Shown here: piece by piece, positions 1 to 64,000 of the stretch
Layout of the letters: each line of letters opens with the position of its first letter
Position numbering within the stretch: position 1 is the first letter of the stretch
DNA from: Hypholoma sublateritium FD-334 SS-4
Lineage: Eukaryota > Basidiomycota > Agaricomycetes > Agaricales > Strophariaceae
NCBI GenBank assembly: GCA_000827495.1
Contig: KN817561.1
Location: forward strand, 1-64,000
Reading direction: 5' to 3'
Length of the DNA: 64,000 nt
Notes under the pieces: generated by a model
Seen by the model: only the letters and a program-made list of their open reading frames with translations
The model's database searches: none
What the model was told of the DNA's origin: nothing
Position numbers and translations under genes: made by a program

Positions 1-291
1 GAAACGACTAGACAAATCTGGTTGGATATAGCTCCGTGCCGTCAATTGTATAATAGGTTATAGTTTTTCAAGATTCGTTTGACAAAGAGTGCCATGTTTT
101 ACCGCGATTCCAATTGCTTGCAATTTGCTTTCATTCTCATTATAGTAAATCAAATTAAAATATATAGCGAGAAATTTGAATTGTCGCGNGCAGAAATCAT
201 GTAATCTAAGTCAATTAATCACAACTACTTGTATTGGCAACGTCTAAGAGCGCATCTGAATAACAAAACGAAACACGGAAGCGCCAACAAA
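1..291. other. Left-edge spacer, no gene seen
   Basis: AT-rich sequence downstream of the minus-strand gene that ends at 292. One ambiguous base (N) is at position 189. I see no open frame, repeat or RNA gene. If the cassette that follows has a left terminus it may lie here or outside the window; no terminal inverted repeat was recognised. Confidence 0.5.
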
Positions 292-2358
292 TTAAACAAA
301 TGATTTTTCCTGTTCAGAGCGCTCTTTTGAAAGAAGTTCATATTTCTGAGACACTAATTAATATGTGGTTGTGGCGGATCGACACAGATAGACTCGTGGG
401 TTTACATACCTCTTTTTCGTCCTTGGGTAAACCATTCCAAAAGTTATTGAAGTCGTCTGCGGTGCCCTTGTTTGTCTTACACCACTCAATAGCACAAAGG
501 TTTCTATGTAGCAGAATGAGTCAAGTATAACATTAATACCAGGCAGAAACATACCGAGCAGTGGCCGATTTTGTAGGGCGCATTCGTCGGGACTTGGTAA
601 CAGGAGCTGGTAATGGCTGAACGGTATTGAGTGCAGAACTAGAAGCTGCAATGATTGAAGCGTCTGGTGTGAGTTGAACTTGCGGAGGGTTGTGAACCCC
701 ATGTAGCGGCGGGACGAAGGAATGGACAGTCGTTCTTGCATTACTTGATGACTGGAATGGATTATTGATCTAGAAAGCAGTATATAGTAAGCCTTGGATT
801 GATGCTATACGAGACGATACTCACATTGAAATACTGTTGAGGTAGTGCCACTGGCTGCAACAAGTTTTGATAACGGAGATTGGCAGTCTGATACTGTATG
901 CGTTAATCTCAGGAATCAAGCTGTTCGCCCATGGAAGCGTACCTTATCGATATTTTCTTGAGCAGCGGGAGTTCCTGGAACGACATTGATACTCGGAATA
1001 GCATGCTATTTTATAAGGAATGAGAATCATATGAAGAACATAAGTAACCAAAATTCTTACCATTTGGGGTGGGACAGCATAGACGGGAAAAGCCATGGCA
1101 GGGTCGGGGGTACTGTTGCCCTTCTTTGTCCTCTTCGAAGGCTGTTCATTGTCAGAGGCCGTATAGTCGATACCACGCTTGACCGAGACATCATCGTTGT
1201 CGCCGTCATCGTTGTCATGAGACTTGTCTTGATCGTCATCATCTTCAAGTTGCCTGTTCTTACCATTTCCTGTCTTATTCTTCTGTTGCTTTTTCTGCCA
1301 TTGATCACGCCAGGTGCGATAGACGTCTAAAGCGATCATTTCAGCCTTCCAATCATTTGCGCAAAGTCGAAGTTCTTCAAATCTTTCTGCCATCTCACGA
1401 TAGTATACTTTCAAGCTAGTGTGATCAGCTTCAGTCCATGAGGCGAATAAACGACCCTCGAGAGCAAACCCAACAAATATAGCGCGCGCATGCCGGCGTA
1501 TGTCACTGGCCAGATGGCCATTTATCGCTTGACCGTCCTTATCCTCGATATATTTCATATTCACGTTAATGCCTTGTGCTGCTCGAGTTCGTCCACGAGC
1601 CCCTGAAGTACCGCCTTCATCTAAATCGGCAACACGATCGGCATTTGCAGTGGTCCAGTCTTGACGAGTCCAGTATTTGACATTGGGGAACGTTTCACGA
1701 GTTTCCGGTCGAGTGGGTGGTGAACTAAGTGACTGCGGAATGCGATTTGCGAGCAACTCGTATGCTTTTCTGTAGTCAATGAGCTAATAAGCAATCATAT
1801 CAGGTATTGAGATCACGTACGCCAGGGTGTCTAACTGAGCAGTAAGAACACGATTTTTCTTGATGAGCTCTGCATTTTCTTGTTTAATTTCATTGAACTG
1901 GGAGTTAAGAGATCTATACTGCTCGACGGTCGGTCCTTTTCGGGTGGCGGAAGGGAAAGATTCAATGGAAGACCAAGCCTATAGCAAACTTTATTGCTTT
2001 GTAAATTATATGAAGCATGAAATATACGTACTGAAGTGCAAGGGCCATATGAAGCGGCACTTTGAGAGGCTTGAAAGATTCCTGTACTGTTAGACGATGA
2101 TTCAGATTGTCCAATGCCAGTGGAAGTAAATAGCTTGAGGTGGTCGCTGTGATAGTTATCGCTAATCCGGGAATTCACGTTCTCTTCAAGTGGGATGCCA
2201 GTAGAATCAGCTGGAAATGCATTTGAGATTGCCTCCTGACCTGGGCCTAGGCTCGGAGAGAGTTGTGTGGAGGATGGGTGCGTCATCCAATCACTCTCCA
2301 TTGAAGTTGGATGGTGATGGGATGTAAGAGGCGGCGCGACGTGTCCTGGACCTGACAT
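292..2358 (-). CDS. Cassette protein with coiled coil and HMG-like tail (copy 1)
   Basis: Function unknown; the family recurs next to FunK1 genes in this window. Start taken at ATG 2358 (MSGPGHVAPPL); an in-frame ATG also lies at 2388. About eight exons: Ser/Pro-rich N-terminus, intron 1979-2031, a coiled-coil stretch (IKQENAELIKKNRVLTAQL), then the conserved core in 944-1756 (GINVNMKYIEDKDG, HARAIFVGFALEG, RFEELRLCANDWKAE), an acidic/basic linker, and a C-terminal segment split over three short exons (NLCAIEWCKTNKGTADDFNN, then LPKDEKE/KYELLSKERSEQE) ending TAA at 292. The last segment resembles the end of an HMG box, suggesting DNA or chromatin binding; that is inference. The core is somewhat over half identical by eye to the paralog at 39689-41649. 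Confidence 0.7.
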
Positions 2359-2802
2359 GATACATTTGATGCACTTGTTCTCACACAAATACGGAAATCA
2401 TCCACAGGGCAGATTAATTTATTCCAGCCCTGCTGTCCGGGACGCGCGAGCGTTGAATGCGCGGAACACTGCGAACTTGAGTGCAGGCGCTGAAATAACT
2501 TTTGTATTCGTGAAGCTGGGAACTTGGCTATTTCTATTTCAAGGATGACCGCCTTCGAATTCGTTTGTGAAAAGGAAAAGGAGAGTCGAGAGTCAAGAAG
2601 GCTTGGCTTGGGCGCAATCAACCCTCTCAATTTCTGTCGGCCGACGGAAAGCATCAAAGAGGTAAATGTGTTGACGAACAAACACCATTTACAGTACACA
2701 AACTACGATACTACAATGTATACACAAACAACATATAAAGTCCACCCGGTGCCAACTTCGAACTATCCTGACAACCCATTGCGCGCTCAAGTAAACCTGA
2801 CC

Positions 2803-5508
2803 TTAGCTTCCAGATGTGGTCACCGAAAATGTCTTGGTTCGCTTGGCTTCCGTAGTATCATCATCCTCGCTGTTCTTGCGCTTCTGGGAACCTTTGGACG
2901 CGTGAAGTGGGGTTGGCGCATACAAGCAAGGCTCCTCGTTCTGCGTAGAATACCTGTCTCGAGCTTTAGTGAAGATTTCTATAAAGGCATCATGAGTTGC
3001 GACACTCTGTTGTTTCTTGACAGAACGATCGAGAGGCCAGATTGCTTTTTGGAGATCTTGAAGCACTGGATGAAAGTCGTCCCAGTAGGGTGGAAGACGC
3101 GACAAGATGTAATCGTCGAGATCATCAATTTGCGAGCATTTTGTGCGGGCAAGGACATGATGGTCACGAGTGTGCCACCACTCATTGACGCATATAGAGA
3201 GTTCGTTGATGATTGGGGTAGGACTGCGAAGGTAGCCAGGTTTCATGACATAAGAGCAGATGTTTAAGATGACGTAGAACAAGGATTCGAGATCGTGCTT
3301 GGGCTGATGAACAAACTTGGAGGGATCTGTCCACCTCAGTGCCTCCAAAGCCATGAACGGTAATGTGCCCTAGTATATGCTTAGATGTAGTATAAGAGAG
3401 TATGAGAAGAAAAACTTACGGAATTTACGCGATACCCAGACTTGGCAACTTCTTCAAGGCAGAACGAATTATCGTTGTCGATAGTGAGGCCATGGGCGCT
3501 GATAGGAACGGGTTTATCAATGTTCTGAAGACCAGCTGGACCTGCATTCAGAGCGCTCGATGCTGGCACTAGGTCAGCGATATCGTCGCCGTTGTTTTCC
3601 TCGTCGACAACGTCAGGGGCCGGTACATTGTTGGAGTCGTTGCTGGGAACAATAATGAAGTTAGAGTCAGGGATGATGTTGCGGTCGTCAATCATTAAAC
3701 CGCGGGGCAGGACGTTGTTGTTGCTGTCGCTAGAGATCACGACGTCGGGATCATTCTCGTCATCCTCGTCATCGTCATCGCAGTGATCGCTCATGATACG
3801 GTTAATGCCAAGATTGTTCATACTGATGTCGCCATGACAAATCTTACAATCCTCAGACATATATTTGAGGTCTGATAAAATTGAGCTGTCAGATCAGATG
3901 TCATAAATTAGAAATATGCCACCTACAGACGACAATGTCAAGGAGTACAGAACACAACTCATGCTTCGACCGGAACGAGGTAATGGGGTCACAAATAGGC
4001 TTCGTGACTATTCTCCTATGCACCCTCGGAAAAGGTTTGTTGGGCAATTCGATGCGACGAAGGGCAGTACCATCACCTAGCTCCTGACCGACGACAAAAA
4101 TCGGGTAAGTATGTTTGAGCTTTGCGTACATCGCCGGGTCCTTCTTGATACTGCGGTTAATTTTGAGGAGATGTATGATCTCAGAGAATGGCGTCGACTC
4201 CAGGGGCCAGGAGTCCTTTAGTATATAGAATCGATCATCACGACAGACGAGCCAGACACGAGTTGCCCGACCGGATATTTGGGGGGTGGCGTGCAGAGGT
4301 CGAACGACCTTGAAGACACGTTTGACAGGCTTTCCGTCTGAAGTTGGGGTTTCGCCAATCACAGTGATATGGGTAACAATGCCAGTCTTCTTGTCGATTG
4401 TCATAGACTCATCGACACCGATGTAATGAGGGCGAGCGAAATGTAGGAGATAGAGAATGGATGCTAGAGTCATTCCACCCGGCCCCCTGCATTCGAACCG
4501 TGTAGAGGATATGACACCGGAACGATCAACGAGGACAAGTGCCCACATGGGATTTTGCGGATCGACCCTGAAGAACCCGAGAGCAAGGACAAAACGTCGG
4601 TAAGGCTGGGTCTCGAACATGAGATAAGACTTCTGGACGATGTTGTGAACCACGGTTTTGAATGTATTGGTTGAACTCTGCGTCACTTCGGCGAATGCTT
4701 TGATGACCGCCCAGCCGGGCCTTGTTTCTTTCGCTTCGAATGCCTTGCGAATGTCCGTATCAACGAGGGATAGATCTGGTTTGCGTGACTGAGTGGCACC
4801 CGTTGGAGGACAATTCGCCGTCCTAATACTCCAGGACCGAGCAGGATCCTTGTGTCCAAAAGCGGTGGCCATTGACTCCGCGACGCCTTTCAACCACTTT
4901 TTGATGGTCGCTTCAGTGAAACTTCGGGGGATATCCTGGAACATCTCTGCATCTTTATTCCAAGCTTTGCACTTGATGCGGAATGTTTTGTCGAAGCCAT
5001 TTGGGAGCGCCTCGCCGCAGATTGTGTGACGAACCCAGTGTTCCCCGGCATTGGGGACCCTCGCATTCACCTCGTAAGCAGTTCGGTCAGCGAAGTCTGG
5101 TCCCAGCTCCTTCCGAAGTAAGTCCTGAGCCCCTGTTTCAACGATGGTGGTGAGAGACGATCGGGCAGCATCTTTGAAAGACGGAGTAAGGACTTTCTTG
5201 ATATACAGGTCATAAGCAGCCGGTCTGGTATATGCGCTGACGTTGACTGGCTTCGGTAAGGCAGGCCTGGGTGCCTTGCGACCGGGGCGAGGTGGCAGCG
5301 GGCCCTGTGGCGGAATAGAGCCTGGTGGCAGCGGGAGAGATGCAGAGTTGCCAGAGCGTAGCATGTTACTAGAGAGCTGAGATTGAGAACAACAGATATG
5401 GACGTATTCGTCTGACTCGAAGGCAGTTGGAATTGGTTTACGATGAGGTGGTTCGAAGAAGTCGTCAGAGTAGCAAGATGGGTCCAATAAAATAGAGGGA
5501 GAAAGCAT
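2803..5508 (-). CDS. FunK1-type fungal protein kinase (copy 1)
   Basis: Member of the FunK1 (fungal-type) protein kinase family expanded in mushrooms. Three exons (about 5508-3910, 3867-3422, 3371-2803), about 860 residues. A Pro-rich N-terminus is followed by a conserved region with RKPDLSLVDTD and AFAEVTQSS, resembling the D..ExT core of PD-(D/E)xK nuclease folds. The kinase begins at SGRATRVWLV with the lysine in FYILKDSW; the catalytic loop is CHGDISMNN, the metal-site aspartate is in GLTIDND, and an APE-like segment is TLPFMALEAL. Oddity: about 100 Asp/Asn/Ser-rich residues lie between catalytic loop and metal-site aspartate, longer than in the copy at 41894-44547. The kinase residues look intact. 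Substrate unknown. It starts 96 bp after the transposase stop codon. Confidence 0.85.
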
Positions 5509-5604
5509 CGTTCTTAAGTAATGGTATGAGAAATCGATAAGGAGGCGGCAATGGGCAGGGTACCATACTAGCTACTCCAAGTCACAAAGTGTTCTTATGT
5601 AATC

Positions 5605-8600
5605 TCAATTACTACCCAATGCATTGCCTTCTTCATTATCCCTGCCTTCTTCTGAGTCATTGTCGTAAACTCCTCCGAATCTGGCGACATCCAATCCCGG
5701 CTTTTCGACAACAAATCTCCAATCCTCCTCGACATTCAGGCCATGAAAATTATGTGGTACCATTCCGACCACTGAAATGATCGCCCTATAGTCGATAACA
5801 ATGGGCGCCGAATCTTCAGTATATTTGCATACTAATACTGTACCTGCGGATTCTTTGAATAAAATAGGATCAGGATCAGAATACGTCGATATCATCGCCA
5901 ACGTAAAGATATCTTGTTGTATTTTGCACCTAAAGTAATAATGAACTTCACCGAATCGTTCTTGACGTTCCGAGTCACCGACATTGTTCACAAACTGAGT
6001 CATTCATTAATTTAGGTTAGCGTGAAAAGATGCACGAGATGAGAAAACGACCTTCACATTCCGGGAAATTCTGACTTTCTCGAGAGGTTTCGAGCCTTCC
6101 TTCCATTTTGATCGAGCAATCTGTCCATTCGGTAGGCGTAGACGGGCCCAACGAGCGATGTCAGGACACCAGTCAGGATACTGACTGGGAGTGATTGCTG
6201 TGATATTGACACGGCGTTGATTGAAATACATAGCAAGTGCCCGAGCTTCAGATTTCTGCATGGAACGGAGGCGATGATCCTGCGCGCGAAGCAGGGCATA
6301 GCCATCGCCAAGATCGATGGCTCCTCGAGGCAGTTGCACACGATTTGGCGCCGAATATTTGGCGCCGGCTAACGATTCCGGAAGCATAGCTATAAGCGCG
6401 TTCACCTGGCAGCGTAATAGACCTCGCTGGGAAAGATTCGCATACGGATTTGACGGCTGCCGGATTTCTTGTCCCAGGTTTCCAATGGTCCGTTCCATGG
6501 TCCACTGCGAGGAGCAAATGGGAGGACCGATGCGAAAGACTTCCGGCGCCAAGTGGAGAAGGGCGTGGATACTCTGACGAACAAAATGTAGCCTTTCAAT
6601 TTGTCGTTGATAATATATGAGTTCAAATTCATGGGCAAATGAAACCAAAAGCGTGTGAGCGACGAGAATATCTTCTCTTCGGATTTTACGTTGAAGTATT
6701 ATTCGCATTGCCTTGACGAGTCCACAGAAATGGAGATAATAAGGATTGGGCAAAATCCCATGAAGAAGAGCTGGGGCGAGTCCGTAAAGATACAATAGAA
6801 ATTCCCAAGCCTTGTAGCCGCTGTTGATCTTCTCGGCGATGTTTCTGGGGGGCCTGTCAAACTGTCCCGGTAAATATGGTGTTGCGGCAGCAACATGCTG
6901 CCCATGAAGAGTCCATACGTCACCGACAAGGACGGCCCACGGCCATTCTGAAGGCGGATCGTCCTTATCATGGTCCAAAGTACCTCGCCATAGGGACAGT
7001 AGTAAATCACAGAGGTTGAATGAACTTAAGTGCATGATGTCCGAGCCAAAACAACCGGGAATCCCGAGTACACGAACTGGCTGAATCCCCAAAAAAATTG
7101 ATGGCTTCGAAATGCCAGTCTCCAAGCGACGCCTCTTGTACTGTGTGTCATTTGGCGAATTGAGTACATGACGAAGATTTTGAAAGTAAAGCTGAGACGA
7201 AGTGCATGGAAGAGAGTCGTGGGGAATGTCGTTGTGGTCGCAGCCTGGCATAGAAAAATTTGTGGGCTTTAGCAGAGCGGGATAATAGTGAGGCCCATTT
7301 GGTTTATGCCGTCCGGGTACCGTGCAATATAGGCGGCATCCGTATTTTCCGTGATGGCCCACCAAACCGTTCAGATAAGCCATACCAGGGCCATCTGCGG
7401 TATTGAGTGCTAGAAATAATCTTGAAAGAAATAGACGGTCCGATGAAGCATCCCAGAGCAAGAGTCCTTCGTTCTGAACCGCGGCAAGATGATATAGACC
7501 TGGGAAAAGGAAGGAGTCCATGTTTTTGGGCTTATTCGGCCCAGGTATGAAGCCGCCTGGCAGTACGTGCTTCTTCTTGTATCGTTCTTCGGGTGATAGA
7601 TCAAACAGCACCCAGATATAAATCCAACAATCTGACGACTTGTGCGCATACAGCTGGGCCCCGTCCAGTGAAAACATCAGTACCATGTCGCTGTCCTGTA
7701 TATTCCCATTTCGAACGTTCTCTAGATAGTCAGAGCCATGGAGGAAGTCATCATAGCTCGGAAGGCTACCTGAGTTTTCCTGAAGTTCGGCAATAATTTC
7801 TTGGGTTTTCCGTCGACGATAACGAAGTCGGTCCGCACTCTTGGGGTCGCGCCAGAGAGCCTGCAGGACGGGAGCGATGGGAATGGTGATGAATTCTTGA
7901 TACGGTTTTTTTGTTTCGGGGCAAAATTTAGTTACTCCACATCGGGGACATATGTCGAGTTGTGAGAAAGGTCCTGTAAAAGCAACACAGCTATTTTTGC
8001 ACATTGGGTGAGACACTGACCCAACACCTGTAATCTCCTCGATTCTACGTTTGATTTGGTCATGAGACGGGATGCTGTCTGCAGGATATCGCCTCTTGAT
8101 TGCCTCCCTTGTACTGTGGTACGCATCAGCTGAAGAATTGATGTTGGCCAAGAATATGTCCAGCCCAAGGCGAAGATCAGGGTCCTCGCTGAAATCAAAT
8201 ACTTTGGATGGTGGATTCCGGATCCTCTGTATAGCCGCTGGGCTTAGATTACTGTATTCTCCACCTAGCGTGGCGTCACGGAGCGCGTTAATGAAATCGA
8301 TGGAGGTCCGAAAGTCCGATAGCTGAGCCACTTCGAAAATATTGTCGAGATCAGCGGCTTCACTTTCGTAGTGTTCGTACTGAGGCAAAGGATGCAGGTG
8401 AATTGTAGCTGGGGTCTCCTCGCTGTTGACTGAGTGGTCCATAGTATTTTCCAGTTGAGTTGACAGAGGTTCACTATGTAGCGTGTCGTCTGTCAAAGGC
8501 TCATCAATGTGCTACAAATCATCACAGTCAGTGACATCGGTAGAAAGGCGTCATTCTGGTACATACAGGACGAGAATTCAAAGAACTATTTTCGAGAGGA

Positions 8601-8830
8601 GGTGCATTTATTTCGTTTACTTGTGTTCGTGTTTCTCTTTGCGCGTCAAGTTCTCGAAATTGAGCATGCTTTAAGTATGTTACACGTGTGAGTTGCTTCA
8701 AACGCCCTTTGCATCGGTGAGTACATGAGCAAGCAAATGTTTCTTTTGCCTTCGGAGAGGATAGAGATCTAGAGCTCGGTCGGCGAGATGATGTCGCTTT
8801 GCGCTTGGGTGTCTTTCCGCTGGAGGCCAT
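5605..8830 (-). CDS. Tnp2-like (CACTA/EnSpm) transposase, copy 1
   Basis: DDE-type transposase of the fungal Tnp2 group. Three exons, roughly 1,030 residues: exon 1 from ATG 8830 (MASSGKTPKRK) with a Cys/His knuckle (CSCTHRCKG..TYLKHAQFRELD); a long exon 2; exon 3 (6003-5605) joined by an intron starting at GTCGTTTTC after SRNVK. Exon 2 carries HPMCKNSCVAFTGPF and CPRCG (zinc knuckle), MVLMFSLDGAQLYAHKSSD (first acidic residue), LPGGFIPGPNKPKN, TADGPGMAYLNGLVGHHGKY, and FGSDIMHL, equivalent to the DPMHN motif of other Tnp2 proteins. About two-thirds identical by eye to 44695-47786. The family is known to cut at terminal repeats and give 3-bp target duplications. The frame is intact after splicing. 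Confidence 0.85.
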
Positions 8831-9351
8831 AAATGAGACTATGGTGGTGGCAAAAGAGCATCTAAGGTGCGCTGACATTCTGAATCTCGCTCACGTAGTC
8901 TAATACATTCAATGCATTCAAAACAAATGCAGATAAATTGCGTACCTGCGCTTGCACTTGGCTTAAACACGGGTGTGCCAATACACACACTTATCCGGTG
9001 GCTAGCGCCATCCCAAGCAGGGCTTTTACTGTCCATGCCATGTTTTGCCAGATGCTAATTACGGTAATTTTGTCCTTATTATAGATTTTTTAACTGGTCG
9101 GCCCAGCATGGGCTAACCCCTGACATAATTTGCTGTGCATCTCCTTGGTTCCGGTTATATACGGGCTATTTTGACCGGGCTTGAATGTAACCGGGCCGCC
9201 GGGGCCAGGCACCGCGCGAGCTTTTTACTCTTCTCACTCTCATCATCCACACTCCAAAAACCAAGACGATATTTCGGTTGGTTTCTTTGCGTAATTTCCC
9301 GACACCGCAATTCAGAATGCATCCTAGGTCCGCCTTGGTGGCTGAATTACC
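8831..9351. other. Divergent upstream region between cassette 1 and MYND gene
   Basis: About 520 bp between two divergent start codons. The strip near 9150 (TTATATACGG) could be a TATA-like element for the MYND gene but is about 190 bp from its ATG. A possible right terminus of the cassette should be in this interval; no inverted repeat matching the left side was seen. Confidence 0.4.
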
Positions 9352-10849
9352 ATGTCGAACATCGAGGAGCTCGTGAAGGCGTTCAATGCGCTTCCTCGCG
9401 GCCCATTGGTTCCTTCTGGAGTATTCCCAAACGAATGGCACTTCGACGTCCGGTATATACCACCACTGGGGAAGGAGCTTCCTAGCCATGTTCTTTACAT
9501 ATGCCATCCCAAGCTGGCCTTCACGTATGTTGGGCGGCTTCCTTTGGACGGCCCTGCAGCGGACAGCCTATCGTTTTTCCCCGAGTCGGTGGACGACATT
9601 GCCCCGGAGGTTGCGAAAGGATTGCTCTTCGCATTCATCCACAATCTGGGTGAGCGCCGAGTCTGGAGCCTCCGCGGCGCCAAAGCATCGGCACCATGGA
9701 AATTGACGTCGGAGGACAGGGCGCTGGCGCCGGCAGTCGCGCGCGAGCTGAAGAAAATCGGCGTCACTGCGCCCGAGCTACACGAGATCCTGCTGACCCC
9801 AAAAGGAACATACGACGAGGCACACTTCGCCTTCGAGGACATGTTCAACGACGTCAAGCGGACCTGCGGGCTGCGCGGCGCGGACTACGACTGCATCCTC
9901 ACGCCGTGGTCGGTATCGTTCCACGACCTCAGACCCCCCGCACGGCGCCCGTTTTCGTTGGAAACCGCCGACGGGCGCCTCAAGCTGCGCCTCGAGTACA
10001 TCACGCGGGTAGAGCGCGCCCGCCCCCGCACGCGGACGAACCTGGACCTCCACGCGTTCTTAGCCCACAACGCACAGGGCTTGCTCGACGCGCTCATCGT
10101 GCAACACACGGATCGCCCGGCGCACGTAGCGAAGGTGGTAGCGGAGGCTGGTGAAGCAGAGGCTGCGCTGGACTACGGCACGCGCCTTCTCGTTGGGCTC
10201 GATACCGCGCTGGACATACGCCTCGCACGCCACTACCTCGCCCGTGCCGCGATGGCACCCGACGCACCCGACATTATACGGGCCATCGCGCACGGGCAGA
10301 TGGTCTCGACGTACACGGTGACCGGCGACGGGAACCTCCGCGCGCGCTACTCCCTCGCTGCGTCGTTCCACTCCAACGCCGCCGCGGTGCTCACCCGGAA
10401 GATCGACCCCAAGCTAGTGATCTGCGAGAACGTGGTGGACTTTCTCAAGATGATATCAGACCTGAGAGGCCCGCACGTCGAACAGATGAATTTTTTCCTC
10501 AAGGACGCGAGAAAGGCGCGCGATGTGCGTGGGACGGCTGCGGCGGCACAAAGGAGAGGAGCCGTGGCAGGCCCTTCTCGGCGGCGTCTCACCTGTCCAG
10601 TTCCCCACCGTTGTGCGGCGTCCGGGTGCAAGAACGAAGCGAGCCCCGGGACGCGCCTGGCGAGATGTGAGTAATTCTTGCTACCGGCTGCTCACGGATT
10701 ACTTATTTATCGCTACTCTAGGCTCAGGACCGTGCGATGCGGATATGAAGCCGGGATATTGCAGCACGCAGTGCCAGAAGGCAGATTGGAAGAATCACAA
10801 GACGTTCTGCCGTCCTGGCGCAGGTTGTTCGGTCTTCGCTGAAGACTAA
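9352..10849 (+). CDS. MYND-type zinc-finger protein
   Basis: About 480 residues in two exons; one intron (GTGAGT at about 10668 to CTCTAG before 10723) splits the MYND finger. N-terminal region (FNALPRG..PSGVFPNEWHF) is shared with the convergent paralog at 11300-12996. The middle (AALDYGTRLLVGLD, LARHYLARAAMAPD) resembles Sel1/TPR-like helical repeats. The C-terminal finger runs CAASGC...RLARC / SGPCDADMKPGYC / CQKADWKNHKTFC, with all Cys/His of the MYND pattern visible across the splice. MYND fingers bind proline-rich peptides in other proteins; the target here is unknown. Strong GC bias in the second half. Start chosen because MSNIEELV aligns with MSDNLVES of the paralog. Confidence 0.85.
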
Positions 10850-10957
10850 AATTGGTATTGGACTAATGTGGGCATAATGTCCCAGCGGGGCTACATGTGC
10901 GCCTAAATTTACCTTTCGGTTCACACCATATCTATAATTGCTCTGTGTAGACATATA

Positions 10958-11169
10958 CTATCACTGGTCGGGTGTTTGAACATTTTTTTGATCTCCCGCA
11001 TATCTTCATGCAAACATAACATATGCCGGTCATTTTTATATGTTCTAATGGACTGGCTTCTCTTCTATATGGCTATATTTTTTAATTTTTCAGATCTATT
11101 GAACATGTTGGTCTGGAGATATGGGGCAATTTTCAAACACTACGTTTTCAAACACCCGACGCGTGATAG
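10958..11169. mobile_element. 212-bp MITE-like element between the MYND paralogs
   Basis: Terminal inverted repeats of 23 bp with two mismatches: left 10958-10980 begins CTATCAC then GTCGGGTGTTTGAA after two bases; right 11147-11169 is its reverse complement. Both ends are flanked by TA (10956-10957 and 11170-11171), as expected of a TA target duplication (Tc1/mariner-like). The interior is AT-rich with no coding frame. A subterminal TTTTCAAACAC is repeated near the right end. Confidence 0.7.
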
Positions 11170-11299
11170 TATGTATGGAAGCCGATAAACTATTCTGTTA
11201 TTCAAGTTATTGAAAATACGTAAACTGATTTCGCCATGCAATGACGTTGGAATATGCGGAGGAGTAGATCTTGCACATGTAAGACGCTGATTCTGGGTG

Positions 11300-12996
11300 C
11301 TAGTCGACGCAATCCAGATCAAGAGTCACGGAAGAAGACATGCCTTGCGGAGGGGTGTCCTGATCCTTAACCTCCGTCATATCTCTTATGTCCTTCAGCA
11401 TCTGAGCATCCATCGTGGATGAACTCAACAGAGTCCTGGACCCATCAGCATGCGTGATCGGCACTTGGATCGCGCCCTTCTTGGACGCGAGAGAAGCGTC
11501 GCCGTATGACCCATCGTCGACGACGGAGCACTCGGCACCGGGGATACAGAACGGCTTGTGGTTCTTCCAGTCCGCCCTCTGGCATTCCTTGCTACAGTAA
11601 GACGGCTTCTTGTCCGCGTCACACTCTCCCGCGCCTGCAGAGTATGTTAGATCGGTGGTCCCCAATACGTATGAAGAGCGCAGGAGTACTTACATCGCAG
11701 TAGCATCTTTCCGGTATCGGCCTGAATACCGCATCCAACGGCCGCACAGCGGTATCGGAGCGGTTGCTCCAAACGCTTCTGCTGCATCTTGCCAATGCCA
11801 CTTTGGATCTGTTTCTCCCTCTCGTCGTGCACAAGGACCGCGTTCTTGAACAGCAGCCATAACTGCGGCATCCTCGGGGCGAAGCGCTCGAATTCGTTGC
11901 GCATGAACAGAAGGACCGACGCAGGTGCATTGCCCTTCGGCGCGGCGCGGCGGGAGAAGAGGGCGGCCTGGTCCGCATGGTGTGCGGCCATGAGCATGTA
12001 GCGGCTGCGAATGCAATCCGACGCGGCGGCGATGCACCAGCGGATGAGAAGACCATGTGCAGTGGTCTTGATCGCGTCGGAGGCGGTCGGCGCCAAGATT
12101 GCCTTGACGAGGTAGTCGCGCGCAAGGGTGCGGTCGCGCGTGCACTGGAGCCCGATCATAAGGCGCAAGCCGTAGTCCAGCGCGGCGTCGGCGTTGCCGT
12201 CGTCGGCCTCGCGGCGGACGACAGCCTCCGGCTTCTTCTTGAGCGTATCCTCGAGGCGGCCCATCTCCTTGATCGACTGGGCGCCAAACGCCTGGGAATC
12301 GATTTCGCCCGCGGTCCCGGGACGCGAGTTGGCAAGATGCAGAACGTACTGCAGTTCCTTGGGCTGCGACTCGCTATCGGTCTCTCGTGGATTATCGACC
12401 TTGAAGTTGGAGAAGATGATGGCATCCGGGATGGCGAGAGCGGCAGCGGCGATCCCAGTGTATCCAGCGCTGTTGCTCAGGCCTTTGTAAAACCCATCGA
12501 ACTGTTCCTGCATGATCTTGACGATACCGGATTTGGCGACGCCAACGCTGCAGAGCTCAGGGGCACGAACGCCAATGCGCTTGAGCTCGTCGCTGACAGC
12601 GGCAGCGAGCTCGGGGTCTTCTGTTGTAAAATTCCATGGACCGTACGGCTTCGGTGCATTTCGACCCATCATCTTGTTGAGCCCCATGTTACCGACAAAG
12701 GCGAACAGTAGTGCCCTGGCGACCACTGGCGCAGCCTCCTTGCCGGTCTCAGGAAAAAAGGCAATTGCGCCATCATCCTTTCCAACACCGAGAGGAACGC
12801 GTTCCAAGTGGAAATAGCGGGAGCCTGGGTTCATCATAGCCACGACGTGGCTTGGGCACGGTTCGAGAGGGACATAGCGGATGTCAAAGTGCCACTCGTT
12901 AACCGCCATTCCCGAGGGCAACTTGGGGCTGCGCGAAAGTTTGTTGAATGACTCAACGAGGTTATCGGACATAGATATAAGCTTTCTGGGAGGCAT
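11300..12996 (-). CDS. MYND-type zinc-finger protein, paralog in convergent orientation
   Basis: Two exons (12996 to about 11694, then about 11642 to 11300), roughly 550 residues. The intron is at the same place as in 9352-10849, inside the MYND finger. N-terminus LVESFNKLSRSPKLPSGMAV is followed by NEWHFDIRYVP; middle repeats (AALDYGLRLMIGLQ, LARDYLVKAILAP) resemble Sel1-like helices. The finger reads CAAVGC...MLLRC / AGECDADKKPSYC / CQRADWKNHKPFC. It has a longer C-terminal tail after the finger than its partner. ATG 12996 or the internal ATG at 12972 (MSDNLVES) could be the start. The pair points tail to tail, as in an inverted tandem duplication, with protein identity well below 60%, so it is old. 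Confidence 0.85.
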
Positions 12997-13057
12997 GTTG
13001 GGCGATGATGAGCGATGGGGACAAGAAGTACGATGATTTGAATATTCGGAGTCGGTA

Positions 13058-13066
13058 CTTTATATG
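13058..13066 (-). promoter_or_regulatory. TATA-like box for the minus-strand MYND gene
   Basis: Minus-strand CATATAAAG lies about 65 bp upstream of ATG 12996, in the 207-bp gap that also serves the divergent gene starting at 13204. Position fits a TATA box; no experimental support. Confidence 0.4.
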
Positions 13067-13203
13067 TCGATCATCGGCGTTCCAAAATAAAACGTGCAAA
13101 TTTAGGCTCCATGTGGCATGCACATCCATCAATTAGCCGGAAGCGCCCCTTGCTCCTTCCGCTCTTCTTTGTTTGGTATCCGACTCTTCGCAATCGTTGT
13201 CTT

Positions 13204-16200
13204 ATGTCAGATAGCCGAGCTGTAGCCGTGCGACGCGCTGCACGAGTGGCTAAGATTGCAGAGCGCGGAAAGAAGGCCAATGTGGTCAAAGGTCGAGTCA
13301 GTTTGCATACTTTTTCGAGTAACTTGGCACTGATTCATATTGTGAAAACGAATTGTTTAGAAAGGGCGACTATGAGAAGGCAGCCGAGTTCTATATTGCA
13401 GCAATGAAACTGAATGGTGCTCCTACTCCCGTCCTACTGTCCAATCTAGCCGCGGCGTACAACAAACTCGCCATGTACGTGGTATATCGCGTCAATACAC
13501 TCAATTTATGATCTGACCCATTTTCAGGTATGAACATGCGAACTATGTGGCCGGAGCGGCGCTCGAATACGATCCTCATATGATAAAGGCTCGCTACAGG
13601 CGGGCTTTAGCTCGTAAAGAGATTTTTGGCTACAAGGCCGCGCAAGAGGGTGTGTTGCGAGACTTGTTTTTTTTTGGCTAACCATGTCTCATTTTCTTTT
13701 TTGTAGACCTGGAGGGGATCCTTAACCTAGAACCAACGAACCAGGATGCGAAGGAACAATTGAAACAGATCAAAGATCTGATCAGTGCTCAGGGAGGTTT
13801 TCCCTCGGACCCCTGCGACAGATATCCGCGCGTTGACGATGAGCCCTGGGAGGTATATTATGATTCCGACACTGAGGACTGCAATCACACGGGAAACAAG
13901 ACCCCTTGTCGTTTTTATAACCACGATGGATGTCGCAACGGCAGTCAATGCCACTATTCTCATGCCCCTGATGAAAAAAGCGTTCGAGATGAACTGTCGG
14001 TTTCCCAATCCTTGTATAACACCACATCAATTTCTAACTACCCGATTTTTAGTGGAAAGAACGTTTGCGTCCATTTTCTCTTCAGCGACTGCAAGTTCGG
14101 TGCCGATAAATGCGTATATTCACATTCGCGGGCAAATCTACCTTCAGATGGGTGGTGGAACAATCCAGTGGAAGTTGTAGCGTCGAAGAAAGCAATGTCA
14201 GGCATCAACAAACTGGTCAACAATTATCCCCAGTTGCGCGACATTCTGATCCAAATGCCATCAACTCGCCGTTATGCTGCTAGAATCGAATGCCAGTCAG
14301 TCCTCGCCGGCCACGAGTGTTCCGACGAGAACTCCATATACGAGAGCATCAGTCGAGTCAAGCCAAGCGATTCATCAACGACTCCTTTCATTCTCGTACT
14401 TTCTTTCGAATTTGAAGATTTTTATCCAAGAATTTTGGGGCACCTCTTCGCTGCCTTGGAGAAGAAAGCGAAAACCGTACACATCCGAGATACCGTGCCT
14501 GGAGCGACAGACAAAGCCCTACAGTGCCTGGAATCACCAGACTTAATGGCAGTCCTGGTTATGGATGCTGGGATTGCAAAGAAGAGGTATGCTAAGGTGG
14601 TATCGAAGATAGTTGATTTCGTTCAAAATGGCGGGTCAGCTGTAATCGGCGGCCAATTCAGCAATTGTATAACCTCGGACAAATTCGACACCCTCATCAA
14701 GAAATTCGGCCTCGATTGGAAGTGGGGTTCCTACTTTCGGACGACGTTCTTCGCCAATCCCTCCAATGAGCTCGTGCAGAAGAACCCGTCTCTTCCTAAG
14801 TCCTACAGCATGAAAACCGTGCATCTGAGCAACATATCCCCCGAGATGGCCATGTATGTGGCAACCAGTGACTCACGCCTGACATCGATGGTATGGGACC
14901 CGGTCAAAGTCAGCGAATTTTCGACAGACGAGGCGCCTGCGGTGTGCGCGCCGGTGGGGGCCGGGCGGCTTAGTTTCCTGGGTGATGTCAACGGCGAGAA
15001 CAGTTCAACACCTGTCATAATGGCCATGCTCGGTCTCCTGGATGCGTCTCCTCAGCCACAAGCAGCACAGCCATCTACCAGCGCTCAGCCTCAGGCTTCA
15101 ACGAGCACTCAGCCTCGGACATCGACGAGTGCTCAGCCTCAGGCATCGACGAGCACTGCTGCGCCGATTGCAACGATATTTACAGATATTGAGTCCATGC
15201 TGCAAAACGGATATCAAGGCCCGGCGCGGACGAAGTTCTTCAGCCCTAAGGACAGTGCACAAGGCGCTCAAGTGTCACATGAAAAGACAAATACCAAACC
15301 GCTAGTCAAAATTACCGACAAGTTCGTCTTGCTGCTTGAGCTGGACGGCCAGAGCCCGTTCAGACAGACGTTTGCCGAGCAGATAACGGTGCTTGAGAGC
15401 AGAATCGACGTTAAGACCGCATTCGATGGTGCCGATGCTTTGGAACTGCTGACATCGCCCGATCTTCAGGGTGTCTATGTTGTCGATGCTGGGATCGCAG
15501 AGCCAGAGAATTCGGCGGTACTCGAGGCTCTGAGGACCTACGCCCTCGCCGGCGGGAAGGTTGTCTTCGGAGGGCTATTTCCAAATGACATGGAGTCAGA
15601 CGCCGTTCGGCCCTTCTTCTCTCTCCTGGGCCTAACCTGGAAAGCTGGTTCGTATTGCAAGAGCGAGGCGCAACTTAACAGGCACCACGAGACCGCCATC
15701 CGGAACCCCGATCTCCAGGATGCTTTCCACATGAAGGCGGTCCACCTTCAGGGCTTCCATTTGGAGGCCATGTTGCACCAGCAGCACTTCGACGAGTACG
15801 ATACGCAACCCCATTTCGAACCGCCCGGCGGCGACGAGTGGGAATGCGCAGTCCTCCGACAGCCGGTAGGCAAAGGCCGGATAGGCTACATCGGTGACGT
15901 TGGCCCAGCGCCTGAGAGCACGGAGGTGCTGCTCGCCATGCTCGAGCTGCTGACGCCGGCCACTCCCCTTGTGCCCGATTCGAGCAAGTTCATGCTCATA
16001 CTTTCTGGGTACGACGCGCCCACGCTGCAGCAATTTGTTCCAGACTTCCTGAAGGACGCCGCGTCGCGGGTTGAGGTGCACTACGGGCTTGCAGCAGGCG
16101 GGCTTTCGAAGGCGCGTGTCATCGACCTCCTCCCGTCGCGTGACCTCGTCGGTGTACTGGTCATGGACTCGGACGTCCTGTATCCACACAACGCCTACCT

Positions 16201-16630
16201 TCTCGCCAAGCTAGTGGAATACTCAAAGAGCGGTGGCACGCTCGTCTTCGGGTGGAGGTTCTGCAAATTGGTGACGTTGACGCAGTTTAGGCCACTCTTC
16301 CGCGAAAACTGGGGACTTAGCTGGGACATGGTTGGCATACACCTGGTCAATATGAAGGTCAAAAGCAACCCTGAGAATGTATTAGTGAAGGACAGGAAGG
16401 CTAAATTGTCGAAGAACGCAACCATCACCGGGATCCAAGTCAAGGGTATTGACAAGTCGATGGCTGTCTATTTCCCAGTGCAAAAGGAGCTCTGGAATCC
16501 CGAGCAGAGTATGTTCAAGGCTTCTATCCTTTTCACTCCAGTTGAGAAGGGGTACCTTGGATATATTGGGGTTGCGACGTTGGATGACGAAGCTCGGTCT
16601 GCCCTTTATGCCATGCTCGGATTGCTTTAA
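13204..16630 (+). CDS. TPR / double CCCH finger / triple amidotransferase-like protein
   Basis: About 1,080 residues in four exons (13204 to about 13296, 13365-13474, 13528-13649, 13707-16630); the first splice site is the least certain. Residues about 30-110 form a TPR block (GDYEKAAEFYIAAMKL, LSNLAAAYNKLAMYEHAN, ARYRRALARKE) like those of chaperone-binding proteins. Two CCCH fingers follow: C-x7-C-x5-C-x3-H (CRFYNHDGCRNGSQCHYSH) and C-x7-C-x6-C-x3-H (CVHFLFSDCKFGADKCVYSH). Then come three diverged copies of a domain of about 200 residues, each with FxLxLS, a VLVMDAGI-like strand, a GG.VVFGG-like strand and a closing GRIGYIGDV-like segment, suggesting a class I amidotransferase/ThuA-like Rossmann fold. 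A Ser/Thr/Gln/Pro repeat linker lies near 15040-15160. No Cys-His-Glu triad was recognised, so catalysis is doubtful. Confidence 0.8.
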
Positions 16631-16751
16631 ATAAGGCTATCATTTTGAAAACTGTGGTTGTGCTGCGTTGCTGAGTGCTATTATTACAAATTGAGTGTCC
16701 TGCTTGTACGATGTAGTGTATCATAATCTTGTATCTTAATCGCCAATCTGA

Positions 16752-17600
16752 TCATGTTTCTCTTCTTCTTTTCACACGTCGTATTGACGGCTCGTCGAGA
16801 TCAGCTAGAACAGGTTTGGCCTATCAATCAGGTTATTTGAGTAGAGGTCAAAATAAAGGTGTTGGGACATACCTCCGCGTTGTCCTCGATTTGTAGCGAT
16901 GCATCCCCATTGCCACTGCTGCGCCGTCGCGACTTTTTCGCTTTTTCTCGTACGAGGGCTTTTAATTTGGCGTTCAATAAATGCATCTAGACACTTTGAT
17001 GAGCGTCAGAAATTTGATGGGTAAGCCAGGATCTGACCTTTCTTTCATCTGCACCCCTTGCCTCCTGTAGGTCCTGCACTTCTTGCTTTTTCCGCTGGTA
17101 CGCAGTCTTATATCGAACGATAGTCTCGTCCTTTCCTTCTATTTCTGCCGACTTAGCATCCGACTCTCTTTTTGCTTTTTGAAGTGACCGTTTGAGTTGT
17201 TGTATTTCTTCGAGCAATTGTGCGTTGGCTTCGCATACGTCTTCAAAACATTGCACGAGTGGCTTGCCTCTCTCTTTCTCAACCTTGATAGCCGCTTTTT
17301 CGGGCTGTGTTCTAGCTTCAACTTTAACCGTTGGAATTTCGAGATGCTGCGCTATGTCCTCTACGCCAAGGTAGATTCGGTGAGGAGTACCTGCCACTAT
17401 TCGTGTCCGGCACGCAGGACATTTCGAATTGCATTGAGTAATACAATCTATGCATACGTTATGACCTGAAAGCAGGTAAGCACATATACAACACAGCATC
17501 CAAGAAAATAAGTACCGCAATGTAGGAATAACATCCTCGCGATTGGTATATTCGACTCCTTGCAAGCCGGGCATTGCGTGAGGACCAGACCCGATGACAT
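16752..17600 (-). CDS. RING-finger protein with C-terminal coiled coil
   Basis: Four exons, about 250 residues. Start at ATG 17600 (MSSGLVLTQCPACKESN). The finger is built across intron 1: CPAC, then LHCGHNVCIDCITQC, then CPACRTR, a RING arrangement with CPAC as both the first and the last zinc pair. A long heptad-like coil follows (LLEEIQQLKRSLQKAKRES) and a basic tail (KKSRRRSS; RRVKRRRET) ending TGA at 16752. Likely an E3 ubiquitin or SUMO ligase-like protein, possibly nuclear from the basic tail; partner unknown. It is divergent from NGG1/ADA3 and shares a 412-bp promoter region with it. Confidence 0.75.
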
Positions 17601-17709
17601 CGGGTTCAAGAAACAGGTATATTTCGAGATGGTATAAGTTCAGATGATGGTCGATAGAATAAAGCAAACTTGAATTGAACTTCAAGGGGGGAGCACCAAT
17701 GACCTCGGA

Positions 17710-17760
17710 GGTTCAAACTCAAAGTTCGCTCAAAGCTTTAGTAGAGCTTTAGTTTGAACC
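17710..17760. repeat. Short inverted repeat (hairpin) in the shared RING/NGG1 promoter
   Basis: GGTTCAAACT at 17710-17719 is matched by its exact reverse complement AGTTTGAACC at 17751-17760, with further AAAGCTTTAG-type pairing inside. It could form a stem-loop or be a palindromic protein site. Not a tRNA: no acceptor stem or A box is present. Confidence 0.5.
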
Positions 17761-17776
17761 CCGCAACGCGAACCGA

Positions 17777-17799
17777 ACGCGTGACAATGGCTTCACGTG
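17777..17799. promoter_or_regulatory. ACGCGT and CACGTG motifs upstream of NGG1/ADA3
   Basis: ACGCGT (17777-17782) matches the MluI cell-cycle box bound by MBF in yeasts, and CACGTG (17794-17799) matches an E-box. Both lie in the 412-bp divergent promoter. Single short motifs occur by chance, so this is only suggestive. Confidence 0.3.
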
Positions 17800-18012
17800 A
17801 CTAAAAGTGAGTTATCGTTCTCGTGATCTGCAAGCTTGTTCGGCGTTCGCACCTTGACCTTTACCTTGATTCACGGCCATAAAGCTCGTCAAGCGCTCCG
17901 GAAAGGTCCCACAGACTGCCGCAACCTGCGCCGAGACGTCTAAGGGCCCAGATACACACTTGCGGAACGACCTGCGAACCGTGCGCACGGTCCCTGACCG
18001 CGTTACGACGAC

Positions 18013-20367
18013 ATGGTGTCCAAGTTGTCTTCGTTCCCCCTCCCACAACCAATCAATTCTTCTTTGCTGAAGAACCCGCCGGATGCGGTCCCTCCGATTG
18101 AGGAACTTGAACGCCTCCAGACCGAGCTCAAGGTTGCCAAGGCAAGAGCGCTGGAGCGGGGCCGAAAGGCGGAGGAGGACCTCAAAACAATTGAAGAGTC
18201 TATGCGCCGAATGACCGAGAAAGAGAAAGGCAAATCCAAGGCTGTCGACAAAGTCAAACGGGAGCACGAATGTGCGTATAATTTCAGTTTTGAAAGTTCC
18301 GTTTCTGACAATCATGTTTCCCTTCGCATATGTTCATATTTCCTGTGTCTTGAATGCCACTCGTGCTAACTCTGGATCGGATCCGAATCAAACTCTTCTG
18401 GGTTTCTTGACATACTGGATTTACTTCGCAATTTCTTCATCGTGACCTCAAAATTAACTCATCGGGTGGCACACTTGAATATCCTCAATTTAACCATCAC
18501 TTGTCACGCTTTCAGTTACCCCAGATGCCGACGACTCCAGGTCAAGCGCTTACCCCAGTGGTTCTCTAAAGTCACGCAATAACTCTCATGTATTCAACGC
18601 AATCCCTTCCTCCTCCCGGTCCTCCCTAGACCCACGACGCAAGTCAGTATATCTGTTGCATTTTCTCGCATATTGCCTGAAATTTTTTGAACAGTGCGCT
18701 TGATGATTCCAAAAAGAAGAAAAAGAAGCGTAAACGAGAAGGAGGAGATAGCGATGTTGATTCAGGTTCGTCTCCTATATTATCCTATGACACCATGCTC
18801 AGTTTCGTACAGAAGTGCAAAGACCTCACAAAATATCACCCCCGGCTATCCATGCCGCCCCTCATCTTCCTCCTCCTAAACCTTCGAAACCCTCCGGCTC
18901 AGCGAATCTGTCGCAGAGCAAATCCCAATCCGGTCCTGATTTTTCAGTGCCACCAAGCCAACAGCTCTTACCTCCACGACCACCAATACCCCCACCACCA
19001 ATACCCGGGCCTAGTAAACCCACCGAAGTTACGGAAGATTTCACAAAAACGAAACAGCCAACATCCACAGTAACTGTATCGACATTCTATACAAGCATCG
19101 AGCCGTACACACGAAATATCAAAGAGGAAGATGTGGGATTTTTGGAGTACACGGGAGACGAGGTGGAGCCGTTCGTTATGCCCAAGCTGGGCCGCCACTA
19201 CCTCGAAGTATGGGAAGACCAGGACATGGGCATCCTGCCGCCTGTGATACTCGGCGAACCGCAGACGGCGCCACCGTCAGCGTTCGCCGCTCCAACCCCG
19301 AAATGGGACCCGTCGACGCTCGCAGATGGGGATCTAGTCGGCGAAGAGAAAGGCCACGGACTCCTCACTGAGCGCGTGATAAGCGCCCTACTGCCTATAC
19401 AGGATGCGGGTGGATGGAAGGGCGTCAAGGCCGCCGAGGATGCAATGGAGGGGCGGCCCGGAGGGAGTGGGGCCGCTGCTGCTCGCCGCGAGCGGCTGAA
19501 CGTGACCGACTTGGAGGCACGGATCCGCGATACGATGCGCTACCACGGCCTGCTCGACGCCACAGTGAGTATATATATTTCCCCGTAGTTTGAATCTCAG
19601 AGGTTGACCGATGGTGTGCGCCGCAGCCCGATTTCACTGAGAAGGTCGATGACCCGATCGCAACCGCACTGCGGCAGGCACAACGCGAGCTGCGCAGAGT
19701 CGTCGCGACTAATAAAGCGCGCAAGGCACACTTAGTCGACATCGCGCGCGACCGGCTCGGCTACCAGGAATACCTCGAATTGCGCGACTCGATCGACAAG
19801 AACATCACGACGCTGTACACCAAGCTCCAGAAGAAAGACACGCCGAAGCTAAGCAAGAAGAAGAAGAAGCCGTTGCAGGGGGCCGCTGCAGCTGCAGCCG
19901 CCGCCGCCGCCGCTCACGCAGCGAAGGGCAGCGTCGCCCCGGAGGACGCCCCACTCTCGTCGCTCGCGCCGTGTCCCGCGGCGCTCGGCCTCTCACCTGA
20001 CGAGGACAACCGCCTCTCGGTGAATGAGCAGCTGCGCCAGTTGATCGAGACGCGCCGGCAATGGGTCGATACTGTGGGCAGCATCTTCGAGGAGAAGGAG
20101 CAGGAGAGCCCTGGCCGCATATACGGACTGCCGCGGGAGAGCATATATGCGGGCGTCAACGAGGAGGTGCAGGCGTTGCTGTCAACGCCGGTCGTGCGCG
20201 CGGCACCAGCGGCGACGTCGAGCCAGACAGCGAGCTTGGGAACGTCGGCGCCGCCGCCCGCGGTGAATGGGGTGCGCAATGGCACGAAGCACCCGCACAA
20301 GGGCCTGAGTAACGGGAGCCATAAGGGCAAAGAGCGCGCGCGCGGCGACGCCATGGACATCGGATGA
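18013..20367 (+). CDS. NGG1: NGG1/ADA3-like subunit of SAGA histone acetyltransferase
   Basis: Predicted transcriptional adaptor ADA3, part of the Gcn5-Ada2-Ada3 module that acetylates histone H3 in the nucleus. Five exons, about 650 residues: ATG 18013 with a coiled coil (IEELERLQTELKVAKARALE); a Ser-rich exon near 18515-18632; a Lys-rich exon (KKKKKKRKREGG); a long Pro-rich exon to about 19563; and the last exon from about 19627. The C-terminal signature is clear: DDPIATALRQAQRELR, VVATNKARKAHLV, RLGYQEYLELRDSIDKNI, YTKLQKKDTPKLSKKKKK. The last exon also has a poly-Ala run and an extension after ETRRQWVDTVGS. Intron 2 (about 18271-18514) is long for this genome. Divergent from the RING gene, convergent with the RPA34-like gene. 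Confidence 0.85.
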
Positions 20368-20930
20368 CTGTCGTGGCACTCTCTTCTTCTTTGTCGAGAT
20401 TTTTTTATTTCCGGTTTTTGTCGGCACACTTTTTTCATTGTGTAAACTATTATTTTCCCTAACCATTAACCTCAAGCACCCCCGCCCCATTAGTTCGTCC
20501 TTCTCCTTCCCTTTCCCCCTTCCTTGAGCCCCTTCACGCCACGTCTCTTGACACCTTTTCCTTCCTACTGTTGTGTTCCTACCGCCCCGCTTTTACTTGC
20601 TCTGTGCCTATTTTAAGTTATTTCGCCTAGGATCATCACCTTAACTCACCTACCACCCCACCCCATTACCGTAACTACACCCAACGTGCTGTCCAGTCCA
20701 AACCCATCGTCTCATACCATCCATCATTATCCAATCTCCAGCGCTCATGCAGAATAAACTGAATGATTCCTGTACTTTTCCCGCAACACTCTGAGCTTGT
20801 CTGATGGTAATGTAAATTGGAATAAGATGTAGCCCTTGCAATTTGGAGATAGAAAAATGCAGCCCACAAAAATATGACAATTGAACGGAGAGCTTGAAAT
20901 ATCACTATAGGAAGGTAGAGGTAAAAACAT
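20368..20930. other. Convergent 3' spacer (NGG1 / RPA34-like)
   Basis: About 560 bp between two stop codons. The first half is C/T-rich on the plus strand (runs such as CCTTCTCCTTCCC near 20498), as in fungal 3' untranslated DNA. No coding frame or structured repeat supported. Confidence 0.5.
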
Positions 20931-21875
20931 TCAAGCAACTTTGCTCTTTTTGCTCTTTTTTGGAGGTGCCTCAGCCGCGTCTACATCGCCTTTTCGTTTC
21001 TTGCCCTTCTTCACCTTGATTTCAGGATCCACTTCGGCAACAAGTGATTCTGGGACGGTGGGTGGCGACTGCGGCTCGGAATCGACGACCATGGCGTCCA
21101 ATTCAGCAGCCGCAGCATCCACGGATCCGTAAGGGACGTATCTGTGCTTGAGAACCTCCTGGGGATATGAAAAGCGCGGGGGGTTTTGCCGCACGGCGGG
21201 AGAGGTATGTGTCGGCCGTATTGGCTGCGCGTTTATGACCAGGTGTCTTGCGATGGGCTTGGGTTCTGGGCAAAGATGAGAACAAGAAAATAGCGCAGAA
21301 GGTGGATCGGCTGCATACCTGGGTAAAACTCTCCCTTTTTTCCCTTCCGCGGTAACAGACACGACAGGCTCTTGATTTCTTCCCCGCCGACGGGTTGCTC
21401 ATCGCCGTCGCCGATCGACCATATATCGAAGCTCGAGTACTTGCGATTGAGCGTGCCGATACACGCGGTCTGCGAGGACGTGGAGAATGTTACCTCGAGC
21501 TTGTCTAGGTGCTTTGGCTTGATCTATGCAACCCGGGGAAAGTGGCTGAGTTTTGTGCAGTGCGCGCGTAGTGGGCCGACTTACGCTCTCTGGGACACGG
21601 ATCAGACACAGCTCGAGGTCGTTGTCGTTTTTTAGCGTCTCCCAGTCAAACTCGTCAGCGTCGACGTCTTCTTCGCCAACGCGCACGGTGTCAGCGGGCG
21701 GCACATATGCCCAATTGAGGTCGGCGCCCTCGTTTTTGCCTGCGTCTGCCGACGCGGACGCCTTTTTGGACTTGTCTTTGGCTCCTTTTTTCTTGTTAGA
21801 GGAGATGGGGATTGTGGGAGGCGGTGTTACTGACGAGCTCGAGGAGGAGCTTGGGGAAGGAGATGGGCGCGCCAT
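20931..21875 (-). CDS. RPA34: RPA34-like RNA polymerase I subunit
   Basis: Predicted RNA polymerase I-specific subunit of the RPA34.5 group (pairs with RPA49 in yeast; rRNA transcription in the nucleolus). Three exons, about 270 residues. Start MARPSPSPSSS at 21875, then a Ser-rich and Lys-rich N-terminus; FDWETLKNDNDLELCLIRVP; after intron 1, IKPKHLDKLEVTFSTS, RKYSSFDIWSIGDG and LSCLLPRKGKKGEFYP; after intron 2, PKPIARHLVINAQP and SYPQEVLKHRYVPYGS; then a highly basic tail (KVKKGKKRKGD, PPKKSKKSKVA) typical of nucleolar proteins. The order (substrate-like strand, DIWSIG, PKPIARHLV, Lys tail) fits basidiomycete RPA34. The family is poorly conserved, hence moderate confidence in the name. Confidence 0.7.
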
Positions 21876-22170
21876 GGAGAGGATGAAGAACAGTAATAAA
21901 CGAGGTTCTGTAAATCCTCTTCGGCAATGTCCGGTGAGATATTCCAAAGTCGCGCCGACTTTGGACGGTTTGTATTCCATCGACTTTCATTCGTTGCATA
22001 TGCTTGAAAGCATATTTATATGCGCATCCTCGCTTTGCGATGGGTATTCATAGCAGATGAATGACCTGCTTTGTGGGCAGGCGGTCTTCATTACCAAACA
22101 CTCGGGTCCCGCGTCTCAAAATATGTCTTTTTGACGAACCACGACAACGGCGATATTCCCTCTGCCAGGA

Positions 22171-23871
22171 ATGAATCAAAATTCACCAGGCAGCGAATCG
22201 CTGGAGGACATCGAGATGGTTAACATCGATGGCATCCCCCTGAAGCCAAAAAACACGCCAGCGAGCAGCCAGACCGTGTTTGCTGTTCCTGAAGCTTACG
22301 ACGATTACGGCGAGAGCGACGACGGAAGTAGGGGCTTGCTCAGCGGGAGCATAGAGCGGTCGCGATTTGACCAACCGCCGGGGAAGATATGGGCACAAGT
22401 GAAGGGGATTGTAATAGAGGTGCTTTCCCCCGCATTGTTTTCGATGGCCGCCCTCGCTGATCGTGCTACGTAGAGTGCCCCAGCGCTGCTTATGACGACG
22501 GTCAGCTTACTTTTCACGGGGGAACTTCTGGACAAAGTCTCGGTGAGCCATGGGTATACTTCTTCGTCGATGGGCGCTAACAGTATTGACAGCACTGGCG
22601 GGCCATGCAAGAGGTCGACCAGCTTATTATGATCATCCCTGTCGTGCTCAATCTGAATGGAAACTTGGAGATGAATCTCTCTGCTCGATTGGGAACCGCC
22701 GCCAACGTCGGCGAGCTCGACGACCCAAAGAGACGACGCTCAATGCTGTTGGGGAATCTCGCTCTTCTGCAAGTGCAGACCGTCTCAGTGTCATTCATTG
22801 CTGCATGCATCGCACTTATCCTTGGGCATTTTGTTCCCGGAACGGCGTCGGCACAGAAAATAGCAGCTGGCGAGGGTCGTAAATCTGGACTTCCAACGTG
22901 AGCAGTCAATCCTCGTCAAAGTTGTGGTACTAATCTGCCGCAGTTTCGTTATGGTCGCCTCCGCAACAATGACCGCCGCTTCATTTTCAGGAATCATACT
23001 CGGTTCTTTGATGACAGCCATCGTCGTTCTCTGCAGGAAATACAATCGCGATCCAGACAACATAGCACCCGCCGTAGCGTCGTGTCTAGGCGATCTATTC
23101 ACACTGATCCTCCTGGGATGTGTAGCCACTGTCCTCATCCCATTTCTACACACAATCATTCCATTCGTTGTCGCATGCCTCGTCCTTCTCGCCTCCGTCA
23201 CCTGCCTCATATATACTCGAAGGAACGAGTATGCAGCGCCCCTTCTAACAGAAGGGTGGTCTCCGCTCTTCGGCGCGATGGCGATCAGCAGCGGGACAGG
23301 AATCGTTTTAGATATGTTCGTCAGTCGCTATGAAGGATTTGCGGTTCTCGCAATCGTCATTTCGGGCCTTCCAGGTGCAGCGGGGTCTATCTTGGTTTCA
23401 AGGCTTTCAACAGGCCTACACACCGCGAAACTGGCCCTGGAACGCGGACTTCCATCGTACGCAACTCAGCACAAGCACCCCGAACCGAGTTCATTGCTGA
23501 CGATGGCCACTTTGCTCCTGATCACCCTTCCGGTCGAGCTCATCTTCCTCTCTATACTCGACGCCTTTGGGTGGCTCGAGCTCCCGTACATGTTCATCAT
23601 CTTCTCTGTTATATTCTTCTTCTGCGCGGTAGGCACATCTCCTTTGTCCGATACTTTTATTTGGCTGATCACGATAAAACAGGTCCTATCATCCCTTGTC
23701 ATTGCGCGCGCACTCACTCACTTTTTGTGGGCGCTCAATCGAGATCCAGACAGTTACGCCCTGCCCATTCACTCCGCGCTCATGGACCTCATCGGGCAGT
23801 TGCTTCTTGTCCTGTGCTTCGAAATCGTATCGCACCTCGGGATCAAAGTCCGCAAGAAAGGCGGAAAATAA
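22171..23871 (+). CDS. SLC41/MgtE-type divalent cation (Mg2+) transporter
   Basis: Polytopic membrane protein of about 500 residues with two related halves, as in SLC41 transporters. Exon 1 from ATG 22171 is a soluble acidic N-terminus; exon 2 gives SAPALLMTTVSLLFTGELLD; exon 3 has the hallmark VVLNLNGNLEMNLSARLGTA followed by ANVGELD; exon 4 carries the second-half signatures DPDNIAPAVASCLGDLFTL and, near the end, DPDSYALPIHSALMDLIGQ. About ten hydrophobic segments are visible. A 54-bp GT..AG stretch (about 23630-23683) is a multiple of three with no stop codon; removing it joins a hydrophobic helix to VLSSLVIARALTHFL, so I take it as a probable intron. Likely imports or exports Mg2+ at plasma membrane or vacuole. 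Divergent from the RPA34-like gene. Confidence 0.85.
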
Positions 23872-24290
23872 AATAAAATTGCACGAATGAACACGACTAC
23901 GGTTATGGCACATTTTATGGACCCTTGGGTCACGTAGATTCCGCGCTAGACTGGTGGCCATGGGACTACTACTACTACCTCCTATCTCTACTATACCATT
24001 TCGCAACCACCGCATAGCCATGAATCTCATCCTTTCTGGACATCACAAGAATTTTTGTATTTATTCGTTTACTTAAATTATGTTCTCTTAATTCATAGCC
24101 GACCATGTTTTGTTTCATCTTCTTTCTGTCTGCCGGTACTTTGGGTTTGCAGTCTGTGAGGTGAGCTCAATGATACATACCTCGTTTTGGGATCTAACGA
24201 TATGTTATGGGAACAGAGTGGTATTTATTGTTGCATACTATCACAACGTGGCCGAAAGGAGCCTGCAAACGCCGAAGACACACATGCCAA
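23872..24290. other. Convergent 3' spacer (Mg transporter / PL14 lyase)
   Basis: About 420 bp, AT-rich, between two stop codons. AATAAAATAAAATT directly follows the transporter stop and may be a poly(A) signal. No gene seen. Confidence 0.5.
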
Positions 24291-26162
24291 CTATGAATTG
24301 TGAGCGAGTGCGAAATCCTTGAACCACACATATTGGTCTCGCGGTGTCGCATACTCGGGTTCATGCCCTCCGAAGAAGGTGCTACCCCACAAAAACGCGA
24401 AAAACAGCCATAGTTAGTCCACATTTCTATCTTTGCCCGGACAGGCCCCGTAAATGAATATGCGCTCGCTCACCTGAAAAAGATGCCGATAAGCTTAACC
24501 TCGGACGCGCTGGACTTGGACACGCTCTCGGCCCCGACAGTGGGAGGATCGTCCGCGTCCACGTCCATCTCGGCCAACGCGGGGCCCGATGAGCTGGTAT
24601 TAGTGGCCTGTGGGAGTGGGCGCAGCGCGCCGGCCGCCATTGCTAAATGTGCGTTACTGTCTTTAAATGCTGCTGGCGTTGCCGGTGCGGGGTTGGGCCC
24701 GGTTTCTGACATTTGGCTGTCTAGGTCTCCGCGCACATCGCGCCGCAGCCCCAGCCCATCGATGATGCCACCCAATAGTGGCCCGAGGGGGCCACCGTCG
24801 TCCGTCGGGGTCGTCGCCGTTGGGGTTGCCTTCCCGCCCTCCCTACTCGCCGCCGTCGTCCTGCTCGGCGCGCGTGTAGGCTTTGCGTCCGCCCCGCCCT
24901 TGCCGCCGCTCAGATCCGCACGATAAAACACATCGTTGCGCGCGATCTTGCGCTCGCCATTGACGAGCAGGACGAAGGTGCCGTCCTGCTGACCGGGCGT
25001 GTTGAGTATCACCGTCTGCTCGACCTTCGTCCACGCGCCCGCGGTCCATTGGAATGTGCCTCGTCCAACGGAGAGCCCATACGCTGCGTCGCACACCGAA
25101 CGCGGGTCCCCGCACAGCGCCTTCGTCTGCTTGTCCTTGGGCGCGTACTGTGGTGCCAGCGGTCAGCACTGCGCAGCACATGCGGCACCTGGAAAGCGGA
25201 CTACGCACCAGATACAGCTCGCCTGCACCACCTGCGCGCCACATCAGGCGCGTGCTGAAGCAGTCGATCGCGGAGTTCCCGCCGGAGCAGCCCGTGTGTC
25301 CGCCGTACAACCCGGGCATCTTCCCGCCGCGTACCCAGTCGAAGTCCGCTGGTACGAAAACGCTGTAGCTCAGCGTCACGCTCGTCGCGCCGTCGATGTC
25401 GAGCGGCGCAGCGTAGAAGTCCGCGCCGCCCACCGGGCTCTGCGCGGGGTCGATCGTACCCGCGGGGTACAAGATCTGCAAAACGCTGGTCGCGTTATCC
25501 CAGCGCGTCGCGCCCGCACCACTGTCCCCGTCAGCGGCCGCTGCGGCGAGCGGGCTCGCGCTGGCGGAGGCCGGAATGCCGGTGACGATTTTCATGTTCT
25601 TCGAGCCGCTGGCATACTTGGACACCTGGAAAGAATCAAGGTCTGTCAGGTTGGCGGGCGCCTCCCAGATCGCCTTTGACGGGCCGATCTGCCCCGGGAT
25701 GGGCCCTGCTGACGGCATGGGCGCGGAGGACGGCGCAGTGGGACTGGCTGTCTCTGTCACGGTGACGGTCTCCGTTACTGTCGTCGGCGTCGCGGGCACG
25801 GTTATTGTTGTAGTCACCTCCTCGGTGATCGTTAACTCTGCGATGGGCGCGAAACTCGACGACGGAGCCGATGTCATGTACGAAAAGGAGAACGGATATT
25901 GGCTGTCGTTGGGTATAATGGTTGTGCCGGCGGGCGATGCACTGGACTCTGTGGGAGGCGCGAGGAGCAGACTGTCGACTTCGTTGATGTGGGCGTCAGG
26001 CCCATGGCGGGGGCGTTGTTCGAAGAGGAGTCGCGATCCGGGTGTAATAGGGAAAGGCGCCGGCCTGGCAGGTAAGGATAGCGTCTTGTTCAGGGTTGGC
26101 GCTGCCACGATTGCTTGCAGCCCACCCAGAAACAGAAGGCATAGGACTGTCCTCGAAGCCAT
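24291..26162 (-). CDS. Secreted polysaccharide lyase family 14-like protein
   Basis: About 565 residues, three exons. Start MASRTVLCLLFLGGLQAIVA at 26162 is a signal peptide; ATG 26183 would add seven residues. A Ser/Thr/Pro linker (TVTETVTVTETASPTAP) leads to the PL14 domain: VTLSYSVFVPADFDW, GGKMPGLYGGHTGCSGG, CFSTRLMWR..GAGELYL / YAPKDKQ (joined over an intron), GTFQWTAGAWTKVEQTVILN and NGERKIARNDVFYR. After that an insert of about 120 Ala/Pro/Ser-rich residues interrupts the domain, which resumes at KLIGIFF / STFFGGHEPEYATP and DQYVWFKDFALAHNS. The family cleaves uronate-rich glycans such as glucuronan or alginate by beta-elimination; the substrate here is unknown. The insert is GC-rich. 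Confidence 0.8.
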
Positions 26163-26435
26163 GTATAAGAGGAGCTTCAGCACGAAGGTGAAGCAAGAGC
26201 TTTTGAAAATTGCGTGGCATCGTGCTTGTCTCTCCGTCGATTATGTCTCCTAGGTGCATCCAGGCTGGTCTCAGTTATATTGTTGATTCATTAGCCTACT
26301 AGTCTCGAACAAGTTTGAATCCGGCCGAAGCATAACCTATGTCTCCGTAATTGGCGATCGTATGGTCAAGCGTTGAATTTTACGTGCGTTTGAGATAATC
26401 AAGGCAAATGCAAGGAATGGTATGAAGCTATCCTA

Positions 26436-28103
26436 CTACCAACCTCCTTCATCGTCGGTTATCTCGAAATCTGGATCTAAATCTGCCTCTGGTGAGTAAT
26501 AAAATTCCGTTCTCAGCTGAGGTGGCCAAGAGCACCATTCCGGGACTTCCTGTGTATTGTCACTGCAAATTATTTCATAGAATTCGCCCTTCTGGATTGA
26601 CTTCCATCGACCTCCAAAATCCCACTCTTCATCATTTACCACATTTAGGTTTGGGTTGCAAATTTGGTATGTACAGTGTTTCTGCAGTTTGGTTGCCTGG
26701 TGTATGAGCATTTCGGCTAGTCGTGTTCTTATCGCGTCAATATCGCTCCGGCCTGCCATCTTGTCGGAACAAAAGGCTATCGTGAGATTAGGCCAGTATA
26801 CCACATCGCCGTGTTCCAATACGTGTGGGAGTACACCCAGAAGTTCATATGTATCTTCCGTGTTAAGGAGCATGAGACGGGTCACGCCTGGCGTGGCTCG
26901 AGCTAGATGCAGCAAAAAGTCGTCGTTTGAGCTAGAGACATTGCAATTGATTAAACCAACAGTTCTCAAGGATGGAAAAGGGTCGCATCCTCGTGGGCCA
27001 ACAGGCTTGAATGACTCCTGATAGGTCATACCAATTGTGGCATCTTTGAGGATAAGCAACTCTAAGAAAGGAGCCTCGAGAAATTTCCATAGGCAGAACA
27101 TTAGATCTGGAGATTGGTATCGGAGATAGCGAAGCTTAGGTGCAATGACTGGTCGACTAGGTGTGTCAAAAACACCGATTTCAGCGTCGGATAGGGACAG
27201 ACTGACAAGCGCCGGAAGTTGTAAAATGTTTTGGAATTCTTCCACTTCCATGTAGTCGACTTTGTCAATTTGAAGGAATGCGATGGTATGAGACGATAAA
27301 GGGAAAAAACTGTCGTAACCGAGAGCACGCATACGCAGCCAAGTTAATTTGGGTGCTGCCCTATATTTGAATATCATTTCGTCATCTGGAGAAGCTGATA
27401 GTTGAATAAAGTCGCCTGGTTTGAATATTTCATAAACTTCTAGATTTTTTGGAGAGATAGGACCAGCCACCATGATTGACTCCAAGAAAGCGCGCTGGTC
27501 CTTGCCTCTGTCAAAGCGAAGACAGAGGAGCCGCCAACGTGAAGCATGGGGGTGAACCATATTGACTATGGCCGAAATCTGGTAGGAGTAATCTTTGGGG
27601 AAGTAAAGTCTGAGATCCAGGAGTCGTTGTCGAGATCTTTCCAAGTATAACGGCAGTCGCAAGTTGGAGAACGCCCATTCGTGGCCTATGTAGCTGAAGG
27701 TCGTCCACAATTCGGAACAGCCGAGGGCGAGTGTACGCCATGAATGGCAAACTTGCGATATGTCCAACTCGGCTTTGCGACGACAGACACATTCGTTGTC
27801 GAAAACCCGTGATGCATGGCAGTAATGCAAGTCGTCTTCATCGGGATTAGAGAACTTGGCACAAGAGGGTTCGAACTTGCCGGCGTCTGTCAACTTGAAG
27901 ATGGATAGAAGGATCTCTCTAGGGAGCGAAGTAACGGGTAGTTGTTCATTGAAGGTCCGCGCGTAGTCCAATCTGAGACGGATTATCTCGTCGTCGAGCT
28001 GGGCCGTTCGCATGCGATGGAATTCACGTTCTGATTCCTTTTCATGTTGCAATGTCTGAAGAGTATCTAGTTTCTTCTGAAATGCTTCAGTAGCTCCTGT
28101 CAT
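26436..28103 (-). CDS. F-box protein (intact member of a tandem pair)
   Basis: Single-exon frame of 555 residues starting MTGATEAFQKKLDTLQ. A short coiled coil (HRMRTAQLDDEIIRLRLDYA) precedes the F-box (LPVTSLPREILLSIFKL ... ISQVCHSWRTLALGCSELWT), the layout common in Agaricomycete F-box families. The rest is leucine-rich with irregular LRR-like strands (LPALVSLSLSDAEIGVF, PFLELLILKDATIG). It ends in an acidic tail (DPDFEITDDEGGW). Presumed SCF ubiquitin-ligase adaptor; target unknown. Tandem paralog of the broken gene at 28804-30466; similarity extends about 200 bp upstream of the start codon, pointing to a segmental duplication. Confidence 0.85.
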   Translation of the reverse strand: MTGATEAFQKKLDTLQTLQHEKESEREFHRMRTAQLDDEIIRLRLDYARTFNEQLPVTSLPREILLSIFKLTDAGKFEPSCAKFSNPDEDDLHYCHASRVFDNECVCRRKAELDISQVCHSWRTLALGCSELWTTFSYIGHEWAFSNLRLPLYLERSRQRLLDLRLYFPKDYSYQISAIVNMVHPHASRWRLLCLRFDRGKDQRAFLESIMVAGPISPKNLEVYEIFKPGDFIQLSASPDDEMIFKYRAAPKLTWLRMRALGYDSFFPLSSHTIAFLQIDKVDYMEVEEFQNILQLPALVSLSLSDAEIGVFDTPSRPVIAPKLRYLRYQSPDLMFCLWKFLEAPFLELLILKDATIGMTYQESFKPVGPRGCDPFPSLRTVGLINCNVSSSNDDFLLHLARATPGVTRLMLLNTEDTYELLGVLPHVLEHGDVVYWPNLTIAFCSDKMAGRSDIDAIRTRLAEMLIHQATKLQKHCTYQICNPNLNVVNDEEWDFGGRWKSIQKGEFYEIICSDNTQEVPEWCSWPPQLRTEFYYSPEADLDPDFEITDDEGGW

Positions 28104-28803
28104 TGTGAAGTGCCTCGCATGAAAGGTCGGAAACTTGAAAACAAGTTCAAACGTCGAAAGCGATAGTTGAGGAAGTTGGAACTGCTCGGACTAGACTCTG
28201 AGAGAGCGGTGCTAAAGCAATAAGGGTCGTGAAGCGAATTTGCCTGGAAAAAAATGCAGAGAGTAATTACTTTTGATTCGGAGGAAGTTGACAGGGGAGG
28301 TCGAGACTGGACGAAGGAAATTTCCAACTGGCAGTGAACTTCGAAGCACTGACTATTCTAATCCGACTCGGAGTCACAGCAAATCTATGATGCCACGGCG
28401 GCTGCGCCAGCTAGCTCGATCGTGACGCACATTCCATGCTCCTTAGCTCTACTCCCTTACGTATTATATGTGTTCCACTTCTCTCTGTTTCCTTCATATC
28501 ATGATATTCATGCACTCCCCTATTGTCTGTGCCCGTAACGCATAACACCAGCGAAGCGATTTATTTTTTGCTAGCGCCGTTGCGCACAAGTCGAACGCGC
28601 TGAGCGCCTCGTTGCTCGATGCGACGCTCGAGCTCGGGTTAGTAATACAGTATGAGTACAAAGCGATATAGTAGAGTAGAGCACAAGCACCATTCAGGCA
28701 TGTGTTGGTTTAGCATTTCACTCTACATGTATTTATTTCAGATACGAAAATGAATGCAAGGAATGATAAGTCTGAAGTCATCCTGCATTCGCGAAAATAA
28801 AGT
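28104..28803. other. Spacer between tandem F-box genes
   Basis: The first 230 bp (upstream of the intact gene) resemble the region upstream of the broken copy. The remainder is unremarkable except for a GC-rich strip at about 28571-28641 that reads as protein-like sequence on the plus strand (VAHKSNALSASLLDATLELG) after a possible splice acceptor. I cannot assign it to a gene. Confidence 0.4.
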
Positions 28804-30466
28804 TTAGGTTGTAGAGAAATCTGGATCGAAATCTTCCTCGGACGAGTAATAAAATTCCGTACTCAGCTCAGATGGCCATGAACACCATTCCGGGACCTCC
28901 TGCACATTACCGCTGCAGATTATATCATAAAATTCGCCCGTCTGGAGTGACTTCCATCGGTCTCTAGAATCTCCTTCTTCAGCATTTAACACATTCAAGT
29001 GTGAGTTGCAAATTTGGTATGTGCAGTGCTTCTGCGGTTTAGTGGTCGCCTGGTGTTTGAGCATTTCGGCTATTCGTGTTCGTATTATGTTGATATCTTC
29101 CTGGCTTAACATCTTGTCGGAATAAAAAACCGTCGTGAGATTAGGCCAGTATGTCACGTCACCATGTTCCAATATGCGTGGAAGTATTATGTGGTCTTCC
29201 TCCGTGTAAAGGATCATGAGGCGAGTCACATCTGGCGTTGCTTGAGCCAGGTGCAGCAAAAACTTGTCATTGGAGTCTTCAAGTGAAAAAACGTCGCAAT
29301 TGATGAAACCAATAGTTTTCAAGGATGGAAAATGATCGCATTCCTGTCGGTCAACGGGATCGAACGAGTACTCCCGATTTCCGTCCTCGATTACTACATC
29401 TTTGAAGATAAGCAACTCTAAGCAAGGAGCCTTGAGTAATCGCCATAGGCAGAACATAATGCAGTTCGATTGGTATCGGAAATAGCGAAGTTTAGGTGCA
29501 ATAACTGGTCGACTAGGTGTTTCGAACGCATCGATTTCAGCGTCCGATAGGGACAGACTAACAAGTGCCGGAAGTTGTGCAACACATTCGAATTCTTTCA
29601 AAGTCATGAAATCGGCTTTGTCGATTTGAAGAAATGTGATAGTGTGAAACGAGAAAGGGAATAGGCCGTCACGGAAAGCGCGCACTCGCAGCCAGGTTAA
29701 CTTGGATGTTGCTCCGTTCTTGAATATCAGTTTGTCATCTGGCCAAAACGATGGTGCTGATAGTTCAATATAGTCGCCGGTCTTTACTATTTCAAGAACT
29801 TCTAGATTTTGTGGAGAGATTGGATGACCCAGGACCGTCATCGATTGTAGGAAAACACGATGATCCCGGATTCTGTCGAAGCGAAGACAGAGGAGGCGCC
29901 AACGTGAAGCATGGGGTAAGATCATCTCAACTACGGCCGCAATCAGGTGAGAATGGTTTTGGGGGAAGTAAAGTCTGAGATCCAGAAGTCGCTGTCAAGA
30001 CCTTTCCAGGTATAACGGCAGTCGCAAGATAGACAACTCCCGTTCGTGATGTATGCAGTTGCTCGTCCACAGTTCGGAACAGTTGAGGGCGAGTGCGCGC
30101 CATGAATGGCAAACATGGGATATATCGAACTCGGCATTGCGGCGACAGATACATTTCTTGTGTCCTTCGGAATCTTGTTCGCTATGGTAGTAATGCGAGC
30201 CTTTTTTTATCAAAGCCAGAGAATTTGGCACAAGAAGACTCGAAATCTTTGAACTTGAAGATGCAGAGAAGTATCTCTCCTGGGAGCGAATACACGGGCA
30301 GTTGTTCATTGAAGATCCGCGCGTAGTCCAATCTGAGACGGATTATCTCGTCGTCGAGCTGGGCCGTTTGCCTGCGAAGGCATTCGCGTTCAGCTTCTTT
30401 TTCATGTTGAAGAGTTTGAAGAGTCCAGAGTTTGTTTTGGGATGCTTCAGTAGCTCCTGCTCTCAT
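28804..30466 (-). pseudogene. F-box protein pseudogene (tandem copy)
   Basis: Reads along its whole length against the intact gene at 26436-28103. The N-terminus (MRAGATEASQNK, QTAQLDDEIIRLRLDYARIF) and first half of the F-box are in one frame; the frame shifts at the seven-T run 30202-30208, and the match resumes with CICRRNAEFDISHVCHSWRA and CSELWT. An in-frame TGA at 29995-29997 replaces the CGA arginine codon seen in the intact copy (LERSRQRLLDL), a CpG-type transition. After that the frame is open to 28804 (MILPHASRWRLLCLRFD to the end). Two separate lesions make it a likely pseudogene; the T run could also be a sequencing error, but the nonsense change would remain. Confidence 0.8.
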
Positions 30467-30884
30467 AGCGGAGTACCTTCTATGGAAGGTCGGCAAGCCT
30501 TGAAATAAGTTTGGGAAAGGTCCAAAGTAATAGACGGGGGATAGTGTCCAGTCTCTGTGATACAGCGATACCAGAAAAAATAAGGGTCATCAAGCGAGGT
30601 TGTGCGGATCATAGAGAATAATTACAATCGATGCGGAGAAGGTTGAGAAGGTTCAAAGGACGAAAGAAATTTCCAGCGAAGTGAATCGACGGCCAATCGA
30701 CGGCTTTATTAGTCACACGCTCATCAATGCATGGTATTTCACCATTTCCCACCACGATGGGCCGCGTCCGGCGTCTGCTTGATTTGTTCTGTTCATCGGC
30801 TGTTGGGTGCTGTAGGACCGCAGCAAAAACTCAGTCGTATAACTTTGCGAACAAATAGCACGTTCGAGGACTTCCAAGGCAACT

Positions 30885-31846
30885 ATGTCCACTGCCCCCA
30901 AACCTCCCACTGACTTGAAGACCGTCGTCGAAAGCGAGATCAAGTGCGTTTCCTATGGCTGGATCTTGAGCAACGTTACTGACTGTTTGAAGGGAATGGC
31001 ATTTTCGTGAGCTTCAATGAACGGTGCTCACGCTGCAACGTCATCTCATCTTGGAAACATGGCACCTCAGATATCTATTTCCACCAGAACAATGCAGACG
31101 AACATAGAGCCGCCCTTCAGCTCCGCGATGCTGTCCTAAGGCTGCGTCGTGACGGAGCATTCGTCGCAGTTCCTCTCTTGCATGTAAATACCAGCCCAAT
31201 CGGACCTCATCCTGTCGGTACGCATCTATTCCTTCCGTTGGGGCCTGAACTCAAGCTAACTGAGTTCGACTCAAATAGGATCGTACGAGATCTGGACGCC
31301 TTCCGAAACCTTTGCGTCTGTATTCTCATATCTTTGCATGAATCGTGGGGATCTGAGGTATGACTCATTGTGGTATTGGCTATCATCAAAGAAATTGACC
31401 TGCTTTTGCCTATATTTATTATTGGTAGTGTTCTGGTACATCCTCTGACAAGAGATCAAGTGAGTTTGTATTTCTCCTGTGATTTCGTGCGCTAATAACC
31501 AAATCTAGCGCAAGTACGTACCCGTTATATTACATTGACCTGTAACATAAACAGAACCTCGGCTTCTTCAGGGACCACGAAGTCCGGAACGCCTGGTTGG
31601 GACCAGCCTTTCCCCTGGACCTTGGCACGCTGCCCGTTCGCAGCGAGGAAATCCCATCGCAATATCACAGCCTGAGTAAGCCGCCTCTAATCCAGAAATG
31701 CAGACGGTTCAACTGACCGAGTCCTAGAGCTCGGCTACTCGGGCAAAGACTCACTGACTATCCCTATGCGCTTGAAATTGGGCTCAAATATCGAGTACCT
31801 CTTGCAAAGTGAGAAGGAAGCTGCGCGTGCGCCCGCCAGAGAGTAG
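30885..31846 (+). CDS. DOPA 4,5-dioxygenase-family protein
   Basis: Small iron-dependent extradiol-type dioxygenase family, known from betalain-making fungi and widespread as an uncharacterised protein. About seven exons, about 190 residues: MSTAPKPPTDLKTVVESEIK / EWHF / IYFHQNNADEHRAALQLRDA (HxH-type His residues), VAVPLLHVNTSPIGPHPV / GSYEIWTPSETFASVFSYL, CMNRGDLS / VLVHPLTRDQ / NLGFFRDHEVRNAWLG and PLDLGTLP / KLGYSGKDSL, stop TAG at 31844-31846. The motifs SPIGPHP and VLVHP are typical for the family. The second exon is very short (about 13 nt), so exon 2-3 joining (GTGAGC donor, CTCAG acceptor) is inferred from family similarity. Divergent from the F-box pseudogene, convergent with the chitin deacetylase. 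Confidence 0.8.
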
Positions 31847-32211
31847 GCTAGTGATCACGAAACTGGATTATGCTCGTTGATAATCTGTAATTATATACCG
31901 TGCTCATTTTTTGTACATGGAACAATACCAATTCCATGGAACTACTGACGACCTAGTCGCAGGAAGATATAAATGTACGTATGAGGTGTAGATGTTACTA
32001 CTGATGCAAATTGTAAGATAACAAAAGGGCATATATGGAGTGTGATGCATCAGAAAATAATCTGCATGAGCACTATTAGCAAAGGTAATCGTTGATATGG
32101 CATAAAGAGTCCGTGTCAGTGGTATGAGGGAGGATTAGAAATTGAGTCCGCTGGAATATCCAAGTGTTCTTTTGTGCAAAGTAAAACTAAGATTGCCTTC
32201 GTCTGAGGAAT
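31847..32211. other. Convergent 3' spacer
   Basis: About 365 bp of AT-rich sequence between the dioxygenase-like and chitin-deacetylase-like genes. No open frame, repeat or RNA structure recognised. Confidence 0.5.
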
Positions 32212-33622
32212 TTAGCAAACCCAGCTCGACTAGAGGGGAAAATGGTTGAACAATCTGGTAGCATATATACGGCATGATTTACGTACATCGCGAGTGGAGG
32301 GTGCGACCACGCTCTGGTAAGGTTTCTTCCCGAGGCATTCGGCAAGAGTGACGAGCTTGTATCCAGCAGCTTGCAACCTCTGGATAGCGTAGGGAAGGAC
32401 TTGATGACTAGAAATATTGCGTCAGAATGAACCTATTACTCTTTTGGTCGCGCCCAACACTTACGCAGTAGTTTCTGCATCAGAGTATGGATTAGCCAAG
32501 TATGTAAGGGGAAGGAGAGTATATGTGTGTGTATATACCAACTGTTTCATGATTCAGAGCGAGGATACTGCTGGGTTTCGCGCTGATACGACTTTTGTAT
32601 AGATTCTCGGATGTCGCTACGCTGGCACCAAGAGAGTCTTCAGAGCTAGAAATTCCACCGAGTCGTCAGCGCTTCTGCAACAGAAACGTGCAAATGCAGC
32701 TTACTCGAAATCCCAGATGACAACAGATTGCCCTCGAATACCAGATGCGTCGAGGACCAAGTTGTTGTAGTTGCCATAAGCTGTGAGTGCGTTAGTTATT
32801 TGTGGAATAGAGCTTCCGTGTCAAATATATAGAAGACTTACGAGGGCGCATGAATGCGGGATACGCGCCCGTGATCCTAACGAGGGCCTCTAAAAAACAG
32901 TGGTTAATGTCTCGAGGAGATTGAAAATGTTTCATCGCCGAAAGCTCACGTTCGACGCGCCACATTTCGTCATGAACTACAACAAAAAGAGGTTTTAGAG
33001 GTGCAGTCATGAACACGATACAGATGTGACACGCACTATTATCCCATGAGAGTGTAGTGAGGTCTTTGTGGGCCCATGTGTGCGAAGCTAATTGGTGTCC
33101 ATGATTGTAGACGTATTTGACGCGTTTCACTGAGTCTTCGTCGTAGATGCAGCGGTCTTTCAGGACGTGCATTAGTACCATTGAATGAGCCATATGAATA
33201 AGTAAAGCTTACAGTTGTTGCCATCTGTGAATGTGCAGTTCAATGTATTATGGGCCTCCTCCATACACCAAATTTCACGTACTGACGAAGAAGGTACCCT
33301 TGGCTCCAGCAGCATCCAAAGCCTTGACGATATCGTAGCTGTTGACATCTCGTTAGGTATCATCGTACGAAGGTTAAAACATTGACGAGCGCACGCGTAG
33401 ACATAAGGCCCATCGTCCTGTGGATTCGGGGTCAAAACAGAGGGTTAGTACAGTAAGGCTTGAATTGCTTACAAAGGTGAGCGCAACGGTCTTAGCCACC
33501 GTGCACTTCGAATAAACGGAGGCGCGAGCCCTGCGTTCAAGCGAAGAATCTTCGGCGGTGGGCACAGCCACTACGCTCCAAAACCACAGGGAGAGCGTAA
33601 GAGCAGCCAACTTCGAGAACAT
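32212..33622 (-). CDS. Secreted chitin deacetylase (carbohydrate esterase family 4)
   Basis: Many-exon gene (about ten exons), about 270 residues. Starts MFSKLAALTLSLWFWSVVAV, a signal peptide, with a dibasic site (ERRA) after it. NodB motifs in order: VALTF / DDGPYVY (split by an intron; metal and catalytic Asp), DIVKALDAAGAKGTFF, HGHQLASHTWAHKDL (metal-binding His pair), YPAFMRPPYG-type motif 3 split by an intron, SVVIWDFE and SSILALNHET (catalytic His). The end is LPYAIQRLQAAGYKLVTLAE, CLGKKPYQSVVAPSTRD / SSWVC, stop at 32212. Members remove N-acetyl groups from chitin to give chitosan in the cell wall or on released oligomers. No GPI-anchor tail is visible, so it is probably a soluble secreted enzyme. 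Confidence 0.85.
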
Positions 33623-35075
33623 GATGTTGGATGAGCTGGCAGGAATGCGGAATGCTCGAGAGGGGGGAAGATGTTATTTCAGGGCAGGATAGTTTGTTAT
33701 AAGCTCGGGAAGGGTCGGCGGGCGATCAATTTGGATGGTTGTTCTGATTTCTCCATTTTCCAGTTAACGTGGACCTGGAGCTGACCCTGCTACCTCCTGA
33801 GTCCTCGGAAGAGTCTGGCACTACGGCGTCTTTCAGCGTTGACTAAGTCTGATATGCCACGCATCTTAAGAGTAGCGGTCAAGACATGTGCTACGAAGGA
33901 ACACACCTAAATATTGTTACCGGCGGGACGGGGTGTTATACTTGCTCTGGGGTCTCAGAACGACCCGATTTACCAAAACCTTCGGGAACTGACGTCGTGC
34001 CGAATGAAAGCCGAACAACTTTTGCACGGAGTACAAAGCGTACAACGAGTACGTAGGCAGTTCGATTGGCCAAGCTTGGCCGCGTCGCGGTAGATCGTAA
34101 TATACGCGTTCTAGAGAGCGGTGATGTGATATGACAGAAAAGGTTTTGTTCTGGGCTCAAAAAGTAGAGAGCGGCATGTGCTGGCCTGTAGTTCGAGGCA
34201 TTCATAAAAGTGCCTCCTTGAAGTCTAAGGTCGTGATTGGCCGACATCCATAAACCGTGACCTGGTCTCCGACTCGGAGCCAAGTATGGTTGCCAATTTC
34301 AGAGCTCCGCCCTGGCATAGTTAACCTGAGCGCACCCCCCTCAAAAATCGCGATGCCCATTAATTCCTTCTCAACGCCTCGGTATAATGAAAAGAAATTC
34401 CTACGGGGAGTGTAGGGATTTTGCAAATTTAAGTGGCATTGATGATAAGTCCCCGATTCGGCAATCTGCCGCCTTGCATTGGCGGACCTCAAAGTTCAAA
34501 CAAGCAAATGTCAGCAAACGTCTCGGGGTTAAGACATTCACGGCGCGGCTGCAGGCGAGTGGTGTATGTGTGAGGGGTAGGTCGGTGTATATATCAAAGA
34601 ATATGATGATGCACTTGCTGCCATTCGGGAACGAAGAATAATTGCTTATCAGGCCTAGGTTCTGCCATACATGATTGCATCACTCCAAAGTATTGAAACC
34701 TGAGCGTGCTTTCGAAGCTCTTGTTGGATCTCGCGAGCCTCGAGGTACCCACTGCGACGTGCGTCTGGTACGGATTCAAGGATATAACTTTTGTTCGCTT
34801 GGAGATCGGTGTTCAGGTGTCCTTAACATGTGGGGAGATGTTGGGTAGAAAAGGGGGTACGAGGAGGACCCAAAGAGGTAGAGGACGGCAGAGGTAGAGA
34901 TAGCCGACGTCCATGCGATTGTATAGAGAACATACAATGGCCAGACGCCTGTTGTCACCCTTGAGACAGGCAGGGCAATCGATGTCTGACTGTCAAAGCC
35001 TTCTCCGTATCGAGTGGAGCAGCGCGTAGCGTATTCATGCGTCGTCGTCCAAGGAGCAATCCTGAGCGAAGTTTG
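33623..35075. other. 1.45-kb region without a supported gene
   Basis: Lies between the chitin deacetylase start and the REV1 stop. Open frames (for example 33936-34283 and 34202-34492 on minus) have no family motif, no plausible exon partners and ordinary composition, so I do not call them. The first 300 bp are presumably the deacetylase promoter. Confidence 0.5.
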
Positions 35076-38000
35076 TTACCTCAGCGAGAGCTTGCCGCCG
35101 AATCTCTCCCTCGCGATTGCGTCCATGTCACCCTTCACGCGCCGGAACGCCTCCCACCACGCCTCGCCCACGAGGTTCCGCTGGCTGCTCTTCAGGTCAT
35201 CTTCGTCCAGGTTCTCCGTCGCCGGGAATATACGCCGCAGGAGCACGAGCCACCATTTCATCACCGCGACCGCCCGCTCGACGCCGACGTCCGTTGCCTG
35301 TGCGCGGTCGACAGACCGCCGCACGAACTTCGCGACGAACTCCACGTCCTTCTCGCGCGGCGCCCAGTGTTGGTACTTCGCCAGCCACTGCTCGACGACG
35401 CGCTGCACGTCGTCTGTCTCCGTGAAATAGAGCTTCTCACCAGGCGCCGCGCCCTGCTGGCGCAGAAAGGGTGGCTGCAGGTGGCGCGCACGCGGCTTGG
35501 GCGCGATATATGGCACGAAGTCGGGCGGGAGGACGTGCTTCTTCGGTTTCAGAATCTTGCGTTTCACGGGCGGCTCGGGAACGCGACCTGTCGCTTTGAT
35601 GATACGCGCCATGGTGAGCTGCTCGCGCTGCAAGCGGATGGGCAGCGCAAAGAACACCTCGGGGTCGAGGTTCAGTTCCCGCAGCTTTGTTTTGCTGATC
35701 TGGACGCCCTTTGCCTTTTCTTCTTTGGCTTTGAGCTTCGCAACCCATGCGTGCACGGCATTCCGTGGTGGTGAAACGCGTCCGCCGATGCCACCGCCTC
35801 TGCGAGGGGCCAGCTGCTGAGTGATGCGCTTGTAGTCCGTAGGTTTAGTGCTGTTGTTTCGCGGGAACACAGACCCATTGTTGCCTCTCCCAGGCACTGG
35901 TCTGGGCGGCAACGAGCCCTTGCGGTGACTCTCCAGCTCAACAGTGGGCGCTCTCGTGAATGGGGACTCTGAGCGACGCTTGTACTCGCTCTCAAGTTCC
36001 TGGCGAACGTCCTCTGGCAAGGCTGCGAATACCGACATGTCCACCTGCGAGAACGACGGCGGATCAAAGCTGGCATGCATCGGTTTAACGGGATCACCAT
36101 TCCTTGCAGGATTCTCTGGCGGAGGAGGCGGGACCCGTACCTCAGGCTGAAGAAACACTGCCTTGGAAGATTCAGCTTTGCTTGTTCCTACGACCTTGGA
36201 CTGGAAAGGTAGGATGACCTGGCCTGCAGGCGCAGAGGTTGAACCTGACGCAGACTCCAACTTCTGTATCTGTATTCCAATACCTCTGAGCTCCCTTGGA
36301 TCGAAATTGAATAACTTAAGCAACCTCCACGCATGGTCGCCGATTATCTGTGCATCGCTTGTTGCTTTACCTCCGGGGAAAATGAGGGGTCCTTGCTTGT
36401 TGAATAAATCGCAGATCCCATGCCCGAGAAACTACGCCCATGTCAGTCTAAAATCATCAAATCATGTTGAGGGCACACCTTTGGGGGTTCAAAGGGTGCA
36501 GTGGGATCGCGTTTCATGACCTTCAGCGTCAGAGATCGTCCAACCATATTGACGGCGTCCAGCCGCTTCTTCACTTCGGAGGCCATTTGACGTACAAAGA
36601 CTTCCGCTTGTTCGTTGTTCTCGAAGCGGATACCATACTAAGATAGATATTAAACACACAATAGAAACATAAGAAGGAAAGCGCAAACACACATTGATTT
36701 CGCATGACACAGACTTGCGCGCCTTGTCTGATTCGAGCTGCTTGTCGTCGATCCCGCGGATTGCGTTGTACAGAATTTCGCCAGTACCCTTTCCGAGCGC
36801 CGCCACGAGTATCCCCTTGCTCCGCGTAGCCAGTGCGCCAAGGGAGGTCGCTCCGAGCTTCTCCTGCGCCTTCTGCTTCGTCGAGTACCCGAATCCGTGA
36901 AGGTCGCCGATGTCGAGCGGCGCAAGAAACTCTGCGACCTCAGTGGGGGCCAGGTGATACGACCCAGCGGGCTTGGCGTGCCGCGTAGCAAGTCGCGCAA
37001 GGAGGATGTTGTGTGCGATGCCAATGCTCACTGCAGTTCCTGGTTTAGAGACAGGCATATAGCGAGGGATACATATGTTTACCTTCACAAGTAGTGGCTG
37101 CCCGTATCTCGTTGCGAATCGTCTCAGCATAGTCCTTCGCAGGGTCACCTGCGCCGTCTGCATACTCGGGCTGTTCGCGCATCTGGTTGACCGTTGCTGT
37201 GACGTCGATGAGTGCCTCGTCTACGGATACAGCCTGGAGGTCGTCCGCGTGTTCCATGAGGACGGTGTAGAACAACAGTGAGTATTCTTTGTATCTGTAG
37301 AAGTGTCAGCACTGCAGCACGACCACAATTATGTCGAAAAATTATTACCGCTCAAATTCGTAAGGAATTGTTGTGACATTTGGACACAACTTTCGAGCCT
37401 GTTGCAAGCTAATATAGAGATGTTCAGAAAATGATTGATAAATGACAAATAAATATCTTTGAAGGAAGCCGCACCTCATCCCATTTTTTATCCCAAATTT
37501 TCGCGCCTCATAGCTCGAACTCGCGATTTCACTGGTGCTCGACGCCCCACCCTGCGTCCCTTGGGAATGACACACCACAACAGGCTTCCCTTTCAAATGT
37601 GGTCGGCTGACCAGCCCCGCAGAGACAAAAAAACAGTCGAAGTCGCAGTGCATAATCACCCTCTCTTCTCCATCAACAGCCCGTGCCTTCCCCTTCCCTT
37701 TCGCAGGCGATCGCGCAGCCAGCGTTGCGCCCCGCATACTGACACCAGCCTCCGCGGGAACCTTACGCACAAGGCCTGACGCCGGGGCCGCCTCCGCACG
37801 CGCCTGCGCCTCCTGCACCAGCCCACGCAACTCCGTCTTCCACGTCGCGAGATGGTGCAGGCGCGAGTTCTTGTAGTACCCCTCGACGAAGCCCGCCGCG
37901 ACGGAGGTGTGTGCGCTGCGCCACGCGGGGTTCGCCATCGCACGTTGTGCATTGGGGTTCGAGTGGTCCGCGGCGTAGCCAGGCACACGGGCGGCGTCTT

Positions 38001-38886
38001 CCCTGGTCGCGGGGTCGGTTGTGTATAGCGGGGCAGGCGCGGGCCGTGGAGGTGCCTTGGGGAATGTGGGCGTAGATAGGACGGCGGAGGGGGATGCAGC
38101 AGAGGATCCTGCCGTGCGGAGGGTCTGCTGGTTGCTCTTGGCCCCTTGTGTGGTCTCCATGCGATCCTCCCGAGTGAAGATGTAATTGCGCCATGGAAGG
38201 AGGTATCCCTGCTCCGCGCTCTCGACAAGCCATTCCGGCCGTACAACTTTCATATGTTTGAATTCGCGGATCCTCGCTGGCGTCAGAGAGCAGGTCAGGA
38301 TGTGGGTTCTGGAGATGATTTGGTCATGTCTTGCATTCAGGCTGGAAAGTTGGCACTCACACTTCGGTCTTGCGGTCGAGATAGGGCTGGAAGACGCCCC
38401 CATGCTGCACAATGAGGTGGCGCAATTCTTGGACAGACGGACGCGTCCAACCGTTGATCTGAGGCGACCATAAGTCAAATATAACTCTGCCATTCCTTCG
38501 TGTGGGCGCACATATATAGACAAATCCTTGAAAATCTGCGATCTCTCGCTGCCTTTGGCTATTTGGTCGTTCTGAATCTGCAACTTTGCGCGCTTTCTGT
38601 GCATATATTCCCCGAACCCGCCGAAGCTTGCGGGCCCATAGATGTCGTCTTCCACGTTTGGCTCATCAGGTTCTGGCGTGAGACTTCGCTTGCGCTTCAG
38701 ACAAGGTTGCGCTGCTGGTGGTGGTTCCAGCTCTTCTTCCGAAAGAGCGCCTCCAAGCTCATTGTTAGCCTCTAAGGGTTGGTCACCAGGAAGAACGGCG
38801 TCTGCGAGCGCGTCAAGGAAAAGAGGGTCGTCGTCATCGTAGTAGTCGGAGGAATTCGTTTGCGATAACGCTTGAACCATTGACAT
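35076..38886 (-). CDS. REV1: REV1 translesion DNA polymerase (dCMP transferase)
   Basis: Y-family polymerase scaffold that inserts dCMP opposite abasic sites and recruits other translesion polymerases; nuclear. Multi-exon, about 1,130 residues. Acidic N-terminus (MSMVQALSQTNSSDYYDDDD); BRCT split over exons (INGWTRPSVQELRHLIVQHG, THILTCSLTPARIREFKHMK, VVRPEWLVES); N-digit-like region (SRLHHLATWKTEL); catalytic palm VIMHCDFDCFFVSAGL, ASSSYEARKFGI and VSVDEALIDV with the metal-binding Asp/Glu; little finger and PAD (FLGHGICDLFNKQGPL). Two ubiquitin-binding motifs: DMSVFAALPEDVRQELESEY and LDPEVFFALPIRLQREQL. The C-terminal REV1 interaction domain (VQRVVEQWLAKYQHWAP, MKWWLVLLRRIFP) ends at TAA 35076. 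Long plus-strand frames over 35.0-35.8 kb are GC shadows of this exon. Confidence 0.9.
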
Positions 38887-39688
38887 TGCAAATTTTCATG
38901 ACCTGAGCTAGGCTGTGGTGCAAACAGAGTTCAGAGATTACGGTGGCTCATCGTGGTATGGACAAGAACGGTTGCCAAATGCCACCGCGGATGACTGACT
39001 GCATGAGATTTGATTACGTCTCCGACATCAACAAATGACATTTATTGATTGTTTATTGATGGCTTTCAAGTTCCAACTTGAAGATGACTCAAACCAGGCC
39101 AAGGGAGGATACAAGAGGGCCGCCGACAGCGACTTATTCAACTTTTACATCACCTGCAGCTTGATCAAGACCGTTCAAGTTGTTCGCCGCTGCAGTATGC
39201 CAAATTGCCGAGCTAGGCCCCGGTGTTTCCCCGATGCATATCGTTTCACGTGTATGTATTCATCCCCGGTCAAAAACGCCTCTAAGTGGGTCAAGGCACA
39301 GTGATTTCTGGCCATTTTTTTAGTACTAAACTGTGCTAGAATTCGGTTGAATTATCCTCGCATTGATGCTAAAATGGAATATTGGCCATGAATTGCTGGA
39401 AATGGCCCAGGCCCAACCGAAGTGCAAATAGAGTGTATCTATTTGTGGAAATTTCATAAGATATTACATAATATATATAAAATATCTAGAAATCGAATGA
39501 CATTTGAGCAGAGTAAGTACGTGGATGGACATCAATATGAGCTTTCGTTGCTCCATAGCAGTCATTATCAATAGATATCCATGCATACAACTTGGACAGA
39601 AAGCACTAAGAGAGAAACTCAGCCAAGAAACTAAAAACAAATAAGTAATGACGACAACAAAATTCATTGCTTACAATAAATGGATCCG
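38887..39688. other. Spacer between REV1 and cassette copy 2
   Basis: About 800 bp. The first 150 bp hold the REV1 promoter. The rest is AT-rich with no supported gene. The left terminus of the cassette should be here; no inverted repeat matching the 47.8-48.3 kb side was found by eye. Confidence 0.45.
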
Positions 39689-41649
39689 CTAATCAGCAGT
39701 TTTCGCTGACTCCTTTGCCTGGGCCGAGAGCTTTTCATACTTCTAAAGTTTCAGGAAAGATCAGATAAGGTCATCCTGTTAATCTAGAATGAACTAACCT
39801 CCTTCGCTTCAGCGGAAAGACCATCATAATATGTACTAAATTCTTCGGCGGTGCCTTTCGGATATAAAATAGCCCATTCGAGCGCACAGAGGTTTCTTAT
39901 ATAAAGGAAAAGATATCAGAAATACAATATGAAGTGGGCTATGTTTACTACTTACCTGGGTGTGGTACTTGTTTTGCTTGGACGCATTTTTGTTGTTCCT
40001 GGGCGCAACCGTTTCTGCGGTGGAGGTGGAATCTGAGGATGGTTATTCGCAGCCATGGTACTACCTTCTGGTATCGGCTGGGTGCTGTTTGGTTCAAGCA
40101 CCTGCTGAAATTGCGGCCCAGTCATGCCAGTGGGCAGCGGGATGCCAACGGCAAAGGAATTGACATTGTTCGCAAGAGGGTTATTAATCTGTAAGTTGTC
40201 ATCAGTTCCATATCATACGGAGTAGTTCTCAAAAATAGCTTACTGAGAAGTCACGAATCGTGTTCGGTTGGAGGAGAGATGGGTCCCAGGACTGGTGAAG
40301 TGTGGTACGTTGCATATTGAATGCTAACTGATGAGGAATCAGAAGATTGATACGCAGAAAAAGAACAGGAACCTACATCAGCTGTGGCAGCCTGCCTGAT
40401 AGGCGTATTCGGTACTATGTTGACCATTGGCACTGTGAGCTATTCAACAACATGAGACATTACCACAGCAATGAGTTGATACTTATCCGTACTACCTGAG
40501 AATCGAGACCCTCGTCTTGAGCTTCATGTGAAGGCGCCGACAGTGTTGATGTGACTGCAATAGCTTTCGATCGCTTCGGGTCTGGTTCTTCACCAGTGGA
40601 CTGTTGGCGTCCTCTTTTTGCTCCATCGCGCGCTTTCTGCTTCTTGAGCCAAGTAACCTTCCATCCAGGAAAAGTATCAGTAGCAATCTGCTCGGACTTC
40701 CAATCCAAGTCACAGTACTGGAGTTCTTCGAAGCGGGAAACCATCTCAGCGTAGAAAGTCTTTCGGCTGACAGCATCAGCATCTCCCCAGGACATAAACT
40801 GCTTTCCTTGCAAGGCAAAGCCAACGAAAAGGGCACGCGCATGCATGCGAATCTCTCGTGCACGATGTCCATCAATGACGTTACCATGCTCATCTTGTAT
40901 ATATTTCATTGCGACATTAATCCCAGCACGAGAGCGGCCCTGACCACGTTGAGCTCCTGGGCCGGGAGATATGGATCGTAAGTCTTCCACCGGGTCCTCA
41001 GCTATGGCATCGTCTTCCTCGTTTTCTCCCTTTCCGGTGATTTTGGTTACACGATCTCCCGAGGAAGATACCCATTGGCATTTGAACCAGTAGTCGATGA
41101 GTGGATAATCGTCTGGATTGAGCTTTTTGAGCGCCACTTCGGGAGAAAATGAAGGAATTCGTTCGAGCAGAAGATTATATGCAGACCTCAGGAGGATTTA
41201 GTAAAATAAGAGTATTATTGAATAAAAATACGTACTGGAGCGTCTCAAACTTAGCCTTCCAGACGAAAATTTGCTTCGTTAGCTCGACGTTTTCTTGCTG
41301 AAGGTTACGTTGGACACCTTCGATGCCCACTCTTCGCCGGGCCCAGTCATCTGCCGAGGACCAACTCTATAGATGTATGTTAATTTGGTTTATATATATT
41401 GAAAGCATTGCCTACCGCCGCCCTTGATCCGGTACTTTCCATGCTTGTGTAGGGTCTTGAGTAGAGGGAGCTTGAGCTATTGAAGCTCTCGATGCTTGAT
41501 GAAGCCGGAGGAAATTGGATATATTGCGCGTTCTGAGCTGGGAGGATACCAAACGAAGGCACGGCTTGAAAACTGGGAGCAGGGCTTGGAGCGCGCATGC
41601 ACGTTTCAAAGTCTGCTGTCTCGTTCATGGCTGTCGAAGTATGGATCAA
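39689..41649 (-). CDS. Cassette protein with coiled coil and HMG-like tail (copy 2)
   Basis: Homolog of 292-2358, roughly 480 residues. Start at 41649 or at MNETADFETC (41628). After exon 1, an intron (GTAGGC..CTATAG) leads to SWSSADDWARRR and a coil (NLQQENVELTKQIFVWKAKF). The core at 40460-41137 has the same signature: GINVAMKYIQDEHG, HARALFVGFALQG, RFEELQYCDLDWKSE. The tail, over three short exons, reads NLCALEWAILYPKGTAEEF, STYYDGLSAEAKE / KYEKLSAQAKESAKTAD, stop TAG at 39689. The end resembles helix 3 of an HMG box (LS.EAKEKYE.L). Retention of the coil, the core and the tail between diverged copies argues for selected function; what it does is unknown. Confidence 0.7.
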
Positions 41650-41893
41650 GAGACAAGTTCAAATTCAAATTTCACACAGGTTTGTGCCACGTTATTGAAG
41701 GATGACATAATCGGGCTCTCATTCATACGCGACAGAAGTACAAGATATACAGACAGCATGGCATAGAGGGATACAACAAGAAGAGAATGCCCCATAAGTA
41801 CACGACCCGGTCAACAGGATATGATAATACGGCAGCGATGGCGCCAGAGCGCTGGTACAAAGTGTGATCTTTAGTCGACTGTCAATCGCAAAT

Positions 41894-44547
41894 TCAATCA
41901 AATGTTGAAGGCGTTAGGTTGGCGCTGGGCGTATCCAGCCAGAGGCCGGATTCGGTAAAGCTCTCCAAGTAATGACGCTTGTTGTTGCGGGGAATTGTGA
42001 TACTTCCAGTGTCTGCATCGATACGCTGACACTTTCCACCATGCTCGGATTCACATTCTTCGGTCCTCTGACGTTTTCCGGCTGGAATAACAGCATACAG
42101 TGCAAGTGGATCAGTCTCGTTTTGATTGTAGTAGTTGAGAGCCTCTGTGAGTATGGTGCGATAGGACTGGTGCGTTGCGCTGTTGGAATGTTCGATGAAG
42201 GGCTTGTTTTTCCACGTAGCCTCGATCAAGCGGTGTATATACGGAGCAAAATCTTGCCAATATATGGGAAGGGCCAGTCCAATGAAAGTATTGAATGCTT
42301 CGAGGGTGGCTGTTTTCCAGATGGCGAGATCTACGAGGTCTACTTCCACGAACCAGCGGTTGAGCTTGAGCGTCTTGTCCCCATCGCCGTTGTGTTTACG
42401 AAGTTCGCCACCGGGACCCTCCGTGTAATGGCATACAGTTAGGATGGTGTTGAGGAGGGCCTCTAAGTCATGTCTGCCATGGGGTAGGTATGGTTTGGTG
42501 GGAGATGACATCAAGGCCTCAATCGCCATAAATGGTAAAGTTCCCTATAAAGAATGTCAGCGATGAGATGCCAATGATATTGATATCTAAAATTCTCACT
42601 GAGGTCAGGTGCGAAGGATTGCCTTTGAGTCGCATAAAATCGCAATCGATGAGCATTCCACAAGCTTCAATAGGTTCATCGGTGCCTTTGTAATCGATCT
42701 GCGAGGGAATAGACGAAGAATCACTCTGATTCGCTATGGAAGGTGGGGCGATTAGTTTGATATCGGGTTTGTAGGCGCCGTTGGAGGCAGCGACGCGAAG
42801 TTGAGAAGGGGATTCATTTTCTCTACACTCCAAAACTCGATTGATCATGATATTGTTGATTGAAACATCTCCATGGATGACCTTGGCCTTATTATCAAGG
42901 AAATCCAACACTGATAGAGACTATGAGTCCGGCGTCTTTATCGTCAACAAGAAAATTAAAATACGTACTATTAACGAGATCAAGACATACAGAAACAAAT
43001 TCCTTCTTGGAACGAAAAGAGGTAATGGGATCCCCAATTGCCCCCGTGACTATGCGACGCTGAGAACGAGTTCCAGGTGAATCGATTGGAAACCCATGGA
43101 CGGTATTGGTGGAATGAACAACTTCTTGACCAATATAGTACTGAGGAAAAGAGTGCTGGAAGAGATAGCCGTCTTCATCTTCTTTGAGATACTTCTCGAC
43201 ATGTTTGATGAGATCGATTTCCGAAACTTGGTCCTGTTGATTGATCCAGCTGTCCTTGAGAACGTAGAACAAACCCAGTTTGTCCCTTACAATCCATACT
43301 CTAGTCCCGCGACCGAACAAAACAGGAGAGTTGTGAATTAGTTTGACAACGGCGAAGTTGCGTGTGGTAACGACGTTTGACTGGCGTTCACGACCCGTGA
43401 CGCTGATGCTGCGCACTTCATGTGTCTTCGGATCCACTTCCATTGACGGGTCCCAGCCGATAACCGCCGTATTGCAGAAGCAGAAAGCAAAGATTATTTG
43501 AAGGAATTCCATGGCAGGATAGCCGCTGATTGGGGAGGCTTCCGTGTATGTGAACCCGGTACGATTCACCACAGCAAAGGTGAAGTGGAGAATGTCAGCC
43601 TTACCTCTGAAGATCCCCAACGCACAAACAAACGTTCTCTGCGGCTGTGCGTCAAATATACATGCCGCCTTCTGGGCAATTTGCGTGAGGATGTGTTTGA
43701 GGCCATCTCGTTTGAGGCTGGTAACCTCGACAAATGCATAGACATGACGCCAATGAATCCGTTCTTCCTTCGTCTGCGATTCGTCATGTTGAACCGCTCG
43801 GTTGATGACAACGAGATCTGGCTTCAGAAGGGTATAGCCACCTGAAGGCCCCTTCGTAGAGGTACTGGAGTCGAAGTTGCGATCGGCGACCTTTATTGGC
43901 GACGAAGACATATTTATATTGTGCGCGATAGCGAGGTTGGTGGAAAAGTTATTAAGCCATGTGCGGATGTGCGCGTCCTTAAAGCTCTGCGGTGGGCGAG
44001 AAAGTCCACCGTTGGCTGCATCTCCAACCCAGATCTTGCCCTCCGCATTCAGAACGGCATCAGGGTCGAACTTTAGACCTGATGCAAGGAATTTTGCATC
44101 CGAGAAGACCACCCGGATATGTTCTCTGGCTATGGCGCCCTTGATCACCTTTGATCGAAAAAGCAAGCTATTGAGGTATGCAGTGTTGACATCGCTCCTT
44201 CGCAGCTTTGCATCCGCGACAGGAATAGGTATACCCGGAGGTGGCATGGACGAGGCGGTAGTGGTTGAGGCTGGAAACGCCAAAGGGAGCTCGCTCTTGA
44301 TGTAGTTCTCGAACCTCTTGGGGTTCCCCAATGCTGAAAAATTGTGGCAGGAAGGGAGTGCAGGAAAAAACGACTCGACTTTGCGATCTTCGGGCATGAT
44401 ACTCTTTGTCAAAAGAATATTGGGCTCTGATACTAATTGAGACATGTTACACTCTGAGGAGAAGGGAGATGATTCGTTGGATAGGTCGGAGAAGACGGTT
44501 GAGTCACAGAAGACCCCAGGGTCGTAGATGTTGCGCAGGTAAGCCAT
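41894..44547 (-). CDS. FunK1-type fungal protein kinase (copy 2)
   Basis: About 845 residues, three exons (44547 to about 42969; about 42912 to 42599; about 42542 to 41894). The N-terminal region carries LLKPDLVVINRA and YAFVEVTSLKRDG, matching the possible PD-(D/E)xK-like core of copy 1. The kinase domain starts at FGRGTRVWIVRDKLGLFY with VLKDSW (Lys), catalytic loop IHGDVSINNIM, metal site GMLIDCDF, then the segment TLPFMAIEALM after the last intron. The insert between the catalytic loop and the metal site is about half the length seen in copy 1. The C-terminus is not conserved between copies. All expected kinase residues except the Arg of HRD (Gly here, as in copy 1) are visible; HGD is common in this family. 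Confidence 0.85.
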
Positions 44548-44694
44548 CGGGATAAACCGATTGTTTAGCTCTTTGCAGGAGGATACCTAGAGAAAGTCGA
44601 AACCATACCTATTATATAATCACACAACCTATACGGAAAAGGAAAAATGAACCGGCAGCAATAAAAATTATTATACAAATGTAAGTATCTCAGG

Positions 44695-47600
44695 CTATGT
44701 ATCATCGGCCACAAATTCCTGACGACTACCTAGGTTTGCGATATCCAGGCCTGGTCGCTCCACCAAGAAAAAATGAAGCTCTGAATCTTTAGAATGTGGA
44801 GGATTGTGAGGAACCATAGCTACCACAGATTTGAGACAAAAAACATCAACCACCACCAAAGAGCTGTCGCCAAAATATTGGCACGAGGTGAAGGTTCCGT
44901 GAGATGAGAGGAGAAGTGTTGGGTCGGGTTTGGAATACTCCAAAATGACCGCTAGAACCATTTCTCGTCCTTCGATGCGACAGCGGAAGTAAAAATATAC
45001 TTCGCCAAAACAGGTTTTTCCATCGTAGCTGTACTGCCAATTACAATGAATAAAAACAGATACGGGTATTTGAAGAGCTGTGAGCTGGATTGAATTTGGC
45101 TTACCTTTACATTTCTTGACATGCGAACCTTGTTCAATGGTTTGCGCGACTCTTTCCACTGCGACCTCGCCACTTGACCATTCAGGAGACGGAGACGTGC
45201 CCATCGAGCAATCTTTGGACAAAAGTGTGGTCCTAGAACGTGAGTTCCATTCAATTTCTGAATATATGTTGCTAGAGCTTTGGCTTCACATAGTCTCATA
45301 GCTCGATCGTATCGATCCCGAGCGCGAAGAAGAGCATACCCTTCACCCAAGTCAACGGCGCCATGAGGAAGTGTTGGGGGGACATGTTGGAGATCAGGGA
45401 TCATGGCCACGAGAGCATTGACCTGACAACGAAGAAGCCCTCGCTGAGAAAGATTCGCGTACGGATTAGATGGTTGTCGGATTTCTTCCCCTAGATTTCC
45501 TATCGTTCGTTCCATTGTCCATTGTGAGGAACATATAGGCGGACCAAGTCTTGTTGTCTCTGGGGCTAGGTGCAGTAGGGCATGGATACTTTGGCGACAG
45601 AAATGAAGACGATCGACCCGTCGTTGATAATAGAGGATTTCGAAATCGTGGGCAAACGACTGTAAAAGATGGCCGGCCTGTACTAAATCGGTGGTCTTGA
45701 TATGGTGTTGCTGGATGATCCTCATAGCTAGTACCAGTTTACAAAAATGCGAATAATATGGATGTGGGAGGACATCATACAAGAGTGCGGGAGCTAAGCC
45801 ATAGAGGTACAGGAGCCATTCCCAGGCCTTGTATCCCGAATTAATCTTGGCCGCGATGTTGCGAGGAGGCCTATCAAAAGAACCTGGGAGATAAGGAGTG
45901 GCGTTCGCAACGGCCTTCCCATGCTGTTCCCATATCTCACCCCGGAGGACGGCCCACGGCCAATCTGCTATTGAATCGGTTCTTTCATGATCGAGCTGGC
46001 CACGCCATAACGAGACAAGCAAATCAGCGAGATTAAATGACGCGAGGTGCATCACGTCGGAGCCAAAGCAGCCCGGAATACCTAGAATGCGGCTACTTGC
46101 GATGCCTAAGAAAATGGTTGGCTTTGTGATCCCGGTTTCAAGTCTTCGTTTTCTGTATTGAGTTTCATTTGGAGAAGAGATGAGAAATCCAAGATTTTGC
46201 AGATACCAATTGGACGAGATGGAAGTGGAGTCAAAATGAGAGATATCAGCGTGATCGCAGCCGCGCATAAGGTAGTTATCAGGTTTCAGGAGAGCTGGGT
46301 AATAGTGAGATCCGTTGGGTTTGTGACGGCCAGGTACCGTGCAGTAAAGTCGACAGCCATATTTCCCATGATGGCCTACCAAACCGTTGAGGTACGCCAT
46401 ACCGGGCCCATCTGCAGTGTTCAATCCTACGAATGGCTTAGAGATGAAAGAGCGATCTTCAGAGGCATCCCATACACGAAGACCTTCCTGTTGAAGTGCA
46501 CAAAGATGATGTAGCCCTGGAAATAGATATGAGTCAATGTTCTTTGGCTTATTCGGACCAGGAATAAACCCGCCAGGGAGGACATGCGTCTTTTTGTACC
46601 GTTCATCCGGGGAGAGATCTAGGATAACCCAAATGTATATCCAGCAATCCGATGCCTTGTGGGCATAGAGCTGGGCACCATCAATCGAAAGCATTAGAAC
46701 CATGTCGTCTTCGCCAATTTCGCCTTTCTTTACATTTTCAAGATAGTCGCTTCCGTAGAAGAAATCGTTGTAAGTCGAGAGCATTCCGTTGTTTGCCACT
46801 AACTCGTCAATGATGACGCGCGTAATTGTTCGACGGTACTTGAATCTTCGAGCACTTGAAGGCTCTCGCCATAGGGCCTGCAGGATGGGGCCGATAAGGA
46901 TGGTGTGGAACTCTTGATGTGGCTTCTTCGTGAGGGGGCACAACTTAGGCGCATCGCATTTTGGGCACGTGTCACAATCGGAAAACGGTCCGGTAAACGC
47001 CAGGCAGCTGTTTTTGCACATAGGGTGCACAACTGAAGTAACACCAGTAATATCCGTAATTACTCGCTTCATCTGGTCGTAGGAGGGTATCTGATCTCCT
47101 GGGTGCCGTCGTAGAATTGCTTCACGCATCGCAACGTAAGTATTGGTTGATGATTTCATGCTGACGAGGAAAGTTTCGAGGCCGAGACGTAAATCAGGAT
47201 GATCTTCAATGTTGAAGATCTGAGTGGGAGGGTTTCTCAGTCGATGCAGCGCTTTAGAATCCATTTTATTATATTTATCTTCTAGAGATGCAGATTGGAG
47301 TGCTTCAATAAACTGAACGGTTATTTGAAGGTCTTCAAGTTTCGTGGCTTCGAATATGGTTTTGAGCTCCTCGTCGGTGGAGCTAGTATTTCCCATGTTT
47401 TCCGTCGGCGATTCTTGTTCCAAGCAACCAGGATCTGCTGCTTCAGGTACATCAGAGGTATCTTCGTCGCCGCCGGGGGGCTCGGAAGAATTTTCCGCAT
47501 TTGGAATCGGTAAGATGCCGGCGGATTCTGCAAGTGGAAGTTGCTCTCGAGCTTCTATAGGTGGGTTAGGCGCTGGCTGTACTTGCTAGCGCTCAAATTA

Positions 47601-47786
47601 GAGAACCGGTTGAGGAGTGAATACAGGTATACAAAAACTTACTGAGTTTAGTATGGGTCCAGGCGCAGCGCTTTCTCCCTGGATTTCGCTCTCCAGTTGC
47701 CTGAAGGTAGCGTGTAGCTGGAATATGCGCCTAGATACTTTACGACGGACGCCGCCACACTCCTGAGCGCAGTAACAGGTATACAT
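44695..47786 (-). CDS. Tnp2-like (CACTA/EnSpm) transposase, copy 2
   Basis: About 985 residues, three exons. Exon 1 from ATG 47786 has the Cys knuckle CYCAQECGGVRRKV. Exon 2 is joined by an intron (GTAAGT..GCTAG, about 47588-47644) and contains VHPMCKNSCLAFTGPF, CPKCDAPKLCP, MVLMLSIDGAQLYAHKASD, LPGGFIPGPNKPKNID, TADGPGMAYLNGLVGHHGKY and FGSDVMHLASFNLADLL. Exon 3 (YSYDGKTCFGEVYFYFRC to the stop at 44695) follows an intron starting GTAAGCC. Every motif and both intron positions match 5605-8830. Exon 1 is shorter at the N-terminus than in copy 1. No stop codon or frameshift seen, so it could be active. Confidence 0.85.
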
Positions 47787-48283
47787 GAAAGTAGAACTTC
47801 AAAGTAGTAGAAGCAATGTTAAACAGGGTTTACAGACGCTTCGTCGTTGCATTAAAACTGCTTAATACAACCTAAGGTAATATCCAATATTTCTCTCAAT
47901 TTCTCTCAATTTACACGCTGCATACGACGATGTCTAACACTGCTAACTGCCTTTTGGGGGTGCATTGGGGTGCATTGCTGCTGCAATCACCACTGCCACA
48001 GCACACAAGTGGTTACACATATTGCTGGAAATCGAAAACACTCGCGCGCGCAGTACAATCAGCCGTAATCACGGGAAATCAGCAAATCAATTAGCCGAGC
48101 TTCATTCAGCCACGATATAGATAGAGTTGACTTTCACTGGGATTCATCCCAATCTCCTCGAATTGCGCCTACCATTGCGCATCGTTGTCATGGATTCCAG
48201 AAGATCCCACCAAGATCCCACCCCCACGCACTGCAGGCGATTGTGTTTGAACTTTGCTTTACATATGTATTGTACAAAGTTCT
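47787..48283. other. Spacer upstream of cassette 2
   Basis: About 500 bp with small direct repeats (TTTCTCTCAA twice near 47890; GGGGTGCATT twice near 47956). The right terminus of the cassette should lie here but was not identified. No gene. Confidence 0.4.
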
Positions 48284-48713
48284 TATATACGGTCGGCGAC
48301 CACTGCAAGCTTCATTTCAGATTTCGAACCCCCATCATGACAATGCGGTAAGCGAATATCGTTCAGTAGCTATCTTTAGTCCCATTCCCAGGACCTGGTG
48401 TCGGAGGGTCTGACGCCCCAATACGGGACAATTCACCTCGTTTGTGGTGTAGCATTGGAATATAGACCATTCTGTCCCACTGGAAGAATATTTGAGTGAA
48501 AAAAGCATAAGAAAACGAGGGATACCTACTTGGGTACTATGTCCCGCTCTCGGGCGACCCTTAGTATGGTCAGGGACATCATCAACTAACTCGGCTCCCG
48601 TTCCCAGGGCGCGTTTCGGATGGTGCTTATGATATCGTCGAGTAGATTAGATATTCAAGTCTTGTCAGTCGAGCTACGGATATAGAAAGTAAAATAAGCG
48701 CTCGTCGTCAGTG
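48284..48713 (+). repeat. 430-bp inverted repeat, left arm
   Basis: Base-for-base reverse complement of 63006-63435, with one mismatch over the first 410 bases (CAGTAG against CGGTAG near 48364) and three more in the last 20. Outer edge is TATATACGGTCGG; the inner edge fades after CGTCAGTG. It has no LTR-like TG..CA ends, poly(A) or transposase. The two arms enclose 15.15 kb that includes a MITE-like element and a complete CACTA transposon. Confidence 0.9.
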
Positions 48714-49529
48714 TACGGACGTGCGCCGTGAAGCGACAGCACGGACATCTTCACCTATGTAGCTCGATTTCTGGCGCCCATGACATCATAAAGTGAAATC
48801 AACGAAATTGAAGTCCACGGCGTCGGCGAGCTGCATATGGAGCTTGAGTGTAGAAAAACAAACAGGCGCTCATCACAAATATTTGGGCAAGTGTTTCTTT
48901 GACACTTGCTTTTCAACTCCGCCAAGCAAGTACATGCAGGGGAGCAGGATCACAGTTCTCGTGGACTTGCAGTGCTACTTGTGGTTGCAAGGCTCTGATA
49001 TCTCGTATAATAGCTCAGCCAATATCTCGATGAACTGTCATATTTTTTATGTACGTGAGCTAAGATGGCCATTCAATTCTTAAAAAAAAAACAGAAGTTG
49101 GTTATGAAGTACCTCACTTGCTTTGAATCTAAGCAATCCCTTCAACAACTAACTTCAATCTGAATGGTATAAAACATGTCGAATAAGAATAAGTAGTAAT
49201 GTGTATCACACAAATTGAAATATCTTCAACCGTTATCTAGCTAAGTTGCTTGTCGAGCAATGAGAAGAAATTTCCTCTTGCTGATGATAGTCTACTATTC
49301 ACGAGAAGCATTTGCCATATTCAGAATCTGAGTTCGCAAAGTTCGAGACAATATACTTCAGTTGGGCATTAACATTGTTAAGTCACAGAGCGACGCATTA
49401 TATTTGGTACCCAGGAAGGGATTTATAAAGCGCTTATCGATTATATCTGCGTACCGTTAATACAAGTGCAGAGAGCGATACCGCGGCATCCCCGTGTATT
49501 TAAGTGTGATATACAAATACTATGCATTA
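48714..49529. other. Spacer inside the inverted-repeat pair
   Basis: About 815 bp, AT-rich, no supported gene. The first 20 bp may continue the 430-bp repeat in diverged form. The TA at 49528-49529 is the left target site of the next element. Confidence 0.45.
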
Positions 49530-49952
49530 GGGTGGTTCACAGTAGCTGATTTAGGCCCAACTTGGGTCACAACTTTGCTTCCAACTTTATCCCCAACTTG
49601 GCCACAAGTTGGGAGCGGAGTTCGTGAACGCCCGAAATATGGCCATTTTGGAAACCCCTCCGCAACTTGAAAATATTTGATCATTCTGAGAACATGCAGC
49701 AAATGTAAAATGATAATGTTGTAGAGCATATGTGAGGCTTCTGAGATGTCAAATTTTTACTGGTAGAATATAACACCTACGAGAGGGAGAAGGAGAATGG
49801 CCAGAAATTGGCCATTGAGTTGGATACCAAGTTGGGGTGCAAATCGTGGTCCGGACCACGATTTGCATAAATCATGCATTCCCAACTTGGGCCAAGTTGC
49901 GGATCAAGTTGGTAGGCAAGTTGGACCAAAGTTGGACTACCGTGAACCACCC
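49530..49952. mobile_element. 423-bp MITE-like element with AACTTGG subterminal repeats
   Basis: Ends are GGGTGGTTCAC (49530-49540) and GTGAACCACCC (49942-49952), continued by AGTAG against CTAC. Both sides are flanked by TA (49528-49529, 49953-49954). The first 100 and last 100 bp carry many copies of CAACTTGG/CCAAGTTG in both orientations, typical of subterminal transposase-binding repeats. No coding frame. The termini do not match the element at 10958. Confidence 0.75.
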
Positions 49953-50121
49953 TATTATATTATTCATAGATCTATAGAACGGCACAAGTACACACATAAT
50001 CGCACAAACGACCAGCTTCAAGTCAATAAAATCCTCCTCTATTTCAAGTTGTTAGCATACATCTCTCTTGATTCACACAACTTTGTAGAGAAATTGAAGT
50101 CGTTGAAAAATAGGCACAGTC

Positions 50122-50136
50122 ACTGCGTTTTGAGCC
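50122..50136 (+). repeat. CACTA left terminal inverted repeat
   Basis: CACTGCGTTTTGAGC, preceded by the target duplication AGT at 50119-50121. Its exact reverse complement is at 62912-62926. Confidence 0.92.
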
Positions 50137-50806
50137 AACAATAATTAGGACGATTGTTGGCCGAAAGGGCCCATTTAGTGTGAAACATCCACGTGCAGAT
50201 TGTCCAGCTAATGACCGCATGATGATATAGTTTACATATTCGTAATCGTCCCTGTCATGTAGCAGCTGAAAGTCCAGCTCTCGTGATAATCTTCCGCAAT
50301 ATATCCCATCTATTGCAATAATCAAAAATGCATATCTTTGCGCTATCAAACGGCCGATTGAGAGGATAGTCCGAAAATCGGAAGGATGATTTACAAGCAG
50401 AATTGGCAATCCACAAGCATGATCACTCAATGATTGCTGTAGGATTGTCCAGCTGATTGTTCACCTTTACACCTTCCCCCAGATGTCCCCCCTGAATGGG
50501 TTTGTTAGCAGGCATTGAAAGCAGGCAAATATCCCGTAGAATAGCGGAAAACAGCTGTATTATAGGACACGTAGCCTACCGACTATGCTATGATTAAATA
50601 TGAGATCACCCGGGAGGCCTAGTGTACTAGTCAGTGCTACAAAAGTAGTACTTGCTCCTCGTGGATTGTAATATCCGGCCAAATTGCGAATCACATCGAC
50701 GCACTCCTAAGCAAGTACTTGTTATTTGAAAAGCCGGCACGATAAAGCACTAGGGACGCACCATAAATCAGATCGAAACAGCCAGAGGGCTGTAGGTAGA
50801 GCGGCC

Positions 50807-52627
50807 ATGGATACCCCCAATTTCCAGCCCAGTAGCGCACACCACCCATCCCCGGGTTCCACTGCATCCCAGTCAATCTACCAATGGGCAGCCAATGCAG
50901 GTCCCCACGGACAGCCCCAGATGCTCCTCCAGCCACAGATGTACAGCCAGTCGCAGATGAACCCCCAGCATAGCATGCAGCATTCCACCTCGCCGCATAC
51001 TGACCTGGTTAGGTCTCAAGCACCGGTAGGAGCTCATTATCTTGACTTGATCAACCTTCCTTTGATGCGTAAACTCCGAAACAGAACGCACCTTTTCCGT
51101 TTGCCCCCAACGTGGATGGACCTCACCCGAATCATACCATGGTCAGATTATAGTCCGCTATAGGAAACATATCACTCACCAGACAACAGAGCGGACATCC
51201 TTACCTTCAATTTCAGCCCGTAAATGCTGTCCAGCCCACTTCACATCACGATGACCAGCTTCTGAACCACATCTCCGGATTGACCACCCGTCTTGATGCA
51301 CAAGAAGCAATGAATCAGGAGCTACAGGCCGCTAACACAGCACAGGCAGCACGTTTGGAACAACATGAGCTGATGATGAATGACTTACAGCACAAACAGA
51401 AGCCCACCAAAGCAGCTAAATCAACGAGCAGTAGGGCAATTAAGGTCAGATTGACATCATGTACTTCTGACACATTTACTGATTGCTTACAGGCCTTGGT
51501 TCACAAGATCATGCTTCGTTTAATTGCTATCGAGCCCTTGACTAAAGGTCACCTTCCTCAACTGCCCCATCCACTTACGGAAGGCGAGTCGTCACGCCAG
51601 GCCGAGGATGGTACAACCCTTCACAACCCAGACTGGCCGGCTGGCGCTGCAGCGCCCACCTGCACCAACTATGTTCGGATGACCGCAGAGCTAGCACTCC
51701 AGCAAGAAAAGGTAAACACTAGGAATTATTCTCGATCAGAACCTATCCACTTACCTTGTAAACAGTCCAGCCCATCGTGCAAGGTGCCGCCAGACGAGTT
51801 GAATATCAAGATGTTCCTTGAGCCAGCCAAGAAATATTTTAAGAGCTTGCGCGAGACGTACCAAGCGCAGAACTCGCCTCGTGCCAAGAAGAAAAAGACT
51901 AGACACTTAGCAAAGGTAAGGAGGCGTAGCCGTAAGGTTGGCGTAAGTGTTTTTGTTTCCGGGATTGAACTGCGCTCACCAATCCTTCCAGAAAGCCGAT
52001 ATGTGTCGCAAAGCAATTGCTGCCATCAAAGAACGACATGGCGAAGAAAATGTAGTTGGGATCGACTACGTCTTCCACACCGACTGTATGACATCTGAAT
52101 ACTCGGATGCTGACGAAGGCAACTTGTCTGAGGGCGCCTGGAAGACACACCGGGCGACGTTTATCGTAGGACATGTTAGAGCGTTTGAAAGACGTCGAAA
52201 GATGTGGAAAAGCACCAAGGTATGCCTTCCACCCGCAAGAATCATGCTGCCTAACATTGTTACATGTCAGTACCGGCGCTTGCAAGTTTATGCACTTAAC
52301 ATTAGTCGCGAACTCAGCAACTCGGGCCAAGGTCAGAGCCAAGATCACATCCCGCGTTTCCCTTGCCATACGCGAAACATCAACGACGGGCCTCCCCGCA
52401 TTGCGGCGAATCGCAAAACGGTTTACGCTCATTGTGTTTCAGATTTGTGGATCGCGCGAACCGGGTCGCAGCTGCCTTTGGAGCCAACACCAGCCACCTT
52501 CACCCTGTTTGATTTCGTTGTTCCTGACAATGCTCTTAACGCCGCAGATTTGGCCTACCTTAAAGAATACGAAGACCTTGCACGGGAGTTAGAGGAGGAG
52601 AAGGCTACGGATGGAGACATCGAATAA
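50807..52627 (+). CDS. CACTA accessory protein with coiled coil
   Basis: Unknown function. Start proposed at ATG 50807 (MDTPNFQPSSAHHPSPG). A Gln/Met/Pro-rich N-terminus (QMLLQPQMYSQSQMNPQ) is followed by a coil (LTTRLDAQEAMNQELQAAN, ARLEQHELMMNDLQHK), then NYVRMTAELALQQEK, a basic exon (PRAKKKKTRHLAK), ADMCRKAIAAIKERHGEENV, VGIDYVFHTDCMTSEYSDAD and WKTHRATFIVGHVRAFERRR, and a last exon (YRRLQVYALNISREL to ARELEEEKATDGDIE) ending at 52627. At least six exons; the first joins are uncertain. The acidic SEYSDADEG segment then arginine-rich helix suggests a regulator or transposase partner; a coiled-coil accessory ORF also accompanies the transposase in the two cassettes, but I see no clear sequence similarity. 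Confidence 0.6.
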
Positions 52628-52727
52628 TATCTGTAAACTCCGATGAATTAGCTCATTAAATCAATCGCATATTGTTGGTACTTACTTTGTGATAACTACT
52701 GAAGAAACTCTTGGATTACTGCGCAAA

Positions 52728-55700
52728 TCATGTTTGTAAGACATCCACCAACACAGACACGCATGAACTCACCTGGCGGCGGTATATAGTTGCCCAGTAT
52801 TTTGTTCCTTGAGAAACAACTGTCGTCCGGATGGTGTAGCAATCAATCGTATCGAGGGAAATTATGGTAGGCAGGCCGTTATTGCGCTGGACGTGTTGAT
52901 CATGAGCCCAGAGAAATACTCCTGCTGGTCGACTGGTACACATTAATACAAATGGCAGTCCACAAAGGAAAACATACATACTATAACTCCCATAATGGTG
53001 GTGGCGCAGCTACTGGAATTAGCCATCGCACTCTGGCAAACCGTTGCAACCCCCCAATGACCGCCTGCTCCATAGCAAATATATCCACTATCTCCGCAAC
53101 ACGAAGCTCCGTGCCCAATAAGATACCCACAGTTGATTCGGCTAGTGGTTTCATGTGCCGAGAAGCAGAGTAACGGTTGGATTTGATGATAACGTGGTCA
53201 TAGAAAGTTACTCGGCGACCTAGCATAACACTTGAGGGATTGGGGGACAGGGATATATCCGAATGAATAGCACCTAATGCCAATCTACTTCGCAAATAGT
53301 CATAGACTTCGAAATACATGTCACCGGGCATATCTGCTCGTTCGAAATTGGCGCTTAATTGAAACAACACAGCTGCATTCTCCCGGTCTTCGTCCAGATC
53401 ACGTGTTAGACATTGTACAGTATCAGTTTCCCCTGTGGCCAGCCCTTGCACAGTTCCACGATCATCTGCAGATGCATGGTGCAACGCTGCTGCGAAAGAG
53501 TTCATATTGGGATCATTTGATGCAGCTGCAGCCGCCAGAAGACGGCTTTCTTGTATTGTTCGGTGGAACTCTCGAAAAAATGAGGTTTCAAGCTCGCCCC
53601 GTGCATGATTGTTGGATTTGTATGATTTTAATACCTTGTTGAGACGTTCGAATAGGAATGTCCAGAACTCCTGGAAGGGGCCAAAGTCACGGACACTATC
53701 TGCAGTGTGAACACTATAATGATGATTGGGCCGTATCACTAATGGTCCATATAGTTCCACAAGTTCTTTGCAATAATCACGCAGGCAATTGTCAGCTTGT
53801 AACAGTTCTGCCTCCGTGACGCTTCGCTTCCCTAAAAGTTGAATGGCCAGGCATAATTTGAGGAAATTCCCCGGATCTTGGGGCAGTAGATTAACGCCGG
53901 ATTTCTCATCCAGGGCGATTTCCTCAGGCGTGAATTCTTCGGTCCTACGCCTTTTCCTTCGGCCGTCGTCATCAACCGCGCCTGCATCCGGCTGGCACTC
54001 ATCATCGTCTGCATCGATTTCGTCGATTTCGGCAGCACGTGCAGCCATCTCCGTAGCTTTCGCTGTTTTCTTTCTGGTGCGTTGAGGCCGGCTGCCGGCG
54101 GCTCCGCCCAGAGCTGCCTGGGCCTTGTCTTTGGCCGCTTGCCTGGCCGTTTTCTGCGCCTGCTTCCTAGCAGCTACGTTTGCCGCTCTAGTAGTAGTTG
54201 CGTTGGCGGAGGCAAAATTGGATGGCAGGAACTCTTCCCATATCTGCGGGATTACAAGCGGCGCCACCACAGTGGCGAAAATGAGCCATTGGTCGGCAGT
54301 TAAGGATCCCCCAGCTGGCTCGCCAATCATAGCAGGCAATCGCCCCAACTTTTTGGGCATTTCAATCTGGGTCGAAGAGTGTCATTTCACAGAAACTGGA
54401 AACCATCATACTTTATTCACCTTGGCAATGAGCAAATGCAGTAGGCGCAATTCTTTAGTTCGGCGGAGGATATTATTTTGAACCCAGATATGATAAAAAT
54501 GCGTCTTGACAAGACCTGGAAGGATGGTGAGCTGTCATAACCAGACATTATTAGATCGACCGCTTACCAAGGAATAAGTTGTGCATGGGGTCAATCACAA
54601 TCATTTGGCAGATGTCAAAATAGGGCAAACGAGACAGCTCTGCATATCTTGTGGCATTAAGAGTGACAAATGCTGCGCGTGCAGTCGCCGTCCCACATTT
54701 GAGATATTCATCCATCATAGCCCGGTGTTCCTTGTCCGTTCGTTCACGAAATCCATCTCGTACAAAAGACTCATTGGACGCCTTGTCCGCTTGCGTAACC
54801 CAGCACTTCGTACAGAACAATCGATGAGCATGGGAACCAAACCCGCCCAATTTATGAGCAGCAGGCTTGTCGCATGCCAGAACGACCAGGATGACTCGGA
54901 CGAGGCGACCATTGGGATATTTCGGTGTTTTGATCATAACGCCATCTTCCCATAGTCGCACCAATTCATTGACAACTACTCGCATGTAGTTGTGAACTTG
55001 GTCCATGTCTGCTTCGGTGGGACCGGGCATAATTCCACTAAGCAGCAGGTTGGCTGTGCGATATCTTCGCCTATATGTCAGAGTAATCCACATTCTTATG
55101 TAAGGATAAACATACCGGAGCTCAGGAGGTAGATTTACGACACTAAAGGACATCGGACATGATGTATGAGATGGGGCAATTTGGCTGCGCAGATAAGAGA
55201 ACCTGAGACAATGTCAGCTCGAAATGTCTAGAATACTCGTGTGTTTAAATTTACCAGTCAACACCTAGAGCTAATCCGATTCGTAGCTCGCCTGATTCGC
55301 ATACTTCGTCGGAAGGATCGAAGAAACGGGTACCATCTTTGCATGGTAATGTCTGGCACACACGCCCATTGAATATGTTTTTGTATTTACCAGGCTCGGT
55401 CTGTCGGAGCTTCTCCCGTGATGATTCCATGTGTTCCTCAATTCCTGGGACAGCTAACATCGCCGCGAGCTGTTCTTCCAAGGACTTGTAAGGAAATTGT
55501 AGATGTGCTTTGCCTTTGGGACGGGCGGTTCGTCCCTGTCGTTGGTCAGCCGCCGTGGGTTCATTGTCAAAAAGAGGCAATAAACAACATGTCGCCTCTC
55601 GCAGAGTAGCAGAACCATAAACCTTCTGACACTTCCGGCATACCGGGTAGATGCGGAAAGAGGGTTCAGCGTTTAATGCATTGATCACCCCAGGCAATGT

Positions 55701-56481
55701 AGTCTTGAGACCTGCCGTGTCTACGTTGCAAATACTGAGAATTATCGTAAAGGTGACCAAGACAGCCTTGCAAGCGCGGAATGGTAAATGACATTGAGTA
55801 TGGAGCCATAGCACTAAGAGGTATATATAATAGACAACCGGGTTGCCGTGTACACTTTCCGGGGAAGGGATGGCATTCGGGGCATCGGCAGTAGGGGGAT
55901 AATAGTATGGGTCTTCATTAATGGGCACCGAATACCGATTTGCAGAGTTTATGGGTGGTGGCTCGGGCAGATCTTGTTCTTCCGCGGTGCCAGCGTCGAT
56001 TTCATCGTCGAGATCAGAGTCGGCGCGTGATATAGGCGTAGCGCCGGGCATTTCTGGTGGATTCTCGTTCTCATATTGATCGAGAAGTTCATGGAAATGC
56101 TCCATGAACCGTTCGTCACGCCCATCATCCATCTGGTTGGCCGCGAGGTCATCATGCGTTTGGTGGGAAGGCCCGGGTGCTTCAGGAACGACGGGGGCAG
56201 ATACTCCTGAGGAGGAGGCAATGGGACTCCGAGGAGGCGCTGGGACCGTGGACGATCGTAGTCTTGGAACGATTGGGCCTGGCAAGGCGGCGAAATTGGG
56301 GTGAGGCCAGGCTCTAGAGTGCTGGCGAAGATCTCGTTTTTTGTGAGCACTGATCGCTGCTTTGCTCTGGCTCAGACTGGCAGGGGCACAAGCCCTACAC
56401 GGGCATTTTTCCTGATTGAATACTGTCAGTATGTATGATATCATGCGTAGTATAAAACTGACTTACCATAGCGGGAGGCAT
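52728..56481 (-). CDS. Tnp2 transposase of the CACTA element
   Basis: Roughly 1,100 residues, about seven exons. Start MPPAM at 56481, joined over an intron to EKCPCRACAPASLSQSKAAI and HKKRDLRQHS, a Cys/His knuckle. Acidic Pro-rich linker, then VCRKCQKVYGS and CCLLP (zinc-binding), GLALGVDWFSYL / NLPPELRYV, LLLSGIMPGPTEADMDQVHN, VILVVLACDKPAAHKLGGF, HRLFCTKCWV and the hallmark MIVIDPMHNLFL / GLVKTHFYHIW. The C-terminal part (IRPNHHYSVHTADSVRDFG, FLFERLNKVLKSYKSNNHAR) is typical of fungal Tnp2. An Ala/Lys/Asp-rich insert lies at about 53900-54190. An apparent stop after PPPLWEL sits across a splice donor (TA|GTATGT); splicing gives LWELY RPAGVFLWAHDQ and continues to about 52728. Related to, but clearly distinct from, the cassette transposases. 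Confidence 0.85.
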
Positions 56482-57254
56482 GACAGCACGCTGCCAGGGA
56501 GATGAAGAGGGCCTAGAGATGACGTTGTTTCGGACAGCCGCAGATGCAGAGGGTAGCGTTGAAGTTGTCGGTCCGCGAAGGTACAGTGAAAACAGGGATG
56601 AGAGCACCGATACCGACAGGGGAGGGGTCCCTCGGAATGAATGAACTTGCAAAGGAAAGCACCCAGATGCAAGCCGTTGTGGAGGGTCCGTTCCGCCTGC
56701 CTTGTAAGCACACAATGCAGGAGGGCCGGGACGGAAGGACTCTGCGATGGAAGCACCCGCCGCAAAGTTGGAGAAGGAAGATAACGCGCGTAGCAAAATC
56801 AACCAAGTTCATTTCGAACTCCGACCATTCAAGCTCCGCCCCAAACTCAAGTCATGCGCGGCGATGACCAGCCACTTCCCTTCAACGCTCATCTGATATC
56901 TGCGCTGGGTGCTCCCACCGCAGGCAACAGATGCGGGGCCGTCTCGGGGGCTGGGCTGGGTGCCCCAGCCATGCCCTCGAGATCCTCGGCGCGTTAGGCC
57001 CTGCATCTATAGAGCTACGCGGCGGCCGATGGGGCCTATGCCCTCGTCAAATTCGAAATTACCCCGCCTGGGGACACAATTTCCGACACATATATACTCT
57101 GATTTACCAGCATGCTTCCTGGGCCAGTCAGGGGCTTATCTCGTGTGCTTAAGAGCGCGTCTTCATTCCTGTTACGCAGTCAGACCGCCCCCACGCAACC
57201 CAGACGCAAAGGTGAGCACCATACGTATCTGGTTCTGTGTATCATCCTGATTCC
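56482..57254. other. Divergent region inside the CACTA element
   Basis: About 770 bp upstream of the transposase (minus) and of the small plus-strand frame. GC-richer than the flanks, with several open frames that lack family motifs. Probably a promoter region for both sides. Confidence 0.4.
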
Positions 57255-57587
57255 ATGCCACAGAATCAATACCTATTCTCGATGGACAGCGCCGTTAAAC
57301 CAGAACCTGTCGCACTGGCCATTCCAGCGCCGGCCCCCGCACCCTTGCCACCTAACCACACTCCGGAGCACACCGACTCGGAGATGGAAGATGACACCGA
57401 CAGCGAACAGTACCTCGACGAAATCGTCGCGAAGGTCCATGACCTTCTGGTGCTTCTGCGTAATTCCCGGGCCAAGGAAGTTGAGAGACGGCGCAAGCAG
57501 GACAGGCAGCTTGAGCGGGCACGTACACGCCTTCGCCTTTTGGACAGTCAAATTCGCAATGCACTCCGCAGTGCACAACCCAAATAA
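57255..57587 (+). CDS. Small acidic/coiled-coil protein of the CACTA element
   Basis: Frame of about 110 residues starting MPQNQYLFSMDSAVKPEPVA (an internal ATG at 57282 is equally possible). Pro/Ala-rich start, acidic centre (SEMEDDTDSEQYLDEIVAK), then a basic helix (AKEVERRRKQDRQLERARTR) and stop TAA. It could be a small DNA- or protein-binding factor; no family recognised. A possible upstream exon from 57112 does not keep frame, so it was left out. Could be non-coding. Confidence 0.4.
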   Translation: MPQNQYLFSMDSAVKPEPVALAIPAPAPAPLPPNHTPEHTDSEMEDDTDSEQYLDEIVAKVHDLLVLLRNSRAKEVERRRKQDRQLERARTRLRLLDSQIRNALRSAQPK

Positions 57588-57744
57588 ATAGATAGCGTTG
57601 CACAATATAACCGCGTCATTCGTATAGACGTATCGTGCCGTCCTTGACTCTGTGGCCGCGCTCGGTCTGCGCAGAACGTCTGAGCCGAGGTGGTGTGTGC
57701 GTGGGAAAAAGTTTAACGTGCGGAATTTAATAACGCGTCGCGTT

Positions 57745-57963
57745 CGTTGTCTCTCTTCCCCTCATCCACAATCTCCTCGCTGACCAGGGTGCTTACCTGC
57801 CAGCGCCTCTCCCCCGTCGTTGTCTCTCTTCCCCTCATCCACATTTTCCTTGCTGACCAGGGTGCTTACCTGCCAGCGCCTCTCCCCCGTCATTGTCTCT
57901 CTTCCCCTCATCCACATTTTCCTCGCTGACCAGGGTGCTTACCTGCCAGCGCCTCTCCCCCGT
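57745..57963 (+). repeat. Three tandem 73-bp repeats upstream of the large CACTA gene
   Basis: Units start at 57745, 57818 and 57891; each runs from CGTTGTCTCTCTTCCCCTCA (CATTG in the third) to the GCGCCTCTCCCCCGT end, with only a few differences. A degenerate piece follows to about 57990. They are pyrimidine-rich and lie about 120 bp before the large plus-strand gene, so they may be promoter repeats. Confidence 0.85.
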
Positions 57964-58083
57964 CATCCGTATTGCTCGTCAGGGTGTTACCTGGCAAGCA
58001 TCCACGGCTGATCGCATCTTCCTCGCGTCCAAACGTGCTCACTCGTCGTTACTCTCGGGGTAAGTAATGTCTGCCAAACTACA

Positions 58084-61000
58084 GTGACCAATGGCAAACT
58101 AATGTTCAATACCTCAGCGGCCGCACGGTGTTTGCGTCTCGGAACTGCGCATTCCTCAACCATTTCTATCAACCTGTCTACGGTACGTCCAACTCATGAA
58201 TGTCAACAGCCGAAACTAATGTCCCTGCGGCAGATGTCCACCGCCAATACTCCCTCGGTAGACTGGAGTAAGGGAACTATAATCATACAGCGCAGAGCCA
58301 TCTTCTGCTCCCCAAACTGCCAACGCCCCGTCCTGATACCCGACGAATCGAGAGCACGCCATAACCCCTTCGCCACGGCAAGCAGCGCCTCACCTACATC
58401 CTTTCAACCTCTGTGGTGGGATTATAGTCATGGCTGGCTTTCTTTCGTTCCACTTTCGCCATCGTTTCTATTGCTCCCATTCAAGGATCTGTGCTGGCAT
58501 CCGCGGGTGATGCCCACGTCGAAAACCATTACTTTACCCTCCGGTGAGACCAAATCGGAACACCGGTTCCAGGTCCGCAGTGACGACTCCATGCAATGGT
58601 TCGAGACGGAAAAGTGTTTGTCTCGTATGGCTGAAGGCCTCCGCCTGTTCTTCCATATTCCCGGCACCGTACCTCCCCTTCCATCTAGTTTTGGGCTGGA
58701 TGGTATGCATCAATCCGAAAAAGTTGCCGTGCGTTGCATTAACGAATGCCGCAAAGCCTTCGTGGTCTGGATAGGGTTCCTTTCATATTTGATTGCACAG
58801 ACCACTCGGCCAGAGTTCAGGAAAATACAAACCTCGCCTTTGCCAGCCTGGTATCAGGCACTACTTGACAAGGAGTTTCAGCGTCCTTGGCTCGATGGCA
58901 TTTCCAGTTCAACGGTTTGCTCATTTGACGCCAACACGGCTCGAAGCGGTGTGATCTTGCCTTACCCCAATAACGATCGTCATCAACCGAACATGGAGTG
59001 GTTTTTAAACCATCACATCCCGTGTTGGTACCGGCTCACTCGACACACGGAGGACCATTTCCGGACGGATCCTTTCCTCAAAACACTAATCCCTCCTGCT
59101 GATAAGCTGCAGAGCGCATTAACACTGCTGTTTGCTGAACCTCGAATGCCTCTGGTGGCGTATGTTTTCAAGAGCTATAACTTTTTTGAGTGGGGGGACT
59201 ATGCTCTACAAGCCCGGAAATTATTGGATATGAGGAGTACGCCTTCGCCGGTGCTGGACATATGTGGAGCCGAAATTTACCGCCGACGGAATGACCCCCG
59301 AGCCAACCCCAACTGGGATGATCCAGACGTGCGCAAGAAGCTGTTGGCCGAAATGGATGCTATTCTGGCTGATCGCGAGGCTCAGCTGCGGGAGCAAATA
59401 TCGGCTAGTCAAACATTCATTCAGCAAGGAATGATTGCCCGAGATGCTTTCGACGGGGCTCACACCTCTCTGCATGAGAACTGGGCGGCATTTTTCGAGA
59501 AACGTGCGGCACGGGAAGCCGAGCTCCTCCGAACCGAGTCTGCGCAAGCTCGCCAGGCTCGCCTTTCACGTCAAAAGCAACGCCCGACAAAGAAATGCAG
59601 GATGTACGTTTGGGAGAAGGTCGAGACTTCGGGGGGTGGATATCTATATGCCCGAACTTTGGCCACACAGTCGGACCACTCTAGTTTGCTCCGACAGTAC
59701 AGCGAGACCCAAACCATGTACTATGCTCGAACGGGAGAATGGGACTTCTTTGAAGAATTCGACCCTAAATTCCAGACCCGCGAGCCTCTTGCCGATCTGC
59801 ATGAGAACGACTCCGATGATCCAGATGACATTAGCGCCGACCATGCCTGGCCAGCTCCCGAGGTCACGAGGAACGAGTTTACACCGTCAGTTAACGACGC
59901 GCTGGAGGAGCAACCCAGCACCCCACCAGCCAGCGACGCGAGGGAGGAGCGCGCCATTATCCCGCCAGTTAACCCCACGAGGGATGAGCGCATCGAACCG
60001 TGGGCGGCCACTTTGGAAGAGACGGTGTACTCACATTTCTTCACTAACACTGATGTTGATCGCTATTCGCCGCAGTCGCCTACGCAAAGTACAATCGAGG
60101 GGGGCAGAGTGGGAGAGGATGAACGCATCATTGAGAGAGCTCAGCTCCAGTTTGGATTCGTGCCCCCTGTGGGCGATAAGACGTTTCCGTCCGTGTCACT
60201 ACAGTGGAGGGAAGTCGTTCGCATACTGGGCTCAACGGGGGGCGACACAGTCCCTGCCATGCAACAAGTCGCTTTGCGAAACTTCTTCATGCACCTCCGA
60301 GATGGCGCAGTACTCCCTACCGACCTAGACGACCTCTGCCGATCCAATCACTGGTATCTCATGACGAGGTTACGGGACATGCCGTTTACCTGTGTGGATG
60401 GCTGGTACATCTTCTTTGCGCTACGTTCATCAACAGCAACGTGGTACTTGGGCGTCGGCAATCCAGCTGCCGTGTTGTACATCTTGAGGCTCTTGGCCAC
60501 CTATCCAGATCAATATTCAACCTTCACGCTGGCATCACATCTAGTTCGTGCTGGTGTACGTTTCCGTACGTTTGAGCATATGGCCAAGGTCAACTTTTGC
60601 AGACTGGATGAACCGTTCCAGCCCACAATGTACCGGCCTGAGGGATATGAATTCACAGCCGACGACTTCCAGGCATCGCTTCTCCAGACCTCCGCTTTCT
60701 TATACACCAATCAAGGACGTGCAGCACTGTTAAAGGGTGGAATTATTGGCCGTATTGCCCATGAATATCTCGACCCGGACCACGCATTGGATGGTCCCTC
60801 CCTCGAGGCAACATTCTGCCACAATGGACTCTGCGTGGATGCGCAAGATGGCCAACACGACTTCTGGGACGATGATCTCACCGAAAATGAACAAGCAATA
60901 ATATGCGGCACCTACCTTATGTATACGGGTAAGTAACTTACGCAAAGTATTTTTTCTCATAACTAATTACTATATCTACAGGTTCCGGTGACCAGATTAA

Positions 61001-61250
61001 AAAAGTTTCCTGGTTTCCGTCTGCGGCGGCTTGGGAGGGTACGTCCTACGATTCGTTGGAATGGACACCCAAATGCGAGGAGCTGTTCCAACAAATCCTC
61101 GACAATGTGCGGGCGGGGAAATACCAACCTCGCTCGGCGAGCAAGTGGCGCGACAGACTTCGCGATGTCAAGATCCCTCGTGTAGTATACGAAAAGAACC
61201 ATACCAGGGCCACTACCTTTTTGCAGATACATGGTCCAGCCCCCTTGTAA
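58084..61250 (+). CDS. Large CACTA-encoded protein of unknown function
   Basis: About 990-1,040 residues. The main frame runs to 60936 and is joined over an intron (GTAAGTAACTT..CTACAG) to an exon reading SGDQIKKVSWFPSAAAWEG, ending TAA at 61250. The first ATG of the open frame is at 58084, but 58087-58230 contains likely introns; ATG 58234 (MSTANTPSVDWSKGTIIIQR) follows a splice acceptor and may be internal or the true start. Conserved-looking segments: WHPRVMPTSKTITLPSGETK, QVRSDDSMQWFETEKCLSRM, NECRKAFVVWIGFLSYLIAQ. A Thr/Pro/Glu linker with three degenerate repeats (NEFTPSVNDALEEQ type) spans about 59870-60000. A Cys/His pair in FCHNGLCVDAQDGQHD near the end. Likely element-encoded; role unknown. 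Confidence 0.7.
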
Positions 61251-61397
61251 ATTTCTTGTGAGTTCTTTCCATTGAAAACTTGCTTATTACTTACTGCTTT
61301 CCAGTGTCATCTTATAGTACATGTCCTGAGCATTTGTAATATATATGTGTGGGCGCTTTGGCCCTTCTATATCTATGGTGCTGCCTAAGTGTCTACC

Positions 61398-62514
61398 TCA
61401 AACCCATCGCGCTCCGGTGAGGCGCTTCTGCTTAGTGATCTGGTTGTAGTTGTCACGAAGGAGGCTGGAGCGTTGCTCATCAGGCTCCATGTAAGAACCG
61501 TCCGGTGAGTCAATATGGCGCAGATATGGAGGGCGATTCTTGCCAGTAGGGTAAGGCGGGTGCACGGCATCGAGAGTAACACGCTGGTCAAAGGTGAGCA
61601 CGTTGCTATTTGAAAACAAACTCCAGACACTTACGGAGACACATCTGGTCCAGTCGTAAAGCCGGTTGCGAAGATCCGTGTCGCGTTCGAGGCGTGCAGC
61701 TGAGGATACAAGTTCGAGGATAAGTGTGCGGGGCTGCCAGAAAACAAGGCCATCCCAGGCAAACTGGATCCAGTCGGGCGCCTCCCGGGTAACCCTAGCG
61801 CCCTGGAAAGTGGTGAGGGTGACGGCGGGGCAATTTTCGAATATGCGAGAGAATGCAGCCTCACGAGGGAGTTCTACTTGAAGGACTAAGAAAAACTTGG
61901 TCTCCTCGTCCAGCATGTCCCAGGTGCCGCCGGGGATCAAGGTCTCTCCGAGGTAAGGCTTTCTGGCGGGAGGGAAAGTCCTGTTGCCGGGCTTTCATAG
62001 GGTGAGTCAAATGCATGGTTTTATTGAGTAATATAACAAAGTGACTTACTGGGTCTGTAAGCACAGACAATGCACATCGGACCTGGTTGCTGGTGAGCAG
62101 GTAGGTGGGGTCGGTGGCACTGCCCTTGACTCCCTCAGGTGTGACAACGCGCTTCGTCCTCAGGCCCTTCTTGATCCATTGCCCATAGGCAGTTTCCTTG
62201 TGGAAACTGGGTGCGTCGATGAGCTTGAGGCCGGGGGCCAGGATTGACAATTGCTTTTGTTTTGGTAAGTACATGACAGACTTTCGAGAACAACAGAAAA
62301 ACGCACTCTTAGACCGTTGTGCGCAGGAGGCTCCGGGGACACTGGTGAGGTGGATGGGGAACGATCCTCTGATGCGGAATGCTCCTCGGGCGCAGAGGAG
62401 TTCCAGGATGCAGGTAAGACACGCTTCTAGTAGTTTGTTAGTTCATAGGTACTTGTTATATTATCAATAACGTTAACAGCTTACACGTTTGGACGGGACT
62501 GTGACTTGGGGCAT
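61398..62514 (-). CDS. Fifth CACTA gene, unknown function
   Basis: About 280-300 residues in about five exons. Start MPQVTVPSKR at 62514, next to the right terminus; then KRVLPASWNSSAPEEHSASE (Ser/Glu/Pro-rich), QLSILAPGLKLIDAPSFHKE with YGQWIKKGLRTKRVV, LLTSNQVRCALSVLTDP / GNRTFPPARKPYLGETLIPG, GTWDMLDEETKFFLVLQVEL and VTREAPDWIQFAWDGLVFWQ, then an exon to TGARWV, stop at 61398. All five joins keep frame with good GT/AG sites, which supports a real gene. No known domain recognised. The start lies about 400 bp from the right end, so subterminal repeats may act as its promoter. Confidence 0.65.
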
Positions 62515-62911
62515 TTTGAACGGAGAGATCGTGTAAAAGCAAGGTATCTATTTATTTATCTCTTTCCTAGGGGCCTTGTACCTCCGGCAACTGCTCCGGA
62601 AGAGCAACTACCAATCTCACCTATCTACCATGCTGATATATGGTACTTCTGATATTTCATGGTATGAAATTCCATCGATCATCCAATATATTTCCTCGGA
62701 TTGTTGGGCTATCGGTATAGTAATCCGACACCCCGGATTTCTCAAACATCGTGCTACCGATAATTAGGATGGTCAAATAATCACAACGATCAAGGGCCAT
62801 GATTTTCATTTAATTTATAGGTGGACTATCTACCTATGGATTGTTACGATTGTTTGGACGATTGTTTGGATTGTAGAACAATCATAACAATCCATGCCCA
62901 TGTTAATTACA

Positions 62912-62926
62912 GCTCAAAACGCAGTG
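62912..62926 (-). repeat. CACTA right terminal inverted repeat
   Basis: GCTCAAAACGCAGTG, exact reverse complement of 50122-50136, followed by the target duplication AGT (62927-62929). GATTGTT-type subterminal repeats run from about 62838 inward of this end. Confidence 0.92.
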
Positions 62927-63005
62927 AGTATTCTACTTTCAAAATATTTCAATGATGGCAGATTGCATAACAATTAATATCATCTTCTCATGGTACACGT
63001 CTTTG

Positions 63006-63435
63006 CACTAACGACGGGCGCTTATTTTACTTTCTATATCCGTAGCTCGACTGACAAGACTTGAATATCTAATCTACTCGACGATATCATAAGCACCATC
63101 CGAAACGCGCCCTGGGAACGGGAGCCGAGTTAGTTGATGATGTCCCTGACCATACTAAGGGTCGCCCGAGAGCGGGACATAGTACCCAAGTAGGTATCCC
63201 TCGTTTTCTTATGCTTTTTTCACTCAAATATTCTTCCAGTGGGACAGAATGGTCTATATTCCAATGCTACACCACAAACGAGGTGAATTGTCCCGTATTG
63301 GGGCGTCAGACCCTCCGACACCAGGTCCTGGGAATGGGACTAAAGATAGCTACCGAACGATATTCGCTTACCGCATTGTCATGATGGGGGTTCGAAATCT
63401 GAAATGAAGCTTGCAGTGGTCGCCGACCGTATATA
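63006..63435 (-). repeat. 430-bp inverted repeat, right arm
   Basis: Reverse complement of 48284-48713 with one mismatch over most of its length. It lies 77 bp outside the right CACTA target duplication, whereas the left arm is 1.4 kb from the left end, so the arms are not part of the CACTA element itself. Confidence 0.9.
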
Positions 63436-64000
63436 CCAAAATATGCTGTGCACCCCCCGACTCGAGGGTGATGAGGAGCGCCCTGGCCCACAGCCTTGAT
63501 ACCACTGCTTCAAGTTTGCATTTTTGACTAGATAAGCACCATTCAACCACAAAATATCATATTTGTTTTATTGTCTTCTCACTCCGTCACTGATCCTGTC
63601 AGATCTCGCAGCGTACAATATACTTACGCGTTGACCCTGATATTGATCAGCCCAGACAATTTTTCAATCGGTACAAGAGGTTTATAATCGCGCACGAAGC
63701 GCGATTTTGTACGACGTTCTGCCAACCTGCACGACATGCCTGCCCCCACATTCCATGTGGAATATATCTGGGAATGTTTGCGGAGCATGGGGGCAGAGAG
63801 GGGCAGAGAGTGTTTCGGCTAACCAGGCTGTGCAATTTGGCGATCCCCTCGCGTTCGGACCTTTGATGGATAATTGTCATATCCCCTTCGAACCGGCTGA
63901 TGGCAAGCGCGAAAGCTATAAAAGCCAGGAGGAATTCCCAGATGATTCCCCAAGTGCCTGGTGCATCTTCACAGCTTCGTGCAAACTCAGTGAGTCCGTT
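63436..64000. other. Right-edge region, no gene resolved
   Basis: Open frames are short and without motif. The sequence becomes GC-richer after 63650 and ends in what looks like a promoter and 5' region of a gene that would start beyond the window. Confidence 0.4.
63917..63923 (+). promoter_or_regulatory. Possible TATA box of a gene beyond the right edge
   Basis: TATAAAA in a GC-rich context (GCGAAAGCTATAAAAGCC) followed within 75 bp by C/T/A-rich sequence like a fungal transcription start. The gene itself is outside the window. Confidence 0.3.

Follow-up and report, generated by a model that had tools for sequence, protein, structure and literature searches.

A probable Tnp2-type DNA transposon carrying a FunK1 kinase gene in Hypholoma sublateritium

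A 64,000-nucleotide stretch of Hypholoma sublateritium FD-334 SS-4 DNA (contig KN817561.1, positions 1 to 64,000; the window) contains, in two places, a gene for a Tnp2-like transposase followed by genes for a FunK1 kinase and for a third conserved protein. The locus raises the question of whether these three genes travel together as one mobile element and, if they do, what place a protein kinase has in it.

Two copies of a three-gene unit

Both trios lie on the minus strand in the order transposase, kinase, third gene (Table 1), and exon counts are equal gene by gene between copies A and B, at three, three and eight. A sequence-only reading of the window had described the same trio occurring twice with identical order, strand and intron layout and with tight spacing, and the gene models of both copies bear this out. 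Its transposase-kinase gaps of 96 bp (copy A) and 147 bp (copy B) stand, as does its figure of about 440 bp between kinase and third gene in copy A (444 bp measured), but the corresponding gap in copy B is 265 bp rather than about 240. Its estimate of 55-70% protein similarity fits the transposases (58% identity between copies) but not the kinases (28.5%) or the third proteins (33%, E 1.5e-69).

Table 1. Coordinates of genes, element ends and target duplications in the window.
Feature	Position	Strand	Description
Element copy A	1..9179	-	cut by contig start; 3' end taken as beyond contig start
Copy A 5' terminus	9168..9179	-	CCCGGTCAAAAT; terminus scan; match with twin on contig C64 stops exactly at 9179
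Copy A Tnp2-like transposase	5605..8830	-	exons 8830-8567, 8511-6052, 5994-5605; 1,037 aa
Copy A FunK1 kinase	2803..5508	-	exons 5508-3927, 3871-3420, 3369-2803; 866 aa
Copy A third protein	292..2358	-	8 exons; 562 aa; homology to copy B
Element copy B	39265..48141	-	complete, 8,877 bp; ends set by terminus scan and flanking 7-bp duplication
Copy B 5'-end target site duplication	48142..48148	.	7 bp; ATTCATC on + strand, GATGAAT in element sense
Copy B 5' terminus	48130..48141	-	CCCAGTGAAAGT; terminus scan
Copy B Tnp2-like transposase	44695..47786	-	exons 47786-47643, 47585-45105, 45033-44695; 987 aa
Copy B FunK1 kinase	41894..44547	-	exons 44547-42969, 42910-42600, 42544-41894; 846 aa
Copy B third protein	39689..41628	-	8 exons; 521 aa; public model HYPSUDRAFT_203235
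Copy B 3' terminus	39265..39276	-	...TTTTTGACCGGG (element sense); terminus scan
Copy B 3'-end target site duplication	39258..39264	.	7 bp; ATTCATC on + strand

In a Pfam scan of the main frames, the transposases match PF02992 (Tnp2) above the cut-off, with E-values of 1e-8 for copy A and 3e-9 for copy B. An alignment of 14 transposases has invariant aspartates in its DGAQL and AD(G/A) stretches, an invariant Glu in its MER.IG stretch, and C-x3-C instead of the C(2)C that, along with H(3-4)H, goes with the DDE triad in CACTA/EnSpm. The first exon frames of the kinases pass the cut-off for PF17667 (FunK1), with E-values of 2e-28 (copy A) and 1e-28 (copy B). The catalytic Lys, the HGD loop and the DxD/DFG-like Asp of the kinase fold are present in cassette kinases: copy B has VLKDSW, VIHGDVSINN and MLIDCDF, and a motif scan found the lysine and catalytic-loop motifs in copy A. 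Across three groups of copies, motif scans found the catalytic motifs kept in most; they found no catalytic loop in copy C21, and the kinase of copy C31 is without its 5' part.

The third gene of copy B, as modeled here, agrees with the public H. sublateritium protein HYPSUDRAFT_203235 at 100% identity and coverage, the public model having one more residue at an exon junction. Nothing scored above the Pfam cut-off for one exon frame of the third gene per copy or for the full-length public model of copy B. In the predicted structure a long helix is accompanied by two three-helix parts, of which the C-terminal one is confident, and a Foldseek search with the third protein returned no confident match.

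Element ends and recent movement

Termini and target duplications, which the earlier reading had proposed to seek in aligned flanks of many copies, were located by a terminus scan, and short inverted ends and 7-bp duplications bracket all three genes. In copy B the termini are short and inverted, and the two 7-bp duplications are identical. All ten copies in which both ends were read begin with CCC and end with GGG, and nine of them have a 7-bp target duplication, namely seven of eight copies of the kinase lineage and both kinase-less relatives; the tenth, C31, has no matching duplication at its flanks. The 5' consensus is CCCNGTS, mostly CCCRGTG, and the 3' end reads ...SACYGGG in kinase-bearing copies. 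A pattern NNTNANN occurs in eight of the nine duplications and in six of eight one-sided or unmatched flanks, against a background of 5.3%.

Three pairs of copies are identical up to the terminus and divergent beyond it. C44 and C64 are free of mismatches in the 679 element bases that were compared, and their match ends at the terminus, after which the sequences differ. The pairs C54/C101 (0/4,298 mismatches) and C111/C189 (0/4,152) have unrelated upstream flanks. The cassette has therefore been mobile in recent times.

Linkage, joint inheritance and selection

Counts in the home genome rest on the best candidates for each protein (107 of 192 for FunK1, 77 of 114 for the third protein, and 52 of 78 for the transposase). 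Twenty-eight related transposases have at least 60% identity and room downstream; the third gene lies downstream of all 28 and a FunK1 kinase downstream of 27, the single copy without a FunK1 match retaining a kinase remnant. Nine of the 28 were read through all three genes. PF02992 has 75 matches in this genome, 70 of them above the cut-off, and at the 26 other Tnp2 loci neither FunK1 nor the third gene was found nearby, so the linkage goes beyond chance. As a control, 83 Plavaka loci (one piece per place, picked from 144 pieces) gave linkage at three, two of which adjoin a cassette. The co-occurrence that had been put forward as a check on the trio is thus found in the home genome; in other species, linkage is visible only through shared contigs.

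The transposase, kinase and third-gene trees, whose comparison had been suggested as well, recover matching main groups, and nowhere do they conflict with support; in the third-gene tree, long branches lead to copy A and to one outgroup. In the home genome, neither outcome that had been named as refuting the trio, most homologous transposases lying alone or strongly discordant trees, was seen. Because the three genes lie within the element boundaries and are inherited jointly, and because recent copies exist, the trio is very probably a single autonomous DNA transposon of the cut-and-paste kind, about 9 kb long, whose three genes move together.

Among 7,993 scored public candidates, 1,084 are related transposases at E<=1e-20. 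At five of five distant members of the wider transposase lineage, no PF17667 match was found downstream, and each of the four distant kinase-less relatives read has a third-like gene and no match to the kinase profile. The idea of a fixed trio holds for the lineage of at least 60% identity, but in the wider one the kinase is not universal. Since the distant kinase-less relatives keep a third-like gene, transposase and third protein look like the core, and FunK1 looks like an additional gene kept by selection.

In the two least saturated pairs (dS of about 1 or below), dN/dS is 0.105 and 0.104 for the transposase and 0.207 and 0.268 for the kinase; one pair gives 0.158 for the third gene. Kinase dN/dS is below 1 in all eight computable pairs, with a maximum of 0.37, most dN/dS pairs being near synonymous saturation. 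The purifying selection indicated by these values favors the reading that the kinase may serve the element.

We suggest how the parts may work. There is about an even chance that the Tnp2-like protein, a putative DDE transposase, makes 7-bp staggered cuts at the CCC/GGG ends. Relatives of the third protein occur in four distant kinase-less elements, and it could well be a core accessory factor. En/Spm has a second protein, TnpA, that accompanies the transposase, and by analogy the third protein may plausibly be its counterpart, a DNA-binding partner. In each of seven copies the two ends have between one and six inverted 8-mers in common, where shuffled sequence averages about 2, and the excess in C21 and C46 is mostly the terminus itself; since most copies are near the shuffled mean, the comparison revealed no repeats that a TnpA-like factor might bind. 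In one lineage the FunK1 kinase stands between the other two genes, where selection would have kept it. From its conservation, its most plausible substrate would be the transposition complex or else a host factor in repair, the cell cycle or silencing, and phosphorylation might then license transposition or allow silencing to be evaded.

It is possible, if less probable than not, that the kinase counters host defense or otherwise benefits the host instead of acting in transposition itself, its fast change reflecting an arms race. Between groups, the kinase tree has branches several times as long as those of the transposase tree, and the available sections of PMC12730594 offer a precedent in transposon-encoded TET/JBP genes thought to aid silencing escape; the dN/dS ceiling of 0.37 in the kinase pairs, a whole-gene value, argues against it.

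Known transposons and the FunK1 family

The element resembles CACTA/EnSpm (CMC) transposons in its Tnp2 domain and cut-and-paste anatomy. However, those elements, as described in the available sections of PMC12730594, have 5'-CA..TG-3' termini (CACTA/CACTG) and 2-5-bp target duplications, and this description sets them apart from an element with CCC..GGG termini, 7-bp duplications and a FunK1 gene. The same sections describe Plavaka (PlavakaA/B), another basidiomycete element of a Tnp2-related clade with a possible accessory enzyme gene, TET/JBP, but with TGT..ACA or CATCA..TGATG termini and 2-3-bp duplications; by that description, it too differs from our element in both features. In Pfam scans at E<=1, the Plavaka profile PF18759 had no match in the transposases of copies A and B; the KDZ (Kyakuja/Dileera/Zisupton) profile had none either, the transposases giving PF02992 and one sub-threshold unrelated family. 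IS3EU of rust fungi, again from the available sections, is likewise a fungal DNA transposon with a kinase gene adjoining its transposase. It differs in having a transposase of another superfamily, an alpha-kinase rather than FunK1, the kinase oppositely oriented, and 6-bp duplications. The word FunK1 is absent from the main text of PMC12730594. We consider it unlikely that the cassette is an ordinary catalogued CACTA/EnSpm or Plavaka family (for example in Repbase) whose extra kinase went unnoticed: the PF02992 match and the many related public transposases would suit such a family, but the termini, the 7-bp duplications and the lack of a Plavaka Pfam match do not.

We give little credence to the idea that the kinase is only a passenger, derived from a single capture of a host gene and useless to the element. 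Retention of a FunK1 match by 27 of 28 copies, kinase dN/dS of 0.21 and 0.27 in the two pairs with least saturation, and catalytic motifs retained across three groups all speak against this, even though relatives that lack the kinase but have similar termini and 7-bp duplications have evidently moved and the kinase changes faster than the transposase (28.5% vs 58% identity when copy A is compared with copy B).

FunK1 was first described in Coprinopsis, as cited by later papers. In the available portions of PMC3203195, PMC3591445 and PMC6001611, the family is expanded and unevenly distributed, with a role that is unknown and expansions possibly tied to development or multicellularity; these papers also report FunK1 in ascomycetes, which contradicts the earlier description of the family as mushroom-specific. 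Among the titles and abstracts listed by literature searches, none links FunK1 to a transposon; three papers that have FunK1 together with transposase or transposable elements (PMC4578785, PMC4595289 and PMC4215621) fall outside that scope. The cassette kinases share with the family the PF17667 match and the HGD catalytic loop and differ in their location inside a transposon.

Among the best 107 of 192 FunK1 matches, merged into 81 loci, 39 loci lie in cassettes and 42 outside. Merging joined pieces up to 1.5 kb apart; some genes stay split under this rule (the C27 kinase is counted twice among the 39), and twin copies at contig ends are retained. The proposal that linkage to a transposase drove the FunK1 expansion is therefore upheld for about half of the scored loci but not for the rest. 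Although the 42 outside loci would suit a recurrent host gene neighborhood spread by segmental duplication, we dismiss that reading on account of the termini with 7-bp duplications, the matches between twins, whose limit falls precisely at the terminus, and the transposase domain. Because a recently mobile element carries the kinase, part of the abundance of FunK1 in the home genome is due to selfish DNA. Whether a separate Tnp2-type lineage, with CCCRGTG-like termini, a 7-bp NNTNANN duplication and an obligatory third protein, recruited FunK1 as a working part is to us an even call; a large share of the FunK1 expansion in mushroom-forming fungi would then consist of transposon genes and not of inventions in host signaling. 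With a transposon cassette holding about half of the FunK1 loci scored in one mushroom genome, the expansion becomes testable, and caution would be advised in equating kinome size with host signaling complexity; the known transposons would also gain a lineage whose target duplications, at 7 bp, are unusual. Searched with a profile of the cassette kinases, four sampled FunK1 genes from outside cassettes gave no match at E<=10 in one case and matches of 25-34 bits in the other three.

The trio in the window and in the home genome

Both element copies in the window, A and B, carry the transposase, the FunK1 kinase and the third gene in this order, tightly spaced on the minus strand and with equal exon counts (three, three and eight, respectively). 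The gene models thus bear out the shared order, strand, intron layout and spacing described in the sequence-only reading. Pfam finds PF02992 (Tnp2 transposase) in both transposases and PF17667 (FunK1 kinase) in both kinases; in the Pfam scan no family exceeded its cut-off in the third gene. The gene model of third gene B was checked by its match, at 100% identity, to the public HYPSUDRAFT_203235 of Hypholoma sublateritium FD-334 SS-4, which has one additional residue at an exon junction. Copies A and B are 58% identical in the transposase, 28.5% in the kinase and 33% in the third protein, so the earlier estimate of 55-70% similarity is correct for the transposase alone and fails for the other two. 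Another PF02992 fragment (54551-55213, minus strand; 26.7 bits, below the family cut-off and outside the family matches) has no FunK1 or third-gene match within 10 kb.

The home genome comprises 281 contigs totalling 46.1 Mb; searches of it returned, among the best-scoring candidates only, 75 matches to PF02992, 121 pieces to PF17667, 92 pieces to the third protein and 52 matches to the transposase. Forty-seven transposases are 60% or more identical to that of copy B; 19 of these end within 1.9 kb of the downstream contig end and are uninformative, leaving 28 that were scored, including the twins C44A (copy A) and C64 (C-numbers denote home-genome contigs and the copies on them). The proposed co-occurrence holds for these close transposases: all 28 are followed by the third gene and 27 by a FunK1 match; in the lone exception, C31, no more than a 3' portion of the kinase was found. 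Five further transposases, with 41-50% identity, are not followed by any PF17667 match. As a control, none of 26 other PF02992 loci has FunK1 or the third gene within 10 kb; either gene lies that close to three of 83 Plavaka loci, two of which adjoin a cassette and one a non-cassette FunK1 gene on the opposite strand. In the contig-cut copies that were read (C54, C101, C111, C189 and C1), the start of the kinase is visible before the contig ends. Judging by the 19 copies at contig ends, the assembly appears to fail at the element, and copy counts are therefore low estimates. In C167 and C34 the distance from transposase to kinase match is 4,519 and 3,463 bp, versus about 1,500 elsewhere; the 2-3 kb or so of extra DNA perhaps represents nested insertions.

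A FunK1 locus was assigned to a cassette when, on its own strand and no more than 6 kb away, it was preceded by a family transposase or followed by a third gene; this holds for 39 of 81 loci and not for 42, with loci merged only roughly (the C27 kinase is counted twice and contig-end twins are kept). Several of the 42 share contigs (C73, C66, C82).

Termini, target duplications and signs of recent movement

Comparison of flanks, as the sequence-only reading had proposed, revealed both termini and target duplications. Non-coding similarity among copies stops at a common terminus, and seven of the eight copies for which both ends were available, 8.9-10.1 kb long, are bounded by 7-bp duplications (GATGAAT, TGTGATG, GGTCAAG, TATGAGC, ATTGAGT, GACTAGC, AATGACG); the scan found none at C31. 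Two kinase-less distant relatives, C92 and C197, have 5' ends CCCAGTG, 3' ends GCTGGG and CACTGGG, and 7-bp duplications TCTCAAC and CCTCAAC. The pattern NNTNANN fits eight of these nine duplications, and six of eight flanks that are one-sided or unmatched, against a window background of 5.3%; the one-sided flanks of C97 and C93, excluded from the count, both fit by eye. A perfect match to the 5' terminus pattern at C127:106297-106323 (plus strand), on a contig without a transposase match, is possibly a non-autonomous or eroded element.

Within the element, copy A and C64 were compared over 8501-9179, where no base differs, and their sequences diverge precisely from 9180; their matches deeper inside the element have identical places and scores. 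From the terminus inward, C54 and C101 agree at all 4,298 bases and C111 and C189 at all 4,152; the sequences upstream are unrelated (735 and 765 mismatches in 1,000, respectively). Such copies, alike up to the terminus and different beyond it, point to recent movement of the element.

The Tnp2 domain is common to this element and CACTA/EnSpm, but the CACTA/EnSpm termini and duplication length, as described in PMC12730594, differ from those found here, and the element has no match to a Plavaka profile. According to that paper, rust IS3EU elements carry an alpha-kinase, a precedent for a fungal DNA transposon with a kinase; a title and abstract search of the literature found no FunK1 transposon. 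Together these points give grounds for regarding the element as a separate lineage.

Gene trees, selection and a possible mechanism

The three gene trees (kinase 14 rows, third gene 13, transposase 15), whose agreement had been proposed as a check, share their main groups: one of C21/C265/C46, one uniting copy A and C1, and one around copy B; for C1 no third gene was read. No supported conflict was found among the three trees, with several branches unresolved; the third-gene tree places copy A and the outgroup on long branches. For the two pairs whose dS is about 1 or lower, dN/dS is 0.105 and 0.104 in the transposase and 0.207 and 0.268 in the kinase; it is 0.158 for one third-gene pair. The remaining pairs are saturated or nearly so, with a kinase maximum of 0.37. 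The dN/dS values of these few pairs support the view that purifying selection held the kinase during divergence of the element lineages. Lysine, catalytic-loop and DxD-type motifs are all present in the kinases of copy B, C68, C205, C27 and C265, and in C46 with KDAW replacing KDSW. The copy A kinase has the first two, with DND replacing DxD; in that of C21 the motif scan recovered the lysine and DxD motifs and no catalytic loop.

Given the observed anatomy, the transposase presumably cleaves DNA at the CCC/GGG ends and makes a 7-bp staggered cut on insertion. The third protein would be a core partner, possibly DNA-binding. The kinase probably modifies one of two about equally likely targets, a host factor or the complex that carries out transposition.

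Other species and order of acquisition

Co-occurrence elsewhere was scored as presence on the same contig only, paired by species name and contig size in bp. Pairs of kinase and third protein are found in Pholiota conissans (contig of 91,889), in contigs of 8,058 bp from a single metagenome source, and in Crassisporium funariophilum, a weak case because its contig is long (2,087,494); a 6,802-bp P. conissans contig carries transposase and third protein. For the transposase alone, 1,084 of 7,993 scored candidates are relatives at E<=1e-20, and hosts named among the best 120 include Phlegmacium, Plicaturopsis, Jaapia and Athelia. By these protein matches, the transposase family extends much more widely.

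Four of five distant elements were compared, C51 being left out. The third-protein profile found a relative in all four (E 6e-17, 2e-16, 5e-9 and 1e-5, in a small set of their own frames); the cassette-kinase profile found nothing in their frames at E<=1. On this pattern the transposase and third protein look older, and the kinase would have been either gained in the lineage of copies A and B or lost from the distant elements. Four sampled non-cassette FunK1 genes are placed apart from the cassette kinases, on a weakly supported branch (59/88).

Between transposase and third gene, the kinase-less relatives have a short extra open frame with the pattern F..FP.F..W/F..L, recognized by eye; in read stretch L032 it lies on the strand opposite to the transposase.

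Coordinates of element copies (window) and of extra open frames (read stretches L029-L032)
Feature	Location	Strand	Remarks
Element copy A	begins 9179	-	3' end presumably beyond contig
Element copy B	39265-48141	-	ATTCATC (+ strand) on both flanks
Extra open frame	L029 3658-4059	-	by eye
Extra open frame	L030 3312-3593	-	by eye
Extra open frame	L031 5394-5750	-	by eye
Extra open frame	L032 6344-6772	-	by eye
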